DNA of 64,000 nucleotides, from assembly GCF_009371985.2 (NCBI RefSeq), contig NZ_VIKU02000003.1:124001-188000 (forward strand), written 5' to 3'. Shown here piece by piece: positions 1 to 64,000 of this stretch. A model generated the notes under the pieces. It saw only the letters and a list, made by a program, of their open reading frames with translations. It was not told where the DNA came from and made no database searches. How positions within the stretch are numbered: the first letter of the stretch is position 1; each line of letters begins with the position of its first letter. Source of the stretch: Pelagihabitans pacificus. GTDB lineage: Bacteria; Bacteroidota; Bacteroidia; Flavobacteriales; Flavobacteriaceae. A program made the position numbers and the translations under genes.

Positions 1-1
1 T

Positions 2-913
2 ACCCTTCTCATCATCCTTGCATTTTTTGCAATCTACGTGATTTGGGGTTCCACCTACTTGCTCAACAAGATCGCAGTGACCGAACTACCGCCGTTCATG
101 TTGGCCGGTATGCGCTTTGTAGTCGCCGGAATGTTGATATTTTTATTGTGCAAGGTAATGGGCATCGATATTGGAATTACAAAGAAACAATTTCGCAATA
201 CGGTCATTGCGGGTTTCTTGTTCCTCACCTTTGGCAATGGTGTAGTCGTATGGGCCCTAAAATATGTGGACAGTGGGTTTGCGGCGCTGGAAATTTCAGC
301 CCAGCCTTTGGTGGTGCTTTTGTTGATGTGGGTAGTCGATGGAAAGAAAATAAAAACCATGTCGATTATAGGGGTAGTTCTTGGAATCATTGGCATCTAT
401 CTTTTGGTGGGTCAAAAAGAGGTCGTTTCAAAAGAGGGTTCAATAATAGGTATGCTTATGATATTCGCCTGTATGGTTAGTTGGGGATACGGCAGCCTCT
501 TTGTGGGAAGGGCCGATTTGCCCATCAACTACTTTGTCAATACAGGATATCAAATGCTTACGGGTGGCATGCTGCTCTTCTGTGCAAGCTTCTTATTTGG
601 TGAGCAATGGACTTCACCGACTGAATGGAGTACTCCCGTGTTATATTCTATGCTTTTGTTGATTGTTTTCGGAAGTATACTGGCATTTACCTCTTTCAAT
701 TACCTGCTAAAAGTGGTTTCCCCAGAAAAAGTGGCAACCTCGACCTATGTGAATCCCATAATCGCCTTATTACTGGGCTGGTATTTTTTGAACGAACAGA
801 TTACTGTGCGGTCGATGATAGCCGCAGCAGTGTTGTTAACCGGAGTCTATTTCATCAATACCACTCGAAAATGGGCTACGCGTGAAAAGTTTGGTGACAA
901 AACGATTAAGTAG
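2..913 (+). CDS. EamA/DMT-family transporter (5' truncated by window edge)
   Basis: Inner-membrane exporter of the drug/metabolite transporter superfamily, which typically moves amino acids or other small metabolites. The reading frame is open from base 2, and its first residues already match the first EamA helix, followed by the family motif IWGSTYLLNK. The GTG at 38 is therefore internal and the true start lies outside the window. About 303 residues are visible, with roughly ten hydrophobic segments in two EamA repeats; the second repeat begins near residue 150. The C-terminus is basic and hydrophilic. A convergent gene follows after 1 bp. The family is clear; the substrate cannot be told from sequence. 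Confidence 0.9.
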   Translation, partial: TLLIILAFFAIYVIWGSTYLLNKIAVTELPPFMLAGMRFVVAGMLIFLLCKVMGIDIGITKKQFRNTVIAGFLFLTFGNGVVVWALKYVDSGFAALEISAQPLVVLLLMWVVDGKKIKTMSIIGVVLGIIGIYLLVGQKEVVSKEGSIIGMLMIFACMVSWGYGSLFVGRADLPINYFVNTGYQMLTGGMLLFCASFLFGEQWTSPTEWSTPVLYSMLLLIVFGSILAFTSFNYLLKVVSPEKVATSTYVNPIIALLLGWYFLNEQITVRSMIAAAVLLTGVYFINTTRKWATREKFGDKTIK

Positions 914-914
914 A

Positions 915-1520
915 TCATTCTTTGTTGAGCTCTTCCAAAAGCCGGTCGTAGTTCCCTATAGTAGTGAATAAACGTCCACCTAGATTAATGATAGGTTGTT
1001 CTATGGAATCCAAGGGTTGGGAGAAAGATCTTTTTAACTGTTCTTTGATAGCGGGATTCTCGCTTAATTTTAAGGCTTTGAATAGATAATTGCTTTGTTC
1101 CAAGGGTTGTAGGAGGCTATCACACCCCACACATCGCTCGGTAATGTACAAAGTAATTGACTTTTTGGGTTTGATTTTAATCCTTTGAAATTCCATTCTC
1201 AAGGCCCTTTTTGAAAGGCTATCGTTCACTTTTAAATCAAACGTGTAACTGGGTTTCTTTCCCCTCATCAAAACAATGGTCTTTAAGCGCACCTTCGAAG
1301 CTCCCGGAACCCTTACATATCTTGGTCTGGCCTTACTCTGGCGAAAGTTGGTTCCTTTGATGGTGAGCATCACGTCATAATCTTTCTCTGTTTCATTGAC
1401 TGCGTAAAACGCCAAGCGATTCGAAATTTCCTGGGTCTCTACTTTAATAGGGCCCTGTTGGGCGCTTATTTTTAAAGTAGCCAATAAAATAAACAGGGTA
1501 ATCCTTTTGATCATCATCAT
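915..1520 (-). CDS. Secreted hypothetical protein with CxxC thioredoxin-like segment
   Basis: Exported protein of about 200 residues whose function is not recognised. The N-terminus has a signal peptide (ITLFILLATLKISAQ). The first half is beta-rich. The second half carries ITERCVGCDSL, a CxxC motif placed like a glutaredoxin or thioredoxin active site, followed by helices and IINLGGRLFTTIGNYD, which resembles the cis-loop and C-terminal part of that fold. I chose the ATG at 1520, the first of three consecutive ATG codons; an in-frame TTG at 1538 would add a short tail ahead of the signal peptide. It is convergent with the EamA gene. A periplasmic thiol-related role is inference only. Confidence 0.7.
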   Translation of the reverse strand: MMMIKRITLFILLATLKISAQQGPIKVETQEISNRLAFYAVNETEKDYDVMLTIKGTNFRQSKARPRYVRVPGASKVRLKTIVLMRGKKPSYTFDLKVNDSLSKRALRMEFQRIKIKPKKSITLYITERCVGCDSLLQPLEQSNYLFKALKLSENPAIKEQLKRSFSQPLDSIEQPIINLGGRLFTTIGNYDRLLEELNKE

Positions 1521-1710
1521 TTTTTCTTGAAAGGGCAAGATAGGTAATTCTCCATTTTTAAGTGTTTAAACCCAATGAAATGCATTCGCGTGACGATAAA
1601 TGGTATTCTCTTTAACATCGTCCAGATTCATAAGGATGAAAAATGATATAATTGTAAAGGTTTAAGAGTATTTTAAGCAAAACCAATCTTACAGGTCTTA
1701 ACTTAGTGGA

Positions 1711-2370
1711 ATGCGATTCATAAAATTGTGCCGATACATGGCATTTTTTTCACTTGTGGGTTTCACATGTAAGGCCCAGTACACCAGTGAAGATTGGAAC
1801 GATAGGGATACTTGGATGCAGGTCCCCAGGTTGATGGCTCTTGCCGAAGTTGGCGAGAATAATAAAGTAGCTGACCTGGGTTGTCATGAAGGCTATTTTA
1901 CTTTCCATCTTTCTGAAAAGGTAGGCGATAAAGGGAAAGTATACGCTGTTGATGTATCGTTATATCGGTTAGACGACTTAAAAGAGCATTTAAAGGAACG
2001 TGCCGTGACCAACGTGGATGTTATTCTTGGCGACCCGGACGACCCAAAGCTCCCGATTTCCTCTTTGGATGTGGTCATGCTTATCGATACCTACCATGAA
2101 ATCAGAGATTATACAACAGTATTGGAAAAGATAAAGAAGGCCCTTAAACCTGGTGGGCGTCTTTTAATCCTAGAAAAGTTAAAGGCCCATAAAAAGGGCA
2201 AAGGAAGAGAGGAACAAGCACTTGCGCATACGTTATCCCCAAAGTATGTAAAACAAGAGCTAGGTGATGCAGGGTTTTTGGTCGGTAAGGAAGTTACCGA
2301 TTTTGGCACCTGGAATCATGAGGACGAAAAACAAATGTGGGTAGTGGTCGCTACCAAACCCGATGCCTAG
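1711..2370 (+). CDS. Exported class I SAM-dependent methyltransferase
   Basis: Rossmann-fold methyltransferase of 219 residues. Motif I is VADLGCHEGYFTF (about residues 53-65), followed by VYAVDVS as the acidic end of beta 2, and VVMLIDTYHE and LKPGGRLLILEKL as later core strands. An N-terminal hydrophobic stretch (MAFFSLVGFTCKAQ) looks like a signal peptide with an AQ cleavage site, so the enzyme is predicted to be periplasmic or membrane-anchored. That is odd for an enzyme using cytosolic SAM. The substrate is unknown. It resembles the lipoprotein methyltransferase at the right end of the window in both architecture and motif I. It appears to be transcribed alone. Confidence 0.85.
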   Translation: MRFIKLCRYMAFFSLVGFTCKAQYTSEDWNDRDTWMQVPRLMALAEVGENNKVADLGCHEGYFTFHLSEKVGDKGKVYAVDVSLYRLDDLKEHLKERAVTNVDVILGDPDDPKLPISSLDVVMLIDTYHEIRDYTTVLEKIKKALKPGGRLLILEKLKAHKKGKGREEQALAHTLSPKYVKQELGDAGFLVGKEVTDFGTWNHEDEKQMWVVVATKPDA

Positions 2371-2435
2371 TTTTTTCCCGAATCTGTTTTCCTTTCGCTC
2401 TTACAATCCTGTCCAACCAAATTGGTAAGAGCCCA

Positions 2436-2654
2436 TCAATGCAATTCATGGCATTGGTAGTCATAAGCATTCATGAGCGCGGTTACAGCTTGGCTGATCT
2501 CGGCATTCGCCTCTACCCTTAGGATACGATCGCAATCTTCCAAATCAAAATTCCATCGTCCATGTGGCTGAATCAATTGATTCAACAAGGGTTCCAATTT
2601 CCGGACTTCTCTCGAATTGGTCACCGAAGTCTTAAAAACCAATACATTGTTCAT
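2436..2654 (-). CDS. Small HMA-like conserved protein
   Basis: A 72-residue soluble protein starting MNNVLVFKTSV. The pattern of short beta strand, helix, LIQPHGRWNFDLEDCDRILRVEA, then a helix containing AVTALMNAYDYQCHEL matches a ferredoxin-like fold like that of small heavy-metal-associated proteins, but the N-terminal CxxC metal site is absent. The upstream 380 bp are shared with the divergent WYL regulator and contain two matching palindromes, so the two genes may be co-controlled. Function is unknown. I call it real because its composition is coding-like and its fold pattern is plausible for its size. Confidence 0.65.
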   Translation of the reverse strand: MNNVLVFKTSVTNSREVRKLEPLLNQLIQPHGRWNFDLEDCDRILRVEANAEISQAVTALMNAYDYQCHELH

Positions 2655-2726
2655 ATTCGTTTGTTTTAAAAATGGGATTAACCCGTATCGTTAGGAGTTC
2701 ATTGCCATAAAGCTAACCAGCATCGG

Positions 2727-2742
2727 TGACAGCAGTTTGTCA
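2727..2742. promoter_or_regulatory. Palindromic operator candidate, distal copy
   Basis: TGACA-N6-TGTCA with N6 = GCAGTT. The sequence from 2727 to 2743 is a perfect 17-base inverted match to 2894-2910. It lies 73 bp upstream of the HMA-like gene and about 290 bp upstream of the WYL regulator. Binding by the WYL regulator is inferred from position only. Confidence 0.5.
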
Positions 2743-2894
2743 GTAATAAAACTATGGTCAAGCTTTTTTAGATTTTCTTCAAAACTTCCCAATTCAATAA
2801 CACTGTTGAGGCATCAAAATTCTTTTTGCTCCGATTGCCTTCCTAACTGATATTTTCTAATGATAGTATCCGTACAACTAAAACAGACAGCTGC

Positions 2895-2910
2895 TGACAA
2901 ACTGCTGTCA
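2895..2910. promoter_or_regulatory. Palindromic operator candidate, proximal copy
   Basis: TGACA-N6-TGTCA with N6 = AACTGC, the reverse complement of the distal copy's spacer. The two dyad centres are 168 bp apart, which is 16 helical turns at 10.5 bp per turn and so suits looping by one regulator. A further half-site-like GACAGC lies just upstream at 2886-2891. Confidence 0.5.
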
Positions 2911-3009
2911 TCCTCATCTCATTTCTTTGCAATACAATTCTGGTTTGCTATGGGTGATTTACATGTATTCCATAGGGAAGAAAATAAAATAGGCTTATAT
3001 CCGAAGCCT

Positions 3010-3017
3010 TATATTTG
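3010..3017 (+). promoter_or_regulatory. Bacteroidota -7 promoter element for the WYL regulator
   Basis: TATATTTG matches the TAnnTTTG consensus exactly and ends 17 bp before the regulator's ATG. No convincing TTG element is seen at the expected -33 spacing, which may mean dependence on an activator. The transcript leader would be only about 10 nt. Confidence 0.5.
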
Positions 3018-3034
3018 GGGTTTACATTATTGAT

Positions 3035-4000
3035 ATGGGTGTTGATACTATAAAACGATTTGATAGGATAGTGGCCATCATGATTCAGTTACAATCCAAA
3101 CGGGTGGTCAGGGCGCAGGAATTGGCAGACCGCTTTCAGGTAAGCCTACGAACTATTTATCGGGATATCAGAACGCTCGAAAGCTGTGGTGTGCCCATCG
3201 TAGGTGAGGCTGGCCGAGGATATTCGGTGATGGAAGGGTATCGTCTGCCACCTGTAATGTTTACAAGAGAAGAGGCAGGAAGTTTTTTGGCTGCTGAAAA
3301 GTTGATGCAGAAGTTTACCGACAGGTCCTTGGGCGCACATTATGAATCTGCCATGTTCAAGATAAAATCGGTTTTAAGGGGCAAGGAAAAAGACTGGATT
3401 ACGGCCCTGGAAAATCAGGTCGTTATCGAGCCAACACAAAAATTGTTCAATGAAAATAGTCCGGATGCCCTTGAAATACTTTTTGAGAGTATCGTCGAAA
3501 AAAAACAGGTTTTCTTGCGATATGGCTCTCTTCGGGAAGAAAAGCCTACGGAAAGAACCATTGAGCCTGTTGCGATTTTTAATGAAAACCATTTTTGGTA
3601 TGTTCTGGGTTATTGCCATTTCCGAAAAGACTACCAAAACTTCCGTACCGACCGGATGTTACGGGTGCAACGCACCAAGAAGCTTTTCAGTCTGGAGCAT
3701 GGTACCATCGAAGAGTATCGAAATAAAACCGCACCCATCAAAAAGACAAAAGTGCGTATCCTGGTCGATAAAACCATTGCCCGTTATATCAAAAGTGGAA
3801 GGGAACGTTATGGATTCGTTTCGGAGCAATTGAAAGGTGATCAGATAGAAATGACCTTTATGAGTTCGGATATTGAAAATGAATTTCCCAGGTGGTATAT
3901 TATGTTTGGTGACTATGCCAAAATTCTGGAGCCCCAGCGTCTGAAGAAAAGGGTATTGGACCTGATTACCAAAACCGAATCCAAACTATTTGAATCATGA
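3035..4000 (+). CDS. YafY-type HTH and WYL-domain transcriptional regulator
   Basis: DNA-binding regulator of 321 residues. An N-terminal winged helix-turn-helix of the HTH_11 type (about residues 8-62; VRAQELADRFQVSLRTIYRDIRTLE spans its helices) is followed by a linker and a WYL domain (about 145-230). The C-terminal WCX extension includes FPRWYIMFGDYAKILEP. Within the WYL domain the usual W-Y-L residues appear as HFWYVLGYCHF. Such proteins sense a ligand or nucleic acid through WYL. Two identical palindromes upstream suggest autoregulation and control of the divergent small gene. The ATG at 3035 lies just after a -7 element. Length fits the family. Confidence 0.92.
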   Translation: MGVDTIKRFDRIVAIMIQLQSKRVVRAQELADRFQVSLRTIYRDIRTLESCGVPIVGEAGRGYSVMEGYRLPPVMFTREEAGSFLAAEKLMQKFTDRSLGAHYESAMFKIKSVLRGKEKDWITALENQVVIEPTQKLFNENSPDALEILFESIVEKKQVFLRYGSLREEKPTERTIEPVAIFNENHFWYVLGYCHFRKDYQNFRTDRMLRVQRTKKLFSLEHGTIEEYRNKTAPIKKTKVRILVDKTIARYIKSGRERYGFVSEQLKGDQIEMTFMSSDIENEFPRWYIMFGDYAKILEPQRLKKRVLDLITKTESKLFES

Positions 4001-4244
4001 GGGCCATATGCGATAAATACTCCTTCATTTTACGGTAATAGCAATAATCCGGCCAATAAATGTGTTTTAGTAATATGGAAGTATTATCTTAGTAGTGGTT
4101 TAAAGTACAAGGGAATTATATGCCCTGCGATTTAACTGGTTTAACATAGACAAACTGTTTTTTACATTTTTCTTTCCATTGCATTCGTTCCGTATTTTAA
4201 ATTTCTTTTAAATACAAATTAGTTAACGTATATACAGTAAGCGA

Positions 4245-4700
4245 ATGGCAAAATCCCAGCAAACCTATAACAAGATTGAAAAGGAAAAACAAAGACGTAA
4301 AAAGCGCGAGGAAAAGCAAAAAAGAAAAGAAGCCCGTAGAGCCGAGGCCAAGGAAAAGGGTGGAGGAATACAATTTGCCTACGTGGACCATAACGGTAAC
4401 TTGACCGATACACCGCCTGATCCTACCCAAAAAACACTCGTTGAAGCAGAAGATATTGTTCTGGGAATTCCTAAAAAAGAGGAAACGGATGAGGATAAGT
4501 TCAACCCGATTAGAAATGGAAAGGTTAGTTTTTTTGACCATTCCAAAGGATTTGGTTTTATCATAGACACGGAGAATAACGAAAAATACTTTACCCATGT
4601 AAGTGGGCTGATCGATGAAATAGTAGAAAACGACACCGTAAGCTTCGAATTGGAAAAAGGAGCCCGTGGTATGAATGCCGTTAAGGTCAGCAAAATTTAA
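4245..4700 (+). CDS. Cold-shock-domain protein with basic N-terminal extension
   Basis: A 151-residue nucleic-acid-binding protein. The C-terminal about 65 residues form a cold-shock domain: NGKVSFFDHSKGFGFI carries RNP1-like KGFGFI, and KYFTHVSGL corresponds to RNP2. The first 45 residues are almost entirely Lys, Arg, Glu and Gln and should form a charged helix. A linker of about 40 residues joins the two parts. This architecture is seen in Bacteroidota and probably means RNA chaperone or ribosome association. The A/T-rich 244 bp upstream could form the long leader common to cold-shock genes, but no specific element is identified. Confidence 0.9.
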   Translation: MAKSQQTYNKIEKEKQRRKKREEKQKRKEARRAEAKEKGGGIQFAYVDHNGNLTDTPPDPTQKTLVEAEDIVLGIPKKEETDEDKFNPIRNGKVSFFDHSKGFGFIIDTENNEKYFTHVSGLIDEIVENDTVSFELEKGARGMNAVKVSKI

Positions 4701-4796
4701 TTCAGTACGGATACCGCACAATAAAAAGCAAGACTGGCGTCTTCCCAAGGATTGTTGACAGAAAAATACATACTACCTTCCTATGGTTCCGAGGGG

Positions 4797-4827
4797 TTGT
4801 AACAATCGGGGAAAATAAGTAACTTTT
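4797..4827 (+). promoter_or_regulatory. Promoter for the DUF6624/DUF1080 pair
   Basis: TTG at 4797-4799, a spacer of exactly 20 nt, then TAACTTTT at 4820-4827. That is seven of eight matches to TAnnTTTG at the expected Bacteroidota spacing. It lies 22 bp upstream of the DUF6624 ATG. Confidence 0.6.
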
Positions 4828-4849
4828 TTGAAAATCAACACCTTTTCCA

Positions 4850-5536
4850 ATGAAGATTCTCTGGATCAGTGTCTTATGCTCGTTCATTTTATGCCCAGTT
4901 AGAGACCTACATGCGCAAAAAGACCTTCAACGGCCCAAAGAGACCCTCGATAGTGTCTTACTAACAAAGCTAGATGCGATGAAAAAGGTCGATCAATACT
5001 ATGCAGGCCAACCCCAAGGAAAATATCAGGGTGATTGGGAAAATTGGTATAAGGCGAGGGATAGTATTAGTAGGCTTCATATTAAGGTGTTAGACAGTAT
5101 TCTTGATCGACGTGGGTACCCCGGTTTCGATTTGGTGGGCAAACAGGGTTCCTTGAGTTTTTGGTTGATAGCACAACATGCAGATTGGAACCCCGATTTT
5201 CAGCAAAAAGTGTTGCTTTTGCTCAAGGAAGAGGTCGACAAAGGCAATGCCAATGCCCAAAACTACGGGTATCTGGTAGACAGGGTACGTATCAATACAA
5301 ACAGACCGCAAGTTTACGGTACGCAACTTGATTACAATGAAAAAGGACAGGCGTTTCCCAAGAATCTGGAAAATCCAAAGAATGTGAACAAAAGAAGGGC
5401 GGAATTGGGGATGGAAGTTCTCGAAATATATCTGAACAGTGTGACCAAGGCACACTTTAAGAGGAATAGGGCATATCTGGTAAAACAAGGGATCATGGCA
5501 CCAGTCCTGTATGAAGTACCGAAAGACAAATACTAG
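4850..5536 (+). CDS. Secreted DUF6624-family protein
   Basis: Exported protein of 228 residues with signal peptide MKILWISVLCSFILCPVRDLHAQ. The DUF6624 core runs from about residue 85: GYPGFDLVGKQGSLSFWLIAQ, then QHADWNPDFQQ, then DRVRINTNRPQVYGTQ. The invariant-looking HAD, DR and YGTQ groups are all present. No enzymatic function is established for the family. The downstream DUF1080 gene starts inside its end, so the two are translationally linked. A promoter sits immediately upstream. Confidence 0.85.
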   Translation: MKILWISVLCSFILCPVRDLHAQKDLQRPKETLDSVLLTKLDAMKKVDQYYAGQPQGKYQGDWENWYKARDSISRLHIKVLDSILDRRGYPGFDLVGKQGSLSFWLIAQHADWNPDFQQKVLLLLKEEVDKGNANAQNYGYLVDRVRINTNRPQVYGTQLDYNEKGQAFPKNLENPKNVNKRRAELGMEVLEIYLNSVTKAHFKRNRAYLVKQGIMAPVLYEVPKDKY

Positions 5537-6227
5537 GATTCTTTTGCTGTTGGGGGCTATCGTTTTTAGCCAGTCCTGTGTATCGCAGGTTTCCAAAAAC
5601 TTATTCAATGGTAAAGACCTCGATGGCTGGCATATCGATGTTCCCACGATGGATAGTATTCCCAGTGCGATTAATCCGTTTATCGTGCGGGACGGTATGC
5701 TCGTGAGTCTTGGAACGCCTCAGGGACATCTGATTACCGACAAAATTTATAAGAACTACCGGTTAGAGATAGCCTATCGCTTTGTGGCAGAACCGGGGAA
5801 CTGTGGGGTTCTCGTACACGCTTCGACACCAAGGTCGTTATATAAAATGTTTCCCAAATCTATTGAAGTACAGATGATGCATGAACATGCAGGTGACTTC
5901 TGGTGCATTGTAGAAGACATAGTAACCGACAATATGATTGAAAGAAGAGGGCCAAAGGAGCATTGGGGCATTACAGAGGGAAAGGCAAGGAGGGTCAAAA
6001 ACCTAACGGACGGTTCCGAGAAGCCTTTGGGGGAATGGAATACCATGATCATTGAATGCCTTGAAGACAAAGTAAAGGTGTGGGTCAATGGCGATTTGGT
6101 GAATTATGGATACAACGCTACGGTCGACAAAGGTCAGATTGCAATACAGGCGGAAGGTTCCGAAGTAGCGTTTAGTAAAATTATGCTTTCCCCCATAACT
6201 AAGATGAGCGGCACCACCCCTGAATAA
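5511..6227 (+). CDS. DUF1080 (3-keto-disaccharide hydrolase-like) lipoprotein
   Basis: A 238-residue protein of the DUF1080 fold, a concanavalin/laminin-G-like jelly roll found in glycan-active and 3-keto-glycoside hydrolases. The N-terminus has a lipoprotein-like signal (LLLLGAIVFSQSC), so surface or periplasmic anchoring is likely. Core motifs are LFNGKDLDGWHI (about 27-38), PGNCGVLVHAS, KSIEVQMMHEHAGDFW and EWNTMIIECLEDKVKVWVNG. The start overlaps the DUF6624 reading frame by 26 bp in another frame, which implies coupled translation. Its substrate is probably a carbohydrate, but this cannot be shown here. Confidence 0.88.
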   Translation: MKYRKTNTRILLLLGAIVFSQSCVSQVSKNLFNGKDLDGWHIDVPTMDSIPSAINPFIVRDGMLVSLGTPQGHLITDKIYKNYRLEIAYRFVAEPGNCGVLVHASTPRSLYKMFPKSIEVQMMHEHAGDFWCIVEDIVTDNMIERRGPKEHWGITEGKARRVKNLTDGSEKPLGEWNTMIIECLEDKVKVWVNGDLVNYGYNATVDKGQIAIQAEGSEVAFSKIMLSPITKMSGTTPE

Positions 6228-6411
6228 TGAAACCCTTATAATTTTGGATAAATCCCTTTAATTGTTGAAGATTTTTCATACTTTAACAAGTAGGGAGGCA
6301 ATCGCTTCCCATTGAGACTTCCCCTATAAGTTCCCCCTGATGATAAAGTACCCCGACCGATATATACTCGTTCTATTGAACGTTGAAGTCTGATTAGCCC
6401 TCATATACGCC

Positions 6412-6437
6412 GAAATCACAGCGCAAACTGTGGTTTC
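6412..6437. repeat. 10-bp inverted repeat upstream of the patatin-like gene
   Basis: Arms GAAATCACAG and CTGTGGTTTC are separated by a 6-nt loop, with one G-T wobble. It lies 46 bp before the ATG with no T-run after it, so a leader hairpin or operator is more likely than a terminator. A weaker hairpin (GGGAGGC / GCTTCCC) lies at 6293-6310. Confidence 0.4.
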
Positions 6438-6483
6438 AAATCGATGTTTAACTTGAATCACTTAACAATAAATCAACTTATAA

Positions 6484-8229
6484 ATGAGCAGTACAACCGA
6501 ACCTACCTTCCACTTGGGAATTACAATGGCCGGGGCAGTTTCTGCGGGAGCTTATACCGCTGGATTTATGGACTACGTTCTGGAGGCCCTGAATGAGTGG
6601 GAAAAAGCCAAGGAGAAAAACCGAAATGCCGTTCAAGGACAATTCGACAAGCGAATTCCCATGTACAATGTACAAATTGATGCTATTGGCGGTGCTTCTG
6701 CCGGGGGTATGGTAAGTATGATCACTGCCTTGATGTTTCATTATAAGGAAATGAAACCTGTTCGGGAGGTATCGTATACCAAAACAGGAAACATACTATA
6801 CGACAGTTGGGTTTTTCTGGATGACGACATGACCGAAAAGGATAGAAATAAAAGGAAAACTACCTTTAGGAAAATGCTCGAAATCGATGACCTTAAAGGT
6901 CAAAAGGGAGCCCCTTCATTGTTGAATTCAAAACCTATCGACACGATTGCGGAAAGGGTATTCAACAATCTTCCTTCAGATGCCGGCCCACATAATTTTC
7001 CCAAATACGTGTCCAAAGATTTGCATGTATTGCTTACGGTCACAAGCCTACAGCCTTTGGCGTACACGGTTAATTTTAGCCGTATCAAATCCAAGTTTAT
7101 GGACACGACCCCCGGGCATCGTATTGGAAATCACGACATAGTGGCCCATTTCAAGATTGCCTACGATCCATCCAAGGATAAGGACGAATACTTACCGTTT
7201 TCCCCAAATGATAATGATTCCAGGGCGTTACTGATCAAAACCACCAAGGCTACGGGTGCCTTTCCGATAGGATTGGCACCACGACATTTTGAACATGAAT
7301 TCTCGTCAAAATATGTGCAGTCTAATTTATCGAAAAGAAAGGCGTTTAGTTCCGACACCGATATCAGGTTTGATGACGACGGGGATACCTTCAGGTTTAC
7401 CGGTGTCGATGGCGGAGCCATAAACAACGAGCCTTTCGATGAAGTCATAAGACAACTGATTGCCAATCATGAAGGTTACGACCCAAAGGAACCAAAATTC
7501 GGTACCATTATGATCGATCCGTTTCCAAATTTTGAAGAGCCGGCCAATGGGGATCAAGAACCATTACGGTCGGGCCTTTTATCCTCTTTGGGAAAACTGA
7601 TCCCAACTATTTTGGATCAAGCCAGAAATAAACGCAATGACAGTTATGGTAACGGACTTTTCAAATTATTGGCTTTTCCCATTAAATGGGAAAGTCCCGG
7701 AAAATTGAAACCACATCCGCCTTTGGCAACGGGCGGTATAGGTGGCTTTGGAGGTTTCCTGGATTTGGATTTCAGAATACATGACTTCTTTTTGGGGCGT
7801 GATAATGCCCGTAATTTCCTGAGAGCTTTCAATTTTCTTGAATATGACAAAGCAGCGCCTATATATCTTTTTAAAAAGGTCGATCCCGAGGCGGTAGAAG
7901 CATTTTCAAGAACCATTACCGACAAAATTACGGGTGAACAAAAAGTTTACATGCCCATTATTCCCGATATCAGTCGCCTAACCGGGGATACAAACCCCTA
8001 TTATTATACCGTGGATTCCTTTCCAAAACTAGATAGGGAACGATTTAAGACATTAAAAAAACCGCTTAGAAAAAGAATTCGGGCCGTAATCACCGCAGAA
8101 CTGAACGAACGGGTCGATAGCTGGTTCCTGAGAGGTATTATCGGAACGCTCAAGGGACTGTTGGTACGAAAACTTACCAATTGGGTCATGGAAACGATCG
8201 AGAATGATTTTGCGCGCCGCCAGATGTGA
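6484..8229 (+). CDS. Patatin-like phospholipase-related protein
   Basis: A 581-residue protein with a patatin-type Ser-Asp acyl hydrolase core. It has GITMAGAVSAGAYTAG as the oxyanion-hole region (about residues 13-28), IGGASAGG carrying the GxSxG nucleophile (about 67-74), and GVDGGAINNEPFDE carrying the catalytic Asp of the DGG motif (about 308). The oxyanion region deviates from the usual GGGxRG. There is no signal peptide, so it is probably cytoplasmic or peripheral at the inner membrane. The long C-terminus is not recognised. It converges with the kinase gene 18 bp away. Acting on membrane lipids is a family-based inference. Confidence 0.82.
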   Translation: MSSTTEPTFHLGITMAGAVSAGAYTAGFMDYVLEALNEWEKAKEKNRNAVQGQFDKRIPMYNVQIDAIGGASAGGMVSMITALMFHYKEMKPVREVSYTKTGNILYDSWVFLDDDMTEKDRNKRKTTFRKMLEIDDLKGQKGAPSLLNSKPIDTIAERVFNNLPSDAGPHNFPKYVSKDLHVLLTVTSLQPLAYTVNFSRIKSKFMDTTPGHRIGNHDIVAHFKIAYDPSKDKDEYLPFSPNDNDSRALLIKTTKATGAFPIGLAPRHFEHEFSSKYVQSNLSKRKAFSSDTDIRFDDDGDTFRFTGVDGGAINNEPFDEVIRQLIANHEGYDPKEPKFGTIMIDPFPNFEEPANGDQEPLRSGLLSSLGKLIPTILDQARNKRNDSYGNGLFKLLAFPIKWESPGKLKPHPPLATGGIGGFGGFLDLDFRIHDFFLGRDNARNFLRAFNFLEYDKAAPIYLFKKVDPEAVEAFSRTITDKITGEQKVYMPIIPDISRLTGDTNPYYYTVDSFPKLDRERFKTLKKPLRKRIRAVITAELNERVDSWFLRGIIGTLKGLLVRKLTNWVMETIENDFARRQM

Positions 8230-8247
8230 TAGCCTTTGCCTAAGAGA

Positions 8248-9600
8248 CTAGGCGAATGTCATCACGAAAGAAGTTCCTCTGGAAGGGGCCGAATGCACTT
8301 TGATGCTTCCGCCATGGAGGTGCATGATTTGTTTGGACAAGCTGAGTCCGATTCCTGTACCTGTGGTTTTAGTGGTAAAAAAAGGAACAAAAATCTCGTC
8401 GATCAGCTCAGGAGGTATTCCTGGTCCGTTGTCCCATACCTCGATAAACTTCTTTCCTTGCCGCGTTATCCCGGAACTCAGTTTGATCATTGCGTTTTCT
8501 TTCTCACCGAGGGATTGAAGGGCATTTTTGCTAAGATTAACCAAGTTCTGGGTAATTTGTTTTTCATCTATAAAAAGTTCCAAGTCCTTCGGTTTCACTT
8601 GAACCTTGAAATCAACCTTTCCTTGTACGTTTTCTTGGTTCATCAGAAGCAACACTTTGTCTAAAAGTCGCTGTGCGGAAACAAGCGCTTTATCCGGTTT
8701 TGGCAAACTGAGGAAGCTGCGATACGATTGCACAAACTGCATTAAATCTCCTCCTTGCTCTTTGATAACTTCCAACCCTTTAACGGTATTGGAAATTTGC
8801 TCTTCGTTAAATTCCTTTACGGAGACCAGGCCATTTTTTCCCTTGTAATATTTCAATATCGACTCGGATATCGAGGTGATAGGAGTGATCGTGTTCATGA
8901 TTTCATGTGTCAATACCCGGATTAAGCGCACCCAGGAATCGGTTTCCTTTTCGTCCAGTTCCTTGTGAATATCTTGAACTACAACCAACAAAAGAGACTT
9001 GCCGTCCACCGTGATTGCAGTGGCTTTTAAGGCCAACTGTGAGTTTTCCCGTTCATTGGCCAATTGAAATATTTTGCCTTCGAAAGGCTGTATATCGGCA
9101 AAAAGGGCGTACAACTTTGGGTCGATTTGGTTGAATTGTTTAATGTGGTTCAACGGATGGTAGTTCAAAAGCTTCTCAATGGTGCGGTTGGCAAAAAGAA
9201 TATGTCCTTTTGAATTGATGGTAAGTATACCGATGGCCGCTTGCTTTATAATTTCCTGATAGTACTGTTCCTGCGCCTGTTTTTTAAGATGAATCTCCTG
9301 AATCATCGCATTTAACATATTGAGGCTGTGATTTAGTTCTTCCAATGATTTGACACTGAGTTTCTCGGGAAACCGAAGCGTAAAATCCTCGTTCTTGATC
9401 GCATCAAAGAAGTAGGCGATTTTTCTGTTGGTCTGATTGATGTATTGGATTAAAAAAATAGTCTGAAGAACAAGTATCAAAAGGAAAAAACCGCTGAGAA
9501 CGTATTTCGTCTTAAAATAAAAGAAGGCCAATAATAATGCGGAAAGGGAAATGAGGATTATACGAAGTATGAGCTGTAAATAAATGTTGCGACTTACCAT
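8248..9600 (-). CDS. NtrY-like sensor histidine kinase
   Basis: Membrane sensor kinase of 450 residues. Two adjacent N-terminal helices (about 8-50) leave almost no periplasmic loop, so it probably senses the membrane itself or an internal signal. A HAMP-like linker and a PAS-like domain (about 115-215, including GILTINSKGHILFANRTIEKLL) follow. The phosphoacceptor His is in RVLTHEIMNTITPI (about 232). The ATPase domain has the N-box NLSKNALQSL, the G1 box DNGPGIP and the G2 box GTGIGLSLSKQI. It is transcribed after the response regulator, with a 107 bp gap, and is its probable partner. Together they face the efflux run. Confidence 0.93.
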   Translation of the reverse strand: MVSRNIYLQLILRIILISLSALLLAFFYFKTKYVLSGFFLLILVLQTIFLIQYINQTNRKIAYFFDAIKNEDFTLRFPEKLSVKSLEELNHSLNMLNAMIQEIHLKKQAQEQYYQEIIKQAAIGILTINSKGHILFANRTIEKLLNYHPLNHIKQFNQIDPKLYALFADIQPFEGKIFQLANERENSQLALKATAITVDGKSLLLVVVQDIHKELDEKETDSWVRLIRVLTHEIMNTITPITSISESILKYYKGKNGLVSVKEFNEEQISNTVKGLEVIKEQGGDLMQFVQSYRSFLSLPKPDKALVSAQRLLDKVLLLMNQENVQGKVDFKVQVKPKDLELFIDEKQITQNLVNLSKNALQSLGEKENAMIKLSSGITRQGKKFIEVWDNGPGIPPELIDEIFVPFFTTKTTGTGIGLSLSKQIMHLHGGSIKVHSAPSRGTSFVMTFA

Positions 9601-9707
9601 TTTATAAGTTCAAGTGTCTGAATAAACCACAGGTCCAAAATTTGCAATAAGGGGTAAAAGGTACCACATTTGAGTATCACTTTTAAATCTTTGGAAACGC
9701 ATAGGTC

Positions 9708-11072
9708 CTATTTACCCATTTTCTTCATTTTGTTATAAAGTGTTTGCCTTGAAATACCAAGCTGATCCGCCGCCGCACTGTAGTTTCCTTCATGTTGGTC
9801 CAATGCATTCAAAATCATCAAAAGTTCCATTTCTTCCAAGGTGGTAGGGCCACTATCTAAGGTAATACTCGCTTTCACATGAAGGGGGAAGTCGTTGGGC
9901 TTTAGAACATTTCCTTCCGATAGGATGACGGCGCGCTCGATGGTATGCAATAATTCACGTACGTTCCCTGGCCAGGCATAGGCCAACAATTTATCTTGGG
10001 CGTCTTGGTTCATGCGCAATCCCTGCTTCCCATATTTGGACTTGAATTTGTTTAGGTAAAAATCCGCCAATAGCAGGATATCGCCTTGCCTTTCCCGTAA
10101 TGGCGGTACTTCGACCTGTATGGTATTGATTCGGTAGAGCAAATCTTCCCGAAAAAGTCCGTCCGCGACCATTTGGTCCAGATTCTCGTTGGTCGCACAC
10201 ACCAGACGAATATCTACGGGTATCGGTCGATTGGAACCAACCCTAACGATAATCTTGTTTTGAATAGCCGATAAAAGCTTTGCTTGAGTCTGTAACGACA
10301 AGTTTCCGATTTCATCCAAAAATAAGGTTCCCTTATTAGCCGCCTCGAACTTTCCGGCGCGATCTTCCTTGGCATCCGTAAATGCTCCCTTCATATGTCC
10401 GAATAGTTCGCTCTCAAAAAGATTTTCGGAAATCGACCCCATATCGACCGATATAAATACTTCGCCATTTCGCAACGATTGTCGGTGTAGTTCCCGGGCA
10501 ATTAGCTCTTTACCAGTACCGTTCTCTCCGGTTATCAAGACATTTACTTCCGTTTTGGCGACCTTTCTTACGAGTCCCAACACCGCATGTAGTGCTCTTG
10601 AATTACCGATGATATATTCCTTATTCTGGTTGATTACCTGCTTTAGATTGTTTTCTTGTTGTTTAAGTTGATCGATTTCCTTTCGCGATTTTCGTAATGC
10701 ATAGGCCGATTTTACGGTAGCGAGCAATTTGTCGTTGTTCCACGGTTTTAAAACAAAATCGGCCGCTCCCTCTTTGAGGGCTTGTACGGCCAGGTCCACT
10801 GCGCCGTATGCTGTCATCATGATAACCGATATCCCAGGAACTTTCTTTTTGATCTCCCGCAACCAAAACAATCCTTCATTTCCGGTATTGACACCAGCCG
10901 AAAAATTCATATCCAATAAAACGATGTCGATATCCCTTAAATCCTTAAACGATGGTATCTGGTTTGGATTCGATAAGGTGCTCACACTTTTGTATTCAAA
11001 CTGCAACAAAATTTCCAAAGCGCTCAAAACGCTTTTATTATCATCGACCACCAAAATTTTTGCATCCAACAT
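9708..11072 (-). CDS. NtrC-family sigma-54-dependent response regulator
   Basis: Transcription activator of about 454 residues with three domains. The receiver domain has VVDDN, phospho-acceptor Asp in VLLDMNF and Lys in FVLKPW. The AAA+ sigma-54 domain has Walker A GENGTGKE and ELFGHMKGAFTDA, where the sigma-54-contact loop reads GAFTDA instead of GAFTGA. Walker B is GTLFLDEIG and the arginine region lies in LRERQGD. A FIS-type HTH (SAAADQLGISRQTLYNKMKK) ends the protein. The ATG at 11072 is chosen over an upstream TTG at 11087. It is divergent from the TolC gene, whose upstream carries a sigma-54-like element, so it is the probable activator of the efflux run. Confidence 0.94.
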   Translation of the reverse strand: MLDAKILVVDDNKSVLSALEILLQFEYKSVSTLSNPNQIPSFKDLRDIDIVLLDMNFSAGVNTGNEGLFWLREIKKKVPGISVIMMTAYGAVDLAVQALKEGAADFVLKPWNNDKLLATVKSAYALRKSRKEIDQLKQQENNLKQVINQNKEYIIGNSRALHAVLGLVRKVAKTEVNVLITGENGTGKELIARELHRQSLRNGEVFISVDMGSISENLFESELFGHMKGAFTDAKEDRAGKFEAANKGTLFLDEIGNLSLQTQAKLLSAIQNKIIVRVGSNRPIPVDIRLVCATNENLDQMVADGLFREDLLYRINTIQVEVPPLRERQGDILLLADFYLNKFKSKYGKQGLRMNQDAQDKLLAYAWPGNVRELLHTIERAVILSEGNVLKPNDFPLHVKASITLDSGPTTLEEMELLMILNALDQHEGNYSAAADQLGISRQTLYNKMKKMGK

Positions 11073-11133
11073 ACTAGGGAGATTCAAAAGGACATTTTAA
11101 AACTACGATTTGAAAATCGGAATCACTACTAAG

Positions 11134-11177
11134 TGTCCAATTTTTTGACAATATCTGTACAATTATTTTACAGCTGT
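11134..11177. promoter_or_regulatory. Candidate enhancer-binding region between regulator and TolC genes
   Basis: Dyads TGTC-N9-GACA (11134-11150) and ACAGCTGT (11170-11177) lie about 60-100 bp upstream of the sigma-54-like element, where NtrC-type activators usually bind. Only the symmetry and position support the call. Confidence 0.3.
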
Positions 11178-11234
11178 CAACAATTTAACGACGCTACCGT
11201 TCTTTAAACTTCTGATTTGTAGAATTTTATATTC

Positions 11235-11250
11235 TTGGCACACCAATAGT
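11235..11250 (+). promoter_or_regulatory. Sigma-54-like -24/-12 promoter of the efflux run
   Basis: TTGGCAC at 11235-11241 is a perfect -24 block. Ten bases after its GG comes GT in place of the canonical GC, so the -12 block is degenerate. It ends 21 bp before the TolC ATG and is divergent from the sigma-54-dependent regulator. Confidence 0.45.
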
Positions 11251-11271
11251 TGTCCAAATGGCATACCAATA
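11236..11271 (+). repeat. Direct repeat TGGCAyACCAATA, period 23 bp
   Basis: Copies TGGCACACCAATA at 11236-11248 and TGGCATACCAATA at 11259-11271 differ at one position. The first overlaps the -24-like element and the second abuts the TolC ATG. It may be a regulator site or a duplicated promoter. Confidence 0.6.
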
Positions 11272-12624
11272 ATGAATATGTTTCAAAAAACGAAAACCAT
11301 GGTGTTGCTCTTTTTCTTGATCGGCGGTAGTGTAATGGCCCAAGAAAAATGGACGTTGGATGAGTGCGTGTCGTATGCGCTTTCACACAATCTGCAATTA
11401 AAGGATTTTCAGTATACCGAAGCCTCCGGCAAGGAAACCTTTAAACAATCTATTCGTAACCTGTTGCCCAACATCAGTGCCAGCTCGAATTATACCATCA
11501 ATTTCGGACGCAGTACCGATCCGTTTACCAACGATGTCGTCACTACCGACTTTTTCTCCAATAATTATTCCTTGGAAGCGTCTATCGGCCTCTTTCAAGG
11601 GTTCCAAAGGTTGCACACTATCAAAGCCTCCAAATTCCTTTATAAGGCCACAAAAGAAGATGCTCTACAGCAAAAATATTTATTGGCATTTAGGGTGATG
11701 CAGGCATTTTACGACATCCAATTTTTTGAGGGGCTGGTGGCCATCTCAAAGGAGCAATTGGCTGTTTCGCAAACAAATCTGGATTTGGTAAAGAAGCAGA
11801 TCGAACTGGGGCTTTTGGCCGCGGCAGATCGTTACGAGGCCGAATCGCTTTTGCTTACCGATAGCCTGAATCTGACCCAAAGTGAAAATCAATTGGCAGC
11901 GGCCAAGCTGCGATTGATCCAAGAAATGAATCTCGAAGGGGTTACGGAAATTTCCATTCAAAGCGATTTAATCCAAAATGAGTTATCGATGGAAGACACG
12001 GAAATGCACGTAGATTCCATTTATTCGGAAACCACTGGTTTTTTACCGTCACTAAAAGCAAGCGAATTGAGGGCCAATGCAGCAAGAAAACAACTGGCTG
12101 CCGAAAGAGGGCGGTTGTATCCATCGCTCTCCCTTTTTAGTGGGGTCGGAACCGGCTATTTTGAGACCACAAGGGATACACTCGGGGTTACGGTACCCTT
12201 TAGGGACCAGTTTCGCGACAACACCTTTCAGTTTATTGGAGTGAGTCTCAATATTCCCATCAGCAATGGCTGGTCGGCCCGATCTAGGGTCAAACAACAG
12301 AAAATAGAACGGAAGCGTGCAGAGAACAATTTGGAAATACAGGAGCAACTGGTCTATCAGACCATTCAGACCTTGGTTCAGGAACATGACGCACTTTTGG
12401 TTGAACACGAGCAAACCACCAAAAATATGGAAGCACAGCGTATGGCTTTCGCCATCGCCCAAAAAAGATATGGGAAAGGACTCATCAATGCCCTGGAACT
12501 GTTTACGGCGAAGAACCTGTTTGCCAACGCACAGAACCAGAACCTTCAGGTAAGGATGCGGTCGGAAATCAATAGGAGTACGTTGAATTTCTACCGAGGG
12601 CTTCCGGTTTTTAATATCAATTAA
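11272..12624 (+). CDS. TolC-family outer-membrane efflux protein
   Basis: Outer-membrane channel component of 450 residues. The signal peptide ends SVMAQ (about residues 4-24). Two outer-membrane efflux protein repeats follow: WTLDECVSYALSHNLQLKDFQ opens the first, and the second begins near residue 225 (FLPSLKASELRANAARKQL). Long heptad-like helices and the late motif AIAQKRYGKGLINALELFTAKNLF are typical of TolC homologues. It is the first gene of the efflux run, 22 bp before the adaptor gene. It would carry substrate from the periplasmic adaptor out of the cell. Two ATGs (11272 and 11278) are possible starts. Confidence 0.94.
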   Translation: MNMFQKTKTMVLLFFLIGGSVMAQEKWTLDECVSYALSHNLQLKDFQYTEASGKETFKQSIRNLLPNISASSNYTINFGRSTDPFTNDVVTTDFFSNNYSLEASIGLFQGFQRLHTIKASKFLYKATKEDALQQKYLLAFRVMQAFYDIQFFEGLVAISKEQLAVSQTNLDLVKKQIELGLLAAADRYEAESLLLTDSLNLTQSENQLAAAKLRLIQEMNLEGVTEISIQSDLIQNELSMEDTEMHVDSIYSETTGFLPSLKASELRANAARKQLAAERGRLYPSLSLFSGVGTGYFETTRDTLGVTVPFRDQFRDNTFQFIGVSLNIPISNGWSARSRVKQQKIERKRAENNLEIQEQLVYQTIQTLVQEHDALLVEHEQTTKNMEAQRMAFAIAQKRYGKGLINALELFTAKNLFANAQNQNLQVRMRSEINRSTLNFYRGLPVFNIN

Positions 12625-12645
12625 GCATTAAAAGGAACTACGTAA

Positions 12646-13896
12646 ATGGACATACAACTCGAGAAGAAAAAAGGATTACGCCCCAAACATTACGGCTATA
12701 TTGCCCTAGGGCTTTTATTGCTCTTTGCGGGATATCAATTGATCTTCGGAAATTCGGTCGCTACCTTTAGAACCGAAAAAGACAAACTTTCCATTGCCGA
12801 AGTAAGTCAGGGCAAATTTGATGATTACATCACTATCAACGGGAATGTGGCGCCGATTTCGACCATTTATATGGATGCGTATGAAGGTGGACGCGTTACC
12901 GAAAAATTGATAGAGGAAGGGGCAACGGTCAAAAAAGGGGATATCATCCTCAAATTGGAGAACATGAATCTTTACGAACAGATTTTGGCCAGCGAAAGCA
13001 ACCTAGCCCTAAAACAGAACGACCTCCGATCTACCAAGTTGACCTTTGATCAACGTCAGGTAGAAGGACGACGGTCATTGGCGACCGCCAGCACGGATCT
13101 GCAACGGTTGAAACGGAATTTTGAACAAAACCAGGCTTTATATGACGAGGAGTTGATTTCAAAGGAAGCCTACTTATTATCAAAGGAGAACTATGAACTT
13201 TCCAAGAAACAATATGATATTATAAAATTACAGACCGAGAACGATGATCAACTGCGAAAGACTTCATTGACGGGATTGGATGCCGATTTGGCAAGAATGC
13301 AAAAAACCTTGGGTATGGTGTATCAACGTTTGGACCACTTGAACGTTCGTGCCCCTGCCGACGGACAATTAGGCTTTTTAGATGCGGAAATAGGACAGAA
13401 TATCTCCCAAGGCCAGCGTATTGGCCAGATCAATGTGCTCACCGATTACAAAATAGAAGCGAGTATTGACGAACATTACATAGACAGGGTGATTCGGGAC
13501 CTTACCGCTGTTCTGGAAAGAAACGGGAAGGAATACCCTTTACGGCTTCGAAAAGTGTACCCGGAAGTACGCAACGGTAAGTTTAAGGTAGACCTCGTAT
13601 TTACCGATGAAAAACCTGAGACCATCCGGACCGGTCAAAGCTACAACATCAAATTACAGTTGGGAGAGTCATCCGATGCCCTTTTATTACCAAAGGGGAG
13701 TTTTTTCCAAAGTACCGGCGGGCAATGGATCTTTGTGGTAGATCCCAATGGGGGAGAGGCCCTGAAACGACCGATTCGTATTGGTAAGCAAAATTCCAGA
13801 TATTATGAGGTGTTGGAAGGCTTGGACCCTGGGGAACAAGTAATCACCAGTAATTATGATAGTTTCGGAGAGGCCGAAAGAATAGTGCTGAAATAA
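12646..13896 (+). CDS. HlyD/MacA-like periplasmic adaptor
   Basis: Membrane-fusion protein of 416 residues. One N-terminal helix (about 17-34) anchors it. A lipoyl/barrel-sandwich half (EGGRVTEKLIEEGATVKKGDIIL) leads into a coiled-coil hairpin (about 115-225). The returning half follows (LNVRAPADGQLGFLDAEIGQNIS), then beta-barrel and membrane-proximal domains ending LDPGEQVITSNYD. It bridges TolC with inner-membrane permeases as MacA does. The ATPase gene starts 95 bp downstream, and the A/T-rich gap shows no clear promoter or terminator. Confidence 0.93.
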   Translation: MDIQLEKKKGLRPKHYGYIALGLLLLFAGYQLIFGNSVATFRTEKDKLSIAEVSQGKFDDYITINGNVAPISTIYMDAYEGGRVTEKLIEEGATVKKGDIILKLENMNLYEQILASESNLALKQNDLRSTKLTFDQRQVEGRRSLATASTDLQRLKRNFEQNQALYDEELISKEAYLLSKENYELSKKQYDIIKLQTENDDQLRKTSLTGLDADLARMQKTLGMVYQRLDHLNVRAPADGQLGFLDAEIGQNISQGQRIGQINVLTDYKIEASIDEHYIDRVIRDLTAVLERNGKEYPLRLRKVYPEVRNGKFKVDLVFTDEKPETIRTGQSYNIKLQLGESSDALLLPKGSFFQSTGGQWIFVVDPNGGEALKRPIRIGKQNSRYYEVLEGLDPGEQVITSNYDSFGEAERIVLK

Positions 13897-13991
13897 CAAA
13901 AAAAATGAATTAAAAATTCAAGGGAATACTGTCACACAAAGACTCATATATTCATCTTTAGAAGTAGCATAAACAATAAATCGATCAAAAA

Positions 13992-14687
13992 ATGATACAA
14001 ATTCAGAATTTAAAAAAGAGCTTTCGCACCGAGGAAGTGGAAACCTTGGCTTTGAACAATGTAAACATGAAAATAGAAGAGGGAGAATTTGCCGCGATCA
14101 TGGGGCCTTCTGGTTGTGGTAAATCCACCCTCCTCAATATCATCGGTATGCTGGACAACCCCACGGAAGGTAGCTATCAATTTGCCGGCCACGAGGTAGG
14201 AGGCCTCAAGGAACGCCAGCGTACCGAACTTAGAAAAGGTAATTTGGGATTCGTATTTCAAAGTTTTAACCTGATCGACGAGCTTACCGTGTTCGAGAAT
14301 GTGGAATTACCGCTGATTTACCTCAAAATGAAAAAAGCCGAGCGACGTGGGAAGGTAATGACGGTGTTGGAGCGTATGAAAATAGCCCATCGCGAAAAAC
14401 ACTTTCCACATCAACTCTCCGGGGGTCAGCAACAACGGGTGGCCATTGCGCGTGCGGTGGTAACCAATCCCAAGCTGATCTTGGCGGATGAGCCGACGGG
14501 AAACCTGGATTCAAAAAACGGAATCGAAGTTATGAATCTATTGACCGAGCTGAACCAGGAAGGTACCACCATTGTAATGGTGACACACTCCGATCGCGAT
14601 TCCCACTATGCCCATAGGGTCATCAACCTATTTGATGGGCAAATTGTGACCGAAAGCCAGAACAGGGCCATGGGAGCCATGATGTAG
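13992..14687 (+). CDS. MacB/LolD-type ABC ATPase 1 (canonical)
   Basis: ABC ATPase of 231 residues with all catalytic motifs intact: Walker A GPSGCGKST (about 38-46), Q-loop VFQSFNLIDELTV, signature LSGGQQQRVAIARA, Walker B LILADEP, D-loop GNLDSKN and switch His in VTHSDR. LolD/MacB-type ATPases power FtsX-like permeases by mechanotransmission rather than classical transport. It directly precedes the first permease by 54 bp and is likely the shared motor for much of the array. Confidence 0.95.
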   Translation: MIQIQNLKKSFRTEEVETLALNNVNMKIEEGEFAAIMGPSGCGKSTLLNIIGMLDNPTEGSYQFAGHEVGGLKERQRTELRKGNLGFVFQSFNLIDELTVFENVELPLIYLKMKKAERRGKVMTVLERMKIAHREKHFPHQLSGGQQQRVAIARAVVTNPKLILADEPTGNLDSKNGIEVMNLLTELNQEGTTIVMVTHSDRDSHYAHRVINLFDGQIVTESQNRAMGAMM

Positions 14688-14721
14688 GTTTAGGAGATTT
14701 ATTCATCGATCAATAGCAATC

Positions 14722-14736
14722 ATCATCAAAAAACGA
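14722..14736 (+). repeat. Conserved permease leader, copy 1
   Basis: ATCATCAAAAAACGA, followed by 5 nt and the ATG of permease 1. The same 15 bases at the same distance precede permeases 2, 3 and 4. Confidence 0.85.
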
Positions 14737-14741
14737 ACGTC

Positions 14742-17168
14742 ATGCTCAAAAATCATTTCAAGATAGCTTGGAGGAACATAAAAAAAGACAAGCTATTTAC
14801 CTTTATCAAAATAGGAGGTTTTGCCATAGGAATTGCTGCTTGCCTATTGATTACATTGTTCGTTTCCGACGAACTCGCCTACGACCGGCACTATCTTAAG
14901 AAGAATCGCATCTTTAGAGTGTATACAAAATCCGTGGTAGACGGGGAATTAGAGCAGGATGCGTGGCATCCCGCTCCTTTCGCACGTGCGCTTACGGCCG
15001 ATTTTCCGGAAATCAAAAAGTCGGGAAGACTTTTGAACAGTGAACTTTTTGGGGCAGGAAGTAAAGAACTTCGGTTAGAAGGTGATGACCAGAGCAATTT
15101 CGAACAAGGATTTGTCTTTGTCGATCAAGAATTACTCGAGATTTTAGAGATACCCTTTTCCCAAGGGAATTCGGAAAATGCACTGTCAGAACCAAATACC
15201 ATTGTCATTTCAGGAGATAAGGCAGCAAAATATTTTCCGGAAGGTAATGCGATTGGCAAAAGTGTCGTACTAGACAATGATCCTGCGAAATCGTACAGAA
15301 TTACCGGTGTGATGCAAGAGACGGATACTAATTCCCACTTTGATTATGACTTTTTACTAACGACCGAAGGGAGGGATTTTTATCCTGGGGAAGACGACAA
15401 CTGGGCAGCACAAAACTATTTCACCTACGTATTATTGGAGGATGGCGTTAATACGGCTGATCTCGAAAAAAAATTGGTCGCTATCGTAGAGGACTATCTA
15501 GCTCCCCTGGCCCGCGAGATGGGAAGTATAAGTGCCATTGAATATTTAAAAAACACGACCTTCGGGTTACAGCCTATTGCTGAAATTCATCTTAAATCTA
15601 TTGATATCAATGATGGATTCAAACATGGCGATATTCGCTTTATTTGGCTATTTGCGGCGATAGCGGGCTTTATTCTGCTGTTGGCCTGTATTAACTTCAT
15701 AAATCTATCCACCGCAAAATCGGCTAATAGGGCAAAAGAGGTAGGACTGCGAAAAACCGTGGGAGCCTTCAAGACCAATTTAGTTTTCCAATTTTTGACC
15801 GAGGCCATTCTGTTCAGCGCCCTTTCCTTTATTTTGGGAACTTTATTGGCGTGGCTGCTCTTACCAAATTTCAATAGTATGGCCGCAAAATCAATCACCA
15901 TGCCCTGGGGGCAATGGTGGTTTATCCCGACCCTGACGATTTCTGCCTTACTGATAGGGGTATCTGCCGGACTATACCCGTCATTTTATCTGTCCTCGTT
16001 TCGACCCGTTACTGTTTTAAAGGGAAGCATAAGTGCTGGTAGCAAGAGTCGAAGACTCCGCAGTGGTCTGGTCGTTTTTCAATTTACCACCTCGATCATT
16101 TTAATTATAGGCACGCTTATCATTCATAAGCAAATGGATTATATCCTACGTAAAAAACTGGGGTATGATAAAGAACAAGTACTACTCATCAAGGGCGCCA
16201 ATACTTTGGGTGATAAGATTCAAAACTTTAAGGAACAGCTGTTGACGGTCAACGAAGTGGTAAATGTTTCCATAAGTGATTATTTACCGGTAGAGGGAAC
16301 CAAACGAAATATGAATCCGTTTTGGAAAGCAGGCATGGAACAACAGGAAAAAGCAGTAGGAGGACAGCTCTGGAGAATCGACCATGACTATCTCAATACA
16401 TTGGGCATTCAATTGAAAAAAGGAAGAAATTTTTCCCGTGAACTGGCATCGGATTCTACCGACGCTGCCATCATCAATGAATCAATGGCAAGGGGCTTGG
16501 GCTTTGTGGATCCTATCGGTGAAAAAGTGTCCAACGGCCAGCATAAAACAATCATCGGTGTCGTTGAGGATTTTCATTTAAATAATTTAAAGGAAGAAAT
16601 TGTTCCCTTAGTGCTTACTATTGGTAATAGCAGGGATATTGTAACGGTAAAACTGAACACCGAAAAAATGGATGACGCGTTGGAATCGATCACTTCGATT
16701 TGGCGGAAAAATGCTCCCAATCAACCAATTAGATATTCTTTTCTAGATCAAGACTTTGCCTTGATGCATGAGGATGTTAGGCGCATAGGCAAAATATTCA
16801 ACAGCTTTGCGGTTTTTGCTATTTTGGTTGCTTGCCTAGGGCTGTTTGCCCTTTCCGCCTTTTTGGTAGAGCAGCGGAAAAAAGAAATTAGTATACGATT
16901 GGTACTCGGGGCCCCTTTCAAGAGCATTTATACCTTGCTCACCCTCAACTTTTTAAGGCTTGTATTCATTGCAATTCTAATTGCGGTACCGATAGGATGG
17001 TTCATGATGAGCCGGTGGCTCGAGGATTTTGCATATCCTATAAAGATAGGCTGGGAGATTTTTGTCATGGCAGGGGTCCTTTCACTTATTATTGCGCTGG
17101 TGACCATCAGTTATCAATCGGTGGGGGCGGCTCTGATACAACCATCAAAAAGTTTGCGCGCTGAATGA
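14742..17168 (+). CDS. FtsX/MacB-type ABC permease 1 of 8
   Basis: An 808-residue permease with two FtsX modules. Helix 1 lies at about 21-43, after the family opening FKIAWRNIKKDK. A MacB-type periplasmic domain spans about 44-295. Three helices of FtsX module 1 follow (about 300-420), with cytoplasmic KEVGLRKTVGAFK between them. Helix 5 is at about 441-465, then a second periplasmic domain and three C-terminal helices (about 686-795) with KEISIRLVLG. The tail is QPSKSLRAE. Eight predicted helices in one chain would make a complete transmembrane unit pairing with an ATPase dimer. In its second periplasmic domain it is most like permease 3. Substrate is unknown. Confidence 0.93.
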   Translation: MLKNHFKIAWRNIKKDKLFTFIKIGGFAIGIAACLLITLFVSDELAYDRHYLKKNRIFRVYTKSVVDGELEQDAWHPAPFARALTADFPEIKKSGRLLNSELFGAGSKELRLEGDDQSNFEQGFVFVDQELLEILEIPFSQGNSENALSEPNTIVISGDKAAKYFPEGNAIGKSVVLDNDPAKSYRITGVMQETDTNSHFDYDFLLTTEGRDFYPGEDDNWAAQNYFTYVLLEDGVNTADLEKKLVAIVEDYLAPLAREMGSISAIEYLKNTTFGLQPIAEIHLKSIDINDGFKHGDIRFIWLFAAIAGFILLLACINFINLSTAKSANRAKEVGLRKTVGAFKTNLVFQFLTEAILFSALSFILGTLLAWLLLPNFNSMAAKSITMPWGQWWFIPTLTISALLIGVSAGLYPSFYLSSFRPVTVLKGSISAGSKSRRLRSGLVVFQFTTSIILIIGTLIIHKQMDYILRKKLGYDKEQVLLIKGANTLGDKIQNFKEQLLTVNEVVNVSISDYLPVEGTKRNMNPFWKAGMEQQEKAVGGQLWRIDHDYLNTLGIQLKKGRNFSRELASDSTDAAIINESMARGLGFVDPIGEKVSNGQHKTIIGVVEDFHLNNLKEEIVPLVLTIGNSRDIVTVKLNTEKMDDALESITSIWRKNAPNQPIRYSFLDQDFALMHEDVRRIGKIFNSFAVFAILVACLGLFALSAFLVEQRKKEISIRLVLGAPFKSIYTLLTLNFLRLVFIAILIAVPIGWFMMSRWLEDFAYPIKIGWEIFVMAGVLSLIIALVTISYQSVGAALIQPSKSLRAE

Positions 17169-17183
17169 AATAGCATCTGAACC

Positions 17184-17198
17184 ATCATCAAAAAACGA
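17184..17198 (+). repeat. Conserved permease leader, copy 2
   Basis: Exact copy of ATCATCAAAAAACGA, 5 nt before the ATG of permease 2. Confidence 0.85.
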
Positions 17199-17203
17199 AA
17201 ATC

Positions 17204-19603
17204 ATGTTTAAGAATTATCTAAAAATCGCCTGGCGGAACCTCAAGAAAAATATGGGTTATTCTGCCATCAATATTGGTGGACTCGCCTTGGGGATGGCCG
17301 TTACATTAATCATTGGGCTCTGGGTGAATGACGAGCTTGCATACAACAACTATTTTAAGAAAAAGGACAAAATTGCCCAAGTGTACCAATCCCAGACCTT
17401 CAATGGTGAGACCGGTACCGGCCAGGCACTGCCACGGCCTTTGGAAAAGGCATTAAGGGAAGGTTACGGGGATAACTTCAAATATTTGGTAATGGCGTCG
17501 TGGACCAATGACCTCTACCTGAAATATGGGGACAAGAGTCTCTCCAGACCCGGGAACTATATGCAGCGGGAAGCCCCTGAATTATTGGAACTGGAAATCA
17601 TCAAAGGGGAAAAAGACGGTCTACGGGAAATCAATTCCATCATGCTGTCGGAGTCTACGGCGGAAGCCCTTTTCGGAAAAGAAGACCCCATCGGTAAGGT
17701 CATTAAAGCCAGTAATCAATACGACCTAATGGTGACGGCCGTGTATCGGGATATTCCCTTCAACAACTCTTTTAACGATACGGAGTACCTTATTCCCTGG
17801 GACCAATACGTCGCCTACCGTGAGTGGGTGCAGGAAGCGGAAGACAACTGGGGAAATAACTCCTTTCAGATGTTTGTACAACTTGCCGACAATGCCAATA
17901 TGGATCGGGTTTCGGCTACTATTAGGGATGTAAAGAAGAATTTGAACGAAGACACGGCTGAATTCAATCCCCAGATATTCCTCTTTCCCATGAAAGACTG
18001 GTACCTAAGGGGTAATTTTGAAAATGGAAAACAGGTGGGGGGACGGATCAAGTATGTTTGGCTTTTTGGAATTATCGGAGCCTTTGTACTTCTTCTGGCC
18101 TGTATCAACTTTATGAACCTGAGCACGGCCCGTTCCGAAAAGCGTTCCAAGGAGGTCGGCATCCGAAAGTCGATCGGATCTCAAAGACGGCAACTGATTT
18201 ATCAATTCTTAAGTGAGTCTTTCCTGGTAGTCCTTTTTGCATATGTACTCGCCATCCTAATCGTTTTATTGTCTTTGAACGGCTTTAATGATTTGGCCAG
18301 AAAAGAGATTGCATTCCCTTGGTCGAATGGTACGTTCTGGGTCGTTTCCTTGGCTTTTGTACTTTTTACGGCACTATTGGCTGGCAGTTATCCAGCATTG
18401 TACCTTTCCTCTTTTCGCCCGGTCGATGTGCTGAAAGGCACCTTTAAGGCCGGAAAATATGCGGGGTTGCCCAGAAAGATATTGGTAGTGCTCCAATTTA
18501 CCGTGTCCGTAGCATTTATAATCGGCACGGTCATCGTAATGCAACAAATCAATCATGCCAAAAACCGACCTGTAGGGTATGACAAGGAAGGTTTAATTCA
18601 AATTCCGACATTCAGCGAGGATTTTTTTGGAAAATACGACTTGATGCGAGATGAGTTTTTAGCATCAGGAGCGGCCATAGAAATGTCAACTTCCAGCAGC
18701 CCTACCACCAGGATATGGTCGAACAGGGGCGGGTTTACCTGGGAGGGAAAGCCCGAGGGCTTTCAAGAAGATCTAGCGTGGACCGAGATTTCTCCGGAAT
18801 ACGCCAAATCGCTGAATCTGAAAATTATTGAGGGAAGGGATTTTTCGCGTGAGTTTGCCTCCGATTCCCTAGGGGTCCTCATCAATGAAACCGCAAAGAA
18901 ATACCTAGGGATGGCCAATCCCATAGGCAAATTTTTAAAGGATGATGACGAGGAAGACCCGAGCCCACCCCTCAAAATTATAGGGGTGGTACAGGACATG
19001 ATCGCCCAGTCACCCTATGAACCGGTAAAACAAGGGGTATATGTATATGATCGATTCAATAACTCGAGTTTTTACAACCTACGATTGAACCCGAACCAAA
19101 GTGCAAGTCAGAATCTGGCAACTATCGAGCGGGTCTTTACCGAACATTTTCCCGACATCCCCTTTCAATATGACTTTGTAGACGATGAATATGGGGAAAA
19201 ATTCGCCGCGGAAGAACGTATCGGTACTTTATCGGGCATTTTCACGGCCCTTGCCATTCTCATCAGCTGTCTGGGCCTTTTCGGGCTAACATCCTTTGTG
19301 GCCGAACAGCGCACGAAAGAGATAGGGGTGCGTAAGGTTTTGGGAGCTTCGGTTTTCAACGTCTGGAACATGCTTTCTAAAGATTTTTTAAAATTGGTGA
19401 TTATCTCCTGTTTTATTGCCATACCGATTTCCTACTACGTGATGAACGGATGGTTACAGGATTATCCGTATCGAGTCATTCTCGAATGGTGGATATTTGT
19501 TTTGGCAGTAATCGGAGCACTTGCCATCACCATTTTGACCGTGAGTTTCCAGGCGATCAAAGCGGCCAATGCCAACCCGGTAAATAGTCTACGAACCGAA
19601 TAA
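17204..19603 (+). CDS. FtsX/MacB-type ABC permease 2 of 8
   Basis: A 799-residue two-module FtsX permease. It opens FKNYLKIAWRNLKKN, with helix 1 in GGLALGMAVTLIIGLWVNDEL. The first periplasmic domain contains DKIAQVYQSQTFNGE, shared almost word for word with permease 6, so the two form one subfamily. The FtsX module 1 loop is KEVGIRKSIGSQRRQL and the module 2 loop is KEIGVRKVLGASVFN. The C-terminus is NPVNSLRTE. No motif is broken. The spacing of 35 bp from permease 1 contains only the shared leader, consistent with one transcript. Confidence 0.93.
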   Translation: MFKNYLKIAWRNLKKNMGYSAINIGGLALGMAVTLIIGLWVNDELAYNNYFKKKDKIAQVYQSQTFNGETGTGQALPRPLEKALREGYGDNFKYLVMASWTNDLYLKYGDKSLSRPGNYMQREAPELLELEIIKGEKDGLREINSIMLSESTAEALFGKEDPIGKVIKASNQYDLMVTAVYRDIPFNNSFNDTEYLIPWDQYVAYREWVQEAEDNWGNNSFQMFVQLADNANMDRVSATIRDVKKNLNEDTAEFNPQIFLFPMKDWYLRGNFENGKQVGGRIKYVWLFGIIGAFVLLLACINFMNLSTARSEKRSKEVGIRKSIGSQRRQLIYQFLSESFLVVLFAYVLAILIVLLSLNGFNDLARKEIAFPWSNGTFWVVSLAFVLFTALLAGSYPALYLSSFRPVDVLKGTFKAGKYAGLPRKILVVLQFTVSVAFIIGTVIVMQQINHAKNRPVGYDKEGLIQIPTFSEDFFGKYDLMRDEFLASGAAIEMSTSSSPTTRIWSNRGGFTWEGKPEGFQEDLAWTEISPEYAKSLNLKIIEGRDFSREFASDSLGVLINETAKKYLGMANPIGKFLKDDDEEDPSPPLKIIGVVQDMIAQSPYEPVKQGVYVYDRFNNSSFYNLRLNPNQSASQNLATIERVFTEHFPDIPFQYDFVDDEYGEKFAAEERIGTLSGIFTALAILISCLGLFGLTSFVAEQRTKEIGVRKVLGASVFNVWNMLSKDFLKLVIISCFIAIPISYYVMNGWLQDYPYRVILEWWIFVLAVIGALAITILTVSFQAIKAANANPVNSLRTE

Positions 19604-19616
19604 CTAAGTAAGAAGT

Positions 19617-19631
19617 ATCATCAAAAAACGA
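19617..19631 (+). repeat. Conserved permease leader, copy 3
   Basis: Exact copy of ATCATCAAAAAACGA, 5 nt before the ATG of permease 3. Confidence 0.85.
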
Positions 19632-19636
19632 GAGCC

Positions 19637-22069
19637 ATGTTTAAAAATCATCTAAAAATCGCTTGGAGAAGCCTAAAAAAACAACCTTTTTTTACCTTCC
19701 TAAACACCTTCGGATTGGCCATAGGTATGGCCGGGGCGCTTCTTATTGCCTTATACATCTACGACGAACTGAGTTTTGACAAGATGTTCGCCGATGCCGA
19801 CCGTATCTATAGAATCGATTCCGATATCAAGTTTGGAGGGGCCGAAATGAAAGCCTCCGAGGCAGCCGCTCCCATGGCAGCTGCCATGCAACGGGATTTT
19901 TCCCAGGTAGAATCCACGGTACGATTCCGAGATCGAGGAAGTCTACTGCTCAGAAAAAGTGGTACCGAGGCGAATACCAAAGAGCTTAGGGTCACCTTTG
20001 CCGATTCTACGGTTTTTGACTTTTTTGGAATCGACTTACTCGTCGGTGATGCAAAGACGGCCTTGACACAGCCCAACACGCTGGTTCTTACCAAAACAGC
20101 GGCCGAAAAGCATTTTGGGATTCGTAATGCCCTAGGACAAAATATAATCTTAAACAACACCGACACCTATACCGTAACCGGGGTCATCGACGATTTACCA
20201 AAAAATTCATTTCTGAGAGACCATACGGTCTTTATGGCGATGGCAGGCTACCCGGATTCAAGATCCGACAACTGGGGTAGCAGTAATTACTTCACGTTCG
20301 TCAAACTGATCCCGTTAGCCAACATAGATGATTTTGACGAACTCTTACAGGGAATGTTGGAACGCTATATGCTTCCTTGGGCCCAGGAATTTTTTCCGGG
20401 GATGACCAAGGAGTCCTTTGAGGCTTCAGGGAATTATCTGCGATATCACACTATGGCACTCACGGATATTCATTTGAATTCAAACCGTCAATCGGAGATG
20501 AGCGCGAATAGCAGCATACAGAACGTCTATATTCTTTGCTTTATTGGTTTGTTCCTTATCGTACTGGCGAGTGTCAATTTCATGAACCTTTCTACTGCGT
20601 ACTCGCTAAAAAGGGCCAAAGAGGTGGGAGTCCGTAAAACCTTGGGTTCCAATAAAAGGGAGTTGATTCGACAGTTCTTGACCGAGTCGGGCCTAATTTC
20701 CTTTATTTCCCTTCTTTTTGCGCTACTCGTGACCATGGCTGTGCTTCCTTTTTTCAATGAGCTGGCCGGGAAGTCCATTTCCATGCCCTACACCAGCCCG
20801 ATTTTCTGGGTTATTATGGTCGTGACCACGTTCGGACTAGGGCTCTTCTCCGGCAGTTACCCCGCCTTTTTCATGTCTCGGTTCATGCCTGTAAAGACCC
20901 TAAAGGGTGGCGGACAGTCCGAAGTTGGTGGAGGAAGGATTCGAAACGGACTGGTCGTCTTCCAATTTGCCATATCCGTTTTTTTAATCGTGAGCACAAT
21001 GGTGGTTTTTCAGCAATTGAAATATATTCAAAACAAAGATCTCGGCTTCGCCAAAGATCAAGTCCTTCTGATCAACGATACTTTTGCCGCAGGAAATCAA
21101 GTAAAGGCCTTTAAGGAGGAAGTCCTAAAATTGGCCCAAGTAGAAAGCGCTACCATCAGTAGCTTTTTACCGACACCCTCCGCAAGATCGAATAGCTCTT
21201 ACTTTAAGGAGGGGGCCATGACCCAGGAAAATGCCATTCAGATACAAACATGGGATGTTGATCACGACTATCTAGGGACATTGAACATGGATTTGGTTGC
21301 CGGTCGAAACTTCAATAGGGAATATACGGGCGATTCCACTGCGGTCATCATTAATGAGGCGACCCTACCGGTTTTGGGAGTAGACGCCCAAGAGGCCATT
21401 GGGATGAAGATATCGCAGGATATCGAGCTTGATAGACCCCAATTCTATGAAGTTATCGGAGTCGTGAAAAACTTTCACTTTGAATCGTTGAGGGAAGATA
21501 TTGGAGCTTTAGGTCTTTTTCTTCGTTCCTCGACCGGCAATATGGCCATTAAGTTAAAAGCAGGGGATTTTTCCAATTCCATCGCTACCATACAGGCTTT
21601 ATGGGGCAAACTGGCACCCGGGCAACCGTTTGACTATCAGTTTATGGATGAATCGTTCAATACCACCTACCGGTCAGAACAACGCTTAGGCGAAATTTTT
21701 ATAGTCTTTACCGTGCTGTCCATTTTAATCGCTTGTTTGGGTCTTTTCGGACTTGCAGCCTTCAATGCCCAAAAAAGGACCAAGGAAATAGGAATTCGAA
21801 AAGTGTTGGGTGCCAGTACCGAACAGATTACCTATCGCCTCACCACCGATTTTTTGAAGTTGGTTGGTATCGCAGTGCTTATCGCACTTCCATTAGGTTG
21901 GTATGCTATGAACAAATGGTTGGAAGACTTTTCCTATCGAATTGAAATTGCTTGGTGGGTATTTGTCCTGGCAGCCTTGTTGGCGGTACTGATTTCTATA
22001 GTCACGGTAAGCTATCAAAGCATCAAGGCCGCTATCGTGAATCCAGTGAAGAGTCTGCGCACTGAATGA
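19637..22069 (+). CDS. FtsX/MacB-type ABC permease 3 of 8
   Basis: An 810-residue two-module permease. Its N-terminus reads FKNHLKIAWRSLKKQPF, with Ser where most siblings have Asn in AWRN. Helix 1 is GLAIGMAGALLIALYIYDEL. Its first periplasmic domain is Ala/Met-rich around residues 72-90. The cytoplasmic loops are KEVGVRKTLGSNKREL and KEIGIRKVLGASTEQI. The second periplasmic domain, with WDVDHDYLGTL and AGRNFNRE, resembles permease 1. It ends NPVKSLRTE. Intact and very probably co-transcribed. Confidence 0.93.
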   Translation: MFKNHLKIAWRSLKKQPFFTFLNTFGLAIGMAGALLIALYIYDELSFDKMFADADRIYRIDSDIKFGGAEMKASEAAAPMAAAMQRDFSQVESTVRFRDRGSLLLRKSGTEANTKELRVTFADSTVFDFFGIDLLVGDAKTALTQPNTLVLTKTAAEKHFGIRNALGQNIILNNTDTYTVTGVIDDLPKNSFLRDHTVFMAMAGYPDSRSDNWGSSNYFTFVKLIPLANIDDFDELLQGMLERYMLPWAQEFFPGMTKESFEASGNYLRYHTMALTDIHLNSNRQSEMSANSSIQNVYILCFIGLFLIVLASVNFMNLSTAYSLKRAKEVGVRKTLGSNKRELIRQFLTESGLISFISLLFALLVTMAVLPFFNELAGKSISMPYTSPIFWVIMVVTTFGLGLFSGSYPAFFMSRFMPVKTLKGGGQSEVGGGRIRNGLVVFQFAISVFLIVSTMVVFQQLKYIQNKDLGFAKDQVLLINDTFAAGNQVKAFKEEVLKLAQVESATISSFLPTPSARSNSSYFKEGAMTQENAIQIQTWDVDHDYLGTLNMDLVAGRNFNREYTGDSTAVIINEATLPVLGVDAQEAIGMKISQDIELDRPQFYEVIGVVKNFHFESLREDIGALGLFLRSSTGNMAIKLKAGDFSNSIATIQALWGKLAPGQPFDYQFMDESFNTTYRSEQRLGEIFIVFTVLSILIACLGLFGLAAFNAQKRTKEIGIRKVLGASTEQITYRLTTDFLKLVGIAVLIALPLGWYAMNKWLEDFSYRIEIAWWVFVLAALLAVLISIVTVSYQSIKAAIVNPVKSLRTE

Positions 22070-22089
22070 AATAAGAACTGATACCGACT

Positions 22090-22104
22090 ATCATCAAAAA
22101 ACGA
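22090..22104 (+). repeat. Conserved permease leader, copy 4
   Basis: Exact copy of ATCATCAAAAAACGA, 5 nt before the ATG of permease 4. Permease 5 keeps only a shortened form (AAAAACG, 6 nt from its ATG), and permeases 6-8 keep degenerate A-rich versions. Confidence 0.85.
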
Positions 22105-22109
22105 AAACC

Positions 22110-24539
22110 ATGTTTAAAAACTATCTAAAAATCGCGTGGCGCAACCTGTCGAAAAACAGAACCTTTAGTCTGCTCAACATCCTGGGTTTGGCGGTAAGCA
22201 TGTCCGTTTGTCTATTAATTATATTGATTATTGCCGATCAGTACAGCTTCGACCAGTATCATGCGAACAAAGACCGGATTTATAGGGTACATACCACCCG
22301 CTATGACTCAAATGGTATGGAAACTGCGAGCTCGGCCCTACCACTGGCCCGAAAATTACGGGAAGAATACCCCATTGTCGAGACCGCGGTAGGACTCAAT
22401 AAGCAGATAGGAGGGGATTTGATCTACCAAGATCGTTATGCCACGGGAGGGGGATACTTCACGGAAAGCGCTATTTTCGATATTCTCGATTTCACCTTTG
22501 TGGAGGGTAATTCCAATACGGCATTGGACCAGCCATATTCCCTTGTTATTACGACAGAAACAAAGCAACTATTGTTTCCGGACGAGCCTGCATTGGGTAA
22601 AGTGGTAACGTTCCATGACAAGGGCATATTGGCGATTGGGGTAGAGGAAGGTAATTTTGAGACCGACTACGGTAATTTTACGATTACCGGGGTACTCGCA
22701 CCCAATCCCGGGAAGACACATTTGCCCTTTACATTTTTGGCTTCCCAGCGTACGATGTTGTCCCTAAGAAACGCAGGGCTCTTTTCCTTTCAAGATAATG
22801 ACTGGGCCAATGTATGGACCAACTACACCTATATATTGCTTAAAGAGGGCCAACAAAAAGTAGCGCTGCAAAAAGCGCTCGACCAAATTTCAGGGGAACA
22901 ATATGAAGGCAAAACAACCGATAAATTCGCTTTCAAGGCAATATCGCTCAAGGAAATTACACCAAGTGGTTTTATTGGAAATACCACCCATGTATCGATG
23001 CCAAAAATGGTTTTGTTGATTCTTACCATCCTATGTTTGGTCGTTATGTTATCGGCTTGCTTGAATTATACCAACCTTTCCGTTGCACAGGCTTTGAATA
23101 GATTCAAGGAAGTAGGGGTTAGAAAGGTGGCCGGTGCCGGTAGGGGCCAGATATTTACCCAATTTATTGTAGAGGCGGTGTTTATTTCCCTGATAGCGCT
23201 GATTTTCTCGTATGCCATATTGTGGGCGCTTCAGAATGCCTTCTCAGGACTTTGGCTCAATAGTTTTTTGGATATTTCCTTTCGACAAAACCTACCGCTT
23301 ATCGGGATTTTTATTGTTTTTAGTATTGTGGTCGGACTCATTGCGGGCACGCTGCCGGCAATTTATATCTCGGCTATAAAACCGATAAGCCTATTCCATA
23401 GATTCAGGGGAGTACGTTTATTCAAAGGTGTCGGGGCACATAAGGTGCTCATGGTCGTCCAATTCGTCGTGGCATTGGTATTTACGATTTCAGTACTATT
23501 ACTTCATGCCCAAGCCAGGCATTTGCTCAATTTCGACTACGGTTTTGACACCCAGAACATTGTTACGGTGAAGCTATACAAGTCCGATAACTATGATAGA
23601 TTTGCACAAACTAGCAGCAACATTGCCGCTGTAAAAGAGGTGGGCGCAACCTCCATACTACCTGCAGGAGGTATTAGCATGGGTGCTATTGCGATGGTTC
23701 AAGACAATCCGAACGATAGTATACAGATAAACTACATCGATATCGATCATAAGGCGGTAACCGTTTTTGAATTGGAAATTCTGGAGGGAGAAAATTTGCC
23801 CAAAGGCAATAACAAAAATTATGTCCTGCTCAATGAACTTGCCGTTGAAAACTTCCAATTTATATCCAACGAAGACGCTATTGGCAAAAAAATCCTTTTG
23901 GAAAACCAAACGGTAGAGGTGCACGGAGTGGTCAGGGACTTTAATTTTCTGACACCGGATAGGCCCATTGAAAGTCTCATATTGCGAAATAGAGCCGACC
24001 AATTTGCTTTTGCTGCCATAAAGATTGATGCCCGCAATCAATCAAAAACAATTACCGCACTTGAAGAAAGTTGGCAACAGGTCAATCCGAACACCAAATT
24101 CGTATACAAGTTTTTGGATGACGAATTGTTGTTCATACATACGCTACTGACCGATGTGCTCTATGTAATTGGATTGCTGTCGTTCTTGGCCGTTTTTATC
24201 TCATGCTTGGGGCTTCTTGGTATGGCGGCATACAACGCAAAAACAAAGGTGAAGGAAATAGGAGTTCGAAAGGTGTTGGGCTCCGGGGTTCCCCAAATCA
24301 TCTATCTGCTATCAAAAGGCTTTATTAGGTTATTGTTCATTGCGGTTGTAATTGCCATCCCGTTGGCCTATAATCTCAATAAAACCTGGCTAGAATCCTT
24401 CGCTTCCCATGTTAGTGTACACCCTGGATATATCGCTTCGGGAATCCTTTTGGTGTTGGTAGTGAGTTTCTTGATGATCTTCACCCAATCCTATCGGGCG
24501 GCTATGACAAATCCTGCCAAAACTTTACGAACCGAATAA
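22110..24539 (+). CDS. FtsX/MacB-type ABC permease 4 of 8
   Basis: An 809-residue two-module permease. It opens FKNYLKIAWRNLSKNRTFS, and helix 1 is GLAVSMSVCLLIILIIADQ. The first periplasmic domain is longer than in its siblings, with an insertion around residues 150-200 (LAIGVEEGNFETDYG). The module 1 loop is KEVGVRKVAGAGRGQI and the module 2 loop is KEIGVRKVLGSGVPQI. The second periplasmic domain is shortened around the NRE-type motif seen in the others (ILEGENLPKGNNKN). It ends NPAKTLRTE. It starts with the shared leader and is followed by permease 5 after only 11 bp. Confidence 0.92.
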   Translation: MFKNYLKIAWRNLSKNRTFSLLNILGLAVSMSVCLLIILIIADQYSFDQYHANKDRIYRVHTTRYDSNGMETASSALPLARKLREEYPIVETAVGLNKQIGGDLIYQDRYATGGGYFTESAIFDILDFTFVEGNSNTALDQPYSLVITTETKQLLFPDEPALGKVVTFHDKGILAIGVEEGNFETDYGNFTITGVLAPNPGKTHLPFTFLASQRTMLSLRNAGLFSFQDNDWANVWTNYTYILLKEGQQKVALQKALDQISGEQYEGKTTDKFAFKAISLKEITPSGFIGNTTHVSMPKMVLLILTILCLVVMLSACLNYTNLSVAQALNRFKEVGVRKVAGAGRGQIFTQFIVEAVFISLIALIFSYAILWALQNAFSGLWLNSFLDISFRQNLPLIGIFIVFSIVVGLIAGTLPAIYISAIKPISLFHRFRGVRLFKGVGAHKVLMVVQFVVALVFTISVLLLHAQARHLLNFDYGFDTQNIVTVKLYKSDNYDRFAQTSSNIAAVKEVGATSILPAGGISMGAIAMVQDNPNDSIQINYIDIDHKAVTVFELEILEGENLPKGNNKNYVLLNELAVENFQFISNEDAIGKKILLENQTVEVHGVVRDFNFLTPDRPIESLILRNRADQFAFAAIKIDARNQSKTITALEESWQQVNPNTKFVYKFLDDELLFIHTLLTDVLYVIGLLSFLAVFISCLGLLGMAAYNAKTKVKEIGVRKVLGSGVPQIIYLLSKGFIRLLFIAVVIAIPLAYNLNKTWLESFASHVSVHPGYIASGILLVLVVSFLMIFTQSYRAAMTNPAKTLRTE

Positions 24540-24550
24540 AAACGCAAACC

Positions 24551-26860
24551 ATGATTTCGCTAAAAGCCTATCTAAGACATCTTATCAAAAACAAGTTGTA
24601 CACCTTGGTGACGGTGGTGGGCTTCGCTATATCGCTCACTTTTGTCTTGCTACTGAGCGTCTATATTAAAAATGAACTCTCGGTCGATGATTTTCACAAA
24701 AACAAAGACCGCATCTATCGCATAGAAAGTGCCGATACCGACTTTTCCGGACCTATAGCCGTGAACCTTAGGGATACCTACGCTGAAATCCAGGATTTTG
24801 TACGAACCTACGAATATCAGGGGATTATAACCCCTAAGGCAAATCAAAATTTTAATATGGGCTACTTGGCGGTAGACAACTCTTTCTTTGAGGTCTTCTC
24901 GTATCCATTGATCAAGGGAGACCCCTCTAAAGTTTTGGCGACCAAAGACCAGATCGTATTATCAAAATCGCTTGCATTACGATTGTTCGGAACGGAAGAT
25001 CCGGTAGGTAAGGAAGTCACTATCGATACCCGTTTGAAGTTTACCGTCTCGGGCGTCATGGAGGATTTTCCCGAGAATACGCATTTAAAGCAACAGGATG
25101 CCATTATCAATATTCAAAATATGGTCGATATTTTTGAGTACGAAGGCTTTCTGACCGATATCGGTTTTTGTTCGATGAGCATTTACTTCCTAGAGAAGCC
25201 GAATGCGGACCTTAGGGCGAAGACTTCCGAAGTCTTAAAATCCTTTAAAAAGGATTTCTGGTTGTACCAGGAAGGCTATGCGAATACCCTGTACTTCACC
25301 CCCCTGAAAGAAATCTATTTCAGTGACAAAGTAGGCCCCGGTACTAAAAGCAATAGCAGAACCTTGGTAGTGGTCTTGTCGGTAATCGTTTTACTTATCC
25401 TTTTTCTTGCCATAGGCAACTACGTAAATCTTACCATAGCGCAGTCGACTTTCCGGGGTAGGGAAGTGGCCATCAAGAAGCTGCTGGGCGGTTCCAAGAA
25501 ACAGCTGTTCCTTCAGTTCATTAAAGAATCCATTATCCTATGTCTCATTGCCGTTTCCCTTTCGCTTCTGTTTGCAAAACTGGTCGAGCCTGTTTTTAAT
25601 TCCTTACTGGAAACCAAATTGCATCTCAATGCACAGCTTACTCTCGGGAACCTTGTTTTATTTAGTGGTGTTTTTATAGGTATTGGTTTCCTTTCCGGAC
25701 TGGTACCGGCATTGCGCATTACCAGTTTTAAACCGATCGAAGTCGTAAAAGGCACTTTTCGTAAAAAAGTGAAAGGTGTCTATGGAAAGGCTTTTATCAC
25801 CTTTCAGTATACGGTAACAATCGCCTTATTGGCATGCAGCTGGATCATTGTAAAACAGACATATTTTCTGACCGAAAAGGATTTAGGATTCAAAAAAGAG
25901 AATATTGTTTGGGCGCCCTATCTGGCAGGGACACAGAAAAAAACAGCCGTGAAGGCCGAGTTGATGAAGATTCCCGGGGTCGAGCAAGTATCCCTGGTTT
26001 GGGGAAGCCCCTTAGATGGTGGAAGCAACCAATCTTTTGTTTATAAGGAAAAACCCCAGAGCTTTCAGGAAATACGGGTCGATTCGGCTTTCTTTTCAAT
26101 GTTCGACATCAAAATAAGTCCAACCGATGTGGCCTATTCCAAGGAAGGCGTCTACTTTAATCAAACTGCCTTAAATTCACTTGGTTTTGAATCTGCTCCT
26201 GCTTCTTTCAAAATGTATGAGCGAGACGAGCCGATTATCGGTGTTGTCAACGATTTCAATTTCAAGGAACTACGTCAAAACATCGGACCATTGGTCATTC
26301 GTCAACAAAATGACAGTGCTTATGCGAGTAAAATGTTCCTAAAAATTAAAGGGAACAATCAGTTGGCCACCTTGAACCAGGTGAAGACCACTTACACTCG
26401 ACTTATCGACAACCTGCCTTTTGATATACGATTTGTAGATGATACGATTGACCAATGGTACGTAAAAGAGGTCAAAACCGGAAAAATCATCGGCTATTTT
26501 ACCCTTTTGTCATTCATCATTTCGTTTATCGGCATTTTGGCCATGTCGACCTTTTATATTCAGCAACGCTACAAGGAAATCGGAATTCGTAAGGTAAACG
26601 GTGCCTCGATTACCCAGATTCTAGCACTCTTAAGTAAAGATTTTATCAAGTGGGTGGCCTTGGCATTTACCATTGCCGTGCCCATTTCATGGTATGCTAT
26701 GGGAAAATGGCTGGAAGGTTTTGCGTATCGGACAACCATCAGTTGGTGGATATTCGTCTTGGCAGGGCTGACGGCTTTGACCATCGCTTTGTTGACCGTT
26801 AGCTGGCAAAGTTTTCGTGCCGCGGTCGCCAATCCTGTAAACGCCCTAAGGGAAGAGTAA
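24551..26860 (+). CDS. FtsX/MacB-type ABC permease 5 of 8 (divergent, shortest)
   Basis: At 769 residues this is the shortest sibling. It lacks the family opening KIAWRN and starts instead with LKAYLRHLIKNKLYTLV. Helix 1 is VVGFAISLTFVLLLSVYIKNEL. The first cytoplasmic coupling loop reads REVAIKKLLGGSKKQL instead of KEVGVRKTLG, while the second is canonical (KEIGIRKVNGASITQI). The second periplasmic domain is trimmed. The C-terminus is NPVNALREE. The altered first coupling loop could mean contact with the divergent ATPase 2 or weaker coupling; this is inference. It is separated from permease 4 by 11 bp. Confidence 0.91.
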   Translation: MISLKAYLRHLIKNKLYTLVTVVGFAISLTFVLLLSVYIKNELSVDDFHKNKDRIYRIESADTDFSGPIAVNLRDTYAEIQDFVRTYEYQGIITPKANQNFNMGYLAVDNSFFEVFSYPLIKGDPSKVLATKDQIVLSKSLALRLFGTEDPVGKEVTIDTRLKFTVSGVMEDFPENTHLKQQDAIINIQNMVDIFEYEGFLTDIGFCSMSIYFLEKPNADLRAKTSEVLKSFKKDFWLYQEGYANTLYFTPLKEIYFSDKVGPGTKSNSRTLVVVLSVIVLLILFLAIGNYVNLTIAQSTFRGREVAIKKLLGGSKKQLFLQFIKESIILCLIAVSLSLLFAKLVEPVFNSLLETKLHLNAQLTLGNLVLFSGVFIGIGFLSGLVPALRITSFKPIEVVKGTFRKKVKGVYGKAFITFQYTVTIALLACSWIIVKQTYFLTEKDLGFKKENIVWAPYLAGTQKKTAVKAELMKIPGVEQVSLVWGSPLDGGSNQSFVYKEKPQSFQEIRVDSAFFSMFDIKISPTDVAYSKEGVYFNQTALNSLGFESAPASFKMYERDEPIIGVVNDFNFKELRQNIGPLVIRQQNDSAYASKMFLKIKGNNQLATLNQVKTTYTRLIDNLPFDIRFVDDTIDQWYVKEVKTGKIIGYFTLLSFIISFIGILAMSTFYIQQRYKEIGIRKVNGASITQILALLSKDFIKWVALAFTIAVPISWYAMGKWLEGFAYRTTISWWIFVLAGLTALTIALLTVSWQSFRAAVANPVNALREE

Positions 26861-26887
26861 TTATTCATCATTCAAAAAAACAGCATC

Positions 26888-29284
26888 ATGTTCAAAACTT
26901 ATTTAAAAGCTGCTTGGCGAAATATGTTGGAAAAAAAAGGCGAGTCCATACTGAATATAGGAGGACTTGCCATAGGAATGGCCGCCGCCCTACTTATTGG
27001 GATGTGGGTCGTTAGCGAATTGTCGTTTAACAAGGAATTCGAAAACTACGACCGTATTGCCCAGGTTATGCAAAGCCAGACCTTTGGAGGGGAAATCAGT
27101 ACAAACACGTTTCAACCGATGCAGCTGGCTCCGGTACTAAGAGACACCTATGGTGATTATTTTAAACAGGTGGTTACCGGTTCGTTCACGAATGCAATGC
27201 TTTTGACCGTGGGAAAGAAAAAGGTATCCCGTACCGGCAATTTCATGGAGCCCGGCATTACCGAAATGCTTTCGCTAAAAATGATGCAGGGCAGGCGCGA
27301 TGCCCTAAATGATCCCGGTTCAATTTTGCTATCGGAAACCACGGCAAATACGTTATTCGGAAATGCGGACCCCATGGGAAAGGTCGTGAAGATCGGCACA
27401 ACCATGGAAACCCAGGTAGCGGGAATCTATGAGGATATTCCGGAGAATTCGGAATTCGGCAATCTCACCTTTATTGCACCTTGGGAATTATTGAAGATCA
27501 CTGCCAATTTTGAGGAAAGGGTAGGATGGGGCAATAATTGGTTCCAAACCTATGTGCAGTTAGAGGACGGAGCCGATTTTAGCACTGTCTCGAACTTGAT
27601 AAAAGACGTAAAATACAACAACATTAAAAATGGGGACGACCCTTCCAGTATCAGGACGAAGCCCGTGATACACCTTCATCCTATGGAGAAATGGCACTTG
27701 TATTCGAAGTTTGAAAACGGCGTCAATACCGGGGGGCTTATAGAACGTGTTTGGCTATTCGGTATTATCGGCGTATTTATTCTTTTGTTGGCCTGTATCA
27801 ACTTCATGAACCTGAGTACGGCCAAATCGGTCAAACGTGCTAAAGAGGTAGGTATTCGTAAGACAATCGGGTCGGTCAAAGGACAATTGATTACCCAATT
27901 TTTGAGTGAAGCCTTACTACTGGTCACCATGGCATTTGCGATATCGTTTGTCCTAGTTCTGTTAGCCCGACCATTCTTCAACGAACTTACCGGAAAAGCA
28001 CTTGTTATTCCATGGAGTACCCCCCTCTTTTGGGTAGTGTGTGTTTGTTTCGTTCTGACGACCGCAATCATCTCAGGAAGCTACCCAGCCTTTTACTTGT
28101 CTTCCTTCGAGCCTGCCAAGGTATTAAAGGGTACGTTTAATAGGGGACAGGGGGCCTCGCGTTTGAGAAAGGGGCTTGTAGTTTTTCAGTTTTCCATCTC
28201 GATCGTGTTGATTATCGGTACCATTACGATATTCAGTCAAATCGAATATGTAAAGGAAAGGCCTGTGGGATATGACCGGGAGCAATTATTATACGTCCCC
28301 ATCACTACTTCTGGGCTTATAACCCATTTTGATACCTTGCGTGACGAACTTTTAGAATCAAGTGATATCGCCGAAGTGGCTGCATCGGATGTCTTGGTGA
28401 CCGGTACCTTTACCACCAATGGTGGGTTCGACTGGAAGGGAAAAGACCCCAATATGAGTGAGCAATTCAATACGCTACGGGCGACCCATGGATATGGGGA
28501 AATGATTGACTGGGAAATTAAGGAGGGGCGGAATTTCTCCAAGGAGTTCAAAAGCGATTCCCTTGCCTTTATCGTCAATGAAACGGCCGTAAAATATATG
28601 GGGCTCGAAAATCCCGTCGGCGAATACGTACAATGGGGCGATATAGGTAATTTCAAAATTATCGGGGTTATAAAGGATATGGTCACCCAATCACCTTACG
28701 ATGAAGTGCGCCCCATGCTTTTCACACTTCATTACGGCGATTTTCTGAATTTCATAAACATCAAAATTGGGAACGACAGTAACACCAAGGATGCGCTGGC
28801 CCATATTGAATCCGTATTACAAAAGTATGATCCGGAAAGTCTCTTCACCTATACGTTTTTTGACGAGGAGTATGCCCGGAATTTTATTAACGAGGAGCGA
28901 ATGGCAAAACTGGCCAGTTTCTTTTCCTTATTGGCCATTTTAATCAGCTGTTTGGGAATTTTTGGTCTTTCGGCCTTTGTCGCGGAGCAGCGTTCCAAGG
29001 AAATTGGAATACGAAAGGTGCTGGGTGCCTCGGTCTTGGGACTATGGAAAATGTTATCTAAGGATTTTATCCTTTTAGTAGCCCTATCAAGCTGTATTGC
29101 CGTTCCCCTTGGGTATCACTATATGAACGAGTGGGTTCAGGAATATTCCTATCGAATAGCGATTAGCTGGTGGATATTCGCCATCGCGATACTGGGTGCA
29201 TTGGTGATTACCCTATTGACGGTAAGTTTTCAGGCTTTCAAGGCAGCGGTAATAAACCCCATTAAAAGTTTAAGAACTGAATAA
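26888..29284 (+). CDS. FtsX/MacB-type ABC permease 6 of 8
   Basis: A 798-residue two-module permease and the closest relative in the array of permease 2. They share DRIAQVMQSQTFGGE, the periplasmic WGNNWFQTYVQL region, and FTTNGGFDWKGK against a matching segment in permease 2. Helix 1 is GGLAIGMAAALLIGMWVVSEL. The coupling loops are KEVGIRKTIGSVKGQL and KEIGIRKVLGASVLGL. It ends NPIKSLRTE. The leader is a degraded form of the 15-base repeat. The next gene is 117 bp away, the largest gap within the permease run. Confidence 0.93.
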   Translation: MFKTYLKAAWRNMLEKKGESILNIGGLAIGMAAALLIGMWVVSELSFNKEFENYDRIAQVMQSQTFGGEISTNTFQPMQLAPVLRDTYGDYFKQVVTGSFTNAMLLTVGKKKVSRTGNFMEPGITEMLSLKMMQGRRDALNDPGSILLSETTANTLFGNADPMGKVVKIGTTMETQVAGIYEDIPENSEFGNLTFIAPWELLKITANFEERVGWGNNWFQTYVQLEDGADFSTVSNLIKDVKYNNIKNGDDPSSIRTKPVIHLHPMEKWHLYSKFENGVNTGGLIERVWLFGIIGVFILLLACINFMNLSTAKSVKRAKEVGIRKTIGSVKGQLITQFLSEALLLVTMAFAISFVLVLLARPFFNELTGKALVIPWSTPLFWVVCVCFVLTTAIISGSYPAFYLSSFEPAKVLKGTFNRGQGASRLRKGLVVFQFSISIVLIIGTITIFSQIEYVKERPVGYDREQLLYVPITTSGLITHFDTLRDELLESSDIAEVAASDVLVTGTFTTNGGFDWKGKDPNMSEQFNTLRATHGYGEMIDWEIKEGRNFSKEFKSDSLAFIVNETAVKYMGLENPVGEYVQWGDIGNFKIIGVIKDMVTQSPYDEVRPMLFTLHYGDFLNFINIKIGNDSNTKDALAHIESVLQKYDPESLFTYTFFDEEYARNFINEERMAKLASFFSLLAILISCLGIFGLSAFVAEQRSKEIGIRKVLGASVLGLWKMLSKDFILLVALSSCIAVPLGYHYMNEWVQEYSYRIAISWWIFAIAILGALVITLLTVSFQAFKAAVINPIKSLRTE

Positions 29285-29401
29285 TTAACCGCGGTAAAAT
29301 ACAATCATTTAGTATGAAACTTTTTCCATCACCAATGAAAATGGAATGATTATGAAACAAAACAGCGTACCCTTTTAGCGGAACATCGAAAAACAACGAT
29401 T

Positions 29402-31759
29402 ATGTTAAAACGAAGAATGGTTTTATTTTTAAGAAGGGTTCAAAAATCGAGACGTACCTTTTTAATCAATTTTGTGGGTTTAGCTACCGGCCTAAGCTGT
29501 GTATTACTCGTATATTTATGGATAAGTGATGAGTTGAAAGTCGATAAATTTCATGAAAACGACCATCGGCTTGTTCAGACCATGTTGCGGCATAATTCAG
29601 GCGACCAAATCAATGTGATTTTCAATAACTCCACCTTACTGGCTCCTGTCCTAAAAGATGATTTTCCAGAAATTGAAGAAGCAGTGAGGACGGTCGATGC
29701 AGTACAGAAAAGTACATTGTCCTATGGTGATAATTCCATTAATGGTCAGGGGCTGTATGCGGATAGGGAGTTTTTCCAGATCTTTAGCTTTCATTTACTA
29801 CATGGTGCCAAAACCGAGGTTCTTTCGGGTGCGGGAAACATTGTAATTTCAAAGAAACTTGCCGCAAAATTATTTGGTTCGGTTGAACAGTCTCTGGGAC
29901 AATCCGTAACATTCAACACATCACACATCTTTCAGGTATCCGGGGTTTTCGAAAATGTTCCCACCGCGTCGACGATGCAATTCGATTTTGTATTGCCCTT
30001 TGACCTGCTTTTTGAACATTATCCGTTCTTTTATGAAGATTGGAGCTTTTCTTTTGCAAATACTTTCTTGCTGCTTAAACCGGAAACCGAGCTCACTGCT
30101 TTCAACAAAAAGATTGAAAATGTTTTGGAAATACACGAGGGAGATGAAACAACAACCTTATTCGCAAGACCTTACTCCGAACGGTATCTATATGGTACAT
30201 ACGAAAATGGGGTTCAAACAGGGGGACGTATTGATTATGTGAAATTATTTGCGCTGATCGGCTTTTTCATTTTAGTGATTGCCTGTATCAATTTTGTCAA
30301 TCTTTCAACAGCTAGGGCTTCCTTGCGGATGAAGGAAGTGGGGGTCAGAAAGGCGCTCGGCATTAAAAGAAGGTCTTTGGTGATGCAATTTCTTATCGAA
30401 TCTACGCTTTTGGTGGCTTTGTCGCTCGCTGCAGCCATATTCTTAACAATCTTCTTACTTCCGGCATTTAATCGGATTACGGGCAAAGAGATGACGCTTC
30501 CGATAAATTGGGAAATAATCCTATTTGGCACAATCATCACACTGCTAACCGGTTTTATTGCAGGAATCTATCCAGCATTCTATATCTCTAGATTCAAGAT
30601 TGTAAATGCCTTGACCGGAAAGCTTAAAACCGGTGTCGGGGAGTTTATGATTAGAAAGGGTTTGGTGGTATTTCAATTTACCTTATCTATTATTTTAATA
30701 ATAGGTGTGCTGGTAATTTACCAACAATTGGAGCTGATACAAAGCAAGAACCAGGGATTTGACAGGGAAAATGTAATTTATTTTGCTATGGACGGCAAAC
30801 TAAAAACGAATGTAGAGACATTTCTTTCGGAGGTCAAGAACATTCCTGGCGTTAAGGAAGCCGCAAGCGCCTCCTCTGGAATCTTTGGAGGAAACGGACG
30901 TACATCCGATTTACATTGGAGTGGAAAGGAAGAAGGCGTTGAGCTGGGCATGCGATATTTGGTCGCTGATTACAACCTATTGGAGGTTTTGGACATGAAA
31001 ATGATAGAAGGAAGAACTTTTTCGAGGGAATATAGTGCCGACAGTACAAAAATTATTTTCAATGAGGCTGCCATTGAATTAATGGGATTGCAGCATCCAG
31101 TGGGATCAACAGTACGATTATGGGGTGAGGACAAAGAAATTATAGGAGTGGTTCAAAATTTTCACTTGCAATCGCTTCGTGACCCTTTAGCGCCGACTTT
31201 TATCTTCTTACAACCAGATCGTCTGCATACCGTAATGGCAAAACTCGAGAAAGAAGACCTCAACGAAACCATTGGCAGTGTTGCGGCTTTCTACGAAAGC
31301 TACAATCCGGGTTTCCCTTTTGAATACCGGTTTTTGGATGAGGATTTTCAAAGACTTTATGAGGGCGAGAACCGAGTATCTGCCTTGTCCAAGTATTTTG
31401 CAGGTATGGCCATTCTGATCTCATGTCTGGGGCTTTTTGGCTTGGCGATCTTTACATCGGAAAGAAGAAGAAAAGAAATCAGTATCCGAAAAGTGTTGGG
31501 GCAAAGCGTCGCACAGGTAACACTGATGCTCTCCAAAGAGTTTGCTAAACTTGTTGTATTGGCTATTCTAATTGCATTGCCCATAGCCTATTTCTTATCG
31601 AATGACTGGCTTTCAGGTTTTGCATATCGCATTCCTTTAAGGCTTTGGTATTTTACGGTAGCAGGTATGGTAGCTTTGATAATAGCAATGCTTTCGGTAG
31701 GTAGCCAGGCGATACGGGCAGCGAATCGAAACCCCGTGAACGCCTTGAGAGAGGAATAG
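29402..31759 (+). CDS. FtsX/MacB-type ABC permease 7 of 8
   Basis: A 785-residue two-module permease with a more basic N-terminus (MLKRRMVLFLRRVQKSRR) in place of the AWRN opening. Helix 1 is FVGLATGLSCVLLVYLWISDEL. The coupling loops are KEVGVRKALGIKRRSL and KEISIRKVLGQSVAQV. Its second periplasmic domain keeps EGRTFSREYSADS. It ends NPVNALREE, as permease 5 does. The 117 bp upstream gap and a different leader suggest it joined the array separately or is translated differently. No promoter matching TAnnTTTG was found in the gap. Confidence 0.92.
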   Translation: MLKRRMVLFLRRVQKSRRTFLINFVGLATGLSCVLLVYLWISDELKVDKFHENDHRLVQTMLRHNSGDQINVIFNNSTLLAPVLKDDFPEIEEAVRTVDAVQKSTLSYGDNSINGQGLYADREFFQIFSFHLLHGAKTEVLSGAGNIVISKKLAAKLFGSVEQSLGQSVTFNTSHIFQVSGVFENVPTASTMQFDFVLPFDLLFEHYPFFYEDWSFSFANTFLLLKPETELTAFNKKIENVLEIHEGDETTTLFARPYSERYLYGTYENGVQTGGRIDYVKLFALIGFFILVIACINFVNLSTARASLRMKEVGVRKALGIKRRSLVMQFLIESTLLVALSLAAAIFLTIFLLPAFNRITGKEMTLPINWEIILFGTIITLLTGFIAGIYPAFYISRFKIVNALTGKLKTGVGEFMIRKGLVVFQFTLSIILIIGVLVIYQQLELIQSKNQGFDRENVIYFAMDGKLKTNVETFLSEVKNIPGVKEAASASSGIFGGNGRTSDLHWSGKEEGVELGMRYLVADYNLLEVLDMKMIEGRTFSREYSADSTKIIFNEAAIELMGLQHPVGSTVRLWGEDKEIIGVVQNFHLQSLRDPLAPTFIFLQPDRLHTVMAKLEKEDLNETIGSVAAFYESYNPGFPFEYRFLDEDFQRLYEGENRVSALSKYFAGMAILISCLGLFGLAIFTSERRRKEISIRKVLGQSVAQVTLMLSKEFAKLVVLAILIALPIAYFLSNDWLSGFAYRIPLRLWYFTVAGMVALIIAMLSVGSQAIRAANRNPVNALREE

Positions 31760-31787
31760 TCCTGTATATCAAAGTAAAAAAGTCATC

Positions 31788-34196
31788 ATGCTAAAAAACT
31801 ATCTTAAAATCGCTTGGCGGAATCTATGGAAAGATAAGACCTACTCAAGCATCAATATACTCGGTTTGTCCGTGGCTTTTGCGGTCGCCATACTCCTGTC
31901 AATGGCCGCCTTTTTTGAATTGTCGTATGATAATTTCCATGAGCACAAAGACCGAGTATTTCAGGTCTATAACGTACAACAGACACCCGATGGGCCCGAG
32001 GCGGGTACCAGCCAGCCCACCCCTTTTGCGGAAAGTCTGAAAACGGAAGTGCCCGGGGTCGACCATATTACAAGAGTCCTTCATGATAATGCCCTGGCCA
32101 TCTACATCGAAAAGGAAATCAATCTTGATATCGCTTGGGTAGATCCCGATTTTTTCACCATGTTTACGTTTCCTATTATCGAGGGCGACCAATCAACCCC
32201 CTTAAATGAATTGGGATCGGTGGTCATTTCCAATGAAGCCGCAAAAACCCTTTTTGGTGACACCGATATTGTAGGGAAAAGCTTACGGCTTTTAATCAAC
32301 GGGGAAGAACGGCCTTTTACCGTAGCGGCCGTGATGAAAGACACCCCTCGAAACAGCACTTTTGACTTTGACATGGCCCTACGTTTTGAAAACAACCCGG
32401 AATATGCTTCGACAAAAGATAGTTGGCAGGCCCAATACCACGAAGTGTTTGCCATGTTGGCAAATTCAGTATCTGCGGAACGGTTTGAATCGAATAGCCA
32501 TGCCTTCATCGATCTGCATTACAACGAAGCCATTGAAAACGCAAAACGGGACGGCGCCCAGCCTGATGCGGATGAAAAATATCGTCAGGTTGAACTACTA
32601 CCACTGCGTGATGTACGTTTCACTAGCTTCCGAAAAGGGTTCGCAGAGGTCAGTAGAAGCAACCCCTATCTGATTTTAAGCGTGGCCTTGCTGATTTTGT
32701 TTATCGCGGGTGTCAACTATATAAATATGAGCATGGCAAGGAGTGCAAAACGCCTCAAGGAAATAGGCATGCGAAAAACCTTGGGCGCCAGAGGAAAACA
32801 GCTATTTTTTCAATTTTGGGGAGAAAGCCTATTGCTATTTCTGGTGGCGATGGCCCTCGGGATACTCCTAAGCGCCTTGTTGGTAGATCCCTTTAAAAGT
32901 ATGTTCCGTACGGGGGCGACCTATGACCAATTAAGTTCTCCACAGTTCATCGTGATAGGGGGGCTTTTGGTATTGATCATTAGCCTGATCGTAGGGGGAT
33001 ATCCGGCATTCCTGTTAAGTCGTTTCGGTACGGTACAATCCCTCAAGGGGACCTTGCAGGCGAATGGGGCCAACTGGGTCAGGAATACCTTGATGGTCGT
33101 CCAATTTGGTATCGCAATGTTATTAATTACCAGTACCTTGGTATTGCTCGGCCAGATAGATTACATGCGGAACAAGGATCTGGGATATGAAAAAGAGCAA
33201 GTCATTTCATTTCCCCTGAACGGGAAAAGAGGTAGTTATGCCGTTTTGGAGCTTCTGAAACAAGAACTAAAGGGAAACCCCGATATCCTGGGCGTCACGG
33301 GGGCTGACAACAACCTAGGACGCGGTAGGGATGGCAATCAATATTCGAGTGCCATCGGTTTCGAGTACAAGGGGCGCACGGTAGGTACCAACTTTTTGGT
33401 GGTCGACCATGATTATGTAGAAACCTTGGGGCTTGACATGGCCATGGGCCGAAGTTTTAAAAGCCCTGCCGACAGCACGGGTATATTGATCAATGAAGCT
33501 ATGGTAAAGGAACTACGTGAACAAGACCCCATGTCGGCATACCTGCAGATCAATGGTGATTTGAAGTCGCCTGTCCTTGGTGTGGTGAAAGATTATCATT
33601 TTCAGGATCTTGACCGCGCGATTGCGCCGTTGACCTTTTTTATGAGCCGAGATCTGGAACTTGCCTATGCATACGTAAAAGTAGCCCCGGTGAACATGGC
33701 GGACTCCTACGAGCATGTTAAGGAGGTCTGGGGGAAAATCGAACCCAATGCAGACTTTTTGGGTTCGTTCCTCGATGAAAATGTAGATCGCACCTTCCGT
33801 AGGGAGCAGGCCACCGCCAAACTGATTGCGAGCGGATCGGTGTTGGCCATCCTATTGAGCTGTATCGGTCTTTTTGCAATGTCGATGCTCATAGTTTCAC
33901 AGCGTGTGAAGGAAATTGGTATTCGAAAGGTCATCGGCGCCAGCGTATCCTCGATTACCTTTATGCTTACCAAGGATTTTTTAAGACTACTACTACTATC
34001 CCTTGGTATCGCCGCTCCGATTTCTTGGTGGTTCTTGCAAGAATGGCTTGAAAACTATGCCTATCGTATCGAGTTACATCCTGGGTTCTTTCTAGCTGCC
34101 GGGATTATGGTGGTCGTCATCGCTATCTTTACGGTCAGTACTAAAACAATCAAAGCGGCCTTGCAAAACCCGGTCAAAAGCCTAAGGACCGAATGA
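31788..34196 (+). CDS. FtsX/MacB-type ABC permease 8 of 8
   Basis: An 802-residue two-module permease that reverts to the canonical opening LKNYLKIAWRNLWKDK. Helix 1 is GLSVAFAVAILLSMAAFFEL. The module 1 loop is KEIGMRKTLGARGKQL and the module 2 loop is KEIGIRKVIGASVSSI. The second periplasmic domain has a shortened motif, MGRSFKSPADSTG. It ends NPVKSLRTE. It is followed after 49 bp by ATPase 2, so it may be that ATPase's cognate partner. Confidence 0.92.
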   Translation: MLKNYLKIAWRNLWKDKTYSSINILGLSVAFAVAILLSMAAFFELSYDNFHEHKDRVFQVYNVQQTPDGPEAGTSQPTPFAESLKTEVPGVDHITRVLHDNALAIYIEKEINLDIAWVDPDFFTMFTFPIIEGDQSTPLNELGSVVISNEAAKTLFGDTDIVGKSLRLLINGEERPFTVAAVMKDTPRNSTFDFDMALRFENNPEYASTKDSWQAQYHEVFAMLANSVSAERFESNSHAFIDLHYNEAIENAKRDGAQPDADEKYRQVELLPLRDVRFTSFRKGFAEVSRSNPYLILSVALLILFIAGVNYINMSMARSAKRLKEIGMRKTLGARGKQLFFQFWGESLLLFLVAMALGILLSALLVDPFKSMFRTGATYDQLSSPQFIVIGGLLVLIISLIVGGYPAFLLSRFGTVQSLKGTLQANGANWVRNTLMVVQFGIAMLLITSTLVLLGQIDYMRNKDLGYEKEQVISFPLNGKRGSYAVLELLKQELKGNPDILGVTGADNNLGRGRDGNQYSSAIGFEYKGRTVGTNFLVVDHDYVETLGLDMAMGRSFKSPADSTGILINEAMVKELREQDPMSAYLQINGDLKSPVLGVVKDYHFQDLDRAIAPLTFFMSRDLELAYAYVKVAPVNMADSYEHVKEVWGKIEPNADFLGSFLDENVDRTFRREQATAKLIASGSVLAILLSCIGLFAMSMLIVSQRVKEIGIRKVIGASVSSITFMLTKDFLRLLLLSLGIAAPISWWFLQEWLENYAYRIELHPGFFLAAGIMVVVIAIFTVSTKTIKAALQNPVKSLRTE

Positions 34197-34245
34197 AGGA
34201 AAGAAACCGATAACACAAAACCAACAAATTCAATAAGAACAAACT

Positions 34246-34908
34246 ATGTTACTAGAACTAAACAACATTTTTAAATGGGTACAGCAAGGGGGCCAGCGTG
34301 TTTTCCTTCTAAAGGATATCAACCTGAAAGTAGCGGAGGGAGAGTTTATCTCGGTCATGGGCCCTTCAGGTTCTGGGAAGTCTACTCTGTTAAACGTTAT
34401 CGGCATGCTTGATGGTTTTAATGAGGGAGAATATCACTTCATGGATGAATCGGTACACACTCTCAGGGAGAAGCATCGGGCCGAACTGTATAAGCAGTAT
34501 ATCGGTTTCGTGTTTCAGGCCTATCATTTGATCGATGAACTAACGGTGTACGAGAACCTGGAAATGCCGTTGCTCTACAAAAAAATAAAGGGATCTGAAC
34601 GCAAGGCGATGGTGGCCGATATGTTAGATCGTTTCAATATCGTTGGCAAAAAAGACCTGTTTCCGACCCAGCTTAGTGGGGGACAACAACAGCTGGTGGG
34701 AGTGGCCAGGGCCTTGATCAGCAAACCCAAATTGATACTGGCCGACGAGCCCACTGGAAACTTAAATTCCAAACAAGGACAGGATATCATGGAACTTTTC
34801 AAGCAATTAAATAACGAGGGCGTCACCATCATTCAAGTGACCCATTCCGAGAAGAATGCGGAATACGGTTCCCGAATCATTCAGTTGTTGGATGGACGTA
34901 AGGTCTAG
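34246..34908 (+). CDS. MacB/LolD-type ABC ATPase 2 (divergent signature and D-loop)
   Basis: A 220-residue ABC ATPase closing the efflux run. Walker A (GPSGSGKST), Q-loop (VFQAYHLIDELTV), Walker B (LILADEP) and switch His (VTHSEK) are intact. However, the signature is LSGGQQQLVGVARA, with Leu replacing the usual Arg after QQQ, and the D-loop is GNLNSKQ, with Asn replacing the conserved Asp. Those positions influence inter-subunit ATP hydrolysis in ABC proteins, so reduced activity or an obligate heterodimer with ATPase 1 is possible. This is inference. Confidence 0.93.
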   Translation: MLLELNNIFKWVQQGGQRVFLLKDINLKVAEGEFISVMGPSGSGKSTLLNVIGMLDGFNEGEYHFMDESVHTLREKHRAELYKQYIGFVFQAYHLIDELTVYENLEMPLLYKKIKGSERKAMVADMLDRFNIVGKKDLFPTQLSGGQQQLVGVARALISKPKLILADEPTGNLNSKQGQDIMELFKQLNNEGVTIIQVTHSEKNAEYGSRIIQLLDGRKV

Positions 34909-35279
34909 AACGGGCCAAGTAGTTACTACCTACGTTTTAAAAAATCCCCTCCCTATCTTTCAATAGGATTGGGAAGCCACATCGAAGCCGGGAAATACCT
35001 AGGGTTAAAATTCACCTATTTAAGTAAGGGTATGTCTATCTATTCAAATAACTTCTCCTACTTTTTTAATAGCAAAAGTATTTTTTGTAACTTTTGACTA
35101 TCCTAATCGAGGACTCCACATTTTTTAGCTTCCCCCTGCGTTGTTTAAATCGTTTTTAGCAATATCCCCGAAAAGGGATTTCAAAGCATTTATATCTTGA
35201 TAAGATTCGGTATTTGAACAACGATTATTAGTACGAACAGATGTCCCCCGTATAATAGCAACCACAAAACCAATTGGAA
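34909..35279. other. Intergenic gap after the efflux run
   Basis: An A/T-rich stretch of 371 bp. A -7-like TAACTTTT is seen at 35088-35095 without a matching TTG at the expected spacing. A weak CCTAT/ATAGG hairpin lies soon after ATPase 2, without a T-run. No coding sequence was recognised. Confidence 0.4.
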
Positions 35280-35729
35280 ATGGCAAACCCAGGCTACTGC
35301 ATGATCGATCCCGAAGGTGGACCACTGCAAGTACAACTATCCGTTAACAATGGAATTAAATCCGCTTCCCTTTTTGTCTTATGGGAAAAACCGGCGGATG
35401 AATGGGAGCAAAAGGAATCTTTTAAACTTGTTACGGAAGATGATGGGGTCGATGAACACTTTCTATTGGAAAAACCAGGGAAATTGGAAAACGATGTTCT
35501 TGCTTGGAATATTCAAAGCTGTGCCCAAATCGATGGAGCCAATAGAGGAACGTTCCTAGTAAGTATTTATCAAGATGATAAGAAGATTTGGACCAAAGCT
35601 TCCAACAGAAAGGTACCCTATTGCAGCAGTGGCGAACATCGTCTCTTTGGCAATGAGGTAATCTTCAAACACAAGATTCAAACCAACTCTAGACACTCGG
35701 AACTATGGCTTCTTACGGAAAACCCATAA
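35280..35729 (+). CDS. Hypothetical protein, about 149 residues
   Basis: Not recognised. A soluble, acidic, probably beta-rich protein starting MANPGYCMIDPEGG. It has no signal peptide or membrane helix. Its few Cys residues and repeated short strands suggest a compact beta sandwich. I chose the ATG at 35280 over a TTG two codons upstream. The next gene begins inside its last 25 bases in another frame, so the two are probably co-translated. Confidence 0.65.
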   Translation: MANPGYCMIDPEGGPLQVQLSVNNGIKSASLFVLWEKPADEWEQKESFKLVTEDDGVDEHFLLEKPGKLENDVLAWNIQSCAQIDGANRGTFLVSIYQDDKKIWTKASNRKVPYCSSGEHRLFGNEVIFKHKIQTNSRHSELWLLTENP

Positions 35730-36736
35730 CGCTTATTGCTTTCTTGATAATCATTTTGGTTTCCCATGGTCAGGACGATGGGGGCGGGGACATAGAGAGG
35801 GAAGCATACCACTTTAAACTCGACTACAATGTTCCCGAAAGTCCGGCTTTTTCGGTTCTGGATGCGAACCCTACCACTGTAATGCGAGGCAACGCGGCCC
35901 AAGAAGTGGTAGTGAACCTAGCGTCTAACTTCATCGGCAGTCAAGGGGTAAATCCTGGTCTCGCGGTAGACTTTAATCCCTATTTTGTTTTTGGAGGTCG
36001 ACTCAAAAGTTTGAATGAGTACAGGGATAATCCCGGCAAAAGAATGTTGGCCAATACACAAGTTTCGCTGGCGACTGTATCTTCCCAGGATTTTCCGGAT
36101 GACCTTCTCTTTTCCGGAGGTGTAAGGGTTACCCTGTTCGATTCAAAAGACCTGCAGTACGACCTGTTATTATCAAAGGATATAGACGATGCGCTTTCCG
36201 AGTCCATACCGGTACCCATGCCGGGTCAATCCCAGGACCGTATCATTAAAAACCCTTCTTTGAAAAAGGCCTATGAACGAGCCAAAGCCCGATATAGGCA
36301 TGCAAAAGGAGGATCCCTATCTTTTGGTTATGCGATGGCTGGCAGGGCAGTGAACCGATCTTTTCAGCTGGATAGTATTCTTACGTACCGACATCAGGCG
36401 TGGTTCGCAGGTCAGTACGATTTTGGGAAATCACAAATGAGCCTCAACGGAATGTTGATGTACCGATATGAAAAAAATCCTATTGACGACAGTAATGGGG
36501 TCATCGGCGGTTTGGCGGTGCGTCATTTTGGAAAAAAAATAATTCTTACCGGGGAGCTGGTATATGATGAATTAGCCAATGAAATTGGTTTTGGCGCCTA
36601 TATTGAAGCCTACCTGATGCCAAACATTTCGATATATGCATCCGTAGGGCGAGACAGTACCCGCCTGGACGGCAGTAACGATTACGCCTTTAAACCAGGA
36701 ATCAAATGGAACTTAAGTGAAGCCAAAACTGAATAA
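35705..36736 (+). CDS. Exported hypothetical protein, possibly outer-membrane
   Basis: A 343-residue protein with an N-terminal signal (ITLIAFLIIILVSHGQ). Most of the remainder shows alternating beta-strand-like stretches, including SLSFGYAMAGRAVN, QMSLNGMLMYRYEKN, FGAYIEAYLMPNISIYASVG and YAFKPGIKWNLSE, consistent with a small outer-membrane barrel. It has no recognised family. It overlaps the previous gene by 25 bp and precedes a patatin-like gene, so the three may form one envelope-related transcript. Confidence 0.7.
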   Translation: MASYGKPITLIAFLIIILVSHGQDDGGGDIEREAYHFKLDYNVPESPAFSVLDANPTTVMRGNAAQEVVVNLASNFIGSQGVNPGLAVDFNPYFVFGGRLKSLNEYRDNPGKRMLANTQVSLATVSSQDFPDDLLFSGGVRVTLFDSKDLQYDLLLSKDIDDALSESIPVPMPGQSQDRIIKNPSLKKAYERAKARYRHAKGGSLSFGYAMAGRAVNRSFQLDSILTYRHQAWFAGQYDFGKSQMSLNGMLMYRYEKNPIDDSNGVIGGLAVRHFGKKIILTGELVYDELANEIGFGAYIEAYLMPNISIYASVGRDSTRLDGSNDYAFKPGIKWNLSEAKTE

Positions 36737-36855
36737 TGAATATTCGAGAAGAGGAAAGTCCCTTATAAATAACCTAGCAAAGGAATCACCCAATGGGTCG
36801 ACCGTTTTTGTCACTTGGTTTTTCAGTGTTAATCCCTAACCCAAAACTTGATAGT

Positions 36856-38502
36856 ATGACCGAAGATTTCATCCCATTCAACAGTATTGGTCTTTGCTTT
36901 AGCGGCGGGGGCTACCGTGCCACTTTTTACTCATTGGGGGTAGTTAGCTACCTTCATCGTATCCAATATATGAACGAGTCGCTGCTCACCAAAGTAGAAG
37001 CGATAAGCACGGTGAGCGGCGGTACGCTGTTGGGGGTCGCCTATGCAAAGGCAGCACAATCCGAAGATTTCGATTTTCCCAAATTCTATAAGGAGTTTTA
37101 CGAAGCCTTTGAACCTGATAACGACGTGCTCCTCGAAACGGCCATCAGCAAGCTCGAAGACGATGTGGTCTGGAAGGCCCACCCGCATAAGAAACGCTCC
37201 TTGATCAATGCGTTTGCCCTTACCTATGCGAGTATGCCGCTTTTCGAGGGTGATTTCAAAATATTCGATAATCCCGAGCACACCAACCTGAAACACGTTT
37301 GTTTCAATGCCACCGATTTCTCGTTCGGATTGGCCTTCCGGTTTCAGAATACGGGAAGATTTGGAAACAAACCGCTAAACAATACACAAATAAACCAATT
37401 GAAGTACCACATACCACTAGGGGATATTATTGCTTCTTCTTCCTGTTTCCCTTTGGGTTTTGAGCCCTTGGTATTTCCCGATGATTACTTCAAAGATCAT
37501 AAATCACCTTCCTACAGGGCCTTGAAAAGCCTAGACCGATTTATTGATGGTGTCGGGATTATGGACGGGGGTATCGCCGACAACCAAGGTATTGGCAGTA
37601 TGATCAACATCAGCCGACAGTCAAAAATGAAGGGTCGCCTTAACCTAATCATTGTAAATGACGTCGGTAGCTTTAAAATGGACCCTTGGAAACCCGATAC
37701 CACCGGACTCCAACCAAAGAAAACATTGAAGAATGCCGTTCTAAGTTTTTTAAGTCACTTTGGGGTCAAACCGTTGTACTGGATCATTCTTTTGACGGGT
37801 GTTTTGCTCTTGGTTCTAAATTCAATGGGAATCATAAAGAACCAGGTATGGCCTGCACTCTATATCGTAGGAAGTATCATTACGGGAATAGGCCTGACAC
37901 TGCTCATTTTTGGCCTGATAGCATCGGTGGTCAAAACCTTTGGTGTGGGCTGGCTTCGTTCGCTGTTTAAAAAGAATGTTCCGGAAGTGCTTCTAGACGA
38001 CGTGCTTACCTTCCAAAAATTGGACATCGGACTTATAAAGCGAATGCTCACGGATCGCATAACATCCGGTATTAAAATGATCAACGATATTTTTTTGAAG
38101 CAAATTCGTCGCCTCAACTATGACCTGCTGTATCAAACCAAGGAACTACAAAATAAGATTATTACTTCCAGGGTTTATGAATTGAATGGCCAAAGTACGC
38201 CTTATCACGATTTTAAGGTCAATGAGGCTATTAAACCTGCGCCTAGTACGTTGCTGAAAAATGTGGGCCTCACTGCTTCGGAAACCCCGACCACCTTATG
38301 GTGGGATCAAACCGATAGAAGCGTTGACCGCATGGATACCTTGATTGCTTGTGGTCAGTTCACTACCTGCTATAATTTAATGGACTATATCTTGAAATTA
38401 AAGAAGGAGAACATTACAACCGATGAAATCGAAGCTATGTACGAATTGCTGGAAACAGACTGGAAAGCATTTAATAAAGACCCCTTTATGATGTTCCATT
38501 AA
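36856..38502 (+). CDS. Patatin-like phospholipase with C-terminal membrane hairpin
   Basis: Patatin-family protein of 548 residues from this start. It has GLCFSGGGYRATFYSLG as the oxyanion loop, AISTVSGGTLLG carrying the nucleophile Ser (first Gly of GxSxG replaced by Thr) and IMDGGIADNQGIG carrying the catalytic Asp (about 235). After the catalytic core come two strong membrane helices (about 305-325 and 333-357), then a cytoplasmic tail, so the enzyme is tethered to the membrane it may act on. An upstream ATG at 36793 adds 21 residues unlike the domain, so I prefer 36856. It is a second patatin-type gene flanking the efflux array. Confidence 0.82.
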   Translation: MTEDFIPFNSIGLCFSGGGYRATFYSLGVVSYLHRIQYMNESLLTKVEAISTVSGGTLLGVAYAKAAQSEDFDFPKFYKEFYEAFEPDNDVLLETAISKLEDDVVWKAHPHKKRSLINAFALTYASMPLFEGDFKIFDNPEHTNLKHVCFNATDFSFGLAFRFQNTGRFGNKPLNNTQINQLKYHIPLGDIIASSSCFPLGFEPLVFPDDYFKDHKSPSYRALKSLDRFIDGVGIMDGGIADNQGIGSMINISRQSKMKGRLNLIIVNDVGSFKMDPWKPDTTGLQPKKTLKNAVLSFLSHFGVKPLYWIILLTGVLLLVLNSMGIIKNQVWPALYIVGSIITGIGLTLLIFGLIASVVKTFGVGWLRSLFKKNVPEVLLDDVLTFQKLDIGLIKRMLTDRITSGIKMINDIFLKQIRRLNYDLLYQTKELQNKIITSRVYELNGQSTPYHDFKVNEAIKPAPSTLLKNVGLTASETPTTLWWDQTDRSVDRMDTLIACGQFTTCYNLMDYILKLKKENITTDEIEAMYELLETDWKAFNKDPFMMFH

Positions 38503-38553
38503 ATTTCTACAAGAATGCAGTAGTCGATGTTCCTTACGTTCAATGGCAGTGGA

Positions 38554-38586
38554 TTGTAAATACCATATCAAAAAAATGTATATTTA
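38554..38586 (+). promoter_or_regulatory. Promoter candidate for the 38.6 kb secreted protein
   Basis: TTG at 38554-38556, then 22 nt, then TATATTTA at 38579-38586 (seven of eight consensus positions). The spacer is slightly longer than the usual 19-21 nt. It lies 36 bp before the ATG. Confidence 0.4.
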
Positions 38587-38622
38587 GAAATCAAACGTCA
38601 CGAAGCAAAGGAATTTGGGCCA

Positions 38623-39111
38623 ATGAAGAAAAATTACATTTTAGTATTTCTTATCGCTTTAATCGGCTTCACCGTCAACGCGCAGGGAGCCGGTGACAAA
38701 AAATCCAAAAGGGAGCAAAAAAAAATACGACAGTACGAAGGTATAGTCTCGGCATTGATGCAGGCAAAATTCAGCATTGGCACCGAGAACAGGGTAACCC
38801 CTTTTGGAGCCTCAAAATTTTCATGGGGGATTCTCATCGTCAATGGCGATGCCGGTGAGGCGCTGGAATTTCAGTTGGAACGCACCAAGGATAAGGATAC
38901 TCCCATTACGGAGTTGCTGAAAATTTCCAAATATCGGGCCATACAGGACAAAGAGAACCATACGGTCAATGCCTATTTCAATACGGTGCTTCAAGGGAAA
39001 CCCGTTTCCATTTCCATTACGGCAGGTTTGGGTCGTAAGGCCATCATGAAAATAGCCGAAACAAACGGGGCTATCAACAGCTACGAGGGTCGCATTCGAA
39101 GCAAGCTGTAA
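38623..39111 (+). CDS. Secreted hypothetical protein
   Basis: A 162-residue exported protein, not recognised. The signal peptide is MKKNYILVFLIALIGFTVNAQ. A Lys-rich stretch (KKSKREQKKIRQ) follows, then an alpha/beta region with GILIVNGDAGEALEFQLER and VSISITAGLGRKAIM. It has no membrane segment beyond the signal. It lies 42 bp before the SDR gene and may share its transcript. Confidence 0.7.
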   Translation: MKKNYILVFLIALIGFTVNAQGAGDKKSKREQKKIRQYEGIVSALMQAKFSIGTENRVTPFGASKFSWGILIVNGDAGEALEFQLERTKDKDTPITELLKISKYRAIQDKENHTVNAYFNTVLQGKPVSISITAGLGRKAIMKIAETNGAINSYEGRIRSKL

Positions 39112-39153
39112 GGAACCATTTGTGACTGAGGTGGTAAAACGACTAAACAACCA

Positions 39154-39915
39154 ATGATCACAATCGATTTAAGAGGTAAGACAATTTTGGTTACCGGGGC
39201 TTCGGACGGTATCGGTAAAGCGACCGCCGATTTTTTGATGACGATGGGAGCCCGGGTGGGGGTACATTATCATAGCAACAAGTCAGCCGCAGAGCAACTG
39301 GTGGCAAAACACGGGATTGGGTCGCACACCTTCCAAGCGGATTTGTCCAAAGAGCAAGAAGTCTTCCAACTTTTTGAGTCGGTAATAGCTCATTTCGGCA
39401 AAATTGATGTCATCATTGCCAATGCTGGGGTATTCTTATCACATTCCACGAAAGAAAATACCGCTGCGTGGCTAGCGGTTTGGAAAAGGACTATAGAGGT
39501 CAATCTAAATTCCGTAGGTATTTTGACCAAATTGGGCATTGATCATTTCAGGACCCATCGGGAAGGGCGGTTCATATACATCGGCAGTAGGGCGGCATTC
39601 AGGGGTGAAACCGAGGAATATTTAGCCTATGCGGCTTCCAAGGGTGGTATTACTTCACTGGCTAGAAGCGTTGCCCGGTCTTTTGGAAAAGAAAATATCA
39701 AGGCTTTTGTAGTCGCTCCCGGTTTCACCCGTACGCCGATGGCGGAAAGCTTCATTGCGAAATATGGGGAACAACGGGTCTTGGACGAAATCGCTTTGAA
39801 CCAGTTAACGACACCCGAAGATCTTGCACCTTTGATTGGCATGCTCTGCAGTGGTGCCATGGACCACGCGACCGGTGCCACCATTGACGTAAATGGCGGC
39901 AGCCATATCCGTTAG
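39154..39915 (+). CDS. Short-chain dehydrogenase/reductase
   Basis: Classical SDR of 253 residues. It has the NAD(P) motif TGASDGIGKA (about 13-22), NAGV (about 90), a catalytic Ser in YIGSRAAF, and Tyr and Lys in YAASKGG (about 160-166). VVAPGFTRTPM follows, as in fatty-acid or sugar SDRs. The C-terminal GATIDVNGGSHIR is the usual end of FabG-like enzymes. Its substrate is unclear. It is cytoplasmic. It converges with the Pycsar-effector-like gene, leaving a 46 bp gap. Confidence 0.92.
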   Translation: MITIDLRGKTILVTGASDGIGKATADFLMTMGARVGVHYHSNKSAAEQLVAKHGIGSHTFQADLSKEQEVFQLFESVIAHFGKIDVIIANAGVFLSHSTKENTAAWLAVWKRTIEVNLNSVGILTKLGIDHFRTHREGRFIYIGSRAAFRGETEEYLAYAASKGGITSLARSVARSFGKENIKAFVVAPGFTRTPMAESFIAKYGEQRVLDEIALNQLTTPEDLAPLIGMLCSGAMDHATGATIDVNGGSHIR

Positions 39916-39961
39916 GTTTTCGATTACCCTACTGGGCTCTTAAGGAATTGCTACAAAATCA

Positions 39962-40549
39962 TTAGCCCAAAACAATAATCGCGTGCGCGAACGCGGTTAT
40001 GAAAAGTAGCAACAGCCCCAAGGCCAATAATAGAATCGATCGATTGACATTCTTAAACTTCAGGGAAGCAATTTTAGAGTTGATGAAAACTTGTTGTCCC
40101 AGTTGGTCGAATAATTGTTCTTCATCCAAACTGATACGGTAAAAAGTTTTGGAGAATTCCTCAATAGATCCGTATTTACTGATAACATCTTTAAAAAAGA
40201 AGATGTTTTTGTTAAATCTGGATTCGATTCGGGGCATGAAACAACGAATACTAAAAAAAATAGACCCCACGGTGGTAAATCCCCATAACCCGAGCAAGAC
40301 GTAGAAGAAGGGATATGTAGAGGCCTCTGAAACCACCAAGCCCACATTCTGATATACAAAGCTGAATAGAATACCGTAAAAAGAAAGAATCAATCCCGCT
40401 TTCAACTCCGAAGCTTTGATCAATCCAAAAACATAATTGATACTTCCCCAATAATGGTCTACCAATTCTTCGGCATGCCCCTTACTGTTTCGCGTTTCCT
40501 GGATAGAAGGTCGTTTTTGCCTTTGCTTTGGTTCCTGTGGTTGGTTCAT
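39962..40549 (-). CDS. Pycsar-effector-like (DUF5706) membrane protein
   Basis: A 195-residue membrane protein. From about residue 42, LIKASELKAGLILSFYGILFSFV matches the diagnostic helix of the DUF5706/Pycsar effector family (the usual pattern is acidic or small residue, K-A, then hydrophobic). A second helix (FFYVLLGLWGFTTVGSIFFSIR), a soluble central region and a final helix (LLLALGLLLLFITAFAHAII) complete the topology. Known PycTM effectors bind cUMP or cCMP and damage the inner membrane during phage attack. Here no pyrimidine cyclase is adjacent, so a non-defence role is equally possible. Upstream A-rich DNA shows no clear promoter. Confidence 0.7.
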   Translation of the reverse strand: MNQPQEPKQRQKRPSIQETRNSKGHAEELVDHYWGSINYVFGLIKASELKAGLILSFYGILFSFVYQNVGLVVSEASTYPFFYVLLGLWGFTTVGSIFFSIRCFMPRIESRFNKNIFFFKDVISKYGSIEEFSKTFYRISLDEEQLFDQLGQQVFINSKIASLKFKNVNRSILLLALGLLLLFITAFAHAIIVLG

Positions 40550-40943
40550 GGTCAGATTTTTAATATGAGGGGGAACAAAGGGAAAAAAATAGCGTTTCGC
40601 CTTTGAAAGATACTAAATTAACCATGAAAGAGATCGTAACCTGCACCAAGAGTATTCGGCATCCCATAAATTGACGAAATTCAACACGTTTTATGTAAGC
40701 TTTTCTTAGTCCCCGATAACTCATGGTGGGCATTCGGACAAAAAATAGGAAGCTTTGCACAAATAAGCAGGTAAAAAGGGGAATATGGATTAATTTTCCT
40801 AATTTGAGAGCAGTTAGGGTATACGCTTATTACTCCCCCCCACAGCAAATACTTCTAACAAATTTGTTTGTAAGCCGGTCAAATCCGAGGTCGTATGCCT
40901 CGAGGGGTCGGTTGACCTTAAAAAAAACCAAATAACCAACTCA
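40550..40943. other. Divergent intergenic region
   Basis: A gap of 394 bp between the Pycsar-effector-like gene and a secreted protein. It holds the palindrome AACAAATTTGTT and small GC hairpins at about 40890-40920. No gene or exact Bacteroidota promoter was found. Confidence 0.4.
40857..40868. promoter_or_regulatory. 12-bp perfect palindrome
   Basis: AACAAATTTGTT is fully self-complementary and lies 76 bp before the next ATG. It could be an operator; no protein is assigned. Confidence 0.3.
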
Positions 40944-41420
40944 ATGAAAACCACAGCTATTTATTTAGTGCTCGCGCTATCTGCGAGCCTCGTATCCTTC
41001 AGCGGTGTATTTGCCCAGGAAACGCGTACGATTACCTTATCGGTCGATATCGACCGTTTGAACAATGGCAACCCTTCCATGGCCTGTAGTTTTGATACCG
41101 ATTCCAATACACAGGTATTGGATAATAGCTCCCCAGAAAATTTTACGATTTTGGTCAACGAGGAAGATACCGTCATATGGGAAGCGTTCTCGACAAGCGG
41201 AGATGAAATCGATATCGAAAGTATCCAATTCGAAGAGGTCAGGGGCAGAGCGGGCTTGTTCAGCGAGCCAAAGCTTAATGGAATGGGTAATAACGGAAAG
41301 AAAAAAGCCAAGGGAACGATAAATAAAAGAACCAAGGGCAATGAATACAAATATGCCATCGAGTTCAGTGTTGATGGGGAGTTCTTTTTAATCGACCCCA
41401 AAATTAAGGTAGGGGCTTAA
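40944..41420 (+). CDS. Secreted hypothetical protein
   Basis: A 158-residue exported protein, not recognised. The signal peptide is LVLALSASLVSFSGVFAQ. The mature part is mainly beta with a central basic, low-complexity segment (NNGKKKAKGTINKRTKG, about 120-136) that is probably a flexible loop. It has no cysteine pair forming an obvious disulfide. The cyclase gene starts 22 bp later, so the two are likely co-transcribed. Confidence 0.7.
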   Translation: MKTTAIYLVLALSASLVSFSGVFAQETRTITLSVDIDRLNNGNPSMACSFDTDSNTQVLDNSSPENFTILVNEEDTVIWEAFSTSGDEIDIESIQFEEVRGRAGLFSEPKLNGMGNNGKKKAKGTINKRTKGNEYKYAIEFSVDGEFFLIDPKIKVGA

Positions 41421-41442
41421 TGACCAGCATTAGAGATTCCCC

Positions 41443-43311
41443 ATGAATACAGATTTTTACTTTACTTCCGTATCTAAAAAGGTCTATTTTCTGTTGGGCT
41501 TTTTTTTTGTCCTAAATGCTATGATGTATGGCCAGAACCAAAAGCTGGCCGATAGCCTTGAGACCGTCTACTCCAATAAAACCTATCGACCGGAAAATGA
41601 GTTGCGTATTCTTGAGAAGCTAGCTTACGTACATCCCGACCCGAACAAAGCACTCGAGTACAGCGAAATATTACTACAAAAAGCACAAGCAGTTGATTCC
41701 ACGGAATTGGTCATAAGTGCCTACCTACAAAAAGGAAATGCCCTAACCCTTAAAGGGGATGTCAGCGCGGCTTTGGGAAGCTATCTCAATGGGGTGAAAC
41801 TCGCTTCGGACGAGGGCCAAAACCGAGAGTTGGGCCTTTTATACACTGCGATCGCCGGGGTGTACTCCGTTATGGGAAATCGTGAAAACACCATTTTCTA
41901 CTATAAGAATGCTATTGCCATTCTGGAAAAAGAAAAAGATAATGACCCCTTGAATTACGCATCGGTCCTGGAGAATTTAGGGGATGAATACAATCTTAAT
42001 TTTGCACAACCCGATTCGGCCTTGCTATTTTTCAAACAGTCCGGTGCCATTTTTAAGGAGCTTGGTCATAAGCCTGGGATGGCCTATAACCTGGGAAATA
42101 TCGGTCTCGCCTATGCCCAAAAAGGTGAAAACTCAATAGCTGAAAAAAACATCGTTCAAGCGATGGAAATGCTTAAGGAATTGGGAGATTATTACCCAAT
42201 ATGCGTCTATCTCACCTATATGTCGGACATCTATGCGGACCAGGGCAATCTCGATGCGGCCTTTACCTATGCCCAAAGGAGCTTGGAGCTCGGACAGCAG
42301 TATGGGCTTAAGGACCAAATAAGTGATGCCAATTTAGCCCTTTCAGAGCTGTACGAGCGTCAGGGAGATAATGCAGCTTCATTGGCCTACTACAAATCCC
42401 ACATTGCTTACAAGGATAGTGTGCGCAATATTACCTTGGCACAACAGATGGCTGATCAACGAGCCGATTTTGAAATCTCCCAAAAGCAAATAGAGGTCGA
42501 CCTGCTCAACCAGCAAAAAGAGAACCAGCAAATAATTGCCATTGCGACCACTATTGCCTTGTTCTTGATTGCTTTACTGGCCTTCGGCCTTTATCGACGA
42601 AATCGATTTATCAAAAGAACCAACCAAATAATCAGGAAGGAAAAAGACCGATCGGACACTCTTTTGTTAAATATCCTTCCGGAGGAAACCGCAATCGAAT
42701 TAAAGGAAAAAGGTAGGGTACAAGCAAAGAAATTTGAATCGGTTACCGTTTTGTTCACCGATTTTAAGGGGTTTACGTCTTTTGCCGAAAATCTTCCTCC
42801 CGAAGAATTGGTAAAAAGTGTAGACTTTTACTTTTCAAGGTTCGACAAAATCATCGAAAAACACGGGCTGGAAAAGATAAAAACAGTGGGGGATTCCTAT
42901 ATGTGTGCGGGGGGATTGCCATTTCCCGATAAAAATCATGCGTTCAATGCGGTGCGGGCGGCGTTTGAAATCAACGAATTTGTGGAACAGGCAAAGGAGC
43001 GGACTGGGAATGGTACCAGTTTTGAAGTTCGTGTGGGTATTAATACAGGCCCCGTTGTTGCGGGGGTAGTCGGTACAAAAAAGTTTGCCTACGATATTTG
43101 GGGCGATACCGTGAACGTTGCCTCCCGAATGGAAACCATGTCAAAACCAGGTAGAATCAATATCAGTGAAAGCACCTATGACTTAATAAAGAATCATTTC
43201 AATTGCGAACCCCGTGGGGAGATTTATGTGAAGAACAGGGGAATGATGCAAATGTATTTTGTCAACGGTACCAAGGCGGCCAGTACCTCGGTTACTGCTA
43301 TGCATCTGTAA
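41443..43311 (+). CDS. TPR-containing class III adenylate cyclase
   Basis: A 622-residue membrane cyclase that makes cyclic nucleotide from NTP. It has a signal or anchor segment, about six TPR repeats (about 40-320, for example GLAYAQKGENSIAEKNIVQAM), a coiled helix, one membrane helix (about 362-382) and a cytoplasmic class III catalytic domain (about 430-600). Metal-binding Asp residues are in VLFTDFKGF and VGDSYM. The base-selecting residues are Lys in EKIKTVGD and Asp in YDIWGDTVN, the pair expected for ATP. Asn and Arg in TVNVASRME complete the site. The TPR part should face the periplasm. It is therefore more likely an adenylate cyclase than a Pycsar pyrimidine cyclase. Confidence 0.93.
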   Translation: MNTDFYFTSVSKKVYFLLGFFFVLNAMMYGQNQKLADSLETVYSNKTYRPENELRILEKLAYVHPDPNKALEYSEILLQKAQAVDSTELVISAYLQKGNALTLKGDVSAALGSYLNGVKLASDEGQNRELGLLYTAIAGVYSVMGNRENTIFYYKNAIAILEKEKDNDPLNYASVLENLGDEYNLNFAQPDSALLFFKQSGAIFKELGHKPGMAYNLGNIGLAYAQKGENSIAEKNIVQAMEMLKELGDYYPICVYLTYMSDIYADQGNLDAAFTYAQRSLELGQQYGLKDQISDANLALSELYERQGDNAASLAYYKSHIAYKDSVRNITLAQQMADQRADFEISQKQIEVDLLNQQKENQQIIAIATTIALFLIALLAFGLYRRNRFIKRTNQIIRKEKDRSDTLLLNILPEETAIELKEKGRVQAKKFESVTVLFTDFKGFTSFAENLPPEELVKSVDFYFSRFDKIIEKHGLEKIKTVGDSYMCAGGLPFPDKNHAFNAVRAAFEINEFVEQAKERTGNGTSFEVRVGINTGPVVAGVVGTKKFAYDIWGDTVNVASRMETMSKPGRINISESTYDLIKNHFNCEPRGEIYVKNRGMMQMYFVNGTKAASTSVTAMHL

Positions 43312-43383
43312 AGGCTTGATGTTCAAGTCCAGCTATTTTAGATTTAGAGGGTTTGCTTTAAAACCGTGGTGACCAAGGTCATT

Positions 43384-43412
43384 TTGAAATTTTGAACAAA
43401 ACCCTATTTTAG
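43384..43412 (+). promoter_or_regulatory. Promoter candidate for the PIMT-like gene
   Basis: TTG at 43384-43386, 18 nt, then TATTTTAG at 43405-43412 (seven of eight consensus positions). It lies 36 bp before the ATG. Confidence 0.4.
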
Positions 43413-43448
43413 CGTATTGGTTACCGTTACGGTCGAATACCACCCGCT

Positions 43449-44165
43449 ATGAGCAAAACCCTCTTAACAGTTACAATCGTTCTTTTCATAGGTTGTGGCA
43501 CTTTGGTTGGCCAAACGGACTTTGCAACCCAAAAAGAGCAGATGGTAAGAATACAACTACAGGGTCGTGATATTACGGATATCGAGACGCTTTCGGCACT
43601 CTTGAACGTTCGGCGACATGAATTTGTTCCGGAGAATTTGAAAAATCTGGCCTATACCGATGGTCCATTACCAATAGGCAATGGTCAAACGATTTCCCAA
43701 CCGTATATTGTCGCCTTTATGACCCAGGCCCTGCGTTTAAAGTCAAATCACCGCGTGTTGGAAATCGGGACTGGGTCTGGATATCAAGCAGCGGTATTGG
43801 CTAAAATCGTTGATTCGGTATATACCATTGAAATTGTGAAGGACTTGGCCACCACGGCAGAAAAGCGATTAAAACGTTTAGGCTACGACAATGTCAACGT
43901 CAAATGGGGCGATGGGTATCACGGCTGGCCCTCAAAGGCCCCTTTTGACGCGGTAATGGTCACCGCGGGAGCCGATTCGATTCCCCAGCCCCTGATAGAT
44001 CAATTAAAAGTAGGTGGAAGAATGATCATACCCGTAGGCCCGCATCACGGGGTTCGCCAGTTGGTGCTGATAACTAAAAAGAAGAATGAGGTAAGGACCA
44101 AAAGCCTGATGGCCGTTCGTTTTGTACCCTTTACCAGGAAAGATTCGATAGACCCGGATAGATGA
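43449..44165 (+). CDS. Exported protein-L-isoaspartate O-methyltransferase-like protein
   Basis: A 238-residue PIMT-family enzyme, which uses SAM to methylate isoaspartyl residues in damaged proteins. Motifs are RHEFVPENLKNLAYTDGPLPIG with GQTISQPYIVAFMTQAL (about 52-95), VLEIGTGSGYQAAVLA as motif I and GGRMIIPVGPHHGVRQLVLI late in the fold. An N-terminal hydrophobic segment with GQ cleavage (VTIVLFIGCGTLVGQ) predicts export, unusual for a SAM enzyme but seen in some Gram-negative homologues. It is followed after 45 bp by a DUF3667 gene. Confidence 0.88.
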   Translation: MSKTLLTVTIVLFIGCGTLVGQTDFATQKEQMVRIQLQGRDITDIETLSALLNVRRHEFVPENLKNLAYTDGPLPIGNGQTISQPYIVAFMTQALRLKSNHRVLEIGTGSGYQAAVLAKIVDSVYTIEIVKDLATTAEKRLKRLGYDNVNVKWGDGYHGWPSKAPFDAVMVTAGADSIPQPLIDQLKVGGRMIIPVGPHHGVRQLVLITKKKNEVRTKSLMAVRFVPFTRKDSIDPDR

Positions 44166-44210
44166 TGGGTTTCAGTAAGTGACAAATACCTAGGAAAATT
44201 ACACCCCTGC

Positions 44211-45263
44211 ATGGAGTTACCGACCACCAAATGCAAAAATTGTGAAAAAAGTTTCGATGCTACTTTCGACTACTGCCCTTATTGTGGGCAGGAAGCGGCA
44301 GACAACCTCACTATCGGGGTGTTGTTCAGCAACACGATCAGCAATTATTTTTCCGTGGATGCCCGTTTTTTTAGAAGCTTTATACCCTTGTTGACCAAAC
44401 CGGGGGTATTGGCGCGGCGCTTTGTCGATGGAAAACGTGTGACGTACTTGCATCCGGCACAATTCTACCTCTTCATATCGGTGGTCTTTTTCTTCGTGTT
44501 CTCCTTTAACGTTCGAAGGGCCGACAACGAAGTGTCGCAAGCATTAAAAAAAGGCTTTGGGAAGGAAAATATTTTGGATTCCCTTCAACTGGCGAAAGAC
44601 TCCGTGGCTTTGGAAATGGCCCGGGATGCCCTTAAAAAAAATGCCGTTGTCACCGGAATTTCCGAGCAAGACCTAAAGGCAATCGACTCCGTTATTTTAG
44701 CAGAGCAAAATAACCCCGACGTATCCTTTTCGTTCAAAAGGGAAGCGTTGGATTCATTGATCGCTATCAACGCCACGAAATCCGAGAAGTTAAAGGCTAT
44801 GGGCTTACAGGACGATGCCGGTGCTTTCACCCGGATGTTCTATGAACAAATGCTCAAGTTCTATGAGCAACAAGGAGGTGGCATCCTTAAAACCTTGTAC
44901 GATACCATTCCCATAGCCATGTTCTTCATGTTGCCATTATTCGCCCTTTTGTTGAAGCTATTTTATTGGAAGCGAGGAACCTTCGCACACCACATGGTGT
45001 TTAGCTTCTATTTTTTCACCTTTCTTTTCACCACTTTTTGCTTGCTCATTTTAGCCAACCGGCTACTTGACATCCCCACTTGGTTAGAGGTGTTGATCTT
45101 TTTATCTTTTGTAATCTATTTGATGTTGGCCCTTAGAAATTTTTACAAAAGTAGCTGGATTGGGGCCTTTTTTAAGGCCAATACCATCTCCTTTATTTAC
45201 CTTCTTTTTATTGTTCCCATTGCCCTGTTTGGGGTGATGTTCGCGTCTTTTATGTTGTATTAG
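44211..45263 (+). CDS. DUF3667 membrane protein with N-terminal zinc ribbon
   Basis: A 350-residue protein. A four-Cys ribbon (CKNC and CPYC within residues 8-25) precedes the DUF3667 segment (SRFL-like FFRSFIPLLTKPGVLARRFVDGKRVTYLHPAQFYLFISVVFF). A charged soluble loop (about 108-210) follows, then four C-terminal helices. The HPAQFY group next to the first helix is the family hallmark. Function is unknown. The ribbon suggests contact with nucleic acid or another protein on the cytoplasmic side. Confidence 0.88.
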   Translation: MELPTTKCKNCEKSFDATFDYCPYCGQEAADNLTIGVLFSNTISNYFSVDARFFRSFIPLLTKPGVLARRFVDGKRVTYLHPAQFYLFISVVFFFVFSFNVRRADNEVSQALKKGFGKENILDSLQLAKDSVALEMARDALKKNAVVTGISEQDLKAIDSVILAEQNNPDVSFSFKREALDSLIAINATKSEKLKAMGLQDDAGAFTRMFYEQMLKFYEQQGGGILKTLYDTIPIAMFFMLPLFALLLKLFYWKRGTFAHHMVFSFYFFTFLFTTFCLLILANRLLDIPTWLEVLIFLSFVIYLMLALRNFYKSSWIGAFFKANTISFIYLLFIVPIALFGVMFASFMLY

Positions 45264-45374
45264 TTCAGTGACGGTTTATGCACTCGCTTTGATGCCGAAC
45301 CGTACTGTAACGCCGTGGTTGAATCATCATTCCTCGTCGGGGTCGAAAAAAACGGAACCCAGTAGGGTATATTG

Positions 45375-45399
45375 ACTGAATGACAAGGGTCATTTCAGT
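45375..45399. terminator. Hairpin downstream of DUF3667 gene
   Basis: AATGAC and GTCATT around an AAGG loop, extended by ACTG/CAGT with one bulged T, giving a 10-bp stem. It has no T-run. It lies 112 bp after the DUF3667 stop and 101 bp before the MAT start, so it could be a terminator or a leader element of the SAM synthetase gene. It does not match a SAM riboswitch that I recognise. Confidence 0.35.
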
Positions 45400-45499
45400 C
45401 CCGCGACCAAAGTTCTATTTTCGGTACCTCTCAATTTGGAATCAATGGTATATAAGCGTTTTCCCGCTTGATACTGCGACAGCTGGTAATTGGTAAAAA

Positions 45500-46651
45500 A
45501 TGACAAATACTATTGTTATAGGAAATCTTGAAGATGACACTATAGAAATGACCGAGCGCAAAGGAATTGGTCACCCAGACACGATATGCGATGTCGTTAC
45601 CGAGCAGATTTCGGTAGCACTTTGTCAATATTATCTGGAGGAGTTCGGGGCCATACTCCACCACAATGTGGATAAGGCCCTTCTAGTCGGTGGACAGTCA
45701 CGGCCGGCCTACAATGGCGGAGAGGTCGTTCAACCTATTTCATTGACGATTGCCGGGAGGGCGACCCATCAAGTTGGGGATAAGAAAATACCGGTTCGGG
45801 AAATTGCTATCGAAACGGCAAAAAAATGGGTCCGGGAAAACATCCGGCACCTGGATGTCGGGAGGCATCTCCGGGTAGAGGCGAAAATACGCCCCGGTAG
45901 TGAGGATCTGGTGAAGCTGTTCCAACGGTTTGGACAGGGGGAAATTCCCCTAGCCAATGACACTTCTTTTGGAGCTGGGTTTTATCCAAATTCCCTTTTG
46001 CAAAAATTGATTATTCATATAGAGGAGTTATTGAATATCCCGGAAACAAAAATTAAATTTCCCTTTATAGGGGAGGATGTCAAGGTAATGGGTGTTAAAG
46101 GCCCCTCCGGAAACCATTTTACCGTCGCAATAGCCATAATCGACCAATACATAAACGATTTAAACGATTACATCGCAAAAATTGAGAGGGTAAGAGAGTG
46201 GGTGGTCACCAGGTTGAATTTATCGGGTTCAACAGTTCAAATCAATACCGCAGATGACTACCCCAGCGAAAGTATTTATCTTACCGTTACCGGCACGAGT
46301 GCGGAACATGGTGATGACGGCCAAGTGGGTAGGGGAAATCGAATCAACGGATTGATTACCCCTTATCGTCCGATGAGTCTGGAAGCCACTTCTGGCAAAA
46401 ACCCAATTAACCACACCGGAAAAATTTATAACTACCTCGCTATGGATCTGAGCCGTGCCCTTGTCGAAAACCAATTGGTGGACGAAGCCAGAGTGTTTCT
46501 TCTATCCCAAATCGGGGAACCCATCAACGAGCCGCAGTTGGTGCATCTTCAACTGAAGAATAGGAAGGTTGATAAAAAGTTGATTAAGGATTTGACCCGA
46601 GAGAAGCTCCTCGAACTGCCAAACTACTGGAAGCGAATTATATATCAATAG
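45500..46651 (+). CDS. Archaeal-type S-adenosylmethionine synthetase
   Basis: Makes SAM from methionine and ATP. The 383 residues match the archaeal-type family (PF01941), not the bacterial MetK family. It has ERKGIGHPDTICD (about 18-30), NVDKALLVGGQS, DTSFGAGFYP, and GTSAEHGDDGQVGRGNRING (about 263-283), which is the archaeal ATP/phosphate loop. The length fits archaeal enzymes. The gene is next to a CheR-like methyltransferase that would consume its product. Transfer from an archaeal-type lineage is likely, but such enzymes are scattered among bacteria. Confidence 0.92.
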   Translation: MTNTIVIGNLEDDTIEMTERKGIGHPDTICDVVTEQISVALCQYYLEEFGAILHHNVDKALLVGGQSRPAYNGGEVVQPISLTIAGRATHQVGDKKIPVREIAIETAKKWVRENIRHLDVGRHLRVEAKIRPGSEDLVKLFQRFGQGEIPLANDTSFGAGFYPNSLLQKLIIHIEELLNIPETKIKFPFIGEDVKVMGVKGPSGNHFTVAIAIIDQYINDLNDYIAKIERVREWVVTRLNLSGSTVQINTADDYPSESIYLTVTGTSAEHGDDGQVGRGNRINGLITPYRPMSLEATSGKNPINHTGKIYNYLAMDLSRALVENQLVDEARVFLLSQIGEPINEPQLVHLQLKNRKVDKKLIKDLTREKLLELPNYWKRIIYQ

Positions 46652-46675
46652 AAATTACGCTTAAGCTACCCTTTG

Positions 46676-47506
46676 ATGAAAAACGATTGTATCAAATTTT
46701 TGCAGTGGGCGCTTCCAAGGATGAGGATGCGATGGGCCGGTTTTCGGAAAGTACATAAGCAGGTTTGCAAACGAATACGTCGACGCATGAAAGTTTTGGA
46801 CTTACAAAGCTTCGAGGAATACCGTAGCAGGCTAACGACCCAAGCTTCAGAATGGAATATACTGGATGAAATGTGTAGAATTACTATTTCCAGGTTTTAC
46901 CGTGACTGGGCGGTTTTTGATTTGTTGAAGGATGAAATACTCCCTGGATTGGCCTTCAAGGCAAGGTTGGAAAACCGTCCACTTCGATGTTGGTCCGCCG
47001 GTTGTGCATCTGGTGAAGAACCCTATACACTTTCCATCATCTGGCAATTGGTCCTTTCAGAGAAATTTACCGAGACGGATTTCGAGATCATAGCAACGGA
47101 TATAGATGAGAACCTCTTGGAGCGGGCCAAAAAAGGATGTTACCAGTTAGGGAGCCTAAAGGGATTGCCTAAAGATTGGTTGACCAAGGCCTTTTCCGTA
47201 AAAGAAGATCGTTATTGTATCCATTCTGGATTTGGTGACCGTATTACCTGGATGCAACAAGATATTCGCAGTACTACACCAGCAGGAAAGTTTGGTATGC
47301 TGTTGTGCAGAAACCTGGTTGCCACCTACTTTGAACCTGAACTTCAATTGGCTATTTTTAACCAACTGAAATCGGTTCTTAGACCAGGGGGCATCTTGAT
47401 ATTGGGCTGCCATGAGAAACTGCCGGAGGGATTACAAGGTTTTAACTCGAAAGTCGAAAAATTGAATATCTATGAAAGGACGGGCGACCCACATATCTCT
47501 CCATAG
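46676..47506 (+). CDS. CheR-like SAM-dependent methyltransferase
   Basis: A 276-residue protein with the CheR methyltransferase fold. It has RCWSAGCASGEEPYTLSI as motif I (about 103-120), FEIIATDIDENLLERAKKG, a middle motif LCRNLVATYF and LRPGGILILGCHE. FYRD in place of FFRD and the sequence before it suggest a degenerate N-terminal CheR domain that begins with a very basic segment. No chemotaxis gene is near. CheR enzymes usually methylate receptor glutamates, so its target here is unknown. I chose the ATG at 46676 over a TTG one codon upstream. It overlaps nothing and is 4 bp before the permease. Confidence 0.85.
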   Translation: MKNDCIKFLQWALPRMRMRWAGFRKVHKQVCKRIRRRMKVLDLQSFEEYRSRLTTQASEWNILDEMCRITISRFYRDWAVFDLLKDEILPGLAFKARLENRPLRCWSAGCASGEEPYTLSIIWQLVLSEKFTETDFEIIATDIDENLLERAKKGCYQLGSLKGLPKDWLTKAFSVKEDRYCIHSGFGDRITWMQQDIRSTTPAGKFGMLLCRNLVATYFEPELQLAIFNQLKSVLRPGGILILGCHEKLPEGLQGFNSKVEKLNIYERTGDPHISP

Positions 47507-47509
47507 CCT

Positions 47510-48814
47510 ATGACAGAATCCAATTCCATAGGATTACCGACGGCGACCGCCATTGTAGTGGCCAACATGATCGGTGCCGGCATCTTCACAAGTTTGGGGT
47601 TTCAGTTGATGGATACCACCAATTCCTGGTCGATTCTGATACTGTGGTCCCTCGGAGCGTTAATGGCTTTGTGTGGTGCCCTTAGCTATGCGGAAATAGC
47701 CACCTATTGGAAACGTTCGGGTGGGGAATATCATTTTCTATCAAAGGCCTTTCACCCACTCTTGGGGTACCTATCGGGATGGGTCTCCCTTACTATCGGA
47801 TTTTCTGCGCCGATTGCCCTGTCCGCAATGGCATTGGGAGCCTACATTGGACCATATCTCGGTATTCCAGAACAGGTTTTGGCGGTATTTACCATTGTTA
47901 TCATCAGTGTTTTCCATTCGATGAGTATTAAACGAAGTAGCATACTTCAAAATACCTCTACCTTGCTCAAGATACTGCTGATTATCCTATTATTATATTT
48001 TGGATTGACACGGACCCCCGTCGTCTCCGCTTTCCTTTGGGACGGTAGTTGGAAACAGGAACTCTTCTTGCCCGCCTTCGCCGTCTCCTTCGTCTTCGTT
48101 ACCTTTTCCTATTCGGGCTGGAACGCAGCGGCCTATATTGTTGATGAGATTCGGGAAGCACGTAAAACACTACCAAGGGCCCTGCTTTTGGGTACCGCTG
48201 TGGTAAGTTTGCTTTACTTACTATTGAACTATGTATTCCTCAGACAGAACCCCTTGGAAACCATTAAGGGAGAGTTGGAAATCGGACAGCTCACCGCAAT
48301 TTCCCTTTTTGGGGAAAAGGGTGGGGAGATGATTAGTTTCGGCATAGCCTTGATGCTCATCTCCAGTATCAGTGCCATGGTCTGGGCAGGCCCGAGGGTA
48401 ACACAGGTAATGGGCGAGGACCACGCCTTATGGCGTTGGTTTTCCCTAAAAACAAAACGCGCTATTCCACTAAGGGCCATTTGGCTCCAAACAGCAATCA
48501 CCCTGTTGTTATTATTCACTGGAACCTTTGAACAGGTAATGGTCTACAGTGGTTTTGTATTACAGTTGTTTGCGGCCTTGGCGGTTTCCGCAGTTTTTGT
48601 CGTTCGACGTAAAAGTAATACCAAAAGCGGGTTTCGGAGCCCGTTGTTCCCCATTCCACAAATCATCTTCTTGATTCTCAGTGTCTGGGTACTCGTTTAT
48701 TTGGTATTTGCACAACCCTTGGAAACCGGCCTCGGCATACTTAACCTGGTCGTGGGTTTTCTGGTTTATAAAACGGATGGATTTTACGGCAAAAGGCAGG
48801 GATTGCCATCCTGA
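47510..48814 (+). CDS. APC-family amino-acid permease
   Basis: A 434-residue inner-membrane transporter with about twelve helices. The family motif GAGIFTSLG (about 22-30) marks the broken first helix that binds the substrate amine and carboxylate. YSGWNAAAY at the sixth helix is the matching site of the APC fold. It lies 3 bp after the CheR-like gene, so a shared transcript with the SAM synthetase is likely. Supplying methionine to the neighbour enzyme is attractive but unproven. It converges with the cotransporter gene. Confidence 0.93.
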   Translation: MTESNSIGLPTATAIVVANMIGAGIFTSLGFQLMDTTNSWSILILWSLGALMALCGALSYAEIATYWKRSGGEYHFLSKAFHPLLGYLSGWVSLTIGFSAPIALSAMALGAYIGPYLGIPEQVLAVFTIVIISVFHSMSIKRSSILQNTSTLLKILLIILLLYFGLTRTPVVSAFLWDGSWKQELFLPAFAVSFVFVTFSYSGWNAAAYIVDEIREARKTLPRALLLGTAVVSLLYLLLNYVFLRQNPLETIKGELEIGQLTAISLFGEKGGEMISFGIALMLISSISAMVWAGPRVTQVMGEDHALWRWFSLKTKRAIPLRAIWLQTAITLLLLFTGTFEQVMVYSGFVLQLFAALAVSAVFVVRRKSNTKSGFRSPLFPIPQIIFLILSVWVLVYLVFAQPLETGLGILNLVVGFLVYKTDGFYGKRQGLPS

Positions 48815-48868
48815 ATATCCCTATCGGATGTAGTATTCACGCGAAAAACCGTCGGTGGGGCAATGCAA

Positions 48869-51061
48869 TTATGCTAAGATACTTTCGTGACCCGAATCTT
48901 TGACAAAGAGGCAGGAACTTTGTGTTTTTATCGACATTTCCTTTACAAACTTGAACGGAAGGTCTTCATCCATTCCAAAAATGTTCACATCGGCAGAGGG
49001 TGCTTTCTCGACAATAGTACTAAAATTACCAACGTGTACTTCGGTCAATGTCTTCGGCAACCGGGCCAGATTAATCAATGAACTCAAGAATTTTTTAGCG
49101 TTCTCTTCTTCTTTGGGGTCGGTAACAACAGTGATCAATCGAATACGTGCGCCCCAATTCATTTTTAATTTATAAGCCACTAGAATGGAAAGATCCAAGT
49201 TTCCAATATCCCAACCCAAACTCCAATTGCCCTGTCGGTCACTGACCCAAACATTAATGGTATTACGTTGCCCTAACAAGGCTGTTGGATGCGACAAATA
49301 CAATAAAACCCCGATTTCCAGTCGAATGGATTCTTTCATCACCGGTCTTAATTCGGTTTCATAATTGTCGTGGTCCTGCATATTCAAAAACACGATGTTG
49401 GGGCGAAAAAAAGCACCTTGAAGTGCTTGGCTTCCGTAATTGATGCCATTCGCAAATTCATCGGTGTGAATAACCGTAGAGGAAGAAAAAACTCCCTTTT
49501 CCCGAAACGCGGCCGAGATAGACTCCAATTCGGAAGACAAGGTGTTCGATTCGGAAAAGGATTCGATACCTACTAATTTTATAGAACCCTTGGGCTTGGC
49601 TATATTCCGCAAAAACTCAAAATTTCCCTTTAGTCCGTTTACATCCCTTACGGGAACCATTAAATTCGCCTTCCAAGCCCGTTGCTGCATTTTTTTCATG
49701 CCCCAGGTATGTTTGGCCGCCCATTCCGCAAAGGAGACAAATAGGCCCGAACGCACATCTTCAAAGGGTGTTTCCAAGTTTTGGCGCGACAAATACCAAT
49801 ACACCATCAGCACGATCATGATGGATAACAAGCTTACTGCAGGGTTGATAATGAACATGGCAAAGACCGATGATATTAGTCCAAACCACGGCACCCATTT
49901 ATGAATCTTGAATACGGGGCGATAACTAATCAATCCAAGTCGCTGCTCAATGATAACAACAATGTTGATCATGGCATAGGTTATCAAAAAGAACAAGGTT
50001 ACCAAAGGGGCAACAGCGTTGATGTTTCGCAAAAGCAAGGTCAAAAAAATTAATATTCCGGTCACCAGCATAGCGTTTCTTGGCTGACCATTTTTGCTTT
50101 GTCCGTATAAGAAATTGGAGTAGGGCAATACTTTGTGTTCCCCCATAGCAAACAGAATACGTGATGAACCCACGATAGAGGCCAAGGCTGATGAAAAGGT
50201 GGCTCCTAGGATTCCTGCAATAACCAGAGGGCCTATAAATGCTTTGTCTACCATGATATAATAATTAGTGAGCAGTTCCTGTTCCGTAGCGCTTCTTGCA
50301 ATCCAGAAGGCTAGTAGCATATAAATGATAAAACTGACTCCTATGGCCCAGAGTGTACCACTTGGAATACTTTTTTTGGGATTTTTAAGTTCACCGGACA
50401 TATTGGCACCCGCCATGATGCCAGTCGCGGCAGGAAAGAAAACTGCGAAAACAACCCAAAAATTGCTACCACTAAAACCATTTTCGACAGAACCCCTGAA
50501 TGATCCCCAGCTTAGGGCATCGCTCGTTGGGATTGTCATCACGCCTTCATAAGCGGCGACCACTATTGAAATTAGCGACAATATGATAATTCCCATGATG
50601 ATGAATTGGGTTTTAATAGCCAAGTTCGCACTTACGTAGGCAATTGAAAAGAGTATTCCAAAAACGATAATGTCTACTAAAAACGCATTATGATCTGGAA
50701 AAATACCCAACCAACCCTCCCTAAAACCAAAGATATACATGGTCACGGCCAACCCCTGGGAAATATATCGGGGTATACCCAAACTTCCCCCAACTTCCAA
50801 ACCCAAGGCCTGTGATACAATAGCATACGCCCCGCCGGCCCCAATGCGGATGTTGGTCGTGATAGCAGACATGGAAAGCGCGGTACATAACGTAATCAAA
50901 AAAGAAATTAAAATAATCAACCAAGCACCCAAAAGCCCGGCGTTTCCTACGACCCAGCCAAGGCGCAAGTACATGATAACCCCTAGTATGGTAAGTAAGG
51001 TCGGCGTGAATACACCGCCAAACGTTCCGAATTTTTTTAGCTTGTTGGGTTGGTTGTCCAT
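48869..51061 (-). CDS. Cation-chloride-cotransporter-like APC protein
   Basis: A 730-residue member of the APC/SLC12 group. The first about 450 residues form twelve helices, opening TPTLLTILGVIMYLRLGWVVG, a classic CCC first helix, with GAGGAYAIVSQALG and FFPAATGIMAGANMSGEL as the later signature. A large cytoplasmic C-terminal domain (about 470-730), resembling the CCC C-terminal domain, follows. Bacterial relatives may move ions or amines; the substrate is not decided by sequence. A palindrome upstream at 51109-51123 may regulate it. Start is the ATG at 51061. Confidence 0.9.
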   Translation of the reverse strand: MDNQPNKLKKFGTFGGVFTPTLLTILGVIMYLRLGWVVGNAGLLGAWLIILISFLITLCTALSMSAITTNIRIGAGGAYAIVSQALGLEVGGSLGIPRYISQGLAVTMYIFGFREGWLGIFPDHNAFLVDIIVFGILFSIAYVSANLAIKTQFIIMGIIILSLISIVVAAYEGVMTIPTSDALSWGSFRGSVENGFSGSNFWVVFAVFFPAATGIMAGANMSGELKNPKKSIPSGTLWAIGVSFIIYMLLAFWIARSATEQELLTNYYIMVDKAFIGPLVIAGILGATFSSALASIVGSSRILFAMGEHKVLPYSNFLYGQSKNGQPRNAMLVTGILIFLTLLLRNINAVAPLVTLFFLITYAMINIVVIIEQRLGLISYRPVFKIHKWVPWFGLISSVFAMFIINPAVSLLSIMIVLMVYWYLSRQNLETPFEDVRSGLFVSFAEWAAKHTWGMKKMQQRAWKANLMVPVRDVNGLKGNFEFLRNIAKPKGSIKLVGIESFSESNTLSSELESISAAFREKGVFSSSTVIHTDEFANGINYGSQALQGAFFRPNIVFLNMQDHDNYETELRPVMKESIRLEIGVLLYLSHPTALLGQRNTINVWVSDRQGNWSLGWDIGNLDLSILVAYKLKMNWGARIRLITVVTDPKEEENAKKFLSSLINLARLPKTLTEVHVGNFSTIVEKAPSADVNIFGMDEDLPFKFVKEMSIKTQSSCLFVKDSGHESILA

Positions 51062-51108
51062 TAAAAGAAACCGTTGGAATTTGATGTTTAATGTACTAAT
51101 TAAATAGC

Positions 51109-51123
51109 TATCTATTTTAGATA
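51109..51123. promoter_or_regulatory. Inverted repeat upstream of the cotransporter gene
   Basis: TATCTA and TAGATA separated by TTT. It lies 48 bp upstream of the minus-strand ATG, a usual operator position. A further perfect palindrome TCACCGGTGA lies at 51254-51263. Confidence 0.3.
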
Positions 51124-51323
51124 TCCCGAATTATAGCTAGTAACGATAAAAATTTGCGAGCTAGGGTACGTAGCCACCATAGGATTTACCCTATTGGGTC
51201 GGAGGGGGTATGCAGCTGTTTGGAGGTGGCTTTTTGTTCCGATAGTCAAGAATTCACCGGTGATATCCAAGTTCAAACGGCCAACGGTGGTATCAAAAGC
51301 ACAAAGGGGCACAATTCATTCTA

Positions 51324-52394
51324 TTATTCCGGTGTCGCTATTCCTTTCTTAGGAATTGTTTTCTTAAGCTCCAAGTAGAATTGAAGGGTCCTATAGGTGT
51401 CGACATCCGGATAACCGTTCGTGGTCGGAGTTAGGGTTTCGTAATGATCGGGGGGGAAAAGTGATTCACTTACCAGGAGGTCGTACATTTCCTTATCGGG
51501 GGGAGGTGTAGGCCCCACGGTCATGGTGGGGGGCAGTCTGCCATTTCCTTCCCGACGGATGCCCCAGCGAATATTTCCAGCCCCGTCCCTCACAAATTCA
51601 GCAGCCTCCTTGGTATGCACTTCCGAGTCGATGGCCAGGGCCAACCCCCTCGCCTCACCTGGGTGGGAGAACCCGATCATAAAAGCGTATTGCTTTCCGG
51701 CTTCCAGAATCAGTTCCGAGGCGTTTAACAAATCACATCGAAAATAGCGTAAATGTCCTTCCTGTTCTCCAAAGGGCTTCCCATCACCCTTATCATACAC
51801 AAACTGTGTGGTCGGGGGTATTTCTGGAAAAATACCCCCTTCGGAACGATGGAGGAATACATAGTCCACGCCTTCGATATAGTCATCGGCTCGATTGAAT
51901 TGAACGTCAAAACCATGGGTGGCTTCATCCCCTTTGGTAGTGCCGTTCCCATTGATTCGGATTTCTTGCCCCTTTGCTTTCTCAACTTCATAAAAAACTA
52001 CATAGAGCGCAGCACCAGGTGTACCGTACATTACGGCATTATCTCCCCGGCTGGTGCGCAAAACCAGGGCATCCAATTGCACATCGTGGGTGGCAGGTAC
52101 CGTGAATACCTGTCCTAAGTCCCTATTCCGTTGAAAATACCCATATCCATTTCCGTTAGGGTTGCCTTTCCAAACGAGGTGTTCGGCATCCATATTTCGG
52201 ATACTGGTATTCCCGCCGACCACGTTGTCGTCTTCCTCGATGTGATGGTACAATCCTTGAAGTAGTTTTTCCTTGAGAGGACGGTACTCCTTCCCCAGGT
52301 CCTCGATGACCAATCGGTCCGTCTCCATCTCGCAGCCCACTAGAAATAATGAAAAAATCAATAAAATCCGATAGGATACGCGGGTATACTGCAT
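51324..52394 (-). CDS. Hypothetical lipoprotein
   Basis: About 356 residues, not recognised. From this start the N-terminus is MQYTRVSYRILLIFSLFLVGC, a textbook lipoprotein signal with a Cys lipobox, which is why I prefer it to an ATG nine codons upstream (52421). The mature protein is hydrophilic, rich in Gly and Asp, and appears beta-dominated, with segments such as GQVFTVPATHDVQLDALVLR and FDVQFNRADDYIEGVDYVFLHR that resemble carbohydrate-binding or DUF-type jelly rolls. It probably sits at the outer membrane. No partner gene is apparent. Confidence 0.7.
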   Translation of the reverse strand: MQYTRVSYRILLIFSLFLVGCEMETDRLVIEDLGKEYRPLKEKLLQGLYHHIEEDDNVVGGNTSIRNMDAEHLVWKGNPNGNGYGYFQRNRDLGQVFTVPATHDVQLDALVLRTSRGDNAVMYGTPGAALYVVFYEVEKAKGQEIRINGNGTTKGDEATHGFDVQFNRADDYIEGVDYVFLHRSEGGIFPEIPPTTQFVYDKGDGKPFGEQEGHLRYFRCDLLNASELILEAGKQYAFMIGFSHPGEARGLALAIDSEVHTKEAAEFVRDGAGNIRWGIRREGNGRLPPTMTVGPTPPPDKEMYDLLVSESLFPPDHYETLTPTTNGYPDVDTYRTLQFYLELKKTIPKKGIATPE

Positions 52395-52583
52395 TTTTGA
52401 TGTAATTGATTCTGCTGCCATCTTTCGTTAACGTTCCAATATAAGGTATAAACCCATTAGTCTTGTCGATACGAGCATCTCTGATAAAATAGTGTCATTT
52501 TACGAGAATATCCTTTCATCCATCGGAAAGATGGTGGTACGTAATTTTTATCAAAACTACGGTGGCGTGATATTCAAAGTACG

Positions 52584-52618
52584 ACACTCCAGAGACCCGA
52601 AGCAAAAAATCGGAGTGT
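52584..52618. repeat. 7-bp inverted repeat before the amidohydrolase gene
   Basis: ACACTCC and GGAGTGT with a 21-nt loop, 86 bp before the amidohydrolase ATG. It could be an operator or a leader hairpin. Confidence 0.3.
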
Positions 52619-52703
52619 TCCTGTTACATTTTCCCGTTTCGGGACTATTCAATATAAACCACCTTTACAAAAGGTCATTTTAACAAATCATCAATCTAAA
52701 AAC

Positions 52704-54788
52704 ATGAAAAAACAACTGCTCTCCATCAGTGTCGTATTTCTTGGGGCACTATGCCTTACGAACTGCGCACCCGACCCATCCTATGATTTGGCCATTCAAA
52801 ACGTGCTCTTGTTCGACAGTAGGAACAAAAATGTCATCGCAAACAAAACGGTGTTAATCAGTTCCGACACAATTGCCGCCATTATCGACGCAAGTGGGAA
52901 TTTCGATGCCCAAACTACCATTACCGGTAACGGTCGGTTGCTCGTCCCCGGATTCATCGATACGCATACCCACCTCATGCAAAATTATGGAAGCAGCAGT
53001 GAAACTGCCCCTGAACCGCTTCCACAGGATGATTTGGATTTGATAAGGGATTTGATGACCCACCAGTATCTATCCTACGGGGTTACCACAATTATCGATA
53101 TGGGACAACCCGAGTCTTGGATGGATGTTACCCTCAACTGGCAAAAAAATCCCGATTCCGACCACCCTAATCTGTTCATTTGCGGAGGATCGATCGTTTC
53201 GGATGAAGACCGTAGGCAACCCCAGCACCATATTGAGGTGATGGGCCCCGAGGATGGTCGCAGGAAAGTGCGCACCTATGCCGAAATGGGGCTCAAGCAT
53301 ATGAAATTGTATCGCAAACTGCAAAAACAGGATATGGAAGCCATGGTCGATGAAGCCAAAAAATATGGGATTACTATCAACACCCATACGGACAATAACG
53401 TGGTCACCATTCAAGAGGCCATGAATATGGGTATTAAAAATTTCGAACATTTCTTTACCGTGACCCCGAGCATTCTCGACTATGATGAACATTGGACCAA
53501 AATGAACGAAGAGTACGGTATCCGCATGTCTCCCAGCATCGATGAGTTTGCCGCCCATATGGTATATTTCTTCGGATATATCAACGACCACCCGCAATTT
53601 GAGGCACGTCTCAAGGCTTTGTTCGAGCATATGGCCCAAGAAGGTGCCACCTTGAGTACGGCGGTAAATGTGCTCGCCTCTGCAGCCGGTAAAACGGATT
53701 TCTTTACTTCCTTCGAATATTTTCCCATTCGAAGAAAACCAATGGTTTCCTATTCCACCACACAAAAGGAACAGTTGGAAAAAGCCTTTGACCACATGAT
53801 GGGGTACCTAAAAATGGCACATGATAAAGGAGTAAGACTACGTATTGGAACGGATTGTCGCTTCGGAGGGAAATCATTGCTCCGAGAGCTGGAATTATTT
53901 TACAAAGCAGGTATTCCCATGACCGATATTTTACAGATCGCCACCTGGAATGGCTATGAGGCCATGAAACTGGAAGATCGATACGGGTCGATTGAAGTGG
54001 GCAAGAAAGCGGATGTAGTACTTTTTGACAAAAACCCTTTTGAAGACTTTGAGAACCTGAAATCTGAAAAGATCATCATCAAGGGAGGAAAGCTTTTGGA
54101 CTATAAAAAATCCCTCGCCTACGACTTACGAGATCTAATGATCGATGAGGGCATCGATGTCGCAAAAGACTGGTTCAACCGGAATAAAAACAATGGGGCC
54201 TATGGCGAAATGGACCCCGCGGAGCTGAAAAATGTCATCAGTGAATTGCTGGGTACCGGAAGAATGGAGGAAGCACTAGCAGTGGTCAAAATACGTTCCG
54301 AATACTTTCCGGACGTCCCCATGAAGGTAGACGGTATCGGTTTGGTAAATGGCACCTACGCCCTTTTAAGAAACAACGATGTTTCGAAGGCAATCGCTCA
54401 TTATGAATTCTCTCAAAAACACTTTCCGGAAGCCCGGACCACCCTTCCTTTGGCCCTGAGGATAGCGACTCTACAAGATGGCGTAAAGGCCGGCCAGAAA
54501 CGTTTTTCGGATTTGAGGGGGAATAAAAGATATACGCTGGAGGAAGCGGAGATGAACGGAGTGGGATACCTTTTAATGCAATTGGATAGGCTAGAGGAAG
54601 CCATTGGTGTTTTTGAACTCAACGTTTCGGCTTTTCCAGACTCGTGGAATGTATACGACAGTTTGGGATAAGCCTTCCTGGCAGCTGGAAATAGGACGCT
54701 CGCCATTAAAAATTATCAAAAGTCGGTAGAGCTAAATCCTGAAAATCAATATGGTATCGCGGCGTTGAGGAAATTGGGAGTTCACTAA
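52704..54788 (+). pseudogene. Amidohydrolase-TPR lipoprotein interrupted by an in-frame stop
   Basis: Metal-dependent amidohydrolase with a lipoprotein signal (LGALCLTNC). Residues of the binuclear site are visible: DTHTH (about 89-93), Lys in HMKLYRKL, His in INTHTDN and NFEHFF, and Asp in RIGTDCRFGG. A C-terminal TPR-like region begins about 510. The frame ends at TAA 54669-54671 after NVYDSLG, but the same frame continues with AFLAAGNRTLAIKNY and ELNPENQYGIAAL to a second TAA at 54786-54788. TPR consensus wants Glu at the first stop, and GAA to TAA is a single change. The catalytic part is intact, so 52704-54671 may still make an active enzyme lacking 39 residues. Confidence 0.85.
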
Positions 54789-54822
54789 ACTTTCCATGCA
54801 CCTGTGCAAGGGCTTCGTTATG

Positions 54823-55701
54823 TTACCCATAAAGGTTGTTGAGCTTCCATCTACGGTGGCTCCATAACCAAAGAAAAGGAAACTGTTTGATCGTTTTTTC
54901 CAATGTTTTGGAAAAACCATTGATAGGGTCGCTCTGATCATTAGCGCGTTGTGAATTGTGAAAATGCTTGAATTCCAACTCATAGCGCCCCCTTCCGGTT
55001 TTGGTCAAATAGGGAAAAAGGAATACCGCATTTGTCCTGGCTCCAATCTTGTCCGGTCCAGTCAGGAATGCGGTACGCATTCCAAAAAAATCCTGCCAAG
55101 ACTTTTCTTCGTTCAGCCGCGGACTTTGATCCGCTATAAGACAATATAGGACCGCTTTACCACGTTTCATTTGAGTTAAAACCAGACGATAGCCGTCTTT
55201 CGCTTTTGTACATTGCACCCCAAAACGTTGTCGAACCAATAGGAACAAATCGTTGAAGTAATTGTTCTGAAGGGGCTTGTAAAATGTATGCATTGAATGT
55301 TTTATGTACAACGGCATGCAAACCAACCACTCCCAATTACCCAGATGGGCGGCATAGACCAGTACATTTTGCCTATTTTCCAAATACGTCCCAGGCACCT
55401 CGGGATTCTTCACCACGAAACGTCGTTCCATACTTTGTTCGGAGATAGTCAATGTCTTGACCGCTTCGAAACCCAAATCGCAGAAATGTCGGTAAAAAGC
55501 GTGTTCGATCTTTTGGATTTCATCCAAGTCTTTATCGGGAAAAGCCGCGACTAAATTTGAACGCACAACTTTTTTACGGTACCCGATACCGTAGTACACC
55601 ACTAAAAAAAGTACGTCTGAAAATCGATACAGGAGCCACATCGGCAAAACGGACATCAGATAGAAGGGAAAAAAACGAAGTACGGTACCCAATTTCTTCA
55701 T
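54823..55701 (-). CDS. LpxL/HtrB-like lipid A acyltransferase
   Basis: Adds an acyl chain to lipid A or a related lipid at the inner membrane. It is 292 residues from this start. One N-terminal helix contains PMWLLYRFSDVLFLVVY, followed by GYRKKVVRSNL. The catalytic HX4E motif is HLGNWE (about 117-122). DQSP follows, as does the late GPDKIGARTNAVFLFPYL segment. The ATG at 55701 is preferred because a TTG-N20-TAATTTCG promoter lies at 55734-55764; any earlier start would fall inside that promoter. Confidence 0.9.
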   Translation of the reverse strand: MKKLGTVLRFFPFYLMSVLPMWLLYRFSDVLFLVVYYGIGYRKKVVRSNLVAAFPDKDLDEIQKIEHAFYRHFCDLGFEAVKTLTISEQSMERRFVVKNPEVPGTYLENRQNVLVYAAHLGNWEWLVCMPLYIKHSMHTFYKPLQNNYFNDLFLLVRQRFGVQCTKAKDGYRLVLTQMKRGKAVLYCLIADQSPRLNEEKSWQDFFGMRTAFLTGPDKIGARTNAVFLFPYLTKTGRGRYELEFKHFHNSQRANDQSDPINGFSKTLEKTIKQFPFLWLWSHRRWKLNNLYG

Positions 55702-55733
55702 CAGCTCATGTAAAAAGACCCTTACAAGAACGT

Positions 55734-55764
55734 CGAAATTACTTTTCTTGACAAAAAACATCAA
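55734..55764 (-). promoter_or_regulatory. Promoter of the acyltransferase gene
   Basis: On the minus strand: TTG (plus 55762-55764), a spacer of exactly 20 nt, then TAATTTCG (plus 55734-55741), seven of eight consensus positions. Predicted leader is about 25 nt to the ATG at 55701. Confidence 0.6.
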
Positions 55765-55809
55765 ACCTTTGATTGTTATATTATCGTTAAAATACTTTCA
55801 TACGGCCAC

Positions 55810-55840
55810 TTGATCATATGGCTAGGATTCCCTATTTTTG
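55810..55840 (+). promoter_or_regulatory. Promoter of the isomerase gene
   Basis: TTG at 55810-55812, exactly 20 nt, then TATTTTTG at 55833-55840, a full match to TAnnTTTG. It places transcription start near 55847, downstream of any ATG-less longer reading frame. Confidence 0.7.
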
Positions 55841-55863
55841 AAGGGCCCCCAAACCGGTATCCT

Positions 55864-56778
55864 GTGAATATATCCAGACCCTTGAAACGACGAACCTTTG
55901 TAAAACAAGCCGCGCTGGCACTTTCCGCCACCTTGTTAAATATACCCCAGTTTGCCATGATTCGAAGAAAAAAATATCCTATGGGCCTACAACTGTTTAC
56001 CGTTCGGGATGCCATGGCCAAAGATCCGGCAGCTACTTTGAGGCAAGTAAAGGACTTGGGCTACGATGATTTGGAAATTTACGGCTATGATGCCGAAAAG
56101 AATTCGTATTACGGCTACAAGGCTTCCGATTTTAAGGAGCTACTCAATGACCTGGGATTGACCGTTTCAAGTGGCCACTACGCTTTTTCCGACTATTTCG
56201 ATAAATCCTCCGATGAGCTCAAACGATATGTAGACCAATGTGTTGAGGGTGCCAGCACGCTTGGCACATCGTACATTACATGGCCGTGGTTGGCACCGGA
56301 ATACCGAAGCCTTGAAAGCTATAAGGTACTGGCGGAAAAACTGAATGTGATAGGGGAGCGTGTCCATAAAGCGGGGCTTGGTTTTGCCTATCACAACCAC
56401 GACTTTGAATTTGCAGAACATGAAGAAGGACAGATAGGGTATGACATTATTTTGAGGGAAACCGACCCATTACTCGTAAAACTGCAAATGGACCTTTATT
56501 GGGTAATGCATTCTTCAAAAAAGAGCCCGGCAGCATGGATCGCCGAGCAACCGGGGCGCTATGTCATGTGGCATATAAAGGATATGGACACGTTGACCCG
56601 GGATTACACGGAATTGGGGAACGGATCGATTGACTATGTGGATATCCTATCAAACATTAATATGGACGCCCTGGAATATTACTATCTGGAACAAGGTGGC
56701 AATTTCGCCCATAGTTCGATGCAAAGTATTTCGGATAGTGCCGCTTACTTCAAACAACATTTACGACGTTTCCTGTAA
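55864..56778 (+). CDS. Tat-exported sugar phosphate isomerase/epimerase-like protein
   Basis: TIM-barrel protein of the xylose-isomerase-like AP-endonuclease 2 superfamily, about 304 residues. A twin-arginine signal, KRRTFVKQAALALSA, predicts folded export to the periplasm. The barrel starts QLFTVRDAM and includes LEIYGYD, FAYHNHDFEF with metal ligands, LQMDLYW and MWHIKDMD, which together give the usual Glu/Asp/His metal set. The start is GTG 55864 or TTG 55882, giving MKRRTFVKQ; there is no ATG before the Tat motif. A longer frame beginning at 55810 would start within the promoter and is rejected. Confidence 0.88.
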   Translation: MNISRPLKRRTFVKQAALALSATLLNIPQFAMIRRKKYPMGLQLFTVRDAMAKDPAATLRQVKDLGYDDLEIYGYDAEKNSYYGYKASDFKELLNDLGLTVSSGHYAFSDYFDKSSDELKRYVDQCVEGASTLGTSYITWPWLAPEYRSLESYKVLAEKLNVIGERVHKAGLGFAYHNHDFEFAEHEEGQIGYDIILRETDPLLVKLQMDLYWVMHSSKKSPAAWIAEQPGRYVMWHIKDMDTLTRDYTELGNGSIDYVDILSNINMDALEYYYLEQGGNFAHSSMQSISDSAAYFKQHLRRFL

Positions 56779-57231
56779 TCGGATTCTGAGGGCTCTTTAC
56801 CGATGTCGGTATATGTGTCTTCTCGTTATCAAATCGGTATTGCACTAAAAAAATATTCTTTTGTGCTCATTTTTAAAGAGGGAATAAAATAGTTTTACGG
56901 CAGGTATGCGAGCAGGGAATGACTATAAAGAGCTGAATTCTTCATGGCAAGTCCGTTACAATTCCGGGTAAAAACGGTACCCTTGTGAGTAGATTTTTGT
57001 TAGTTAAGAACCATAGGTCGTTATCAGCATAACGGCCTTGGTTTTTTAAAGTTGTGACTACGGTTTCGGGGAATGGTCATCGTCGCTATTTCCGTGAATA
57101 CCAAATCCCGGTTTAAGAATACCTATGCAATTAATAAGATTTAAGCTTTTTCTGGCATATGGGTCAATAATCTTACAATACGCATTAAATGGCTGTTGAA
57201 TTAAAACGCATCTTTCCGTAAAATTTTAATT
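56779..57231. other. Long intergenic region with terminator
   Basis: A 453 bp gap without a recognised gene. A small perfect dyad, TACCGA-TG-TCGGTA at 56798-56811, follows the isomerase gene. A strong terminator lies at 57009-57047. A candidate non-coding transcript ending at that terminator is discussed in the findings. Confidence 0.5.
57009..57047 (+). terminator. Strong rho-independent terminator
   Basis: A stem of 15 pairs (arms AACCATAGGTCGTTAT and ATAACGGCCTTGGTT, one bulge, one wobble) around the loop CAGC, followed by TTTT. It lies 230 bp after the isomerase stop, which is far for that gene's own terminator. Confidence 0.75.
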
Positions 57232-57864
57232 ATGGAAAAAGTACTTGTTGCAGGCGCTACAGGAAAAACCGGCAGGAAGGTGGTTCAACTCCTAAAAACC
57301 TCCCAATATTTTAGACCTGTTGCCATGGTTAGGAAAGAATCCCAGAAAGCACAGTTTGAAAAAGAACAGATTGATACGGTTTTAGGGGATCTTAAGGAAG
57401 ATGTTGCCCATACAGTCCAAGATATCGATAAAGTGGTCTTCGCCGCCGGCTCAGGAGGAAAAGAGGTCGTGGCGGTTGACCAAGAAGGGGCCAAAAAGCT
57501 CATCGATGCCTCAAAAAAAGAAGGAATCAAGAAATTTGTGATGCTAAGTTCTATGGGAGCGGGAGCGCCGCAAAAAGCAACGGAATTACAGGAATATCTG
57601 GAAGCTAAACACAAGGCTGATGAACACTTAAGGGAAAGCGAATTACGTTATGCCATCGTACGCCCAGGACCCCTGACCAACGAAAAAAGTACAGGAAAAA
57701 TTAAGTTGGGCCAACGGTTGGGCCAAGACGGCTCCATTTCCCGTGAAGATGTGGCCCAAACATTGGTCAGAGCGTTACACGATGACACCGCTAATGATAA
57801 GACCTTCGAGATTTTGGAAGGGGATACCTTGATAGGAAAGGCTATGGACAAGATTTCCAGCTAA
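57232..57864 (+). CDS. NAD(P)-binding atypical SDR protein
   Basis: A 210-residue protein with an N-terminal Rossmann motif, VAGATGKTGRKVVQLL. It belongs to the NmrA/YwnB-like atypical SDR group and has VMLSSMGAGAP where the active Ser region lies. A classical YxxxK is not obvious: YLEAKHKAD supplies a Tyr and Lys at the wrong spacing for the usual enzyme. It ends with FEILEGDTLIGKAM. It is a probable NAD(P)H-dependent quinone or sugar-related enzyme or sensor. It lies 46 bp before a flavin reductase, so the two likely act in one redox operon. Confidence 0.9.
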   Translation: MEKVLVAGATGKTGRKVVQLLKTSQYFRPVAMVRKESQKAQFEKEQIDTVLGDLKEDVAHTVQDIDKVVFAAGSGGKEVVAVDQEGAKKLIDASKKEGIKKFVMLSSMGAGAPQKATELQEYLEAKHKADEHLRESELRYAIVRPGPLTNEKSTGKIKLGQRLGQDGSISREDVAQTLVRALHDDTANDKTFEILEGDTLIGKAMDKISS

Positions 57865-57910
57865 TATCATCGGAACTTCCAATACACATTTAATTCATAA
57901 GGAAAGTAAT

Positions 57911-58582
57911 ATGGAACATCAGGTACTTCTTAAAAAAATCGAATTCGTAACACATAATGTGCTACATCTGGTCACGGAGAAACCGGAGGGATATACGTTT
58001 GTTCCGGGGCAAGCTACTGAATTGGCCATCGACAAGGAGGGGCTGAGAGAGGAAAAAAGACCCTTTACCTTCACCAGTTTGCCCGAGGATGGGGAATTGG
58101 AATTCACTATTAAAGTTTATCTCTCCCACGACGGGGTCACCAAACAGTTATTAAATCTCAAAGTAGGGGATAGGTTGATAATTGGCGATTCCTGGGGTGC
58201 CATAGAATATAAGGGAGAGGGGAGTTTTATCGCAGGTGGTGCCGGTATCACACCTTTCATTGCCATTCTGAAAGACTTACATCGAAAGCAGCGGTTGGAT
58301 GGACATCAACTCTTTTTTGGAAATCAAACCGAAAAGGATATTATCTATAAAGGACTTCTGGAAACCTGGTTGGGCGATAATTTTTACAACATCCTTTCCG
58401 ATGAGGATAAGGAAGGCTATCCGCATGGACATATCGATAAGAATGTTTTAACACAACACGATTTGGATGTTACCAAGCATGTCTATTTATGCGGTCCACC
58501 ACCAATGATGGATGCACTGCAGGCAGATTTGTATGCGATGGGCCTATCCAAAAAGCTTTTGGTCGCAGAGGGGCTGGATTAA
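57911..58582 (+). CDS. FAD/NAD(P)-binding ferredoxin-reductase-like protein
   Basis: A 223-residue flavoprotein reductase with the FNR fold. It has RPFTFTSLP (FAD-binding RxYS/T position), GDRLIIGDSWGAIEYKG, the nucleotide motif GGAGITPFIAIL and a C-terminal YLCGPPPMMDALQADL. It lacks the 2Fe-2S domain of many oxygenase reductases, so it must pass electrons to a separate partner. The neighbouring SDR-like gene does not supply one, so the partner is unknown. Confidence 0.93.
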   Translation: MEHQVLLKKIEFVTHNVLHLVTEKPEGYTFVPGQATELAIDKEGLREEKRPFTFTSLPEDGELEFTIKVYLSHDGVTKQLLNLKVGDRLIIGDSWGAIEYKGEGSFIAGGAGITPFIAILKDLHRKQRLDGHQLFFGNQTEKDIIYKGLLETWLGDNFYNILSDEDKEGYPHGHIDKNVLTQHDLDVTKHVYLCGPPPMMDALQADLYAMGLSKKLLVAEGLD

Positions 58583-58873
58583 GATACACGATTAGAATGT
58601 TCAAATAAAGATAATCTCATGCGCTACTGTCTATACCGATGCAAACAGGCTTGAGCCCATTGGAAGTAACGATTCATTAAAAGTCCCAATGAACTAGTAC
58701 GAACAACACTATTGGTCGGTAGCCAAAACAAAAAAATTGTCTGGATGTTTGGTGATTTAATCTAAACCGGTCTTTGCAAGAAAATAGACGCTTAGGGATT
58801 CAATATTTTTCATGGCTCTTCGAACGTCGATATGTATTGTTTGTCGATATCTACCCAACGGCATCTAGCACAA

Positions 58874-59644
58874 CTATAAAGTAAAGGTGAGTCCTACCCT
58901 GAGATTGGAAGATCGGTCATTTTCGGAATTCGGCAAAAAGCTACTGAAGAAATAATTATAGAGCGCTGAAAGACTCACTACTTGGGTTATAGGTACTTCT
59001 GCCTTTAGTTCACATAACACCCGATGATTGGAAATGGTGCGATACAGTGGTTGAAAGTAAACCGTTCCCGTAAAATCGATTCTTGGCTTCTCCAATGCTT
59101 GATTAACAGATAGATAACTGCTATTTCTGTGGTTATAAAATTCCTGTCCGGTAGCAGCTATTCTCTCCGTTTCATACATATAGGCATTTCCAAAATAAAC
59201 CTTGGTTTTTTCCTCGGAGACCAATTTCAAACGCACTCCTGCTCCTATCAGGTTTCGAGAGGTAATAATCAAACGCTCGTTGTTCTGATTCTGCAGAAAA
59301 GCTTCCAGACGCCATAAGTCGCTGAGCTTTTGATTATACCTAAAATGGAAAAACCAGGAATTTTGAAAATCCTCGTCCCTGGTTCGGATCAGGTTATAAT
59401 TTCCTATGAAGAAATAGATTTTTTTTAAATCCTTGGATTTAAGTTGTGTGGTTAGGTTAGAGCCGATTTGCAGGATATAGTTACCGTTGTTATCGGTATA
59501 GTTGAAGAGAAGGTCGCTCTTCAGCGTCAAACGGACCGAATCGCGCTGCATCCGTTTGGATTCGATATTGACCAACTGTGCGCGAAGGTGGGACAAACCA
59601 CCCACCAGGAGGCACAACCAAAACATGACCCTAAGAATCTTCAT
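58874..59644 (-). CDS. DUF481-type outer-membrane beta-barrel protein
   Basis: A 256-residue exported protein with signal peptide VMFWLCLLVGGLSHLRAQ. Alternating strands (YILQIGSNLTTQL, FFHFRYNQKLSDLWRLEAFLQNQNNE, TKVYFGNAYMYET) and a terminal aromatic LRVGLTFTL fit an outer-membrane barrel of the DUF481 group. The role is unknown. A minus-strand -7 element at 59667-59674 precedes it. Confidence 0.75.
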   Translation of the reverse strand: MKILRVMFWLCLLVGGLSHLRAQLVNIESKRMQRDSVRLTLKSDLLFNYTDNNGNYILQIGSNLTTQLKSKDLKKIYFFIGNYNLIRTRDEDFQNSWFFHFRYNQKLSDLWRLEAFLQNQNNERLIITSRNLIGAGVRLKLVSEEKTKVYFGNAYMYETERIAATGQEFYNHRNSSYLSVNQALEKPRIDFTGTVYFQPLYRTISNHRVLCELKAEVPITQVVSLSALYNYFFSSFLPNSENDRSSNLRVGLTFTL

Positions 59645-59666
59645 AACCTGCTCGGTTTAAAAGCAC

Positions 59667-59674
59667 CAAAAATA
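59667..59674 (-). promoter_or_regulatory. -7 promoter element for the DUF481-type gene
   Basis: On the minus strand TATTTTTG, a full TAnnTTTG match, 22 bp before the ATG. No clear -33 TTG is present at the expected spacing. Confidence 0.45.
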
Positions 59675-59891
59675 TCCAAAATATGCGATGGATGGAATAG
59701 CGGGTAATAATTGGGAGATTTGTCTCGGTATTGTCGCAAGTCTTTCACTTTGGTTGTCTTCCATAAATAAGCACACTATCAATTGAAAAGTTGCAGGACA
59801 ATCATTTCAAGTATTGTTGTAACTTTTCGATCTTGTTTCAGTCCAATAAGCACAGCTATCAAATTACACACCCACGACAAATATCCCTAGC

Positions 59892-61538
59892 ATGAAAAAT
59901 ACTCTTTTGTTCATGGTCTTTTTCTACCTTTTCACTATTGGCGCCCAAGAAAAAATTACTCCTTTGGAATGGCAAAAAGATTTGCGTTTCCTTCAGCAAA
60001 CGGTGCATGATGATTATCCCTTTTTGTTTAAAAAGACCCGTGCTACCGAATTTGATGCCGCTATCGATAAATTTTACGCGGCCCTTCCCCAAATGCAAGA
60101 TCATGAAATAGTGGTAGGCTTTGCAAAGATTATTGCCTTATTCAAATATGGCCACACGAGAATGAGCTTTAGCGAGACGGGTATACCTTACCACCGATTA
60201 CCGTTAGAAGTATACCTATTTCCCGACGGGCTTTACATTACGGGGGCGCACAACGACTACGCCTCACTGGTCGGTTCAAAGATTACGGCAATCGAGGGGA
60301 AATCGACCGAAGAAGTTTTGGAAGCGATTTATCCCGTGGCCCCTGTGGAAAATGAGCAGTTTTTTAAAGCCTATGGTTTGGGATATGTACTCATACCGGA
60401 GGTGCTTCACGCCCAAGGGGTGACTACGAGCTTAAAGCAAGGCATCGATTTAAGTCTGGAAAAAGGTGGGGAAGCCATGAATACGATGGTAACAGCTTCG
60501 AAAGGCGGGGAAGAATTGCCGCTTCAATACGGAGAGGTAAAACCGGGGTCGGACTGGGTAAGTGTTCGGGACGTATCCAATAGCCCATTGTATCTAAAAG
60601 ATTTGGACAAAATCTACTATTTTGAATATCTCCCGGACCAGAAAGCCGTATACGTTCGGCACAGCCAAATCCAAGACGAACCTAGTGAGAGGATTCCGGC
60701 CTTTTACGAACGTTTGTTCGAGTTCATTGAAAACAAGGAGGTAGAGAAGCTGATATTGGATGTACGGTTGAATGGCGGTGGCAACAATTACAAGAACAAA
60801 CCCATCGTTACTGGCATCATCGAACACCCAGAAATCAATCGGCCCGGGAAGCTTTTCGTCATCATAGGTCGGCGTACGTTTTCGGCCTGCCAGAATTTGG
60901 TGAACGAGTTGGATAACTATACCGAAGCGATATTCGTAGGGGAGCCGACTGGCGAGAATATCAATTTTTACGGGGACAATCGACGGGTAGTGTTGCCCAA
61001 CTCAAAACTCCCGGTATATCTCTCTTTTGCCTGGTGGCAGGACAAGCCACAGTGGGAAAATGCCGATTACACGTCACCACATCTTCCTGTGGTACCTACT
61101 TTTGCCGAATATAGCGGCAACAAGGACCCGGCCCTCGACGCAATTCTCAATCTCAAGGGCGAAGTGTTCATAAGAGACCCGATGGGATATCTGACCCAAC
61201 TCTTTATGGAAGAAAAATTTGATCTGTTGGCCACCGAAGCCCAACGCATGGTAAACGATCCCATGTATCGGTTTTTTAATTTTGAAACAGAATTTGGCAA
61301 AGTTGGTTATCGATTATTGGGTAATGATAACGAAGCCGCCCTGTATGTGTTCCAATTGACGGCCCAACTATTTCCTGAATCCGCCAATGCCTGGTTGGGT
61401 CTGGGGCAGGCATATCAAGAAATTGGAAACATCGACAAAGCCAAGGAGAGTTTTCAAAAAACCGTGGAGCTAGATCCCGAAGGGCCACTTGCTAGCAGTG
61501 CCATAGCCCTGCTCCAACGATTGACCGAGGAGGATTAG
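59892..61538 (+). CDS. Secreted S41-like peptidase with C-terminal TPR
   Basis: A 548-residue exported protein with signal peptide LFMVFFYLFTIGAQ. After an N-terminal helical domain (about 25-95), a peptidase S41 core follows. EKLILDVRLNGGGN precedes the nucleophile strand and the catalytic Ser lies in GRRTFSACQNLVNEL (about 335). GEPTGENINFYG follows. The last about 40 residues form a TPR (NAWLGLGQAYQEIGNIDKA). It is likely periplasmic and cleaves peptides. It resembles the upstream amidohydrolase in having a C-terminal TPR. Confidence 0.88.
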   Translation: MKNTLLFMVFFYLFTIGAQEKITPLEWQKDLRFLQQTVHDDYPFLFKKTRATEFDAAIDKFYAALPQMQDHEIVVGFAKIIALFKYGHTRMSFSETGIPYHRLPLEVYLFPDGLYITGAHNDYASLVGSKITAIEGKSTEEVLEAIYPVAPVENEQFFKAYGLGYVLIPEVLHAQGVTTSLKQGIDLSLEKGGEAMNTMVTASKGGEELPLQYGEVKPGSDWVSVRDVSNSPLYLKDLDKIYYFEYLPDQKAVYVRHSQIQDEPSERIPAFYERLFEFIENKEVEKLILDVRLNGGGNNYKNKPIVTGIIEHPEINRPGKLFVIIGRRTFSACQNLVNELDNYTEAIFVGEPTGENINFYGDNRRVVLPNSKLPVYLSFAWWQDKPQWENADYTSPHLPVVPTFAEYSGNKDPALDAILNLKGEVFIRDPMGYLTQLFMEEKFDLLATEAQRMVNDPMYRFFNFETEFGKVGYRLLGNDNEAALYVFQLTAQLFPESANAWLGLGQAYQEIGNIDKAKESFQKTVELDPEGPLASSAIALLQRLTEED

Positions 61539-61818
61539 AAATACGATTGTAAACAAAGAAATATACCGACCGTTAAGACCTCCTGTAATTCCACTGGTTA
61601 TTGCGAAGTGGCAAACTGCCGATTACCGCAATCCGCTCAACGGGCTCAGCTAATTTTTTTCTTAAAACAATACATCTAGCATAAAAACGGGATATCTTTA
61701 GATTTTAAAGTATACCCTATAAAAGTCGTTTTGGGTATGTATACAGTATCCCTAAATGCTAGGAAGCTTTGATACAGGAAATCAAATAATGAAAATTTTA
61801 TTGATTTAATCGCCAGCG

Positions 61819-63390
61819 ATGAGTAAGGAAAAAACTACAGGCCCTTATCAAAATACCTTCTTTTTACTCTTTGTAACGGCCACCTTTGTTTCTAATGTAG
61901 GTACTTGGTTGTTTTCTGTTGGTTCTGGGTGGTTGATGACCGAGTTGGATTCGTCGGCCTTTATGGTTTCCCTGGTGCAGACCGCTACCTTGATACCCTT
62001 ATTTGTACTGGCAATCCCTGCCGGTGCCATCGGTGATATTTACGACCAGAAAAAAATCATCGTCATTACCCAGTCATTATTGATATTGAACACGCTGGTA
62101 TTTGCCTATATCGTTTATTTGGGAAAGGCATCGGTAACCCTCTTATTGGTTTTCACACTGTTGAACGGGGTAGGAGCCGCATTTTCTCGCCCGATCATGG
62201 CTGCTTTGGTTCCTAGGCTAGTGCAGCGGTCCCATTTGCGAACTGCCGTAAATCTTACCGGGATTGCCTATAATTTAAGTAGGGCACTGGGACCTATTTT
62301 AGGCGGTACACTCATTACCTTATACGCCTTAGACATGCCTTTCTGGATCGATGGCCTTTCGTTTGGGGCCGTAGTATTGGTCATTTTGTTCTGGAAGAAC
62401 GATACAAATGACAACGATTTGCCAAAACAAAAACTAACGTGGGCAATGGGGGATTCCATTCGATTTTTAAGATATACCCCGGCATTGTACCACAGCATCC
62501 TTAGGGCTGTATTGTTTTTCTTTCCAGCCGCCGCCCTGTGGGCCTTAATGCCCCTAATTGCCAGGGAACAGTTTGCAGGAGGTCCCGACCTGTACGGGTA
62601 TTTGTTAGGAGCGTCGGGATTCGGTGCCGTTAGCAGTGTGCTATTTTCCAAGGTAGCCTCAAAAACTATCGGAACCAATCGACTCACGGTTTTGGTCTCT
62701 TGTATGTTGGGAATATGTCTGTTGTTATTGGGTTTTGTTGCTTCCAAATACGTGGCTTTGGGGATTTGCCTTGTCGCGGGAATTTGTTGGCAATTGGCCT
62801 TTACCAATTTAATGACCTCTACCCAATATGCACTGCCCAAATGGTATGGTGCCCGGGGAATGGCGTATTTTCTAATGGCGATGTCGGGCAGTTTGGGAAT
62901 AGGAAGTGCCCTTTGGGGCGTTTTTTCGGATGAGACCAGCCTTACATATGGATTATATGCCGCTGGTATCTTAAGTATCGTAATTGCCTTCATCGGTACT
63001 CGATTCCCGTTGGACCAGGCCAAATCGGGGAACTTTACTGCGGCCACCGATATTCCCGAGCTATCGATTCCCACTGAAGGGGAAAATGAGGGATGGGTGT
63101 TGATTCATATCGAATACGCGTTGGGAAAGGTAGATAGGCAAGAAGCCATCAATAAAATTCGAACCCTAAGAAATAAACGCTATCGAAGCGGTGCCATCGA
63201 CTGGAAGTTGTTCTCGCCCGCCGACCGATCCGATACGTTGATTGAATCCTTTTATGAAGTATCGTTGGAACAATACGAGCGGCACAGGGAACAAATAACA
63301 CAGTACGATCGTGAGCAAATCGAGGAACTCATCGCCTGGTTCAAAGACCATCAGGGTAGCGTTGATCGAAAACATTACCTCGAAGTATAA
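61819..63390 (+). CDS. MFS exporter with C-terminal soluble domain
   Basis: A 523-residue major facilitator of the MFS_3 group (EntS-like). About twelve helices fill residues 10-400. The start SNVGTWLFSVGSGWLMTEL and the loop GAIGDIYDQKKI are typical. The last about 110 residues form a cytoplasmic alpha/beta domain (GWVLIHIEYALGKVDRQEAINKI through EQIEELIAWF) resembling an antibiotic-biosynthesis-monooxygenase-type fold that accompanies many of these exporters. The exported compound is unknown. A short GGGTAT/ATACCC repeat at 61712-61738 precedes it. Confidence 0.9.
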   Translation: MSKEKTTGPYQNTFFLLFVTATFVSNVGTWLFSVGSGWLMTELDSSAFMVSLVQTATLIPLFVLAIPAGAIGDIYDQKKIIVITQSLLILNTLVFAYIVYLGKASVTLLLVFTLLNGVGAAFSRPIMAALVPRLVQRSHLRTAVNLTGIAYNLSRALGPILGGTLITLYALDMPFWIDGLSFGAVVLVILFWKNDTNDNDLPKQKLTWAMGDSIRFLRYTPALYHSILRAVLFFFPAAALWALMPLIAREQFAGGPDLYGYLLGASGFGAVSSVLFSKVASKTIGTNRLTVLVSCMLGICLLLLGFVASKYVALGICLVAGICWQLAFTNLMTSTQYALPKWYGARGMAYFLMAMSGSLGIGSALWGVFSDETSLTYGLYAAGILSIVIAFIGTRFPLDQAKSGNFTAATDIPELSIPTEGENEGWVLIHIEYALGKVDRQEAINKIRTLRNKRYRSGAIDWKLFSPADRSDTLIESFYEVSLEQYERHREQITQYDREQIEELIAWFKDHQGSVDRKHYLEV

Positions 63391-63445
63391 GTAATTAGTA
63401 CTAGGTCTGCAGCACCTGTGAACAACAAAACCAAAGAGACAAAAT

Positions 63446-64000
63446 ATGATGACATCCACATGGTTGCCTCGGCTTAAAGTAAACCTAAAACGATACAGTT
63501 TTATTAAAAAATTACTCCAATTTCTCCCAATCGTCGTGATAGCGATGTCACTTTACCAGTGTCAAGGACAAACAGAAACCCCCAATAAGACCAAGGAGGG
63601 GCCCTACACCTACAAAAATGGGGACCCAAACGGAATCGGTAAATGGTACATGGGGCGTGAGATTGCCCATGTTATGGGTTTTCAAGGAATGGGATGGCTC
63701 GACCGACCCGAACGGGAAGCGGAGGAAAACACCGCTACGCTCTTGGAAAATATGGCAATATCACCAACAGATACGATAGCCGATATTGGAGCGGGCTCGG
63801 GCTACCATGTGTTGAAAATGTCAAAAATGGCATCCAAAGGGTTGGTCTATGCGGTGGACATCCAGGAAGAAATGTTGGCGGCCCTTCAACAAAAGAAAGA
63901 GGAGCGCCGGCAAAAGAACATCCACCTTGTCAAAGGGAGCGAAAAAGACGTGAACCTTCCGTCGAACTCGGTCGACAAGGTTTTGATGGTCGATGTATAC
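63446..64000 (+). CDS. Lipoprotein class I methyltransferase (3' truncated by window edge)
   Basis: The frame from ATG 63446 (MMTSTWLPRL) is open to the end, with 185 residues visible. A lipoprotein-like signal (FLPIVVIAMSLYQCQG) predicts export. The methyltransferase core follows with motif I IADIGAGSGYHVLKM (about 112-126) and VYAVDIQEEML for beta 2. SNSVDKVLMVDVY is cut at the edge. The architecture parallels the exported methyltransferase at 1711. The C-terminus and its catalytic loop are not in the window. Confidence 0.85.
   Translation, partial: MMTSTWLPRLKVNLKRYSFIKKLLQFLPIVVIAMSLYQCQGQTETPNKTKEGPYTYKNGDPNGIGKWYMGREIAHVMGFQGMGWLDRPEREAEENTATLLENMAISPTDTIADIGAGSGYHVLKMSKMASKGLVYAVDIQEEMLAALQQKKEERRQKNIHLVKGSEKDVNLPSNSVDKVLMVDVY

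Follow-up and report, generated by a model that had tools for sequence, protein, structure and literature searches.

Transport machines usually have one permease per motor, and the ECF importers, in which one motor is common to many substrate-binding parts, are a known exception on the uptake side. Among the described systems closest to the locus considered here, DarBCD has one permease and has as its neighbors the precursor peptide DarA and the radical SAM enzyme DarE, MacB is a homodimer with a fused ATPase, and the ADOP family is described as consisting of orphan permeases that lack ATPase genes. BceB has 10 transmembrane (TM) helices and one large extracellular domain, and the kinase BceS, which has two TM helices and no extracellular domain, reads a type VII transporter. 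The YbbAP and Lol systems, to our knowledge, have no adaptor or TolC. YbbP is reported to be a pseudosymmetric chain of 10 TM helices that holds two YbbA and is partnered by a hydrolase in the periplasm (PMC12646458). Further, control of FtsX-type permeases by sigma-54 in Bacteroidia is already published (PMC12316311).

We analyzed a 64,000-nucleotide stretch of Pelagihabitans pacificus DNA (from here on, the window), in which genes for TolC, an HlyD-type adaptor, ATPase 1, eight permeases, and ATPase 2 follow one another on the plus strand with intergenic gaps of 11-117 bases (Table 1). The layout of this row, with eight intact permeases, had been read from the letters of the window in an earlier note, as had a divergent sigma-54-type regulator and kinase; both readings were borne out, the latter by the domains of the regulator and the strand of the two genes. 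The adaptor and the channel of a putative tripartite exporter are encoded in one cluster, with HlyD_3 and OEP above the Pfam cut-off. We also note that patatin genes flank the cluster on both sides (6484-8229 and 36793-38502), which, among 15 regions compared, was seen in the window only.

Table 1. Features of the putative exporter locus and its control region, in positions of the window
Feature	Position	Strand	Evidence or remark
Sensor histidine kinase	8248..9600	-	Pfam HATPase_c; weak PAS match below cut-off
NtrC-type response regulator	9708..11087	-	Pfam Response_reg, Sigma54_activat, Fis HTH; NCBIfam
Twin 17-bp palindromes TGT-N11-ACA, 5 bp apart, putative upstream activating sequence	11134..11172	+	Conserved in orthologous intergenic regions
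-24/-12-like sigma-54 promoter TGGCACACCAATAGT	11236..11250	+	Conserved pattern, 102 bp from start of first palindrome
TolC-family outer membrane channel	11272..12624	+	Pfam OEP
HlyD/MacA-type periplasmic adaptor	12646..13896	+	Pfam HlyD_3; top NCBIfam model DarC, below cut-off
ABC ATPase 1	13992..14687	+	LSGGQQQRVAIARA, D-loop NLDS
Permease P1, 808 aa, cluster F	14742..17168	+	
Permease P2, 799 aa, cluster B (50/69 arrays)	17204..19603	+	
Permease P3, 810 aa, cluster A (58/69 arrays)	19637..22069	+	Modelled
Permease P4, 809 aa, without partner at 55% identity	22110..24539	+	
Permease P5, 769 aa, cluster N	24551..26860	+	
Permease P6, 798 aa, cluster R	26888..29284	+	
Permease P7, 785 aa, cluster r	29402..31759	+	
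Permease P8, 802 aa, cluster C (28/69 arrays)	31788..34196	+	
ABC ATPase 2	34246..34908	+	Altered stretch after signature LSGGQQQLVGVARA; D-loop NLNS

Twin palindromes occur in 61 of 68 orthologous intergenic regions (mean of 0 in 100 rounds of shuffling, with single bases as the shuffled unit in this and the other sequence scans), are spaced by exactly 5 bp in all 61, though 3-8 was permitted, and, in a tighter form with at most two mismatches, match a single place in the whole genome. They are probably, as far as sequence can tell, the upstream activating sequence for the response regulator. Further, the pattern TGGCA[CT]-N7-G[CT], picked after inspection of the same 68 regions, is found in 55 of the 68 loci against a shuffle mean of 0.24; in the 49 loci with both elements it lies 101-104 bp from the palindromes, and this near-fixed distance gives independent support to a pattern chosen after seeing the data. 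The other 13 regions are without the pattern as written, and in some of these the called start lies upstream of it. The canonical GG-N9-TGC appeared in only 2 of the 68 regions in a forward scan, and scans for sigma-70-type promoters and terminators gave matches at or below chance. The window and its genome hold what sequence would lead one to expect of a sigma-54 operon, namely an activator, a GG-N10-GC/GT -24/-12 site (with AGT at the -12 part in the window, where the canonical form has TGC), an upstream activator site, and rpoN. By sequence and hydropathy, the kinase begins with two hydrophobic helices joined by few residues, and no periplasmic sensor domain was seen by the same means.

All eight permease genes are open from start to stop and encode proteins of 769-810 residues, each scoring above the Pfam gathering threshold for both MacB_PCD and FtsX, which places them among the type VII ABC proteins (MacB superfamily). 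The two pairs singled out in the earlier note, P2 with P6 (49% identity) and P1 with P3 (40%), are indeed the most similar, the remaining pairs being 26-35% identical. Its statement that the permeases mostly share the ending NPVxSLRTE went too far, as this ending is exact in only three of eight (P2, P3, and P8); the other five end in QPSKSLRAE, NPAKTLRTE, NPVNALREE (twice), and NPIKSLRTE. The one permease modelled, P3 (AlphaFold, pLDDT 86.7 and pTM 0.82), is predicted to have eight TM helices and two MacB-like periplasmic domains, with coupling helices at 327-335 and 715-723; a periplasmic domain between TM1 and TM2 and a coupling helix between TM2 and TM3, together with the Foldseek matches, mark the type VII fold. 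The top Foldseek match was YbbP over its full length (E 7.4e-20, TM-score 0.47, rmsd 11.2), and LolC/LolE and the MacB fold were also among the structural matches. Across 161 permease sequences, conservation is highest on the cytosolic side and variation is greatest in the periplasmic parts (mean column entropy of 1.56 for cytosolic, 2.06 for TM, and 2.69 for periplasmic positions), although one cytosolic loop, at 415-432, varies as much as the periplasmic parts do (2.61). Conserved cytosolic faces are expected for any type VII permease family and are not specific to sharing.

In related arrays, the adaptor and ATPases are 83-97% identical to those of the window. The number of permeases between ATPase 1 and ATPase 2 ranges from 2 to 38 per array, with 490 in total, in the 49 complete arrays (window included); the other 20 of 69 arrays, of which 19 are cut by the end of the locus sequence and one (G010) is without ATPase 2, stand outside this range but do count in the permease-cluster frequencies. 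A cultivated relative, Zobellia russellii (L046), has a small array of three permeases. Distance-based counts leave out L017, L061, and L064, for which no collinear placement of two genes on a single contig was possible. Such a range of row sizes beside one export set suggests one machine with many interchangeable heads. Permease clusters are patchily present, and their order is partly conserved (concordance of 84% versus 65% when shuffled). In the 40 arrays with more than five permeases, members of the same array share a median identity of 29-35%, and no pair exceeds 69%, for which reason we reject recent tandem duplication as the source of the row; the permeases of an array are, on the evidence of this divergence, old paralogues. 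Permease identity correlated weakly with that of the flanking genes (rho of -0.16 to 0.67 in 22 clusters), and of the 1374 pairs in cluster B, 495 had a permease identity more than 10 points higher than that of the flanks, and the largest excess was 26 points (L063_2). Permeases scattered singly in related genomes, the outcome that the earlier note had held against a shared machine, were not seen in the 68 annotated arrays, each of which has one ATPase 1 and no reverse-strand permease, but versions of the cluster with a single permease do occur in other genomes (7 of 15 regions of one set and 4 of 32 of another); the window's genome itself has one isolated permease elsewhere.

In another set of genomes, the permease clusters are largely the same and ATPase 2 is retained, but the adaptor and TolC are different ones (platform 2, as opposed to platform 1 of the window). 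Identity within platform 1 and between platforms is 85% and 39% for HlyD, and for the permeases 78% and 63% in cluster B, 63% and 58% in cluster D, and 63% and 45% in cluster A. Platform-2 permeases were assigned to clusters by their best hit with a lower limit of 44% identity, a procedure that favors high between-platform values. On the trees of clusters B (30 of 54 platform-1 and 20 platform-2 members) and D (26 and 9), the platform label changes once each, and therefore the permeases are not freely exchanged today; free exchange between platforms is thus unsupported by these two trees. In platform 2, ATPase 2 is present in all 21 loci with at least two permeases and a visible end and in none of four with one permease (Fisher, 7.9e-5, uncorrected for kinship).

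We favor, with somewhat better than even confidence, the explanation that the locus encodes a putative sigma-54-induced tripartite type VII ABC exporter in which a bank of permeases shares the ATPases, the adaptor, and the TolC channel. An envelope signal would activate the kinase, the phosphorylated regulator would bind the twin palindromes, and sigma-54 RNA polymerase would start at 11236 and read through one operon of ~24 kb. Each permease alone would form a complete transmembrane pseudo-dimer of two MacB-like halves, take a pair of ATPase subunits (either two copies of ATPase 1 or one each of ATPase 1 and ATPase 2), dock on the HlyD adaptor and TolC channel used by all, and expel the substrates chosen by its own periplasmic domains. 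The permeases would then be interchangeable heads on one chassis, with a repertoire that evolves by gain and loss of heads. By analogy with DarBCD and MacAB, the substrates are likely to be periplasmic peptides or amphipathic compounds. The alternatives posed in the earlier note, shared motors or a modular bank of specificities, are backed by the comparison, with 2-38 permeases between near-constant flanks, a variable periplasmic side, and largely the same clusters on two adaptor/TolC sets. More tentatively, and as a possibility we rather doubt, the locus may exemplify a combinatorial exporter widespread in Bacteroidota, with a fixed chassis (two non-equivalent ATPases, adaptor, and TolC) and an evolving bank of up to about 40 single-chain heads that is co-induced by a sensor-less kinase reading permease activity, one branch having swapped the chassis and kept the heads. 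A permease bank of this kind, if real, would be an export counterpart of the ECF importers, with 2 to 38 heads occurring naturally on a chassis that hardly varies; it would open to experiment the question of which region of a type VII permease governs the choice of substrate and which is the universal socket, and would give a likely function to large Bacteroidota families of duplicated FtsX permeases that have none assigned.

The properties of ATPase 2 raise the alternative that it is a dedicated motor for a subset of the permeases, making two machines in one operon. It forms a clade of its own apart from ATPase 1 (100/100 support), and the NLNS D-loop and the changed post-signature stretch are present in 49 of 49 sequences, both of which speak for such a division; its presence in the smallest arrays, however, is not split by permease cluster, as rows of just A and B occur with ATPase 2 in L057 and without it in G010 and L007, and we consider two machines unlikely. 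A search at E 1e-85 found no ATPase 2 in the genomes of G010 and L007, each with two permeases, and ATPase 2 is therefore not always needed. Relatives of ATPase 2 are found across the phylum, where, in 20 places read, it caps rows of at least two permeases in 12, follows a single permease in one (G762), has no permease beside it in three (G869, and G694 and G819, which were read over only 6-7 kb upstream), and lies in a rearranged gene order in four (G949, G899, G684, and G812).

What the permeases do may also differ from export by a common machine. They could handle envelope lipids or lipoproteins, extracting different ones from the inner membrane and passing them to the adaptor and TolC or to periplasmic partners in the manner of LolCDE or YbbAP. 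YbbP as the closest full-length fold and the LolC/LolE matches point this way, as do the secreted DUF2807 proteins inside 25 of 48 complete arrays checked and the apparent secreted alpha/beta hydrolases, judged by eye, inside two arrays; yet TolC and an HlyD adaptor, which the Lol and YbbAP systems lack as far as we know, adjoin the row, and among curated models ADOP and the darobactin peptide exporter come closest, so that we regard lipid handling as improbable. The kinase, which has two TM helices and in which no periplasmic sensor domain was seen, has the architecture of kinases that read transporters, such as BceS, and would suit permeases that are mechanotransducers or sensors mainly relaying the motion of the ATPase to the kinase or to enzymes in the periplasm, as in FtsEX or BceAB. 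Many TM-only kinases, however, sense by other means, and the conservation of TolC and of the adaptor points to transport across the outer membrane, which makes this reading quite unlikely. It is less probable still, and in our view very unlikely, that the row is a hotspot collecting divergent permease copies without adaptive value, with only core permeases in use: 11 pieces of broken permeases in four arrays (L074, L016, L047, and L066) and a short 5' leader common to unrelated permeases fit such accumulation, but against these pieces stand 550 collected permease frames of 700 residues or more, and the clusters persist across genera and on both platforms.

The exporter that we favor, with its permeases sharing one set of partners, was compared with known systems. 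The earlier note did not recognize a described system, and no such array is described in the titles and abstract openings of the full-text literature matches listed; the kinds of component are known, however, and the sigma-54/FtsX link is in print. MacAB-TolC has in common the type VII permease, the HlyD-type adaptor, TolC, and the MacB fold, but here the ATPases are encoded by separate genes and not fused, and there is not one permease but many, predicted to be single-chain pseudo-dimers. In YbbAP-TesA (PMC12646458), a pseudosymmetric type VII permease made of one chain works with two ATPase subunits; it is the best Foldseek match of the P3 model, although the model has eight TM helices and YbbP has 10. 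BceAB/BceS shares a two-TM kinase without an extracellular domain and a type VII permease; here, the regulator is a sigma-54 activator, and TolC and an adaptor are present. A BceAB-type transporter was rejected, as the P3 model has eight TM helices and two periplasmic domains as opposed to 10 and one in BceB. ADOP (TIGR03434) has two FtsX halves in common and is the best curated model for all eight permeases, but none passes its cut-off (225.9-313.2 versus 622.3 bits), and the permease row is flanked by two ATPase genes. The closest characterized machine is DarBCD (NCBIfam NF038008, NF038010, and NF038007), which likewise has a separate ATPase, a duplicated permease of ~777 positions, and an HlyD-type adaptor, and whose models give the top curated score for the adaptor and both ATPases and come second to ADOP for all eight permeases. 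Scores of 90-194 (DarB), 211.6 (DarC), and 295.3/245.5 bits (DarD) against equivalog cut-offs of 700, 450, and 375 place the locus outside DarBCD, and no radical SAM domain was found among the 30 window proteins, part of the window's open reading frames, scanned with Pfam. Compared with DarBCD, the locus has eight permeases (2-38 in relatives), a second ATPase, TolC within the cluster, and a sigma-54 two-component pair.

The layout that the earlier note proposed, with TolC, HlyD, ATPase 1, eight permeases and ATPase 2 in a row beside a divergent response regulator and kinase, was borne out by ORF, Pfam and translation analysis. The permeases (P1-P8) comprise 769-810 residues, the intergenic gaps from TolC through ATPase 2 measure 11-117 bases, and the eight proteins are 26-49% identical, with the proposed pairs 1/3 and 2/6 indeed the closest of all. 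The ending NPVxSLRTE, said to be mostly shared, is exact in three of the eight and not in the other five. We note that patatin-like phospholipase genes flank the cluster on both sides, with no match in the 14 other regions compared, and that the window's genome (4.56 Mb, 22 contigs) holds a lone permease of the same family with no ATPase gene next to it (G000 C1:1085352-1087730, L101).

Eighty named loci carry an adaptor 84-95% identical to that of the window, the nearest by this measure being Flavobacteriaceae (uncultured isolates, Maribacter, Pseudozobellia, Pricia, Zobellia and others), and ATPase 2 was present in 68 of the 69 named loci checked. Row lengths, which differ even among genomes of the same genus, were estimated first from gene distance and then from 69 annotated arrays (9 from our genome set, the window's included, and 60 named), any frame of at least 700 residues being counted as a full permease. 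The 49 arrays complete from ATPase 1 to ATPase 2 together hold 490 permeases, with a minimum of 2, a median of 8 and a maximum of 38 per array; the largest (L074) spans 103 kb, with 38 full permeases plus 4 permease fragments. The 68 arrays with the adaptor inside the stretch each have exactly one ATPase 1 and no reverse-strand permease. Across the annotated arrays, identity to the window's proteins is 84-95% for the adaptor, 87-97% for ATPase 1 and 83-93% for ATPase 2, and TolC, the regulator and the kinase are less conserved than these.

Within the 40 arrays with more than five permeases, median identity is 29-35% and the closest pair reaches 69%. Single-linkage clustering of 550 pooled permeases at 55% identity gave 69 clusters, 20 of them singletons; cluster A occurs in 58 and cluster B in 50 of the 69 arrays, and the remaining clusters are patchy, mostly with one member per array. 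The order of cluster pairs was concordant in 84% of cases versus 65% in shuffled arrays (shuffled maximum 69%; 49 complete arrays, 200 shuffles). The permeases form an old and patchy repertoire. Secreted-looking DUF2807 (head GIN domain) proteins lie within 25 of the 48 complete arrays checked (e.g. locus L009, 12046-12873); the window's array has none.

An AlphaFold model of P3 (pLDDT 86.7, pTM 0.82; 72-sequence alignment) has eight transmembrane helices, periplasmic domains at residues 46-293 and 467-678 and coupling helices at 327-335 and 715-723. Its best Foldseek match is YbbP over the full length (TM-score 0.47, rmsd 11.2), which PMC12646458 describes as a single pseudosymmetric chain that carries two ATPase subunits; in the sequence-profile comparison, the closest chains of solved structure are the bacterial permease domain 3is6 (Porphyromonas gingivalis) and MacB. 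In an alignment of 161 permeases (at most 3 per cluster), mean column entropy rises from 1.56 in cytosolic through 2.06 in transmembrane to 2.69 in periplasmic positions, being lowest (0.79) in the second coupling segment (714-727) and high (2.61) in the cytosolic loop 415-432. A shared motor serving different substrates would predict just such a universal socket and variable periplasmic part; a similar trend would be expected from the usual constraint acting on type VII permeases.

Of 299 genomes of the window's family, 32 have a second adaptor family. It shares 34-41% identity with the window's adaptor, and the typical gene order around it is HlyD, ATPase, permeases, ATPase 2, TolC. We refer to the window-type adaptor and TolC as platform 1 and to this set as platform 2. 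The 142 platform-2 permeases have a median best identity of 56% to a platform-1 permease (at least 55% in 77), and 24 of the 49 multi-member permease clusters include a platform-2 permease at an identity of at least 50%. Median adaptor identity is 85% within platform 1, 39% between platforms and 74% within platform 2; the corresponding values, with those between platforms raised by picking platform-2 cluster members by best hit (44% or more), are 78, 63 and 62% for permease B, 63, 58 and 59% for permease D, and 63, only 45 and 46% for permease A. By these medians, the adaptor thus diverges more slowly than the permeases within platform 1, yet between platforms it differs far more than they do. 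On each of the two trees, B and D, there is a single switch of platform label. The simplest reading would be a single replacement of adaptor and TolC with the permease bank kept, and the two platforms appear largely to share one bank.

ATPase 2 forms a separate clade (support 100/100) that includes two platform-2 copies. In all 49 platform-1 copies the D-loop is NLNS and the residue after LSGGQQQ is L, V or I; all 69 copies of ATPase 1 have NLDS, and R at the corresponding place. In platform 2, counted irrespective of kinship, ATPase 2 is present in 21/21 loci with at least two permeases and a visible end and absent from 4/4 single-permease loci. Seven more platform-2 loci extend past the stretch; six of them have an ATPase 2 about 0.1-10 kb farther along the same contig, the seventh (G434) on a different contig. 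Two loci with two permeases and no ATPase 2 (G010 and L007) speak against a strict rule. Among 394 other genomes of the phylum, 73 each encode a single relative of ATPase 2 (58-85% identity). At 20 such sites read, ATPase 2 is directly preceded by at least two permeases in 12 and by a single one in one, has none beside it in three and is rearranged in four; with 12 sites of the first kind, the capped row thus extends beyond the window's family. HlyD-ATPase-TolC or ATPase 2-TolC clusters in which no permease was seen alongside occur in four genomes, G215 (L168) and those of the three sites just counted, G694 (L217), G869 (L218) and G819 (L219), the absence at G694 and G819 being judged from a short upstream stretch; these may be chassis without heads or have their heads elsewhere. 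At L087 4485-5204 (G003), an ATPase following a separate permease has the D-loop NLNS and a long branch, and the search pattern did not match a canonical signature in it.

Features in and around the array (window positions)
Feature	Position	Remark
15-mer ATCATCAAAAAACGA	14722-14736, 17184-17198, 19617-19631, 22090-22104	precedes start codons of P1-P4
Twin palindromes	11134-11172	regulator-TolC intergenic
Promoter-like site TGGCA[CT]-N7-G[CT]	11236-11250	regulator-TolC intergenic
Second TGGCA[CT] box	11259-11264	just before TolC start
Patatin-like phospholipase genes	6484-8229, 36793-38502	
Adenylate/guanylate cyclase catalytic domain	41443-43311	fused to TPR repeats

Upstream of TolC, two 17-bp palindromes (TGT-N11-ACA) occur in 61 of 68 loci, spaced by exactly 5 bp in all 61 (shuffle mean 0, 100 rounds), and the promoter-like site in 55 of 68 (shuffle mean 0.24); where both are in line (49 loci), they lie 101-104 bp apart, nearly always 102. 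By eye, many loci have the second box about 23 bp after the start of that site. With up to two mismatches allowed, a tighter version of the palindrome pair has a single match in the window's genome, and the response regulator may therefore be dedicated to this operon only. The genome contains rpoN, and a study based on promoter predictions reports FtsX-type permeases under sigma-54 control in Bacteroidia (PMC12316311).

The kinase N-terminus reads as two transmembrane helices, at about residues 7-28 and 34-53 and separated by a few residues, and its sequence shows no periplasmic domain. Ten of the 68 orthologues, those listed, have hydrophobic stretches within residues 5-57, two of them with an extra one near 194-212, and every one of the 68 has between 2 and 5 such stretches that begin before residue 200. 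The kinase may detect its signal within the membrane or by way of the transporter, the latter as BceS does with BceAB.

P1-P4 share the upstream ATCATCAAAAAACGA despite an identity of only 27-40% between the proteins. Beyond these four, the genome has one more exact copy (five in all), which precedes a short ORF lying 0.8 kb to the left of the window, and a shorter form precedes 55 of the 550 array permeases in 18 clusters (shuffled mean 0.12). The element could be untranslated sequence that these genes have in common, or it could be left over from recombination.

Among the matches listed by full-text searches of open-licence PubMed Central articles (in some of them the best 15), no title or opening of an abstract describes such a permease row. 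Among curated models, the window's permeases are closest to ADOP and then DarB, the adaptor to DarC and both ATPases to DarD, all below cut-off; the adaptor exceeds the cut-off only of the general adaptor model TIGR01730. Because other genomes have clusters of related parts with just one permease (7 of 15 regions in one set and 4 of 32 platform-2 loci), we conclude that the kind of cluster is already known and that the multi-permease row is its variant.
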